A DNA stretch of 20,886 nt, taken from positions 1-20,886 of the IMG/VR virus record IMGVR_UViG_3300042731_004594. One strand, 5' to 3'. Made by a program: the position numbers and the translations under genes. This DNA comes from a virus. Below the pieces are notes generated by a model, which had not been told where the DNA came from, searched no databases, and saw only the letters and a list, made by a program, of their open reading frames with translations. Within the stretch, counting starts at the first letter, position 1. Every line of letters starts with the position of its first letter. Positions 1 to 20,886 of this stretch are shown here, one piece after another.

Positions 1-2
1 AT

Positions 3-98
3 AAAAGAAAATGGAAGTTTGCTTTTTTATGTTTTGGTATATTTTTGACAGGCCTCGTTAATTTTGGGTTTGCTTTGTTTTTAATGACATGTAATTAA
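3..98 (+). CDS. possible C-terminal end of a small hydrophobic protein (partial)
   Basis: This frame is open from the left edge of the window to a TAA at 96-98, two bases before the next gene's ATG. The readable residues begin with a basic cluster (KRKWK) followed by a hydrophobic stretch of about 25 residues, so a small membrane-anchored protein is possible. The tight spacing to the next gene is what supports it. The start lies outside the window and no family is recognised. In a sequence this AT-rich a 30-codon open frame can occur by chance, so confidence is low. Confidence 0.3.
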   Translation, partial: KRKWKFAFLCFGIFLTGLVNFGFALFLMTCN

Positions 99-100
99 TT

Positions 101-457
101 ATGGATGCTCAATCTGTATATAATATCATAAAAAGAAATGGCGTAAGTTCAATTGCTAGAGTTTATGCTGATTCTTCTTTTAGCCCTTCAACTAATAAAA
201 CCACTAGAGGATCAGCTACTGATTATCCTGTTTATTTAGTGCCACCTTACAAGAATGTCGAAGGATATAAAAATACTGAATTAATAACTTCTGGAATTGG
301 TACGACTGGAATTGCTAATTATCAATTAGAATTCGATATTAAAGCAGGTTTAGTGCTAGTAATAAATAATAAAATTTGGACAGTTACTAGTATAACTCCA
401 ATAAGTAATTCATCTGGAATAATTTTTTATTCTATGGAGATTGAATCTGGGAACTAA
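101..457 (+). CDS. head closure / head-tail connector-like protein
   Basis: This 118-residue protein is the first complete gene of the neck module and lies directly before an HK97 gp10-like gene and a tail terminator. In siphophages that position is normally occupied by the head-closure protein, a small mostly beta protein that seals the portal/adaptor channel and provides the surface the tail docks on. The central part reads as alternating hydrophobic strands, with VYLVPPYKN near residue 45 and VLVINNKIWTVTSI near residue 85. This fits a small beta barrel and resembles connector proteins that end in a 'kiwtV..i.pi' strand. No strong Shine-Dalgarno precedes the ATG. The last 17 bases overlap the next gene. 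The assignment rests mainly on size, strand pattern and gene order. Confidence 0.6.
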   Translation: MDAQSVYNIIKRNGVSSIARVYADSSFSPSTNKTTRGSATDYPVYLVPPYKNVEGYKNTELITSGIGTTGIANYQLEFDIKAGLVLVINNKIWTVTSITPISNSSGIIFYSMEIESGN

Positions 458-857
458 TTTATCACAATTTAATAAAGCTTTAGATAAAGCTTCAGAAAAA
501 ATACATGGTGATTTTGAAAAATTTTATAAACAAGTTTGTTTGGAAGTTTTAAAAAGAATTGTTTTAAGAACTCCAGTAGATACTGGGAGAGCAAGGGGTA
601 ATTGGCAAGTAGAAATTGGCAGTCCTGCAACAGCTAGTTTAATTGTTGAAGGGGCTGAAAATGATATGGCCAATTATGCAATAGAAAATGGCTTAAGGGT
701 GATTGAGAATATAACAAGTTTTTCTATAGTACATATAACTAATAATGTTGAGTATGTTTATTATTTAGAATATGAAAAAAGAAGTCAGCAACATCCTGAA
801 GGCATGGTAGAAATTACTTTGTCAGAAATGGCTAAATGGATATTAATCGGTGCATAA
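441..857 (+). CDS. HK97 gp10-like tail completion/neck protein
   Basis: This 138-residue protein is of the HK97 gp10 type, whose members attach at the top of the tail during head-tail joining. The diagnostic motif is TPVDTGRARGNW around residues 44-55, preceded by an amphipathic helix (FYKQVCLEVLKRIVLR). The C-terminal half has the usual YAIENGLRVIE / VEYVYYLEYEKRSQQHPEGM pattern, in which these proteins describe a bound edge strand followed by a closing helix. The only plausible start is TTG at 441, because no ATG or GTG exists upstream in frame. A GGAGA run abuts it, and translation is probably coupled to the upstream gene, which it overlaps. The stop overlaps the next ATG (TAATG). Confidence 0.85.
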   Translation: MNLGTNLSQFNKALDKASEKIHGDFEKFYKQVCLEVLKRIVLRTPVDTGRARGNWQVEIGSPATASLIVEGAENDMANYAIENGLRVIENITSFSIVHITNNVEYVYYLEYEKRSQQHPEGMVEITLSEMAKWILIGA

Positions 858-1075
858 TGAAAAATAAATCTTTTGCTAAAATAATAGCTAATTTAATAAC
901 TCAAGTTTGTTTTAAATACAGAAATAAGTTTAAATGCAAGATAGAAGATTTAAAAATAAAGCCTGTAGAAATAAATTTAATAGCCCAACTTATTTTTTAT
1001 GAATATATTAATAATAAAGAAGGTCAAATTTTATTGAGTGATATTATAGAAAAAAGAAAAGATGGCATATTATGA
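857..1075 (+). CDS. small conserved-position hypothetical protein in neck operon
   Basis: This 72-residue basic protein has no recognised family. I chose the ATG at 857 because it overlaps the stop of the gp10-like gene (TAATG), and the gene ends in an ATGA overlap with the tail terminator. It therefore sits inside a chain of translationally coupled genes. An upstream in-frame ATG at 836 would lie inside the previous gene and lacks this coupling. The sequence is largely helical in appearance (KIIANLITQVCFKYRNKF near the N-terminus, LIAQLIFYEYINNKEG in the middle) with no obvious membrane segment. Its place between neck proteins suggests a role in head-tail joining or assembly, which is inference only. 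Confidence 0.6.
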   Translation: MKNKSFAKIIANLITQVCFKYRNKFKCKIEDLKIKPVEINLIAQLIFYEYINNKEGQILLSDIIEKRKDGIL

Positions 1076-1464
1076 GCTTTAAAGCTATAGCCAATAATAT
1101 TACTGTATATTTTGAGAGTTTTGTTAATGATAAAAAATTAACTGTTAGATATGATAATGATCCAAGAGATACACCGGCATCTGGATTATGGTGTAGATTA
1201 AAAATAGAATTTGATGAATCAAATAACAAAGAAATAGGTAATTCAAATTCATATAGAAATACTGGCAATGTAATTATTGAAGTTTATAATGATATAAATA
1301 TGGGGCTAGCTCCTATATTAAATACAATTGATTCTATAGTTTTATATTTTGCTGAAAAAATTGTTAGCACAATAAGGTTTTTAACTCCAAGTATAAATAA
1401 TAATGGTAGAGAAAATGACAATTATAAAATGAGCATAGTTTGTCCATTTTATATTGATAATTAA
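1072..1464 (+). CDS. tail terminator protein (gpU-like role)
   Basis: This 130-residue protein sits between the gp10-like gene and the tail tube gene, where siphophages encode the tail terminator that caps the tube when it reaches the tape-measure length and joins the head. Visible anchors are ITVYFES near residue 10, VRYDNDPRDTP at about 25-35, LWCRLKI near 40, SYRNTGNVIIEV near 60-70 and the closing VCPFYID. The strand/helix/strand layout and the terminal 'CPF' strand are typical of this group. The ATG lies in an ATGA overlap with the preceding stop. A diverged second copy of the whole domain forms the C-terminus of the large adhesin at 8087-11086, with the same anchors in the same order. 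Confidence 0.75.
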   Translation: MSFKAIANNITVYFESFVNDKKLTVRYDNDPRDTPASGLWCRLKIEFDESNNKEIGNSNSYRNTGNVIIEVYNDINMGLAPILNTIDSIVLYFAEKIVSTIRFLTPSINNNGRENDNYKMSIVCPFYIDN

Positions 1465-1482
1465 TAAAGGAAAGGTTATATA

Positions 1483-1944
1483 ATGTCTGATCAAATAGAA
1501 AGACTGATAGAAGCTGTTAAAGCAATTAGTACAAATGTACAAAAAACAGCAACTTATATATCAGCCAATACATATTCATTAGATGCTGATTCGTTAATAG
1601 AAGTTATTGGTTTATCTGGTAATTTAAGTGATTTGGATGTTCTTACTGAATTAATAAGTTCACTGGCTGGTTCAACTTCTCTTAGTGGTGTATTTAATAT
1701 AAATAAACAATTAGATGGATTGATTATTAGTTCTTCTGGAGAATCTGCTGTTATTACTAATTCTAAAGAATTGTTTGGGGCTATAGCTGCATTAAGTTCA
1801 TTGTTGAGCAGATTGGAGGGAACTTCTAGATATGTTGCTGGTATTATAGGTGAATATTCTAGTGACATTGGATTTTTAAATATGTCCAATTCATTGGTAG
1901 GTAACAGCGGATCAGGTTCTGTTCTTTTTGGTTCTTTAGCATAA
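1483..1944 (+). CDS. small protein with 20-residue Ser/Gly repeats
   Basis: This 153-residue protein has a good ribosome site (AAAGGAAAGG) upstream of the ATG. After a helical N-terminus of about 45 residues it has Ser/Gly/Leu-rich sequence with an approximate 20-residue period. Consecutive segments beginning QLDGLIISSSGES and ELFGAIAALSSLLS carry the same spacing of L-x-G-x-I and S residues as the array in the adhesin at 8087. GLSGNLSDL and STSLSGVF closely resemble adhesin units. It lies between the terminator and tail tube genes, so it is probably a virion component, perhaps decorating the tail or neck. No catalytic motif or signal peptide is visible. The function is unknown. Confidence 0.7.
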   Translation: MSDQIERLIEAVKAISTNVQKTATYISANTYSLDADSLIEVIGLSGNLSDLDVLTELISSLAGSTSLSGVFNINKQLDGLIISSSGESAVITNSKELFGAIAALSSLLSRLEGTSRYVAGIIGEYSSDIGFLNMSNSLVGNSGSGSVLFGSLA

Positions 1945-1977
1945 TAAATTAAATTATAAATTACAGAGAGGTTATTT

Positions 1978-3195
1978 ATGTCAGATGCAAATCGTGTTCA
2001 AATAAGCTATGTAGAAGAGTCAGATTTTGGTGAAAAAGTGACTGGTTCTACTTTACAAAAATTAAGATTTAATAATGATTCTTTAAAGCCTGATTTTAAT
2101 ACCACTATTAGTGAGGAAATTCGCTATGATAGGCAAATATCTGATATTGCTAGAATCGGTGTTTCAGCAAGTGGAGGCATAGGTTTTGAATTAAGTTATG
2201 GCTCGCATGATGATTTTCTTAAAGCAGCATTATTGTCATCGGGGTGGTCTTCTGAAGTTAAAATTTCAAGAGCTTATACTATCAGTGCTTCTTCAACTGA
2301 TAATTCAATAAGTGATTCTGAAAGCCAATTTGGGAGCTTTGTTGCTAATCAGTGGGTTTATATTTCAGGATTTTCTAATTCTGGTAATAATGGATTCAAG
2401 AAAATACGTTCTGTCACTTCTTCTAAAATTATATTTTGGAATGGAACAATAGTTACTGAATCTGCTGGCCAAGCAGTAACAGTTCAAATGGGTGGACAAA
2501 TAACTAATGGAACAACTTTAGTTAGTTATAATATAGAGAAGGAATTCCAAGATTTAAGCAATGTATTGTCTTTATTTAAGGGTATGTGCATAAACAATAT
2601 GTCCTTGGAATGCCCTGCTGATGGCATTATCACAGGTAGCTTTGATTTTATGGGTTCTGCTGAAGAAGGCTTAACTGCTACTGCTGGTTCTGGATACACA
2701 GATGAAACTACTACAAATGTTATGACAGGTGCTAATCATGTAACTGATGTCTTGGAAAATCTCAGTGATGTTTCTATTTTGAGTTTAGCACTTTTAGTAA
2801 ATAATAATTTAAGAACAAGACTCAAAGTTGGAACTTTAGGTGTAGCTAGTATGGGTTCTGGTTCAGTAGAAATAACTGGAACTGTAACGATGCATTTAGC
2901 TGATGCAACTTTATACAATAAATTTTTAGATGAAGATGTTACATCTTTTGTTTTTGCAGTTAGAGATTCACAAGGAAATGGTTATTTGATAGAGTTACCT
3001 TCAGTAAAAATAATTGATGGCTCGCGTGCTGCTGGAGGTATAAATACTGATGTAGTAGCAGATTTTGAAATACGAGCGTATATGGATGCTACTGAAGAAA
3101 TTTCTATAAGGATAGTAAGATTTCCGATTATGAGTAACTTTTATGGATATATTGCTGGTTCAAGTAGTGTAACCGGAGCTTTAACTACTTCTTAA
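1978..3195 (+). CDS. major tail (tube) protein, Phage_tube_2-like
   Basis: This 405-residue protein forms the hexameric rings of the tail tube. The N-terminus matches the tube-protein pattern: an early 'YVEESDFG' strand, LRFNNDSLKP, then TISEEIRYDRQISDIARIGVSASGGIGFELSYG, with ISEEIR being the family signature. A middle insertion of roughly residues 95-165 (ISGFSNSGNNGFKKIRSV and following) resembles the small beta domain often inserted in these tube proteins. Later sections (GMCINNMSLECP, TGSFDFMGSAEEG) are also typical. The core appears to end at RIVRFPI. About 18 further residues (388-405) are one unit of the Ser/Gly repeat found elsewhere in this tail. A GAGAGG ribosome site precedes the ATG. 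Confidence 0.88.
   Translation: MSDANRVQISYVEESDFGEKVTGSTLQKLRFNNDSLKPDFNTTISEEIRYDRQISDIARIGVSASGGIGFELSYGSHDDFLKAALLSSGWSSEVKISRAYTISASSTDNSISDSESQFGSFVANQWVYISGFSNSGNNGFKKIRSVTSSKIIFWNGTIVTESAGQAVTVQMGGQITNGTTLVSYNIEKEFQDLSNVLSLFKGMCINNMSLECPADGIITGSFDFMGSAEEGLTATAGSGYTDETTTNVMTGANHVTDVLENLSDVSILSLALLVNNNLRTRLKVGTLGVASMGSGSVEITGTVTMHLADATLYNKFLDEDVTSFVFAVRDSQGNGYLIELPSVKIIDGSRAAGGINTDVVADFEIRAYMDATEEISIRIVRFPIMSNFYGYIAGSSSVTGALTTS
3139..3192 (+). repeat. single 20-aa repeat unit appended to the tail tube protein
   Basis: The last 18 residues of the tail tube protein (FYGYIAGSSSVTGALTTS) align with adhesin repeat units such as LIGYIASSSSLSGNLNSA. The G, I, S, S, hydrophobic, S/T, G and L positions keep the same register. 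The unit follows the point where the tube fold normally ends. The match is visible in protein; at DNA level it is diverged. Confidence 0.65.
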
Positions 3196-3219
3196 TAAAT
3201 ATATGAGGAGGGCTTTAGA

Positions 3220-3627
3220 ATGGCGAATATTGAAAGTATAAAAACAGATTTGAATAAAGAAGAAAATGGTGTTTGGGTAACTTTTGTAAGTGGCATAGAG
3301 CTTTTAATTGCAAGGGCTAGAAATCCTAAATATAATGAATTGATGCGAAGATTGGCTGATCCTGTTATTAATAAGATAAGAGATGAAGATAAATTTTCTT
3401 CAGAAGATTATGCTAAATTATTAATGGAAGTTCGTGCTAAAACTATTTTACTTGGATGGAAAAACATTCAGGATAAAAATGGCAATGATATTAAATATAG
3501 TAGTGAGAAAGCTTTAGAATTTTTTAAAGATCCTGAATTAAAAGATTTTTATGCTTTTATAGTTGGTGTTTCTGAAAGTGCTGATCACTTTAAAAAATTA
3601 ATTTTAAAGGCTTCTGAAAAAAATTAA
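3220..3627 (+). CDS. tail assembly chaperone, short form (gpG-like)
   Basis: This 135-residue protein lies immediately between the tail tube and tape measure genes, the classic position of the gpG-type tail chaperone. This chaperone coats the tape measure protein and recruits tube subunits before leaving the finished tail. The N-terminus (NKEENGVWVTFVSGIELLIARARNPKYNELMRRL) is typical of the family. A strong GAGGAGG lies upstream of the ATG. The gene ends in a run of seven A directly before its TAA stop. That run is a -1 slippery site, so a fraction of ribosomes should continue into the downstream frame to make the long form. Confidence 0.85.
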   Translation: MANIESIKTDLNKEENGVWVTFVSGIELLIARARNPKYNELMRRLADPVINKIRDEDKFSSEDYAKLLMEVRAKTILLGWKNIQDKNGNDIKYSSEKALEFFKDPELKDFYAFIVGVSESADHFKKLILKASEKN

Positions 3628-3944
3628 TTGATCTACTGCTTTGGAAACTTGAATGGGGTCCTTATGAGGACAAACTTAAAGCAGTAGGTAAATTAAAAGA
3701 TCAGCCAAAATTATATAAAGATTTAGAATATATTTGGGAAGCATTTTTAGCTCTTTCTAATACAAGAACTTCGTTAGAAAGTATTAAATTTTCTGAAATT
3801 GAATCTTATTTAAATTTGAATTGTATTTATAATGAAGATATTAGAACAGAAGTTACTCATTTAATTCGCATAATGGATATAAAGTATATTGAATACATGG
3901 CTAAAAAGTTAGAAGAAACGAGAAAGAAATATGCCAAGTCTTGA
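3220..3944 (+). CDS. tail assembly chaperone, -1 frameshifted long form (gpGT-like)
   Basis: The 303 bases between the short form and the tape measure gene are open in the -1 frame from the slippery site to TGA at 3942-3944, adding about 106 residues. The extension reads LIDLLLWKLEWGPYEDK, then YKDLEYIWEAFLALSNTR, then a SEIESYLNL segment and VTHLIRIMDIKYIEYM. This is the pattern of gpT-type extensions (IWEAF..LS..R, an SEI.-YL.L helix, LIR.MD..Y). There is no credible independent start codon at the beginning of this frame. The end overlaps the tape measure start by 14 bases. In lambda the T domain binds the tube protein while the G domain binds the tape measure; the same division of labour is inferred here. 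Confidence 0.88.
3618..3689 (+). promoter_or_regulatory. programmed -1 ribosomal frameshift signal (slippery heptamer plus hairpin)
   Basis: The heptamer A AAA AAT spans 3618-3624 in the correct phase (gaA AAA AAT) with the zero-frame TAA immediately after it at 3625-3627. Eight bases downstream a perfect 10-bp stem forms between CTACTGCTTT (3633-3642) and AAAGCAGTAG (3678-3687). It can be extended outward by a U-G and an A-U pair. An inner GTCC/GGAC hairpin (3658-3661 with 3668-3671) sits in the loop. Slippery site, spacer length and stem match the textbook arrangement for chaperone frameshifting. Confidence 0.9.
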
Positions 3945-6267
3945 TGTTGCTATAAATGCTTTAAGAGCCGAGCATGGTGCTAAAAAGTTTGATGCTGCTG
4001 TAAAGAAAATTAAAAAAGGTGCATCACAAGTAGATTCAAGTTTAGAGAAGAATTCAAAAACTTTTAGTAATTTTAGTAGTCAACTTCAGAATGTTGTTGT
4101 TGGGTTTGCTGGGATAGCTGGAGCATATAAAGCTTTTGGATTTTTTAAAGAAGGCATACAATTAGCTGCTGCCTACGAATTGGAGTTGGCTAATGTTAAT
4201 ACTATGTTAGATGAGCAAACTGCTCATTATTTACCACAATTTGAAAGAGAACTTTCAAATTTAGCTGTAAGATATGGTGAATCAACTACTTCTTTAACGA
4301 AAGGTTTGTATGATATTCTATCTGCAAGTATAGATGCAAGCAAAGCAACAAAAGTATTGGAAGTTTCTATTAAATCAGCTACAGGTGGTATGACTTCTGC
4401 TGCTATTGCTGCTGATGCTTTAACTACAATTATTAATAGTTATGGCTTAGAAGCGGAGCAAGCAGAGCATGTCAGTGATATTTTATTTAATACGGTAAAA
4501 GGTGGAAAGATAACTTTTGAAGAAATTGCAAGTTCCGTTGGTAAAGTTTCTGCTTTGGCTGCTTCTGCTGGCTTGACGATGGAAGAATTATCTGCATCTA
4601 TAGCTACGATGACAAGAGCAGGTTTACAATCTGATATAGCTATGACATCTTTAAAAGCTATTTTAACAGCTTTTTTAAGTCCTACCAAGGAATCTGCTTT
4701 AGCTGCTAAAAATCTTGGATTTGAATTAAATACCACTACATTACAAACTATTGGTTTGATTGGAGTGATGGAAAAATTAAAAAGTGCTACTAGTGAAGAG
4801 GTAGCTGCTATATTTAGCAATGTTCGTGCTCTAACAGGCGTGGCAGCTATGAGACAGAATGTTACTGGGTTAATAAGAGATCAAGAAAGAGCCTTAAAGT
4901 CTTTAGGAGCTACACAAGAGGCATTTAATAAAATTGATAGAACAACTAATCAACAACTTGAACAGACTTCTGAATTAATTAAGCAAGTAAAAAGAGATAT
5001 TGGGAATGAGCTAATTCCAACTCTAAATTTATGGGCCATAGGATTTCAAAAATTAGTAGAAGATTGGAAAAGAGGTTGGTGGTCGATAGAAGAAGAACAA
5101 AGAAAAGCAATGGAAAAAATAAATGAAAACATAGGAGGTTTAAAATACGCTAGATTAATACCTGCTTACGTTCTTTTAGAAGGTGGCATAAGAAAAGTAA
5201 TGGGCTCAAATTTAGAATTTACAAGTTCATTAATTGAAGCTGATGAAGCTATACAAAAATTAGACAACTCTTCTAAATTACTTGGAGAAACATTAACTAA
5301 ATTAGAAAATAAAACTGTAAAAGTTGATGTAATACAGCCAGATGCAATAAAACCTTTTGTTGTAACTGATGAAATAAAAGATGCTAGAAAAGAAATAAAT
5401 AACCTATTAAAAGAAATAGAAGTAGAAAAAGAACTAATAGGATTAACAACAGAAGAACGTGAACGTGCTATAAAAGTTATGGAGTTTGAAAAGCAAGCAA
5501 AGATTGCTCTTGGTGAAAATTCACAACAAGCTGTAGAAATGTATAAGAATGAATTAATAGCTATGGGTGAAGCATATAAAGAAGCAGCTAGAAATGAAGA
5601 ATTTGCAAAAAATATAGAAGATAGTATGCGAGCTATGATACATGCTCCAATTGAAGCTTTATTTGATGAATCGCAGGATATAGAAGATGTGTTAAAAAAT
5701 CATTTAAGGAGTCTGGGACAAAGTATATTAGAACAAATGTACAAGGATGTTATAACAGACCCTCTAATGAATTCAATCAAAGCAGGTGTTCAACCAGCAA
5801 TGAAAGAAGTGATGTCTATGATTACGAATGCTCTTAGTAGTGCTGCCGGTGGTATAACTCAAGGGATAGGTAGTTTTGTTGGTATGGCGGTATCTGCTTT
5901 ATTTGGAGGATTTGGTGGCGGGGGTGCTGCTGTTGCTGCTGGACAAGGAGATGTTTTTAGTGGCAGAATGTTGAAGCGATTTGGAAAAGGCGGGGTATTA
6001 AATAGACCAACTTTATTCCCTATGTCCAACGGTGGATTAGGATTAGGCGGAGAAGCTGGTGATGAAGGGTTGTTACCTTTAGGTAGAGATAGCAGAGGAA
6101 GATTAGGTGTAAGAAGTACTAATGGTGGGGAAAATAAATCTAATATTAAAATAATAAATATAGTTGATAAAAGCCAATTTTCTGAATATCTAAATTCTGG
6201 CGATGGTGAAAGAACCATTGTGAATATTATGAATAGGAATAAATCATCACAAGAATTTTCAGGTTAA
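3931..6267 (+). CDS. tail tape measure protein
   Basis: This 778-residue protein sets tail length and is held in the tube lumen until DNA ejection. Residues of about 70-320 match the TP901/PhageMin_Tail core (YELELANVNTMLDE, LAVRYGESTTSLTKGLYDILSA, SVGKVSALAASAGLTMEELSASIATM, SDIAMTSLKAILTAF). The C-terminus near 680-725 has the FGKGGVLNRPTLFPMSNGG / GEAGDEGLLPL / GRLGV pattern also seen at the end of lambda-type tape measures. Helical, charged sequence fills the middle, and hydrophobic stretches lie at about 50-70 and 615-660. At the usual 1.5 angstrom per residue the tail would be about 115-120 nm long (inference). It overlaps the gpGT extension by 14 bases, and no strong Shine-Dalgarno is seen. 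Confidence 0.92.
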   Translation: MPSLDVAINALRAEHGAKKFDAAVKKIKKGASQVDSSLEKNSKTFSNFSSQLQNVVVGFAGIAGAYKAFGFFKEGIQLAAAYELELANVNTMLDEQTAHYLPQFERELSNLAVRYGESTTSLTKGLYDILSASIDASKATKVLEVSIKSATGGMTSAAIAADALTTIINSYGLEAEQAEHVSDILFNTVKGGKITFEEIASSVGKVSALAASAGLTMEELSASIATMTRAGLQSDIAMTSLKAILTAFLSPTKESALAAKNLGFELNTTTLQTIGLIGVMEKLKSATSEEVAAIFSNVRALTGVAAMRQNVTGLIRDQERALKSLGATQEAFNKIDRTTNQQLEQTSELIKQVKRDIGNELIPTLNLWAIGFQKLVEDWKRGWWSIEEEQRKAMEKINENIGGLKYARLIPAYVLLEGGIRKVMGSNLEFTSSLIEADEAIQKLDNSSKLLGETLTKLENKTVKVDVIQPDAIKPFVVTDEIKDARKEINNLLKEIEVEKELIGLTTEERERAIKVMEFEKQAKIALGENSQQAVEMYKNELIAMGEAYKEAARNEEFAKNIEDSMRAMIHAPIEALFDESQDIEDVLKNHLRSLGQSILEQMYKDVITDPLMNSIKAGVQPAMKEVMSMITNALSSAAGGITQGIGSFVGMAVSALFGGFGGGGAAVAAGQGDVFSGRMLKRFGKGGVLNRPTLFPMSNGGLGLGGEAGDEGLLPLGRDSRGRLGVRSTNGGENKSNIKIINIVDKSQFSEYLNSGDGERTIVNIMNRNKSSQEFSG

Positions 6268-6278
6268 TTTAGTAATGT

Positions 6279-6324
6279 AAGTCACGTGACGACTTTAATG
6301 TTTTATTATTCCTTTATAAAGGAG
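6279..6324 (+). promoter_or_regulatory. two palindromes in the tape-measure/Gp80 gap, one covering the ribosome site
   Basis: GTCACGTGAC at 6281-6290 is a perfect 10-base palindrome, flanked by AAGTC/GACTT which can pair instead. CCTTTATAAAGG at 6311-6322 is a perfect 12-base palindrome whose right half contains the AAAGG of the ribosome site (AAAGGAG). In RNA the second could form a short hairpin partly hiding that site. There is no U-tract typical of a terminator. The role is unknown. Confidence 0.35.
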
Positions 6325-6331
6325 AATGCTT

Positions 6332-6742
6332 ATGGGTAGTTTCACTGATTATTTGGAGAATGCCTTGCTGGACCATATTTTTGGCACTGGCGAAGGCAAG
6401 TCGCTGAGTTATACTCAGCCGGATAAATATATTGCTCTTTGTACTGTTGCAGTGACAGATACTGCTGATGGCAGTTCTATTACAGAACCAACAAGTCCAT
6501 CTTATGCTCGTAAAGTAATGGCGACGTGGGATGCTGCTTCTGGTGGTGCAACAGAGAACACCAATGATATTCTGTTTGCTCAAGCGACTGCAAGTTGGGG
6601 AACCATCTTAGATTTTGCTATCTGTGATGCTATTACTGCTGGTAATGTTTTGGCCTATGGGTCTTTGACTATCAGCAAAAGCGTCGCATCTGGAGACACC
6701 CCAAAATTTGCAACTGGCGATTTAGATATCACCTTGTCTTAA
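6332..6742 (+). CDS. Gp80-like phage virion protein
   Basis: This protein of about 136 residues belongs to a widespread but poorly defined phage structural family (mycobacteriophage Gp80-like). Signatures are the MGSFTDYLENALLDHIFG start, Y-IALCT strand, SYARKVMATWDAASGG, and the C-terminal ATASWGTILDFAICDA / GNVLAYGSLTISKSVASGDTPKFATGDLDITL block. The ATG at 6332 is preferred because it lies 7-8 bases after AAAGGAG; the in-frame ATG at 6326 is almost touching the ribosome site. Members are often found among tail or decoration genes, and here it follows the tape measure. Its base composition and codon use are visibly more GC-rich (CTG, GGC, GCC, ACC codons) than its neighbours, which suggests separate ancestry. 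Confidence 0.8.
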   Translation: MGSFTDYLENALLDHIFGTGEGKSLSYTQPDKYIALCTVAVTDTADGSSITEPTSPSYARKVMATWDAASGGATENTNDILFAQATASWGTILDFAICDAITAGNVLAYGSLTISKSVASGDTPKFATGDLDITLS

Positions 6743-6798
6743 AAATTAATTTGAGAGATAATTCTGACGGCGATGTTTAGTTTTTGAGGAGAACTAAA

Positions 6799-8052
6799 AT
6801 GACGGATAAAAAAATAAAAGTATATTTTGCGTTGTTAAATAATGGCCCGATAAGAAGAGAAATGTCTACTATAGTTATACCAGCTATGCAAAAAACTCCG
6901 GGAGTCGAATTGGTATGGGAAAATCCTAGCGTGACTTGGGCCAATCCAATTTCAAGTAATCGTAATAAAATTGTCAAACGATTTTTAGAAACAGATTGTG
7001 ATTATTTATTAATGATTGACGATGATGTTGTACCATATCATAATCCGTGTGAATTGGTTTTTGCGGGCGGTAATACTGATGTTATTGGTTGTCCGGCTTT
7101 AGTAAGAGCTTCTGGTCAAACAATTGTTTGGACTGCATATATACCCCATTCTGATGGAATTGGCTATTCGGCGGTAGATTTAGATTCATTTGATGATATG
7201 TTTGATTTATTAGAAGTTGCTATAGTTGGCACTGGATGTATTTTGATAAAAAGAGCAGTATTAGAAAAAGTAAGAGAGCCATTTCATTCTGAATTTGATG
7301 AAGATGGTATCCAAACTTATGGTACTGATTTTGCGTTTTGTAGAAGAGCTACAAAAGCTGGATTCCATGTTTATACAACTGTTCATAGACGTTGCGAACA
7401 TTTTAAAACAGTTGGCTTAAATGATTTTGACGCTTGGGACAGCATAAACTATTTTTGTAGTGATAATGCTAAATTTGGCATTCCTTGGGGTGAATATAGC
7501 ATAACTCAAAAAGATTGGAATTTTATAAAAGCCATTATAAAAGGTTTAGGAGTTGAAAAAATATTGGAGTTCGGTTGTGGTTTATCTTCTTTATTGCTTT
7601 CTGAATTATGCGAAGTTATAAGTTACGAAACTGATAATGAATGGAAAGAAAAGATAGAAAGCAAAGTATTGCCCCAAAATAATTTAACTGTAAAGCTTTG
7701 GGATGGCGTTAATTTTCCAAGAGATTTAATCAAAGTAGATGCAAAACAAGGAGTAAAGACTCCTAAATTCGATTTATGCTTTGTTGATGGCCCAAAAGAA
7801 ATAAGAAAAGGCGGTGCTGGTAGAAATATGTCTATTCATATTGCATCAAAATTATCGGATCATGTTATAGTACACGATGCTGGACGACCTGATGAAGAAA
7901 AATTTCAAAGAGCACATCTTCGTAGTGTTTTTAAACTTGAAAGAAAAAGTGGCAATCACATGACAAGATGTAATTATTGGAAAAGACGACCACATCCAGT
8001 AACTCTTGAAGAAATAAAAGCTAAAATGAAAAGCAGTAATATAAATAATTAA
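6799..8052 (+). CDS. glycosyltransferase (GT-A) fused to class I methyltransferase-like domain
   Basis: This 417-residue protein starts at ATG 6799, eight bases after GAGGAG; a TTG at 6784 is in frame but has no ribosome site. Residues 1-205 resemble a GT-A glycosyltransferase. They show SSNRNKIVKRFLETDCDYLLMIDDDVVP with the IDDD (DxD, metal/nucleotide-sugar binding) at 73-76, AIVGTGCILIKR at 141-151, and TDFAFCRRATKAGF at 176-189 followed by a CEHF. Residues of about 238-390 resemble a SAM-dependent methyltransferase: ILEFGCGLSS (motif I, glycine loop at 258-261), an acidic YETDNEW strand end at 276-282, and LCFVDGPKE at 326-334. It is a cytosolic enzyme encoded inside the tail operon, just upstream of a Ser-rich adhesin. 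It may glycosylate virion proteins or a sugar precursor; the acceptor is unknown. Confidence 0.75.
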   Translation: MTDKKIKVYFALLNNGPIRREMSTIVIPAMQKTPGVELVWENPSVTWANPISSNRNKIVKRFLETDCDYLLMIDDDVVPYHNPCELVFAGGNTDVIGCPALVRASGQTIVWTAYIPHSDGIGYSAVDLDSFDDMFDLLEVAIVGTGCILIKRAVLEKVREPFHSEFDEDGIQTYGTDFAFCRRATKAGFHVYTTVHRRCEHFKTVGLNDFDAWDSINYFCSDNAKFGIPWGEYSITQKDWNFIKAIIKGLGVEKILEFGCGLSSLLLSELCEVISYETDNEWKEKIESKVLPQNNLTVKLWDGVNFPRDLIKVDAKQGVKTPKFDLCFVDGPKEIRKGGAGRNMSIHIASKLSDHVIVHDAGRPDEEKFQRAHLRSVFKLERKSGNHMTRCNYWKRRPHPVTLEEIKAKMKSSNINN

Positions 8053-8086
8053 TAATGTAATTAAGCACTAATAAGCAAGGTAAATT

Positions 8087-11086
8087 ATGTCTCGTTTGTT
8101 TAATAACACTGTTCCTGAATACTTGTATAGAAATTCTGCTATACAAGCCACTCCTCCGTTTGCATGGAGTTGTTGGTGTAGAGTTAATGATAAAAGTGTT
8201 ATTAATAATTTTTTATGGCTAGGGGATAAAGATGCTACGAACCAATGCCATAGAATGGGATATTCTTCTGCTGGTTATTGTTTTATTAATTCTAATGATG
8301 GAACGAGTAAATTGGCAATAACTTCTGGTGATATAACTGAAAATGAATGGTTCCATCTTGTTGGCATTATTGCTTCAGATACCGACCGACGAATTATAAG
8401 GAATGCTATAGATAAAGGGACAGAATCTACTTCTATTTCACCTTCAGGTATTGATAGATTCACTATTGGTATAAGGGGGAATGATGAACAGCTTGATCAA
8501 GCCACATCTGGAAATATATCAGAAGTGGCAATTTGGGACTTATCTTCTTGGCCGGGAGCTACTGCTTCAGATAAAGCAGATAGCTTTGAAGCTATAGTGT
8601 CTAATCTTGTTAGTGAGGATTATCTACCTAGTGATTATCCCACAGGATTAGTTTCTTATTGGGATTTATTGTGGAGCATAAGAGATAAAGTTGGTTCTAA
8701 TGATTTAACTGCTGTTGGCACTGTTGAAGCACAACATTATCCGTATATATTTAGTCCCATCTCTTCTTCATCTAATTTTATAGGATCTATTGATTTTGAA
8801 GTTTCAAATTTAATAGGTTCTATTAGTTCAGCTTCTAGTTTATCAGGTAATTTAAATTCTGCAATTACATTAATAGGCTCTATTAGTTCAGCTTCTAGTT
8901 TATTAGGTAATTTAAATGCAGCAACTAAGTTACTTGGTGCTATAAGTTCAGCTTCTAGTTTATCAGGTAATTTAAATTCAGCAATTACATTAATAGGTTA
9001 TATTGCTTCTTCATCTAGTTTATCAGGTAATTTAAATTCAGTAATTCAATTTACAGGTTCTATTAGTTCAGCTTCTAGTTTATCCGGTTCTTTTACAAAT
9101 GAAGTTCCGCTGATAGGTTCTATTAGTTCAGCTTCTAATTTATCAGGTAATTTAAATTCAGCAATTAAATTAGCAGGTTCTATTGCTTCTTTATCCAGTT
9201 TATCAGGCAATTTAAATTCAGCAATTACATTAATAGGCTCTATTGCTTCTTTATCCAGTTTATCAGGTAATTTAAATTCAGCAATTACATTAATAGGTTA
9301 TACTGCTTCTTCATCTAGTTTATCAGGTGTTGTTGAAATGCCAGTAAATTTAGTTGGTAATGTATTATCTAGTTCTGGTATAATTGGTGAATTAACAGTT
9401 ATAAGATACAATAATTTAGCAGGTAATTCGCTGTGTAGTACTAATTTGATCGCCCTATTGGAAGTTTATATTAATTTATTTGGCAATTGTGTAAGCGTTT
9501 CTATTACAGTAGGTGAAATCAGAGAACCTATTTATTTACAGGGAGCTATTTTTAATGACTCTAGTCATGATAATTGGTTATCTCCAACTAGTTTTATTGA
9601 CAATGCCAATTGGGTAGATGAAAGTAGGGCATATGATGGTAATGTGAACACTTTTGCAGGACATTCATATATATTCCCTCGTAGTTGGTCTGGATTTTTG
9701 CAATTATTGCATTCTTCAATATGGTGCAACAAGATAAGATACTATGAAGATTTATGGCTTCCTAATGATTTATATGATTTAGATGTCTATTATAATAATT
9801 CTTGGCATAATCTTTATCAAGGTAAAGGATCTTTGACTGGGGTTTGGAAAACTCACAATCTTAATGGTATTTACAAAGTTTCAAGAGTTCGTATCAGAAG
9901 ATATAATAGTGATGGAGAATATAGATCAGTTTATATCCATGAAGTTAATTTTAATGAATACATGGGGTCATTGCTATATGGACTATTAACATTCTTACTT
10001 GGATTATCTGGGACTTGTGAAGTTAATTCTAGTTTGAACGCTGATTTACAAGTAATTAAATCCTTGCAAGATAGTATTAATAGTTACTCAAATATTTATA
10101 GTGATTTAAGTTTTACTTATGATTATAGAGGAAGTATTTCATCAAATTCTAATATATCAGGAAATCTAACTGTAGAAAAGTCAATAAACTCGCAAGTATT
10201 TTGTTATTCTAGCGTGATTAGTTCTTTGCATCAATGCAAAGAACTGATAGGGCATTCGACTTCATTTTCTATATTATCTGGATTATTGACAAATATAGTA
10301 AGTTTAAATGGCTTGAGCTTGGGAGTAAGTTATCTTTCAGCGGATCGTCTAAATACCATAATATTAGAATCTGAGATATTAGGCATAACGCAGCCTCTAG
10401 GAAATGCATATGCTTCATTAGAAGTATTGACTAGTTTAGAATCTAGTATTTTAGATACTTCCAATTTATATTCTAATTTCAGTCTTATAATAAATTTAAT
10501 AGGTGAAATTGATTCTGAATCTAATTTATTTGCTGATAGGCTAAATACTATAATATTAGATGGGTCAGTAAGTGGTGTCACTGAGCCTTTTGGCAATGCT
10601 ATTGGTGCATGCAAAGTAGAAACTACTTTACAAAGTGTAATTAATAGCAAGTCTAATATAAATTCGTTACAACTTTTAGAATATTACATAGGATTCTATG
10701 AACGTTTAACTAATCAAATTACTACTTATTTTCAATCTATTGCTGATTCTAATAATTTAATTGTAAGATATGATGATGATTGCAGGGATACTCCTTCAAA
10801 TGAATTGTGGTGTTTTTGTAGTATAGATTATGGTAGCTGTAATAAGAGTAGTATTGGTGCTAATCGTTTTAGAAATATTGGCAATTTAAATATAAAAATA
10901 AAAAACCCAATAGGTTTAGGTATTAGCGAAATCTTGAGCACTGCTGACATAGTGGCTAATGCTTTTAGGAATATTAATTTAAATAATATTATTTTTGAAG
11001 TCCCCAGAGTTAGAAATGTTGGCAGAATAAAAGATGATCATCAATACAATGTTATTTGTCCATTTTTTTCGGATAGAATAGGTTAA
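8087..11086 (+). CDS. large multidomain tail adhesin: LamG-like, 20-aa repeats, discoidin-like, terminator-like
   Basis: This 999-residue protein is mosaic. Residues 1-220 look like a LamG/concanavalin-type jelly roll (FAWSCWCRV, ENEWFHLVGIIA, ISEVAIWD, GLVSYWDL). Residues of about 221-480 are 20-residue Ser/Gly repeats (SISSASSLSGNL type), regular at 60 bp per unit. Residues of about 485-630 resemble a discoidin/F5-8C carbohydrate-binding domain (RAYDGNVNTFAGHSY, CNKIRYYED, KVSRVRIRRYNSDG). Residues 630-865 hold degenerate repeats and a 64-residue tandem duplication. Residues of about 866-999 are a second copy of the tail terminator encoded at 1072-1464 (YFQSIADSNNLIVRYDDDCRDTP, ELWC, FRNIGN, VICPF). 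The jelly-roll and discoidin-like domains suggest sugar binding on the host surface. A terminator-like end could anchor it to a tail ring (inference). Only a weak ribosome site (AAGG) is present. Confidence 0.78.
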   Translation: MSRLFNNTVPEYLYRNSAIQATPPFAWSCWCRVNDKSVINNFLWLGDKDATNQCHRMGYSSAGYCFINSNDGTSKLAITSGDITENEWFHLVGIIASDTDRRIIRNAIDKGTESTSISPSGIDRFTIGIRGNDEQLDQATSGNISEVAIWDLSSWPGATASDKADSFEAIVSNLVSEDYLPSDYPTGLVSYWDLLWSIRDKVGSNDLTAVGTVEAQHYPYIFSPISSSSNFIGSIDFEVSNLIGSISSASSLSGNLNSAITLIGSISSASSLLGNLNAATKLLGAISSASSLSGNLNSAITLIGYIASSSSLSGNLNSVIQFTGSISSASSLSGSFTNEVPLIGSISSASNLSGNLNSAIKLAGSIASLSSLSGNLNSAITLIGSIASLSSLSGNLNSAITLIGYTASSSSLSGVVEMPVNLVGNVLSSSGIIGELTVIRYNNLAGNSLCSTNLIALLEVYINLFGNCVSVSITVGEIREPIYLQGAIFNDSSHDNWLSPTSFIDNANWVDESRAYDGNVNTFAGHSYIFPRSWSGFLQLLHSSIWCNKIRYYEDLWLPNDLYDLDVYYNNSWHNLYQGKGSLTGVWKTHNLNGIYKVSRVRIRRYNSDGEYRSVYIHEVNFNEYMGSLLYGLLTFLLGLSGTCEVNSSLNADLQVIKSLQDSINSYSNIYSDLSFTYDYRGSISSNSNISGNLTVEKSINSQVFCYSSVISSLHQCKELIGHSTSFSILSGLLTNIVSLNGLSLGVSYLSADRLNTIILESEILGITQPLGNAYASLEVLTSLESSILDTSNLYSNFSLIINLIGEIDSESNLFADRLNTIILDGSVSGVTEPFGNAIGACKVETTLQSVINSKSNINSLQLLEYYIGFYERLTNQITTYFQSIADSNNLIVRYDDDCRDTPSNELWCFCSIDYGSCNKSSIGANRFRNIGNLNIKIKNPIGLGISEILSTADIVANAFRNINLNNIIFEVPRVRNVGRIKDDHQYNVICPFFSDRIG
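8761..9540 (+). repeat. tandem 60-bp coding repeats (20-aa units) in the adhesin
   Basis: From about 8821 to 9360 the sequence repeats with an exact 60-base period over nine units, with degenerate units on both sides. Each begins near TATTAGTTCAGCTTCTAGTT or the variant TATTGCTTCTTCATCTAGTT and continues TATCAGGTAATTTAAATTCA. Units at 9181-9240 and 9241-9300 differ at only four positions by eye, indicating recent duplication. The encoded unit has the form LxGxIxSxSxLSGxL plus five variable residues. Confidence 0.93.
10340..10680 (+). repeat. 192-bp tandem duplication within the adhesin
   Basis: ADRLNTIILESEILGITQPLGNA, encoded from 10340, recurs as ADRLNTIILDGSVSGVTEPFGNA from 10532, exactly 192 bases (64 codons) later. 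The similarity continues through LEVLTSLESSI versus CKVETTLQSVI. The copies have diverged at DNA level, so the duplication is older than the 60-bp units. Confidence 0.75.
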
Positions 11087-11087
11087 T

Positions 11088-13364
11088 ATGGCTTATAATT
11101 TGCAAGATTCTTATACTGACAATGATCAAATAATATTACCTATTAGTAATGATACAGTTATTGCACAGTCTTTTACAGCCAGTTCTAGTTATGAAGCTAT
11201 AAAAGTAGAATTATTATTATATCGCATAGGAACTCCTTCTAATATAACAGTAACAATAGAAGGTGTTTCTGGAGGTTATCCTGATAATAGCCCTTTGGCT
11301 TCAATTGAAGTAGATATATCTAGTATCACTACTAATAGTTCTGGTGAATGGGTTGAATGTGTTTTTAGTTTTGGAGCTAAATTATCTAATGGCTCTCAAT
11401 ATTTTATTGTTGTGAGTGGAGGCTATGCAAGCGGTTCAGATTATTACAACTGGAAATCTGATTCTAATGATGCTAATTACGCTGGGGGAACTCAAGTTTG
11501 GTCATTAAATAATAGGGGCTCTTGGAATGGCCTTAATGATGATGGTACTTTTAAAGTTTATTCTGAAGACCCCTTATTTGAATCTTCGTCAAATATTACT
11601 TCAAATTTATCTGGAAGTTTAAGTGTCAATAATTTGTTTGAAGGTGGTATAAATATTAATTCGTCAATAAATGGCGAAATAATTATAAATGAAATTATAA
11701 TATTAGGCACATTATCTTATGAAACAAATATAAATGGTAATATTGGCATAAAATTTAATATATTAGGTTCTTTAAATAGTTTATCTAATTCATCCGGTTA
11801 TATTAATAAATTAATTGATATAAATTCTGAGATAATAGCTGCTTCTAATTTTATAGGTTCTATTTTAATTTCTATTGATTTATTTAGTAGTGCTGCCTCT
11901 TCTAGTAGTTTATCAGGATGGTTAGTACCTTATTTTGATGGCAGAAATGATTGTCTATCATCTAGCTCAGTAAGCGGTTATGGTACTGTAATTTGGGCTT
12001 TAAATGGTTATTCTAATGAAGTTGCAATTATACCAGTAGATTTTTGTATTTTAAATGCTGTAAAATTAGGTTCAAATATTTTGCCTAATAGTAGCTTGTT
12101 AGGATTTTTAAATAGAGAACAAGAATTGTATTCCAATGTGATTCAAGATAGTACTTTATCATCATTTTTAGATATAATACCAGATTTCGAAGCTGCTACT
12201 TTATATTATAGGCCACAAAATAAAATTCTAGAAACAATGGAATGGAAGACTAGTATTTTAAAAGCTCGTGATGGTACAGAACAAAGGATTAAAATAAGGC
12301 AATCACCTAGACAACATTTTAAGCTGAATATTTTATTTGAAACTAACAAAATAAATACAAAATTTGATGCTTTAATACATGGTTGGCAAAAATTAACTTG
12401 GTTGTTACCAATATGGACTGAATACGTTATACATACAACAGATATAAATCATCATGATATTTACGTTGATGTTGACACAACTTTTGCTGATTTTAGAAAT
12501 AATAGCAAAGCTATAATCTGGCAATCGCCGGATTATTTTGAAGTAATAACTGTAGATTCTAAAACAGATAGTAGATTAAATTTAAATGCAAATTATACTG
12601 TATTAAATAATTTTACTGGCTCTAAAATCATAGCCCCTGTAAGGACGGCATATTTAACATCTTCTATCAACAAAAAAAGATACAATTCAGAATTATCTTT
12701 AATAGAATTAATTTTTGAAGTTTATGACAATATAAATTTTGATGATTATACTCCAGAAATAAATTATGATGGGTTCGCTGTTTTAAATATACCTTCATTT
12801 ATGGAAAATAGTCATGATGAAACTAGTGATGCTGATATTATAGTGGTAGATTATGAGACTGGAATTTTTGATGTTAAGAGTTATAGCGATTTTAATTTCT
12901 TGTCCCAAGATCATATTTTTATTAATGAAACTAAACAAGAATGTTGGAATTTTAGAAAATTTTTGCATTCTTTAAATGGTCAACAAAAGACCGTGTTAAT
13001 ACCTACTTTTAGAAATGATGTTGTTCAAATTTCTAATATTGATGCTGATGATATATATGTAGATATTGAAGAAATAGGCTTGACTGATAATATGGGTTTA
13101 AATGATTTAAGAACTTATATTGGATTTTATTTCACCGATGGTACTTTAATAGTAAGAAAAATAATCGATATATCTAAAATTAATGAGACTAATTATGAAA
13201 GAATAACTTTGGATAAACCATTAAATTTATCCACAATTTTAACTCCCGGTGATTGTAAGATAGGATTCGTTGATAAATGCCGTTTGGCTTCTGATAAAGT
13301 AGAATTGAAATGGGATTTTGCCGGTAGAAATGAATGTAAAACCAGATTTATGAGAGTACCTTAA
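11088..13364 (+). CDS. tail tip/minor tail protein with jelly-roll domain and repeats
   Basis: This 758-residue protein has three parts. Residues 1-160 form a jelly-roll-like module resembling the 'choice-of-anchor R' type: IAQSFTASSSYEAIKVELLLYR, then GTPSNITVTIEG, WVECVFSFGAKLSNGSQYFIVV, YYNWKSDS and GTFKVYSED. It recurs three times in the hub at 15004. Residues of about 162-365 are degenerate 20-residue Ser/Gly repeats. Residues 366-758 look like the conserved tail-tip part: METMEWKTSI-type sequence, ARDGTEQRIKIRQSPRQHF (the 'W.T.vl.a.dG.EQRi.lR..PR' pattern of tail-tip proteins), and a closing DKVELKWDFAGRNECKTRFMRVP. The position between the adhesin and the gpL-like gene suggests a distal-tail ring or tip component. 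The start is one base after the previous stop. Confidence 0.75.
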   Translation: MAYNLQDSYTDNDQIILPISNDTVIAQSFTASSSYEAIKVELLLYRIGTPSNITVTIEGVSGGYPDNSPLASIEVDISSITTNSSGEWVECVFSFGAKLSNGSQYFIVVSGGYASGSDYYNWKSDSNDANYAGGTQVWSLNNRGSWNGLNDDGTFKVYSEDPLFESSSNITSNLSGSLSVNNLFEGGININSSINGEIIINEIIILGTLSYETNINGNIGIKFNILGSLNSLSNSSGYINKLIDINSEIIAASNFIGSILISIDLFSSAASSSSLSGWLVPYFDGRNDCLSSSSVSGYGTVIWALNGYSNEVAIIPVDFCILNAVKLGSNILPNSSLLGFLNREQELYSNVIQDSTLSSFLDIIPDFEAATLYYRPQNKILETMEWKTSILKARDGTEQRIKIRQSPRQHFKLNILFETNKINTKFDALIHGWQKLTWLLPIWTEYVIHTTDINHHDIYVDVDTTFADFRNNSKAIIWQSPDYFEVITVDSKTDSRLNLNANYTVLNNFTGSKIIAPVRTAYLTSSINKKRYNSELSLIELIFEVYDNINFDDYTPEINYDGFAVLNIPSFMENSHDETSDADIIVVDYETGIFDVKSYSDFNFLSQDHIFINETKQECWNFRKFLHSLNGQQKTVLIPTFRNDVVQISNIDADDIYVDIEEIGLTDNMGLNDLRTYIGFYFTDGTLIVRKIIDISKINETNYERITLDKPLNLSTILTPGDCKIGFVDKCRLASDKVELKWDFAGRNECKTRFMRVP
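11571..12182 (+). repeat. degenerate 20-aa repeats in the tip protein
   Basis: Residues of about 162-365 of the tip protein carry units such as LFSSAASSSSLSGWL, SNIT-SNLSGSL and FIGSI, with the same G/I/S/S/L/G spacing as the adhesin array but with more divergence. One unit is followed by LVPYFDGR, matching LIPYFDGR after a unit in the hub. The shared 18-base string ccttattttgatggcaga is at 11928-11945 here and 18346-18363 there. Confidence 0.75.
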
Positions 13365-14236
13365 TGGCAGTTATTTCTTTAGAATCAATTTTTTCTGTTT
13401 CTAGTTCACTAATTGGTGAGATTGAATTAGATAATTACCTTAATCTTGAACAAAGTCCACAAGATGGCAATCCAATAGAATTGTATTTATTTAATAATTC
13501 TGATTTAGAATATTGGTTATATACTAGTAGTGATTCTGTGGTGAATTACGAAGGTAGAACTTATACTCCAGTATTGATAAGAAGAGGAGATATTGTTTTA
13601 GATATAAATTCTCTAAAAACTCAATTAGAAATTGAAGTAGAAATAACAAATCCTATGACTCTAAATTGGATAGGAGGACCAATAGAAGGCGTAGTTCAAC
13701 TAACTATATATCGTTATCATAATAATTCTTTTGTGACTTATTGGAAGGGGTATGTGCGGGGGGTTAAATTTCAACGAGATTCAGCTATTATAATATCAGG
13801 GTTAAAGAATATTAGTCTTAAAAGATTTGGGTTAATGCGTAAGTATCAAAGAAATTGTGGTTTATCATTATATTCAAATAGATGCGGAATTTCAAAAACA
13901 GATTCAAATTATTATGTTGATGGGATTATAAACTCTGTTAATGGTACAACGATAGATGCTACAATTTTCAGCTCTAAAATTGATGGATGGTTTTTAGGTG
14001 GGATTTTTAAAACAGATACTGGTAATTGTCTACAAAAAATAGTTTATCATTCTGATACAGTTATAAGAATATCAAGGGCTATTTCTTCTTTAGTAGCTGG
14101 TCAAACTTTTAGAGCTTGGGCTGGATGTGATCATCTTATGGATACTTGTAAAACTAAATTTAATAATAAATTGAATTATGGAGGTTTTCCGTATTTACCA
14201 GATAAAAATCCATTTTCTGGGGATGCGGTTATGTAA
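13364..14236 (+). CDS. gpL-like minor tail tip protein with putative [4Fe-4S] site
   Basis: This 290-residue protein is of the lambda gpL / BR0599-DUF2163 type and acts at the tail tip next to the gpJ-like hub. The N-terminal domain reads IELYLFNNSDLEYWLYTSSDSVVNYEGRTYTPVLIRRGDI, typical of this family. The C-terminal domain has Cys165-x8-Cys174 (NCGLSLYSNRC) and Cys255-x6-Cys262 (GCDHLMDTC), then KFNNKLNYGGFPYLPDKNPF. The x8 and x6 spacings equal those of the four cysteines that bind a [4Fe-4S] cluster in lambda gpL. Residues of about 4-20 (ISLESIFSVSSSLIGEI) resemble one 20-aa repeat unit of this phage, with one extra residue. The start overlaps the previous stop (TAATG). Confidence 0.85.
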   Translation: MAVISLESIFSVSSSLIGEIELDNYLNLEQSPQDGNPIELYLFNNSDLEYWLYTSSDSVVNYEGRTYTPVLIRRGDIVLDINSLKTQLEIEVEITNPMTLNWIGGPIEGVVQLTIYRYHNNSFVTYWKGYVRGVKFQRDSAIIISGLKNISLKRFGLMRKYQRNCGLSLYSNRCGISKTDSNYYVDGIINSVNGTTIDATIFSSKIDGWFLGGIFKTDTGNCLQKIVYHSDTVIRISRAISSLVAGQTFRAWAGCDHLMDTCKTKFNNKLNYGGFPYLPDKNPFSGDAVM

Positions 14237-14238
14237 TT

Positions 14239-14592
14239 ATGTTTACAACAAGAAGATTGAAATTAAGATATGCGATTATTTTACAATTGATAGCAGGTTT
14301 ATTGTATGCTGATATGGTGTTTAGTGACTTGTCTAATACAGCTACAGATTCTGGGACACAACTTGCACTTATAAATTTTTTAATACAAGTAGCTATTATG
14401 GTGGCATTGTCTATGATATTAGCTCCAAAACCTAAGCAACCAAAAAAACCTTTACCAGTTGGATTAGAACAATTTGATATACCTACTGCTGAAGAAGGGC
14501 GGCCAATACAAGTTTTATTTGGTAAAAGATATATCGCGTCATCCAATGTTGTTTGGTATGGACATTACAGAACTGTTGCTGTTTGGGGGTAA
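14239..14592 (+). CDS. tail hub N-terminal membrane-type segment (possibly split from the gpJ-like hub)
   Basis: This 117-residue protein has a basic start (TTRRLKLR), two hydrophobic segments at about 11-30 and 41-63, a linker LAPKPKQPKKPLPVGLEQFDIPTAEEGRPIQVLFGKRYIASSNVVWYGHY, and then stops. In many siphophages the 'IPTAEEGRPI.V.FG...i...NVVWYGd' block continues, after a Lys/Gly-rich linker, straight into 'GYrYYLGMHMVlcHGpvd'. Here that continuation occurs near the start of the 15004 gene, after a GNAT-like gene. It is therefore probably one half of an interrupted hub gene, though a naturally separate small tail protein is possible. It starts two bases after the preceding stop, and its 3' end lies just ahead of the next gene's TTG. 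Confidence 0.7.
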   Translation: MFTTRRLKLRYAIILQLIAGLLYADMVFSDLSNTATDSGTQLALINFLIQVAIMVALSMILAPKPKQPKKPLPVGLEQFDIPTAEEGRPIQVLFGKRYIASSNVVWYGHYRTVAVWG

Positions 14593-14594
14593 TT

Positions 14595-15002
14595 TTGGAA
14601 GTAAAAAAAGCTGAAAATCCAATTATTGTTAAATATTTAAAACCATTTTTTATTGAAGATAGCTTCTATACTAAAGATATAATCGCTAAAGAAATATTTA
14701 ACATGATGGTTAAAGTTCCTAGAGAAATATTTGTAGCAATTATATTTGAAAAGGATTTATTACATGGCTTTATTATTGGGTGGCTTGAAAAAGATAATAA
14801 TTTTATTTGGATAACACAGGCTTGGTCCAAACCGGGAACGGATAGAAAATATGGCCGTAAGGCTATAAATATGATTAAAGAATGGGCGGTTAATAATTTT
14901 AATATACATGAAATGCGATTTGAGACAAATAGAAATCCTAAAGCTATAGAAAGAGTTTGGGGCTTTAAAATACATTCTTATATTATGAAAGATAAATTTT
15001 AG
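14595..15002 (+). CDS. GNAT-like acetyltransferase protein inserted between hub gene parts
   Basis: This protein of about 135 residues starts at TTG 14595, six bases after a GGGGGT ribosome-like run. The same frame is open upstream to TTG 14553, inside the previous gene. The fold pattern is GNAT-like: REIFVAIIFEKDLLHGFIIGWLEKDNNFIWITQAW (strands), then RKYGRKAINMIKEWAVNN in place of the acetyl-CoA loop/helix, and IHEMRFETNRNPKAIERVWGFKIHSYIMKDK, the usual 'fET.RN.kA.eR..GFk.ys..M' ending. The acetyl-CoA binding motif (Q/RxxGxG/A) is only partly kept as RKYGRKA. GNAT-like proteins occur among virion genes of several phages with unproven roles. Here it separates two segments that look like one hub protein. 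Its stop is one base before the next ATG. Confidence 0.65.
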   Translation: MEVKKAENPIIVKYLKPFFIEDSFYTKDIIAKEIFNMMVKVPREIFVAIIFEKDLLHGFIIGWLEKDNNFIWITQAWSKPGTDRKYGRKAINMIKEWAVNNFNIHEMRFETNRNPKAIERVWGFKIHSYIMKDKF

Positions 15003-15003
15003 T

Positions 15004-18000
15004 ATGTTATTTTTCAATCTACCATTACCAAAAGACAATACTGAAGTAGAATATTGTAATACCATTTTTCAGGTATCTAAAGATTCTATGTGTCAACTTA
15101 GATTTAAGAAAAAGAAGAAGCCCCAAGTTATAGGCTATAGATACTATCTTGGAATGCATATGGTCGCTGGTCATGGTAATATGGATGGGTGCGAAAGAAT
15201 ACGAGTTGGTGAAAAAACGGCTTGGACAAATTCTGAAACTCTAAAAGATACATATAATAATGAAATAAGTTCTTATCTTTTATCACCTATTGTACATTAT
15301 GGTCAAACTTTTACAGCTACTTCTTCTTATATAGCTAGTTCTGTTTCTTTAAGAATGTGGAGAAATTGGAATGCATTTCCTGGAACTTTGACTGTTAGCA
15401 TAAGGGATGTTGATACAGACACTGGATTACCTACTGGTGAAGATTTGACAAAAGGTACTACTGATGGTGATACTCTAGTGGAACAGCCTGCTTATGTGAG
15501 TTTAGCAGAATGGAGAAATATAGAATTTGATTTTCCAATAGAATTAGAATCAGGAAAACAATATGCTATTGTTGTTAAAGGTTTGCCTTTTGAATCTGCT
15601 GGTTTTGGAGGGGCTAATTGGAATATAGATACTTACTATCATTATTCAGGAGGAGGTTTTTGTGTTTCTTTAGACGAGGGAATTACTTGGGGATTTGAAA
15701 CATCCAACTATGATGCTTCTTTTAGAATATATAAACAAAATGGGGACGCTGCTGATGCTACTATATCTATTTCATCAGATAGTTTATTTGGTGGTGATAA
15801 AAAAGAGGGTGGAATTTCTGGTCCTGTTGATTTTATGTTTGGTTCTTCAAGTCAATCTCAGAATTCTTATCTAGTAGCTAGATTAGGAAGTGATATACCT
15901 GCTTATAGAGGGGTGTTTTCAGCAGTATTAAGACAAGTTTATGTTGGAACAAGTCCGTATATTAAACCTTGGAGTTTTTTATGCAGACGAATTGGTAAAC
16001 AAACCGATGGATCTGTACAATGGTATCCAGAGAAAGCAGCTATAAATGCAAGAGAAGCTGACGGTGATGATTTAAATGCTGCTCATATAATAAGAGAATG
16101 TTTAGTAGCTCCTGAATGGGGCTTAGGATGGACTGAAGATGATATTGATGATGATAAATTTAAAGAGGCTGCTAATATATTATATGATGAGAATTTTGGT
16201 TTATCTATGTTGTGGGATCAAGTACAACCTTTGGAGGAATTTATAGATGAGATTTTAAATTATATCGCTGGAATTTTGTATCAAGATTTGTCATCAGGTA
16301 AATGGGTTTTATCATTAGCTAGAGATTCTGATTACACTACTGCATATAATGGATATACAAATAGTGATGATAATCAAGTAAATGCTTCAATAGGTAATGC
16401 AAGATTAGCTCAAACATTCATCACTGATAAAACATATACACCAGCTTATGCTAAAATAAAAATTTATAAACAATTTGAAGAACATACTTGTAATATAAGG
16501 TGCGAACTTCAAGGAACGGATAGCAATGGTGATCCTGATGGAAATGTTATTACTCACGGAACTATATCGACTTCTGATGTAACTACATCAGCTTCTTGGG
16601 TAACTTGCAATTTTTCTTCTGAATCAGAATTAAATGTAAATACTAAATATGCTTTAGTAGTATATCCAATAAGCGGGACCGGTACTATGTATTGGCGATA
16701 TGATTCATTTGGACAATATGAAGGACATTTTGTAACATCTGGTGACGCAGGCTCTTCTTGGACAAAAAATAGGATTAGAGATTTTATGTTCGAAATTTAT
16801 GCAGGAGGCCAATTAGAAACTTTTAATGAAGATGATATTATGGAGGTCGAAGAATTTACGCGACCGGCTTATGGTGAAATCATTGATGTTATAGCAGTTA
16901 AATTTTGGAACAAATTAACGCATAAGCCACGTTCAACTGAAGCAAGAGATATTGCATTAATAGAAAAACAGGGGAACGCGGAGATAGAAAAAGTTTTAAA
17001 TTATCAAGGTATATGTAATAAAAGTTTGGCTAATGATGTTGCAGAAAGAGAATTAAAATTGATGACTTCTATGTTAGCTGGAGTAAGATTAAAATGCACA
17101 AGAAGGATGGCTCATTTAAAACCTAATGATATATTCAAATTTTCTTGGAGTGAATATAATATTACTCAAATGGCTCTAAGAGTTTTGAATGTTAATTATG
17201 GCAATTTACATAAGAACGAAGTGATAATTACTTGCACTGAAGATGAGTTTTGTGCTGCCCCTACTATATATGGTGATGCTGCTGATACTCTACATACAGA
17301 AGCTGCTAATGACCCCTCTAATGTTTCTAATATTATTTTATCTGAATTACCATATTTTTCATTGGCTAATGATGTGATAGGTTCCAAAGATTTGGTTGAT
17401 TTATTAGGTAATGACGCTGGTTATTTAGCTGTTGTAGCTTCGAAACCTACTGATGATGCTTTTGATTTTGATCTATATGCTAGATTATCTGCTTCTTATG
17501 AATTTGAAGATATAGGCCAAGGTAATAATAGATGGACTCCATCAGCTATTATTACCAATGGGTTGACTCAAAGTTCAGAGGATGAAGACGTAGATTTGAC
17601 AACTGAAATAGATTTAGATTTTGTAGAAGAAAATACATACGCTATTATAAATAATGAATTAGTCTTGATTAATTCTGTAGATTATGATAATATGCAAATA
17701 AATATTTCTAGAGGTGTATTAGACACAGTACCACAAGCTCATTCTGCTGGAGATAGAATTTATTTTATGGATTTAAACTATAGCATGCCTTCAGATGAAT
17801 ACACTAGCAATGATCAACCACAAGTTAAAATTCTAACAAGAACTTCTTTAGGAACTCTAGCTGAAGATGATGCTGACATACAAACATCAGATGCTTTTGA
17901 CAGTAGGATGATAAGGCCATATCCTCCGGGCAATTTAAAATTTAATGGGGAAAGTTTTCCTCAATATTTTTCTACAGCCATAACCGGCAAAATTGCCATT

Positions 18001-18966
18001 ACTTGGAATCATAGAGATAGAACTGATGTAGTACAATTAAATTCTATAGTAAAACACACCAATTCTAATAACTATGGCCCAGAAGCTGGTACTACTTATA
18101 CTATAAAAATATATGATGCTGATGGTGGATTAGGTAGAACTGTTACAGGATTATCTGGGACTTCTTATGATTATACCGAGGCGTTTGAACTTTCTGATTT
18201 TGGCTCATTGCAAGATACTTTAAGATTTGTTATATATGCAGTTCGTGGTGGATACAATTCTTGGAATAATGGCTATGATGTAACTTTAGAGCGTTCTTAT
18301 AGAGGTGACGTTGATTCAAATAGTAATGTTAGTGGAGAATTGATTCCTTATTTTGATGGCAGATTTAGAATAAATCCATCTTCTACTGTTGATGGGGATA
18401 TAATAAGATCAATCGGGTTATATGGAGTAATAAATTCATCTTCTAATTTGACTGGCATTATGAATCCTGAAATATTAACAGAAAGCTATATTGATGGGTG
18501 TACTTCTTATCATACGGTTTATTGGGTTGGAGCAACGGAGCAATGGATAGCTCAGACTTTTACTGCTTCTGAAGATTATGATTTTATAAGAACGGTATTG
18601 AATTTGTATAAATTAGTAGGTGATCCAGGAAATATAGAAGTTTCGATAAAAGCAACTGATGGAGGCGGTGCTCCTATAGGTGCTGATTTATGCTCAGCAA
18701 TTTTAGATGCTAATGGATTTACAACAGATTCAAATGGAAGAGAAGAATCATTTTCTTTTGAATCATCTATTAGTTTAACTGATGGAATTAAATATGCAAT
18801 AATTTTAAAATCTCCAACAAATGAGAGTACTTATGTTCGTTGGAAAGTTGATAATTCAAGTCCTTCATATTCTGGAGGAAATTTTTATTACTCATTAAAT
18901 GGTGGCTCAACATGGAATGCAGATAATACTTTAGATGGATATTTTAAAAATTTCAAATCAACTTAA
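15004..18966 (+). CDS. central tail hub / host-specificity protein, gpJ-like
   Basis: This 1320-residue protein is the tail-tip hub that binds the receptor. Conserved scaffold: GYRYYLGMHMVAGHG...RIRVGEKTAW (44-74); LFGGDKKEGGISGPVDFMFG (261-280); PAYRGV, VGTSPYIKPW, AAHIIRECL, EWGLGW, NFGLSMLWD and GKWVLSLARD (300-441); NEDDIMEVEEFTRPAYGE through QGNAEIEKVLNYQGI and RMAHLKPNDIFKFSWSEY (608-720); a fibronectin-III-like section at about 975-1097. Jelly-roll domains interrupt this scaffold at about 77-250 and 445-602, and a third forms the C-terminus (1160-1320). Three 20-residue repeat units lie at 1098-1157. Residues 1-35 match nothing I recognise, and no ribosome site precedes the ATG, which is one base after the GNAT stop. 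Confidence 0.88.
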   Translation: MLFFNLPLPKDNTEVEYCNTIFQVSKDSMCQLRFKKKKKPQVIGYRYYLGMHMVAGHGNMDGCERIRVGEKTAWTNSETLKDTYNNEISSYLLSPIVHYGQTFTATSSYIASSVSLRMWRNWNAFPGTLTVSIRDVDTDTGLPTGEDLTKGTTDGDTLVEQPAYVSLAEWRNIEFDFPIELESGKQYAIVVKGLPFESAGFGGANWNIDTYYHYSGGGFCVSLDEGITWGFETSNYDASFRIYKQNGDAADATISISSDSLFGGDKKEGGISGPVDFMFGSSSQSQNSYLVARLGSDIPAYRGVFSAVLRQVYVGTSPYIKPWSFLCRRIGKQTDGSVQWYPEKAAINAREADGDDLNAAHIIRECLVAPEWGLGWTEDDIDDDKFKEAANILYDENFGLSMLWDQVQPLEEFIDEILNYIAGILYQDLSSGKWVLSLARDSDYTTAYNGYTNSDDNQVNASIGNARLAQTFITDKTYTPAYAKIKIYKQFEEHTCNIRCELQGTDSNGDPDGNVITHGTISTSDVTTSASWVTCNFSSESELNVNTKYALVVYPISGTGTMYWRYDSFGQYEGHFVTSGDAGSSWTKNRIRDFMFEIYAGGQLETFNEDDIMEVEEFTRPAYGEIIDVIAVKFWNKLTHKPRSTEARDIALIEKQGNAEIEKVLNYQGICNKSLANDVAERELKLMTSMLAGVRLKCTRRMAHLKPNDIFKFSWSEYNITQMALRVLNVNYGNLHKNEVIITCTEDEFCAAPTIYGDAADTLHTEAANDPSNVSNIILSELPYFSLANDVIGSKDLVDLLGNDAGYLAVVASKPTDDAFDFDLYARLSASYEFEDIGQGNNRWTPSAIITNGLTQSSEDEDVDLTTEIDLDFVEENTYAIINNELVLINSVDYDNMQINISRGVLDTVPQAHSAGDRIYFMDLNYSMPSDEYTSNDQPQVKILTRTSLGTLAEDDADIQTSDAFDSRMIRPYPPGNLKFNGESFPQYFSTAITGKIAITWNHRDRTDVVQLNSIVKHTNSNNYGPEAGTTYTIKIYDADGGLGRTVTGLSGTSYDYTEAFELSDFGSLQDTLRFVIYAVRGGYNSWNNGYDVTLERSYRGDVDSNSNVSGELIPYFDGRFRINPSSTVDGDIIRSIGLYGVINSSSNLTGIMNPEILTESYIDGCTSYHTVYWVGATEQWIAQTFTASEDYDFIRTVLNLYKLVGDPGNIEVSIKATDGGGAPIGADLCSAILDANGFTTDSNGREESFSFESSISLTDGIKYAIILKSPTNESTYVRWKVDNSSPSYSGGNFYYSLNGGSTWNADNTLDGYFKNFKST
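18295..18474 (+). repeat. three 20-aa repeat units in the hub C-terminal region
   Basis: Residues of about 1098-1157 divide exactly into three 20-residue units starting YRGDVDSNSNVSGEL, GRFRINPSSTVDGDI and LYGVINSSSNLTGIM. The G, V/I, S, S, hydrophobic, G and hydrophobic positions match the adhesin units. They link the fibronectin-like part to the C-terminal jelly roll. Confidence 0.75.
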
Positions 18967-19186
18967 AATTTAAGAATTTATTTAGAAAATAGCAACTAAG
19001 CTTAAAAACCCCAAAACCTAGCCCTAAACGGCTCGCCTGTCGACCGCCTAAGCCCCGAACGGCTTATTTAAGGGCAAAAGTGCCTATTGGGTTAATTTAG
19101 TGGCTTAAAACGGCTTATACGCAATAAATCCTTGTTTTTAACCTAAAAATAGGGTTTATTTTATTAAAAAATTATTTGCGTTTTAT
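18967..19186. other. intergenic spacer, GC-richer, with small hairpins and AACGGCT repeats
   Basis: No gene is seen between the hub stop and the first small gene at 19263. About 19000-19120 is clearly richer in G+C than its surroundings. AACGGCT occurs at 19027-19033, 19058-19064 and 19109-19115. The first two belong to matching hairpins of the form AGCC-6 nt-GGCT (19020-19033, and 19049-19066 where the stem extends to TAAGCC/GGCTTA). They could mark the end of the tail transcript, but no strong U-tract follows. A weaker hairpin with CCTA/TAGG arms and a T-rich tail lies at 19142-19165. Confidence 0.6.
19142..19165 (+). terminator. weak candidate terminator for the tail operon
   Basis: CCTA (19142-19145), an AAAA loop and TAGG (19150-19153) form a short stem that can be lengthened past a bulged G by AA/TT pairs. 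It is followed by GTTTATTTTATT. The stem is short, so this is only a candidate. Confidence 0.3.
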
Positions 19187-19214
19187 TTGCTTTTGTTAGA
19201 AAATATATTATACT
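19187..19214 (+). promoter_or_regulatory. sigma70-type promoter P1
   Basis: TTGCTT (-35) at 19187-19192 and TATACT (-10) at 19209-19214 are separated by 16 bases, about 50 bases upstream of the small gene at 19263. The same pair with the same spacing recurs at 19468-19495, and the surrounding TTTTATTTGCTTTTG is shared. That duplication makes a real promoter more likely than a chance AT-rich match. Confidence 0.7.
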
Positions 19215-19262
19215 TTTATTAGTTAAGGGTTAAAATTAAAAAGTAAATAAAGGGGGTTAAAA

Positions 19263-19361
19263 ATGGCAAAGTTAATTAAAACCTATGAAAATATTAAAAG
19301 TATGTGTTTTAACTGGAAAGTTTGGTTTTATTTTGTTTTAGTTTTAATTGCTTTAGGATAA
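19263..19361 (+). CDS. small membrane protein (32 aa)
   Basis: This 32-residue ORF starts at an ATG placed after a strong AGGGGG ribosome site. It has a short basic/polar N-terminus (MAKLIKTYENIKSM) and then a hydrophobic stretch (VWFYFVLVLIALG) long enough for about one membrane pass, ending at TAA. Promoter P1 lies upstream and a terminator-like hairpin downstream, so it looks like a monocistronic unit. No family is recognised. A small inner-membrane protein is the simplest reading. The well-placed promoter, ribosome site and terminator are the main evidence that it is translated. Confidence 0.6.
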   Translation: MAKLIKTYENIKSMCFNWKVWFYFVLVLIALG

Positions 19362-19378
19362 ATTAATTTAGGCAGGTT

Positions 19379-19411
19379 AAATAGGCGGGTTTAATACTCG
19401 CCTATTTTATT
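19379..19411 (+). terminator. rho-independent terminator
   Basis: AAATAGGCG (19379-19387) pairs perfectly with CGCCTATTT (19399-19407) around an 11-base loop. The right arm runs into TTTTATTAT. It follows the small membrane gene by 17 bases. A second small hairpin, CCTGAT-TATT-ATCGGG with one G-U pair, lies at 19419-19434. Confidence 0.7.
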
Positions 19412-19467
19412 ATAAAAACCTGATTATTATCGGGCGTTAAAAATGTTTAAAATTTTTGGCTTTTTAT

Positions 19468-19495
19468 TTGCTTTTGCTGGGAAATGTGTTATACT
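19468..19495 (+). promoter_or_regulatory. sigma70-type promoter P2
   Basis: TTGCTT at 19468-19473 and TATACT at 19490-19495 are 16 bases apart, the same elements as P1. TTTTATTTGCTTTTG is identical to the P1 region and the spacer is partly conserved. Transcription would start near 19502, upstream of a long-stem RNA and the small gene at 19633. Confidence 0.72.
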
Positions 19496-19540
19496 TTATG
19501 TATAAGGTTATTAAAGCTCTTTAAAACTTAAATCGGGGTT

Positions 19541-19613
19541 AAAATAAAAGGTGGGGGCAATTTCCAGCGGCTACGGCGTCAAGCGGTTACCTTAAATATC
19601 CGCCTTTTATTTT
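19541..19613 (+). ncRNA. structured leader or small RNA: 14-bp stem with GC-rich apical region
   Basis: AAAATAAAAGGTGG (19541-19554) pairs with CCGCCTTTTATTTT (19600-19613), 14 pairs with one U-G. It encloses a 45-base GC-rich section containing GCGGCTACGGCGTC. The right arm is T-rich and followed by TATAAATG. It lies about 40 bases downstream of P2. The element could be a short terminated RNA of about 110 nt, or a 5' leader controlling the gene at 19633. No known RNA family is recognised. Confidence 0.5.
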
Positions 19614-19632
19614 ATAAATGAAAGGGTAAAAA

Positions 19633-19773
19633 ATGTTTACTGCAACTAATATTGTTTTGGTGACTTTTGCTGCCTTTTTGTTAAAAGTTTTGAGTTTGAG
19701 CAAGAAAAAGCATGAGTCGCGTAAAATTGCTCAGTTAAAAGTTGATGTTGGTTGTTACCTTTTTAATTTGTAA
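19633..19773 (+). CDS. small membrane-type protein (46 aa)
   Basis: This 46-residue ORF has GAAAGGG about seven bases ahead of its ATG. The N-terminus (ATNIVLVTFAAFLLKVL) is a hydrophobic segment, followed by a strongly basic stretch (SKKKHESRK) and a short C-terminus ending CYLFNL. This fits a single-pass small membrane protein with a positively charged cytosolic side. It follows the P2 promoter and the long-stem RNA element, which may control it. No family is recognised; its reality rests on the ribosome site and the consistent spacing of genes in this region. Confidence 0.55.
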   Translation: MFTATNIVLVTFAAFLLKVLSLSKKKHESRKIAQLKVDVGCYLFNL

Positions 19774-19784
19774 AAGCTGTAATA

Positions 19785-19833
19785 CTTGGCTAGTGATAAG
19801 GCCGACCAATTGCCGGACCGGTAACTAGCCAAG
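19785..19833 (+). promoter_or_regulatory. 10-bp inverted repeat in the leader of the 19868 gene
   Basis: CTTGGCTAGT (19785-19794) and ACTAGCCAAG (19824-19833) are perfect reverse complements separated by a GC-rich 29-base loop that itself contains GGCCGACC and CCGGACCGG. No U-tract follows, so it is not a standard terminator. It may be a structured leader or a protein-binding site. Confidence 0.55.
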
Positions 19834-19867
19834 ACTTATGGGTTTAACAAAATTTGAAAGGGTGAAA

Positions 19868-20011
19868 ATGCTGGAAATATTAAGAACAATTGCGTTTGTT
19901 TTAATGGCTTGTGTAGCTATTAAGACTGTTGTAGGTCTTCATTTTCCTTGGGAAAAATGTGAGTGTTGTGGAAAGAAATGGAAGGAACATAAAACAAAAA
20001 GCGAATCGTAA
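19868..20011 (+). CDS. small membrane-anchored Cys-cluster protein (47 aa)
   Basis: This 47-residue ORF begins with a hydrophobic segment (ILRTIAFVLMACVAIKTVVGLHF), followed by PWEKCECCGKKWKEHK. The C-x-C-C cluster with neighbouring Lys/Trp/His resembles half of a zinc ribbon, so a membrane-anchored metal-binding or dimerising protein is possible. GAAAGGGTGAAA precedes the ATG at a good distance. Inverted repeats lie on both sides. No family is recognised. The same ribosome-site wording (AGGGTGAAA) recurs before the next two genes, which suggests that they form one set. Confidence 0.6.
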   Translation: MLEILRTIAFVLMACVAIKTVVGLHFPWEKCECCGKKWKEHKTKSES

Positions 20012-20022
20012 AATCGGTATTA

Positions 20023-20081
20023 CCGGAAAAGTGTGGATAATTAGAATTATTTAATTTTGATTAGTTGAAGCAATTTTCCGG
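20023..20081 (+). promoter_or_regulatory. inverted repeat in the leader of the 20111 gene
   Basis: CCGGAAAA (20023-20030) and TTTTCCGG (20074-20081) are perfect reverse complements about 43 bases apart, with AT-rich sequence between them. The right arm ends about 30 bases before the next ATG. It is a third, sequence-unrelated stem in front of a gene of this cluster. Confidence 0.45.
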
Positions 20082-20110
20082 ACATATTGGTTTTATGAAG
20101 GGGGTGAAAA

Positions 20111-20473
20111 ATGGATCTGCAAGAAATAAAAGATATTATAAATTTTGTATGTGAACAGGAAGGTTGTAAAAATAATTTAGATGTAAAGTTTAAAACTGTT
20201 AAAACTTATTGGGCTGTAATTTATACTACACGGTGTAAATTGTATATTAATACAAGATTATTAATACAGCCTATAGAAAAACAGTATCAAACAATAATTC
20301 ATGAGACTTTACATTATGTGCTTAATCAAGGACACACTAAAAAATTTAAAATTAAGGAGGATTATTATTTAGCACAATTCGGATTAGAAGCTTTGCGTAA
20401 TACTAAAGCTGTCCATGTTAAAGGTTTAATTGCTGCTGATAGAATTGTTTGGCATGAATCATTAGCATATTAA
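20111..20473 (+). CDS. HExxH zinc metallopeptidase-like protein (SprT/WLM-like motif)
   Basis: This 120-residue protein carries HETLH at residues 64-68 followed by GH at 74-75 and F79, that is HExxH-x5-GHxxxF. This is the layout of the zinc site in SprT-like and related minimal gluzincin domains. The glutamate and both histidines needed for zinc hydrolysis are present. A helical N-terminus (MDLQEIKDIINFVCEQEGC) and a strand pair (YWAVIYTTRCKLYIN) come before the motif, as expected for the small catalytic domain. GAAGGGGGTGAAAA sits before the ATG. Phage-encoded members are common but their substrates are unknown. It is not a cell-wall lysis enzyme of a type I recognise. Confidence 0.75.
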   Translation: MDLQEIKDIINFVCEQEGCKNNLDVKFKTVKTYWAVIYTTRCKLYINTRLLIQPIEKQYQTIIHETLHYVLNQGHTKKFKIKEDYYLAQFGLEALRNTKAVHVKGLIAADRIVWHESLAY

Positions 20474-20491
20474 TTTTAAGGGGGTGAAAAG

Positions 20492-20806
20492 ATGCTAAGT
20501 AAATATTGTCAAGAATGTGCTAAGTTTATTTCTAAAAAGTGTGCGGGTAAATTGCCTGCAAAGAAAAGGAATTCGATTTTTAGTACTAGAACAAATAATA
20601 TTCCATCAGGTTTAAACTTTTGTAGTAAATATGAATTCGACGAGCGTCAGTATCCTTGTGATGGTGATGCTTTTATAGAAGAAAATTATAGCACAATAGT
20701 TGAACGGAAAGAAGTACGAACGATTAAAAAAGTAAATAAAGAGCATAGTGAAGATGTTGATTTGGCTTTGAATTTAAGTAGCAATGATTTTGCTGGTTTA
20801 ATATGA
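20492..20806 (+). CDS. Cys-rich hypothetical protein
   Basis: This 104-residue protein has AAGGGGGTGAAAAG before its ATG and follows the metallopeptidase-like gene by 18 bases, so the two are probably cotranscribed. Cysteines at 6, 9 and 17 (YCQECAKFISKKC) with 44 and 56 (NFCSKYE, YPCDGD) could form a small zinc or disulfide knot. The C-terminal half is charged and probably helical (ERKEVRTIKKVNKEHSEDVDLALNL). No family is recognised. Phage genomes often carry such CxxC proteins among their small non-structural genes. Confidence 0.7.
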   Translation: MLSKYCQECAKFISKKCAGKLPAKKRNSIFSTRTNNIPSGLNFCSKYEFDERQYPCDGDAFIEENYSTIVERKEVRTIKKVNKEHSEDVDLALNLSSNDFAGLI

Positions 20807-20814
20807 AATACTGA

Positions 20815-20824
20815 GGGGGGGGGG
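20815..20824 (+). repeat. poly-G tract (10 G) at a ribosome site
   Basis: Ten consecutive G residues at 20815-20824, then CGGAAA and the ATG at 20830. In an AT-rich genome this is a striking homopolymer. It overlaps the expected Shine-Dalgarno position of the last gene, whose neighbours use AGGGGGTGAAAA. Tract length may vary, or may be a sequencing error. Confidence 0.8.
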
Positions 20825-20829
20825 CGGAA

Positions 20830-20886
20830 ATGATTAAAAAGTTATATTATATTCCAAAACTATCCGATTTAGACAAGTATGTTGAC
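20830..20886 (+). CDS. hypothetical protein, N-terminal fragment (runs off window)
   Basis: An ATG after the poly-G/CGGAAA ribosome region opens a frame of 19 codons (MIKKLYYIPKLSDLDKYVD) that continues past the window end. The spacing from the previous stop and the G-rich ribosome site match the other small genes here. There is too little sequence to assign a function. Confidence 0.55.
   Translation, partial: MIKKLYYIPKLSDLDKYVD

Follow-up and report, generated by a model that had tools for sequence, protein, structure and literature searches.

Identification of a short repeat unit in several tail proteins

A 20-residue unit with the pattern LxGxIxSxSxLSGxLxxxxx occurs, in varying copy number, in about six otherwise different tail proteins of one bacterial virus, of which we analysed a stretch of 20,886 nucleotides (the window). 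We consider it rather probable that tailed-phage virions use the unit as a mobile structural module, which serves as a spacer in the adhesin, decorates the tube, tip and hub, and is moved by recombination. By analogy, it most likely works as an exposed module in the way of the Ig-like domains and carbohydrate-binding modules of siphophages. In naming gpL, tip, hub and neck we keep to a first-pass annotation of the window and to family labels, and all genes described below lie on the + strand.

The main unit profile, softer than an earlier one and padded at its ends, was trained on seven other viruses, and sites of at least 8 bits were compared with 1000 composition-matched shuffles inside 40-residue blocks. 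L017 is the single training virus belonging to the tail lineage of the window, and the profile was rerun without it. The seven-virus profile rose above the shuffles in five window proteins, namely the adhesin, the small protein, the tip, the hub and the tube at its C-terminus, confirming that one unit of about 20 residues is common to several proteins of one tail, as the first-pass annotation had claimed. Outside the adhesin the comparison with shuffles was thus favourable for four proteins, but a candidate unit in gpL stayed below 8 bits, and the tip dropped out without L017, when the adhesin, small protein, tube and hub remained significant. The earlier, stricter profile had given p=0.18 for the tip and p=0.075 for the tube, whose truncated unit was invisible to it. 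Reversed proteins were dropped as a null because the unit is nearly palindromic.

A Pfam search with 12 arrays (E<=0.1) identified no family for the unit. Sequence comparison with solved structures gave no match at E<=1 for the arrays and none at E<=0.1 for two proteins of named phages. The tblastn search of the arrays against phages was also empty, a result of little weight, since queries of this kind are masked by low-complexity filters. A two-unit DNA pattern found 27 stretches in 84,980 species genomes, all of them, as judged by eye, shorter-period repeats or non-coding and none a 20-residue array. With the slightly less strict pattern used for viruses, 8 of 29 stretches appeared genuine by eye, including that of the window's own virus. 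A literature search limited to open-licence full texts found no description of this repeat, which leaves its absence unproven.

The adhesin ends in a second tail-terminator domain

The adhesin (8087..11086) comprises a LamG domain (Laminin_G_3 in Pfam, E=5.5e-9), a main array of ten in-register units at 8810-9409, of which the last two are degenerate, a second stretch of degenerate units at about 10064-10690, and a second tail-terminator domain. It contains 14 units of at least 8 bits with the seven-virus profile (p=0.001 without L017), and the top lag in its array stretch is 20. The canonical tail terminator is encoded at 1072..1464 (phrog_179, E=2.2e-15). The C-terminal domain of the adhesin (10682-11083) matches the same family at residues 871-997 (E=6.2e-13) and shares 38% identity over 127 residues with the virus's own terminator (E=3e-32); by sequence similarity, the adhesin C-terminus is a paralogue of that terminator. 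In L016, the domain that closes an array is likewise paralogous to a separate L016 protein (33%, E=2e-26), and the connector domains of the two viruses have no detectable likeness to each other. This suggests that adhesins can become anchored at the neck when a virus duplicates its own terminator or connector, a route seen in two viruses.

The second terminator copy at its C-terminus presumably fixes the adhesin to the neck, where this copy could take its place in or beside the terminator ring. The array might then serve as a stiff spacer that keeps the LamG domain at a distance from the particle. The proteins bearing the unit had been described as otherwise belonging to unrelated families, which is not wholly the case, because the terminator paralogue ends the adhesin and a second domain is common to the tip and the hub.

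Units in the small protein, tube, tip, gpL and hub

The small protein between the terminator and the tube (1483..1944) carries degenerate units at about 1651-1941. The seven-virus profile detected three of at least 8 bits (null mean 0.20, p=0.001), and two remained without L017 (p=0.005); the top lag of this stretch is 10, followed by 20. Unit-bearing ORFs occupy the same place in L148, L149 and L158. The tail tube protein (Phage_tube_2, 1978..3195; Pfam E=3.3e-40) terminates with FYGYIAGSSSVTGALTTS at 3139-3192, scoring 21.9 bits (p=0.002), or 19.9 bits (p=0.002) without L017. One unit ends all seven tubes examined, the window's included, in agreement with the original reading of the tube.

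The tip/tail assembly protein (11088..13364) consists of an N-terminal domain, a degenerate array at about 11571-12185 and a conserved phrog_1082 domain (E=4.7e-84). Three of its units reach 8 bits with the seven-virus profile (null mean 0.17, p=0.001); without L017 none does, and the best site has p=0.099. The top lag of the stretch, which was chosen by eye, is 20 (z 7.1), and orthologous tips have clear arrays. A PYFDGR-type unit lies within the tip array, and the first hub unit is also of this type.

The gpL-like tail assembly protein (13364..14236; phrog_778, E=1.4e-60) probably starts with one degenerate unit at 13379-13438. The window's own unit scores below the threshold, but gpL orthologues begin with units, one in L067, L147, L164, L166, L167 and L168, two or more in L068 and about 18 in L017, so that the earlier reading of gpL, still no more than probable, finds its support in the orthologues. 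The best-scoring gpL site (residue 185) was rejected as false; it sits in the conserved domain. Once L017 is removed from training, periodicity and orthologues are what point to the tip and gpL units.

The hub (15004..18966; phrog_1101, E=4.4e-222) bears three units at 18298-18477, followed by a choice-of-anchor-R-like domain (NF041539, E=5.1e-12). Of the three units noted initially, the outer two start at 18298 and 18418 and the middle one is degenerate (best site p=0.009, count p=0.017; p=0.012-0.023 without L017), and the top lag is again 20. Among named phages the best hub matches have about 38% identity, and no isolate of the window's lineage was found.

Predicted structure

Two monomers, an array and the tube, were modelled with AlphaFold. 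The array is predicted at moderate confidence to form a β-solenoid (best pLDDT 77.6, pTM 0.69), with five uneven models ranging from 77.6 to 50.3 pLDDT; each 20-residue rung mostly holds two strands some eight residues long. Structural realignment placed the ice-binding β-helix 3p4g at the top (Z 12.6, 2.4 Å over 154) and the phage tail fibre 9rkv_M near the top (Z 12.5, 3.1 Å over 156). For repeats, such scores (Z below about 13) may reflect no more than a common arrangement. Most structures listed in this realignment are β-solenoids. Foldseek returned no match for the array model at E<=0.001 (best E 0.12). The tube model with its terminal unit was unusable (mean pLDDT 43.6; C-terminal blocks 21-29). 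The suggestion of a common fold is in line with the solenoid-like array predicted here, and for single units and the tube it would be a conjecture. A lone unit cannot form a solenoid, which counts against the module interpretation as regards the tube.

Distribution among relatives and exchange between genes

Our comparison covered the best 80 of 111 relatives. Counting mainly one locus per virus, with conserved-domain sites removed and L176 and other distant loci left out, units are present in 7/7 tubes, 14/19 hubs, 15/21 tips and 8/20 gpL orthologues. All five unit-less hubs run off a contig end. Copy number ranges from 1 to about 18 in gpL and from 1 to 18 in the tip. The units are not obligatory, which speaks against our preferred explanation: 12 of the 20 gpL orthologues have none, and they are missing from the 564-residue tip of L176 (a relative of L175), whose hub does carry an array.

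In 26 lineage loci, which include the window's virus and overlapping loci (L148/L167 and L149/L168), some of them sharing a contig, units of at least 12 bits were found in none of 80 other annotated ORFs and none of 335 antisense ORFs. Among 130 unannotated + strand ORFs two had such units, and these two occupy the position of the small protein. The units are hence confined to a few tail genes in the lineage, as had been anticipated, and their position pattern is kept across distant viruses.

Units of different genes align at the DNA level in 3 of 18 loci (85-88% identity over 103-198 bp): gpL and hub in L017 (88% over 198 bp), hub and tip in L146 (88% over 129 bp), and tip and hub in L163 (85% over 103 bp). 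The underlying between-gene search gave 13 rows, comprising four array pairs (these three and 26 bp in L181), eight that, judged by their coordinates, reflect overlap between neighbouring stop-to-stop ORFs, and one other. These DNA matches indicate that units pass between genes in some relatives. The proposed recombination-driven movement holds for those relatives, but the window's own DNA has no recent exchange, the longest word shared among six gene pairs being 18 bp, between tip and hub. With the same locus choice and site removal as above, units of different genes resembled each other more within a virus by block permutation (0.345 vs 0.275, p=0.0002), but a per-virus comparison with orthologous genes did not bear this out (10/17, Wilcoxon p=0.35).

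Possible roles of the unit

As a mobile module, the unit would be grafted onto termini and linkers of virion proteins: the C-terminus of the tube, the C-terminal parts of the hub and small protein, the N-terminus of gpL, and between two domains of the tip. Consecutive units would stack into the predicted β-solenoid, copy number would change in tandem, and recombination would carry units between genes, as seen in some relatives. On the tube, tip and hub, one to many copies would decorate the surface, presumably exposed, and may bring about weak contacts, either with the cell surface or among appendages. It is quite unlikely that the unit is instead an assembly or docking element, in which β-strand addition couples the single units of the tube, gpL and hub to arrays in other proteins, joining appendages to the tail. 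The single unit ending every tube examined, the inability of a lone unit to fold by itself and the placement at termini would suit such docking, whereas a copy number of one to about eighteen in gpL and tip, and the many gpL proteins without a unit, fit a fixed interface poorly. We regard it as highly improbable that the unit is a functionless low-complexity or selfish repeat spreading by recombination. DNA-level exchange between genes agrees with this idea, as does dN/dS of 0.47-0.73 between the units of four arrays and of 1.10 for the L017 gpL-hub pair, the latter also counting against the mobile module. The conserved position pattern in distant viruses, the confinement to a few tail genes, the constant tube unit, and dN/dS of 0.10 in the exchanged L146 segment (43 codons) and 0.17 in L035, where dS is saturated, argue the other way.

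Directly before the adhesin lies a gene for a two-domain enzyme (6784..8052, start codon uncertain), with a glycosyltransferase-2-like N-terminal domain (Glyco_tranf_2_3, E=2.4e-4, below cut-off) and a methyltransferase-like C-terminus with weak matches, so that both assignments are weak. The enzyme is conserved in relatives; it had no match in named phages and no useful solved relative was found, and the heptosyltransferase (BAHT) family was absent from the Pfam and NCBIfam matches listed. The unit could be an acceptor tag, to whose Ser/Thr residues this enzyme adds (methylated) sugars, coating the neck, tube, tip and hub. The units would then resemble the β-helices of AIDA-I/TibA, whose serines are hyperglycosylated by heptosyltransferases according to PMC4358343, a precedent for this possibility. 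The enzyme gene in relatives lies between gp80 and an array-bearing tip, and among 52 tip-family loci with upstream sequence, arrays accompany the enzyme in 8/8 loci (one counted by a weak 30% match) and occur in 1/44 without it; 17 loci from the window's own virus, the same contig or near-identical sequences (assumed for L105 and L107) were left out. However, this link is confounded by descent, since in tip score every locus with the enzyme lies closer to the window (>=432) than those without it (<=308). Furthermore, arrays occur without an enzyme match in L012, L014, L016, L022, L035, L037 and L075, several of which are fragments; PF00535 and PF13692 are not over cut-off in the array-bearing L012, L014, L022 and L037, whereas PF00535 is in the array-free L070 and L071. 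Ser/Thr at even positions amounts to 0.381 (88 units) with the enzyme and 0.433 (75 units) without it under the same picking (0.379 and 0.443 in an earlier count with unequal picking), which lends glycosylation no support from composition. Glycosylation was lowered from first choice on the last two of these grounds, and we now deem it doubtful. A virion-wide exchangeable coat is a less likely reading still; it would combine 20-residue solenoid units on the neck, tube, tip and hub, spread among genes by recombination and modified by the enzyme, with a lectin-like domain that is borne by the longest array and held at the neck by a ring mixing ordinary terminators with array-bearing ones.

Comparison with known phage modules

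The statement that no system of this kind has been described was too strong. In the 936 group of lactococcal phages, as presented in PMC6669499, carbohydrate-binding modules occur in varying combinations in neck, tube and distal-tail proteins (neck passage structure, major tail protein extension and evolved Dit), a distribution like that of our unit. Those modules are folded, and two were shown to bind the host, whereas the window has a 20-residue repeat with free copy number in about six proteins and, in its lineage, exchange between genes. The 12 arrays had no Pfam match to a carbohydrate-binding family; their predicted fold is a β-solenoid, and unlisted folds are possible. Ig-like domains are likewise accessory modules on several classes of virion protein, five according to PMC9022992 (among them tube C-termini, tail fibres, baseplate and capsid proteins), and are promiscuous and often dispensable (Fraser et al., 2006, via PMC9022992). 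Our unit differs in having 20 residues, a predicted solenoid fold and up to about 20 repeats, and no Ig-like family (Big, I-set, FN3) was among the ten Pfam families listed for the 12 arrays at E<=0.1. The BACON repeats of crAss-like phages are also tandem repeats in tail-associated proteins, growing by duplication and transfer, but are full Ig-like domains (PMC6949934); BACON was not among the same Pfam results. AIDA-I/TibA share with the window a β-helical protein and a dedicated transferase (PMC4358343), here a gene neighbour; they act at the cell surface, unlike the virion proteins of the window, whose putative modifying enzyme looks glycosyltransferase-2-like.

In place of a folded domain, the lineage uses a short unit that has no name as an interchangeable brick in at least five, probably six, tail proteins, with traffic between genes visible in some members. 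It offers a case in which ideas on how viruses clothe their particles can be put to the test, and the repeat profile permits annotation of array-bearing 'hypothetical' proteins.

A gp80-like fibril protein is encoded at 6326..6742 (PF23140, E=1.7e-33, 116.1 bits against a cut-off of 27; PDB 8jou_a, E=1.5e-5). Its relative in GP4 is a fibril joining an adhesin to the collar, and in the 'extra structural module' of LSH1 a neighbouring protein has a poorly predicted β-helix, possibly repetitive in the authors' view (PMC13243795). The window resembles both in having a gp80-like protein beside the adhesin and differs, LSH1 being compared by description, in its terminator-linked adhesin and the spread of units to other tail proteins. 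Of 64 phage records with gp80, 10 regions were taken, plus one by tube similarity. Among cultured phages with gp80, Methylophilales phage MEP402 has an array of 20-residue period in its gp62. In a hand-picked set of 19 records, used for both gp80 and the enzyme, gp80, a frequent neighbour of arrays, is present in 7/9 array-bearing records outside the lineage and in 1/9 array-free tail relatives.

Repeat Units in the Tail Proteins

The window, a 20,886-base virus record from IMG/VR, encodes a siphovirus-type tail cassette with an HK97-gp10-like protein, tail terminator, small protein, tail tube, tape measure, gp80-like fibril, glycosyltransferase-like enzyme, adhesin, tip, gpL-like protein and hub. 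Two further contigs from one metagenome (L009 and L010; L-numbers denote loci of other virus records) carry the same virus and are therefore not independent of the window. The adhesin (8087–11086) contains ten 20-residue Ser/Gly units (LxGxIxSxSxLSGxLxxxxx) in register at 8810–9409, also detected as a 60-base tandem array in the DNA.

To avoid circularity, we trained a unit profile, later softened, on seven other viruses (L012, L014, L016, L017, L022, L035, and L037). We scored 18 window proteins against 1,000 shuffles within 40-residue blocks, preserving the local Ser/Gly content. The adhesin (14 units), the small protein (1483–1944, 3 units) and the tip (11088–13364, 3 units) each reached p = 0.001. 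The terminal unit of the tube (1978–3195) scored 21.9 bits (p = 0.002), and the best hub site (15004–18966) gave p = 0.009. The gpL-like protein (13364–14236) gave p = 0.03, but at a site inside a conserved domain, and the profile found no unit in the other 12 proteins. Because L017 is a relative of the window's tail, we repeated the test without it. The adhesin remained significant, as did the small protein (2 units, p = 0.005), the tube (p = 0.002) and the hub (p = 0.012–0.023), and the units that the first-pass annotation had placed in these four proteins thus stand above the block shuffles. The degenerate array also proposed for the tip is backed by a 20-residue period and by orthologues, but its profile significance was lost (p = 0.099). 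With an earlier, stricter profile, support was limited to the adhesin, hub, and small protein, and the gpL site was again wrong. In autocorrelation of stretches that we picked ourselves, lag 20 ranked first for the adhesin, tip (z 7.1) and hub, and second, behind lag 10, for the small protein.

Distribution Among Related Viruses

A degenerate two-unit DNA pattern, with genuine arrays judged by eye, located arrays in seven other viral contigs. The L017 tail is orthologous to the window's: about 18 units stand at the N-terminus of its gpL (44% identity), and its hub (47%) has units placed as in the window's hub. The remaining six contigs contain two or more units in only one ORF per locus, indicating that the multi-protein spread belongs to the window's lineage.

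Further loci came from alignment scans with the hub (best 80 of 111 relatives), the enzyme (17) and the tip (28). Excluding sites in conserved domains, and with the window's virus entering via L010 for tube and tip, we found the terminal unit in all seven tubes and units in 14/19 hubs, 15/21 tips and 8/20 gpL proteins. The suggested unit at the start of gpL is supported by orthologues, but not by the window's own site. All five hubs without units are truncated by a contig end, and each of the six unit-free tips starts at one. Outside this count, L176 combines a 564-residue tip without any unit with an array-bearing hub, which shows that a tip need not carry an array. Seven ORFs match the adhesin outside its array. 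Five of them bear arrays, and the remaining two, found in L148 and L149, resemble stand-alone terminators.

The annotation had named matches only in virion genes of the lineage as support. In 26 partly overlapping lineage loci, units scoring at least 12 bits occurred in 0/80 other annotated ORFs, 0/335 antisense ORFs, and 2/130 unannotated ORFs, both at the small-protein place in L148 and L149. More distant relatives of this tip and hub (such as L070–L072, L172–L174, and L177) showed no arrays, only isolated sites. In the array-free L172 (1604–3541) and L178 (1919–3850) the tube protein is longer (~645 residues), carries an insertion and lacks the terminal unit; these longer proteins gave no match to an Ig-like domain. 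Near gp80 and the enzyme, L157 (9212–12742) encodes a 1177-residue protein of about 32 units, with no tip homologue recognised in the stretch examined.

Exchange of Units Between Genes

We compared DNA between genes in 18 loci. The gpL and hub arrays of L017 share 88% identity over 198 bases, including at least 40 consecutive identical bases; in L146 the hub matches the tip at 88% over 129 bases, and in L163 the tip matches the hub at 85% over 103 bases. Units of the GxLxPYFDGR type are present in tip and hub of both the window and L146 and in the adhesin of L158, with a variant in the L152 hub, and SQPG units occur in tips, one hub, one adhesin, and the distant L035. Among 17 viruses having units in at least two genes, same-virus units of different genes were more alike than with virus labels shuffled within genes (0.345 vs. 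0.275, p = 0.0002), and a per-virus comparison with orthologous genes was not significant (10/17, p = 0.35). From the three locus pairs and these mixed statistics, exchange between genes has taken place in some viruses but has not been general in recent time. The proposed movement of the repeat holds for L017, L146, and L163, but the longest DNA common to tip and hub in the window is only 18 bases. The L146 segment has a dS of 0.53 and a dN of 0.05, as if both copies had been kept by selection; dN/dS is 1.10 for the L017 gpL–hub pair.

Predicted Fold

AlphaFold, with an alignment of 12 arrays, predicted two strands of eight residues for most units (pLDDT 77.6, pTM 0.69); alternative array models were weaker. 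In the alternation L1 G3 I5 S7 S9 L11 G13 L15 the hydrophobic and the small residues point to the same face, presumably the core. Foldseek gave no match to the array model at E ≤ 0.001; after structural realignment of its list, an ice-binding β-helix and the Agrobacterium phage 7-7-1 tail fibre (9rkv_M) ranked top. Pfam contained no convincing family match to the arrays. Eight PHROGs families matched, all weakly (best 2.8e-5); three bear the names of structural virion proteins or tail proteins, and five have no assigned function. Structure prediction, as suggested at first pass, gave a strand pattern for the arrays, but no usable model of the tube with its terminal unit.

Proposed Adhesin Anchoring, Neighbouring Genes and Possible Function

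The adhesin ends in 134 residues (10682–11083) that are paralogous to the tail terminator of the same phage (1072–1461; 38%, E = 3e-32). Array proteins of L158 and L150 likewise end in phrog_179 domains, and L148 and L149 carry similar array–terminator fusions elsewhere in the gene order. L016 belongs to a different lineage; the domain at the end of its array weakly matches a connector family (phrog_2595, E = 3.2e-4) and is a paralogue of a separate L016 protein that has no family match (1562–1972 vs. 2863–3297; 33%, E = 2e-26). BLAST detected no likeness between the L016 and window adhesin domains. Two lineages thus each fuse an array to a copy of their own connector or connector-like protein, which points to the neck as the probable site of the adhesin.

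The gp80 family (PF23140; window 6326–6742) is present in 7/9 array-bearing records outside the lineage, absent from L035 (4.7 kb) and L075, and present in 1/9 array-free tail relatives, among records that we chose; L154 has gp80 and the enzyme with no array seen. A gp80 relative in phage GP4 is described in PMC13243795 as a fibril between adhesin and collar, and a record note reports the phiM5 homologue in particles. Testing one protein near or directly after gp80 in seven deposited phages, we found lag 20 on top in five (P ≤ 0.023), but not in phiM5 (top lag 21, P = 0.10) or CRP-4 (top lag 8). Strong 20-residue periodicity downstream of gp80 is seen in the deposited phages L188 (8392–9222), L192 (14805–15581) and L185 (3256–4071), two of these proteins being annotated "serine-rich adhesin".

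Most likely the unit works as an exposed spacer and decoration element; it is long in adhesin and tip, whereas tube and hub carry short versions. Its probable parallels in function are the CBM modules of 936 phages (PMC6669499) and Ig-like phage domains (PMC9022992), and the unit is assigned to neither. Alternatively, single units may serve for docking. The earlier reading of a shared surface or docking module, or a recombination-driven decoration system, is upheld in part.

It is also possible that the unit carries a sugar added by the neighbouring enzyme, a glycosyltransferase-like protein with a methyltransferase-like C-terminus encoded inside the tail cassette (6784–8052). This enzyme is 45–77% identical in 13 of the 16 other loci found, with 35–38% partial matches in three and no match in named phages. 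Arrays occur in 8/8 tip-family loci with the enzyme vs. 1/44 without, an association that fits a sugar, but all enzyme-bearing tip-family loci are closely related to one another, and elsewhere arrays occur without the enzyme. Moreover, Ser/Thr at even positions is no higher with the enzyme (0.381) than without (0.433).

Between the gpL-like gene and the hub, an ORF with a weak GNAT-acetyltransferase match (14553–15002) is kept in L068, L146, and L153. The ~1.1 kb from the hub to the SprT-like gene (18967–20110) contain no listed ORF of at least 60 residues. A second promiscuous module, a choice-of-anchor R-related domain, occurs in the tip (11088–11570) and at least twice in the hub (15274–15780 and 18532–18963), with 37% and 31% identity.

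Follow-up and report, generated by a model that had tools for sequence, protein, structure and literature searches.

Hub and neighbouring tail genes

The window, a whole viral contig fragment of 20,886 bases from an uncultivated tailed phage with a GC content of 31%, carries a tail gene cluster in which a tape measure gene (3931-6267) is followed by a 138-aa ORF, a glycosyltransferase-like gene and the gene for a 999-aa LamG protein, and then by a 758-aa gene (11088-13364), an upper baseplate protein gene (13364-14236), a 117-aa ORF, an acetyltransferase-like ORF and the gene for a 1320-aa hub (15004-18966). The 758-aa and 1320-aa ORFs are both intact; these two genes, the upper baseplate and 117-aa genes and all parts of them mapped below lie on the + strand.

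Sequence and fold searches show that the 1320-aa product is a normal gpJ/JBD30-type baseplate hub. It matches PF13550 with 27 bits (cut-off 23) and phrog_1101 with E=4e-222 at residues 603-1103, phmmer matches in the PDB include 8vjh_A (chi) and 8rk3_o (JBD30), and a Foldseek search with an AF2 model of the monomer (pTM 0.49) returned JBD30 (E=1e-58), chi, lambda gpJ and T5 pb3. Scaffold homology and a position after the distal tail and upper baseplate genes both place it among the gpJ-type hubs. The 758-aa gene had been described in the original prediction as a tip protein, a designation that must be corrected: it encodes the distal tail protein (Dit), with its core at about residues 370-758, and matches phrog_1082 (E=5e-84), JBD30 8rk3_U (E=2e-25) and chi 8vjh_B, itself labelled 'Distal tail protein'. 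The hub's partner, the upper baseplate protein (DUF2163/phg_TIGR02218), is recognised by TIGR02218 (82.5 bits) and matches PDB entries 8vjh_D and 8rk3_g. The 117-aa tail gene (14239-14592; phrog_1180, E=3e-21) has the N-terminal piece that is seen at the start of phrog_1101 (positions 3-68), and NP1 likewise has a separate small gene at this position. Nothing was returned from Rfam, a tRNA search or folding for the region after the hub.

Several further features of the cluster were observed. The acetyltransferase-like ORF (14553-15002; GNAT, sub-threshold Pfam E=0.055) lies between the 117-aa tail gene and the hub, with homologues at the same spot in the related phages L011, L013 and L097 and none in L003, L009, L095, L099 or L020; hubs that adjoin this ORF have an N-terminal extension of about 30 residues or longer. 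A 422-aa gene (6784-8052) is glycosyltransferase-2-like at its N-terminus and methyltransferase-like at its C-terminus, each by a weak match. The end stretch of the LamG protein (8087-11086) matches the tail terminator family phrog_179 and, read by eye, resembles a 130-aa ORF at 1072-1464, so that a fibre-like gene would have a second piece of tail-terminator type fused to it. An S-S-x-S-G-x-L spacer repeat of about 20 residues recurs in the LamG protein (8810-9328, where a 60-bp unit is present 8.6 times), in the distal tail protein (within 11588-12100) and in the hub linker that precedes module C (within 18320-18470); its copy number varies strongly between phages and it was also noted in L003, L016, L018 and L020.

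One domain family in four places

A domain of about 165 residues occurs four times in the window, three times in the hub, as modules A (residues ~76-250; 15229-15750), B (~445-602; 16330-16818) and C (~1160-1320; 18463-18963), and once as module T at the N-terminal end of the distal tail protein (residues 1-165; 11088-11579). These limits differ by no more than a few residues from those first proposed, and the proposal that a single module occupies all four places is borne out by sequence searches. Pairwise BLAST links the four segments at E = 6e-6 to 9e-21 with about 23-38% identity, the strongest match being that of T to C (38%, E=9e-21). Profiles made with A, B or C copies taken exclusively from other phages each find the whole set of four in the window, with scores of 55-198 bits, including A by the class-A profile (172 bits), B by class B (198 bits), C by class C (167 bits) and T by all three (59-79 bits); among 400 shuffled proteins the highest score was 13 bits. 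The NCBIfam model choice_anch_R (NF041539) matches the hub in three stretches with 46 bits in total (cut-off 30), the best single place reaching 28.8 bits, although it finds no match in the isolated module C or in the distal tail protein. Beta-sandwich tail domains are common and the pairwise identities are low, but chance resemblance of unrelated beta-rich segments is counted as refuted, as independent profiles cross-recognise the copy classes at 55-111 bits, far above the shuffles, and the same NCBIfam model matches 15 of the 19 clade copies. The same shuffles led to the rejection of low complexity or composition as the source of the repeats. The translations show no C-terminal sorting signal beyond the modules, the cell-surface anchor to which the choice_anch_R name refers; the carriers in the window are phage tail proteins, which have the domain in common with that family and not its anchored-protein architecture.

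The AF2 model of module C (m5cc4a2d214e4) is all-beta with a mean pLDDT of 89.7, and its best PDB match by Foldseek is 9euj_G of phage phi812, a DUF4815 baseplate tail protein (TM 0.83, rmsd 2.7). A beta-sandwich can thus be predicted with confidence, and the jelly-roll topology that had been proposed is plausible. The module profile also finds the phi812 protein by sequence (E=4e-10), so that ORF65 of phi812 carries the same domain by both sequence and fold, but it does so in a contractile-tailed phage, on another carrier protein and with one significant copy found. The fold is not confined to related phages, with 65 matches in BFVD at E<=0.001, and relatives in Staphylococcus phages are annotated as 'adsorption associated tail protein'; a literature search on DUF4815 found no functional phage paper. 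Modules A and C gave no tblastn match at 0.01 in 50,697 phage records, and the L012 copy of A matched Staphylococcus phages alone, weakly. No cellular donor was found in the phylum of L091, where a choice_anch_R search of 398 genomes gave one sub-threshold partial match. Pfam lectin and carbohydrate-binding families match the modules weakly or below cut-off (Lectin_like 1.7e-4, DUF4082 0.0035, CBM_4_9 0.021).

Insertion sites and history of the copies

Modules A and B interrupt the hub scaffold at two loops, with flanks that read TAWT|...|NGDAADATISIS..LFGG at site 1 and LARD|...|QLETFNEDDI at site 2. Scaffold is aligned before site 1 (15103-15228, alignment A3), between the sites (15745-16326, alignments A3 and A7) and after site 2 (16810-18312, the stretch with the phrog_1101 match), while A follows ..GEKTAWT and precedes ..ATISISSDSLFGG, B lies between ..LSLARD and ..QLETFNEDDI, and C follows the S-S-x-S-G-x-L linker at the hub C-terminal end. 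The hubs of Vibrio, Pseudomonas NP1, Vibrio BA3 and Stenotrophomonas phages can be aligned to the scaffold up to each of A and B and again after it, and have nothing in between. JBD30 gp53, phage chi and the Queuovirinae have the same scaffold and the same neighbours (distal tail protein, upper baseplate protein, small gene, hub), but no domain at either site; the sites are also empty in most viral-contig hubs, and A is absent from L004-L007. The flanks are nearly adjacent in the solved hubs, at residues 45/48 and 240/242 of JBD30 and 46/48 and 250/257 of chi. The predicted clean interruption of the scaffold at two loops, with a further copy added at the end, is therefore upheld, and insertion-free gpJ homologues do exist in related phages.

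Among 155 hub ORFs collected from viral and genome contigs, with related sequences counted, 119 lack any insert of at least 40 aa. Within this census, only the clade of the window has sites 1 and 2 occupied, except for a different insert of 110 aa at site 1 of L107, and none of the three hubs found in the genome-contig scan has these modules. Two other sites were observed in the census. A third loop, at about window residue 355, holds inserts of 150-338 aa from other families in distant hubs (L058, L063, L068, L072, L074, L082, L083, L089-L091, L155 and L159), those of L082 and L155 being von Willebrand A domains, and a fourth site near the scaffold end, at about window residue 1060, holds 216-500 aa in L058, L071-L073, L076, L081, L091 and L156.

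In a tree of the scaffold alone, the 13 hubs with modules are monophyletic (100/100) and nested within module-free hubs. The window phage is extended by a near-identical contig, L002, a second contig from the same metagenome has an identical distal-tail module, and L003, at 54% identity, carries all three hub modules (A, B and C) in the same positions. The A copies form one clade (12 rows, 100/99), as do the B copies (10 rows, 98/96). Because A groups with A and B with B across at least a dozen phages, and not by genome, both were fixed in a common ancestor before the phages diverged. A and B are thus old and vertically inherited with the scaffold, with no fresh duplication in the window genome; the repeated intragenomic duplication first proposed is not supported as worded, and signs of swapping are seen for C and T alone. 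L097, the first branch of the module-bearing clade (86/91), has A and C and an unbroken site 2, which suggests that A came first, the alternative being that B was lost in L097. The A and B copies of L020/L100 fall outside the main clades and may reflect replacement or independent gain. The C copies form two separate lineages, one of which, {L009, L097}, clusters with the module on the L099 distal tail protein (96/92), so the hub end and the distal-tail end have apparently exchanged modules; C and T thus appear to be swappable ends, more freely exchanged than A and B.

The phylogeny of the four copies that had been called for resolves A and B into clades by position, and favours a common origin of all window-clade copies only weakly (74/21). 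For the origin of the copies, it is possible, if somewhat doubtful, that each was a separate horizontal acquisition of a widespread phage domain and not a duplication within the lineage, a history that would be compatible with an adhesin role. The spread of the fold over unrelated phages, reaching Staphylococcus phages by sequence, speaks for such acquisitions, as do the low support for a common origin and the long separate branches of window T and of the L020/L100 copies. However, in the same tree the clade copies lie together, apart from the outside modules (phi812, Stau2 and the sister-clade distal-tail modules), and a local donor was at hand, since sister phages without hub inserts carry a distal-tail module (L106, 47 bits; L018, 39 bits). 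The diverged L018 module was missed by a profile search of whole records and gave its 39 bits in a direct profile search; in L016, a C module begins at the contig end.

Function of the modules and comparison with known baseplates

The proposed course of events is that an ancestor with a gpJ/JBD30-type hub gained one beta-sandwich domain of adsorption type at loop site 1 and a second at site 2; further members of the family occupy the C-terminus of the hub and the N-terminal end of the neighbouring distal tail protein. The JBD30 baseplate contains a hub trimer and a distal-tail trimer (PMC11445458); by analogy, about 9 + 3 = 12 modules would surround the baseplate of the window phage. Most likely they would act as auxiliary adhesins, making weak, multivalent contact with host-surface polymers, and the C-terminal copy would be best placed for primary host contact, because no receptor-binding gene was recognised downstream of the hub within the window. 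An adhesin role is the best explanation of the modules and is considered more likely than not; carbohydrate binding, part of the original prediction, and outward projection are inferred. The fold match to the phi812 baseplate protein and the adsorption annotation of its relatives speak for the adhesin role, and the weakness of the lectin-type Pfam matches speaks against it. Also in its favour, the modules change faster than the scaffold (mean pairwise identity is 43-45% for A and B and 59% for the scaffold), which is frequent in host-contact domains.

An unlikely alternative is that A and B serve as structural braces of the hub trimer, or of its contacts with the distal tail or upper baseplate proteins, and that only C and T touch the host. 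A and B do sit at fixed sites and are vertically inherited, unlike C and T, and the inserted FNIII-A domain of lambda contacts gpI inside the tail tip. Against bracing, close relatives at about 50% identity (L014, L016-L018) have the same hub without A and B, L097 does without B, and the faster divergence of both modules is again to be set against the slower scaffold.

The adhesin reading has a parallel in the evolved Dits of phages of lactic acid bacteria, in which carbohydrate-binding modules on the distal tail protein aid adsorption (PMC7291167, PMC10688798). In both cases extra modules are borne on a conserved baseplate scaffold, and module-free and module-bearing versions coexist in related phages. 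However, the evolved Dits hold their modules in loops of the Dit galectin domain, a placement not found in the window, where two copies interrupt the hub and the Dit copy is N-terminal; moreover, the window module belongs to another family, whose sugar binding is putative. In lambda gpJ, an Ig-like domain, FNIII-A (residues 72-215), is inserted in the HDII-insertion domain (PMC10721106), so that a foreign beta domain likewise lies within the N-terminal part of a gpJ hub, but FNIII-A is assigned to another family and, in weak profile alignments, it stands about one strand downstream of site 1, with nothing at site 2. Homology of the two sites is not claimed, the single-sequence profile comparison being weak (probability 6-11%).

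Domain insertion into a baseplate scaffold is thus known from evolved Dits and from lambda FNIII-A. The literature searched contained no description of the specific arrangement in the window, where a single domain family occupies two internal hub loops, the end of the hub and the distal tail protein, and where natural intermediates exist. A broader reading, to which we would give slightly short of an even chance, is that Dit and hub together present some 12 homologous adhesin modules in a ring, that A was acquired earlier than B, and that this 'evolved hub' parallels the evolved Dits, its permissive sockets being filled with different domains in other hub lineages.

Phage adhesion is usually described in terms of a terminal receptor-binding protein. 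Here, the conserved hub itself is a repeated acceptor of one adhesin-like domain, and the natural intermediates (none, A only, A and B, with or without C) allow stepwise tests of the contribution of each copy. The census shows loops that tolerate whole domains, sites 1 and 2 in the window clade and two further sites in other hubs, and such domain-tolerant loops could guide structural work on the tail tips of Gram-negative siphophages.
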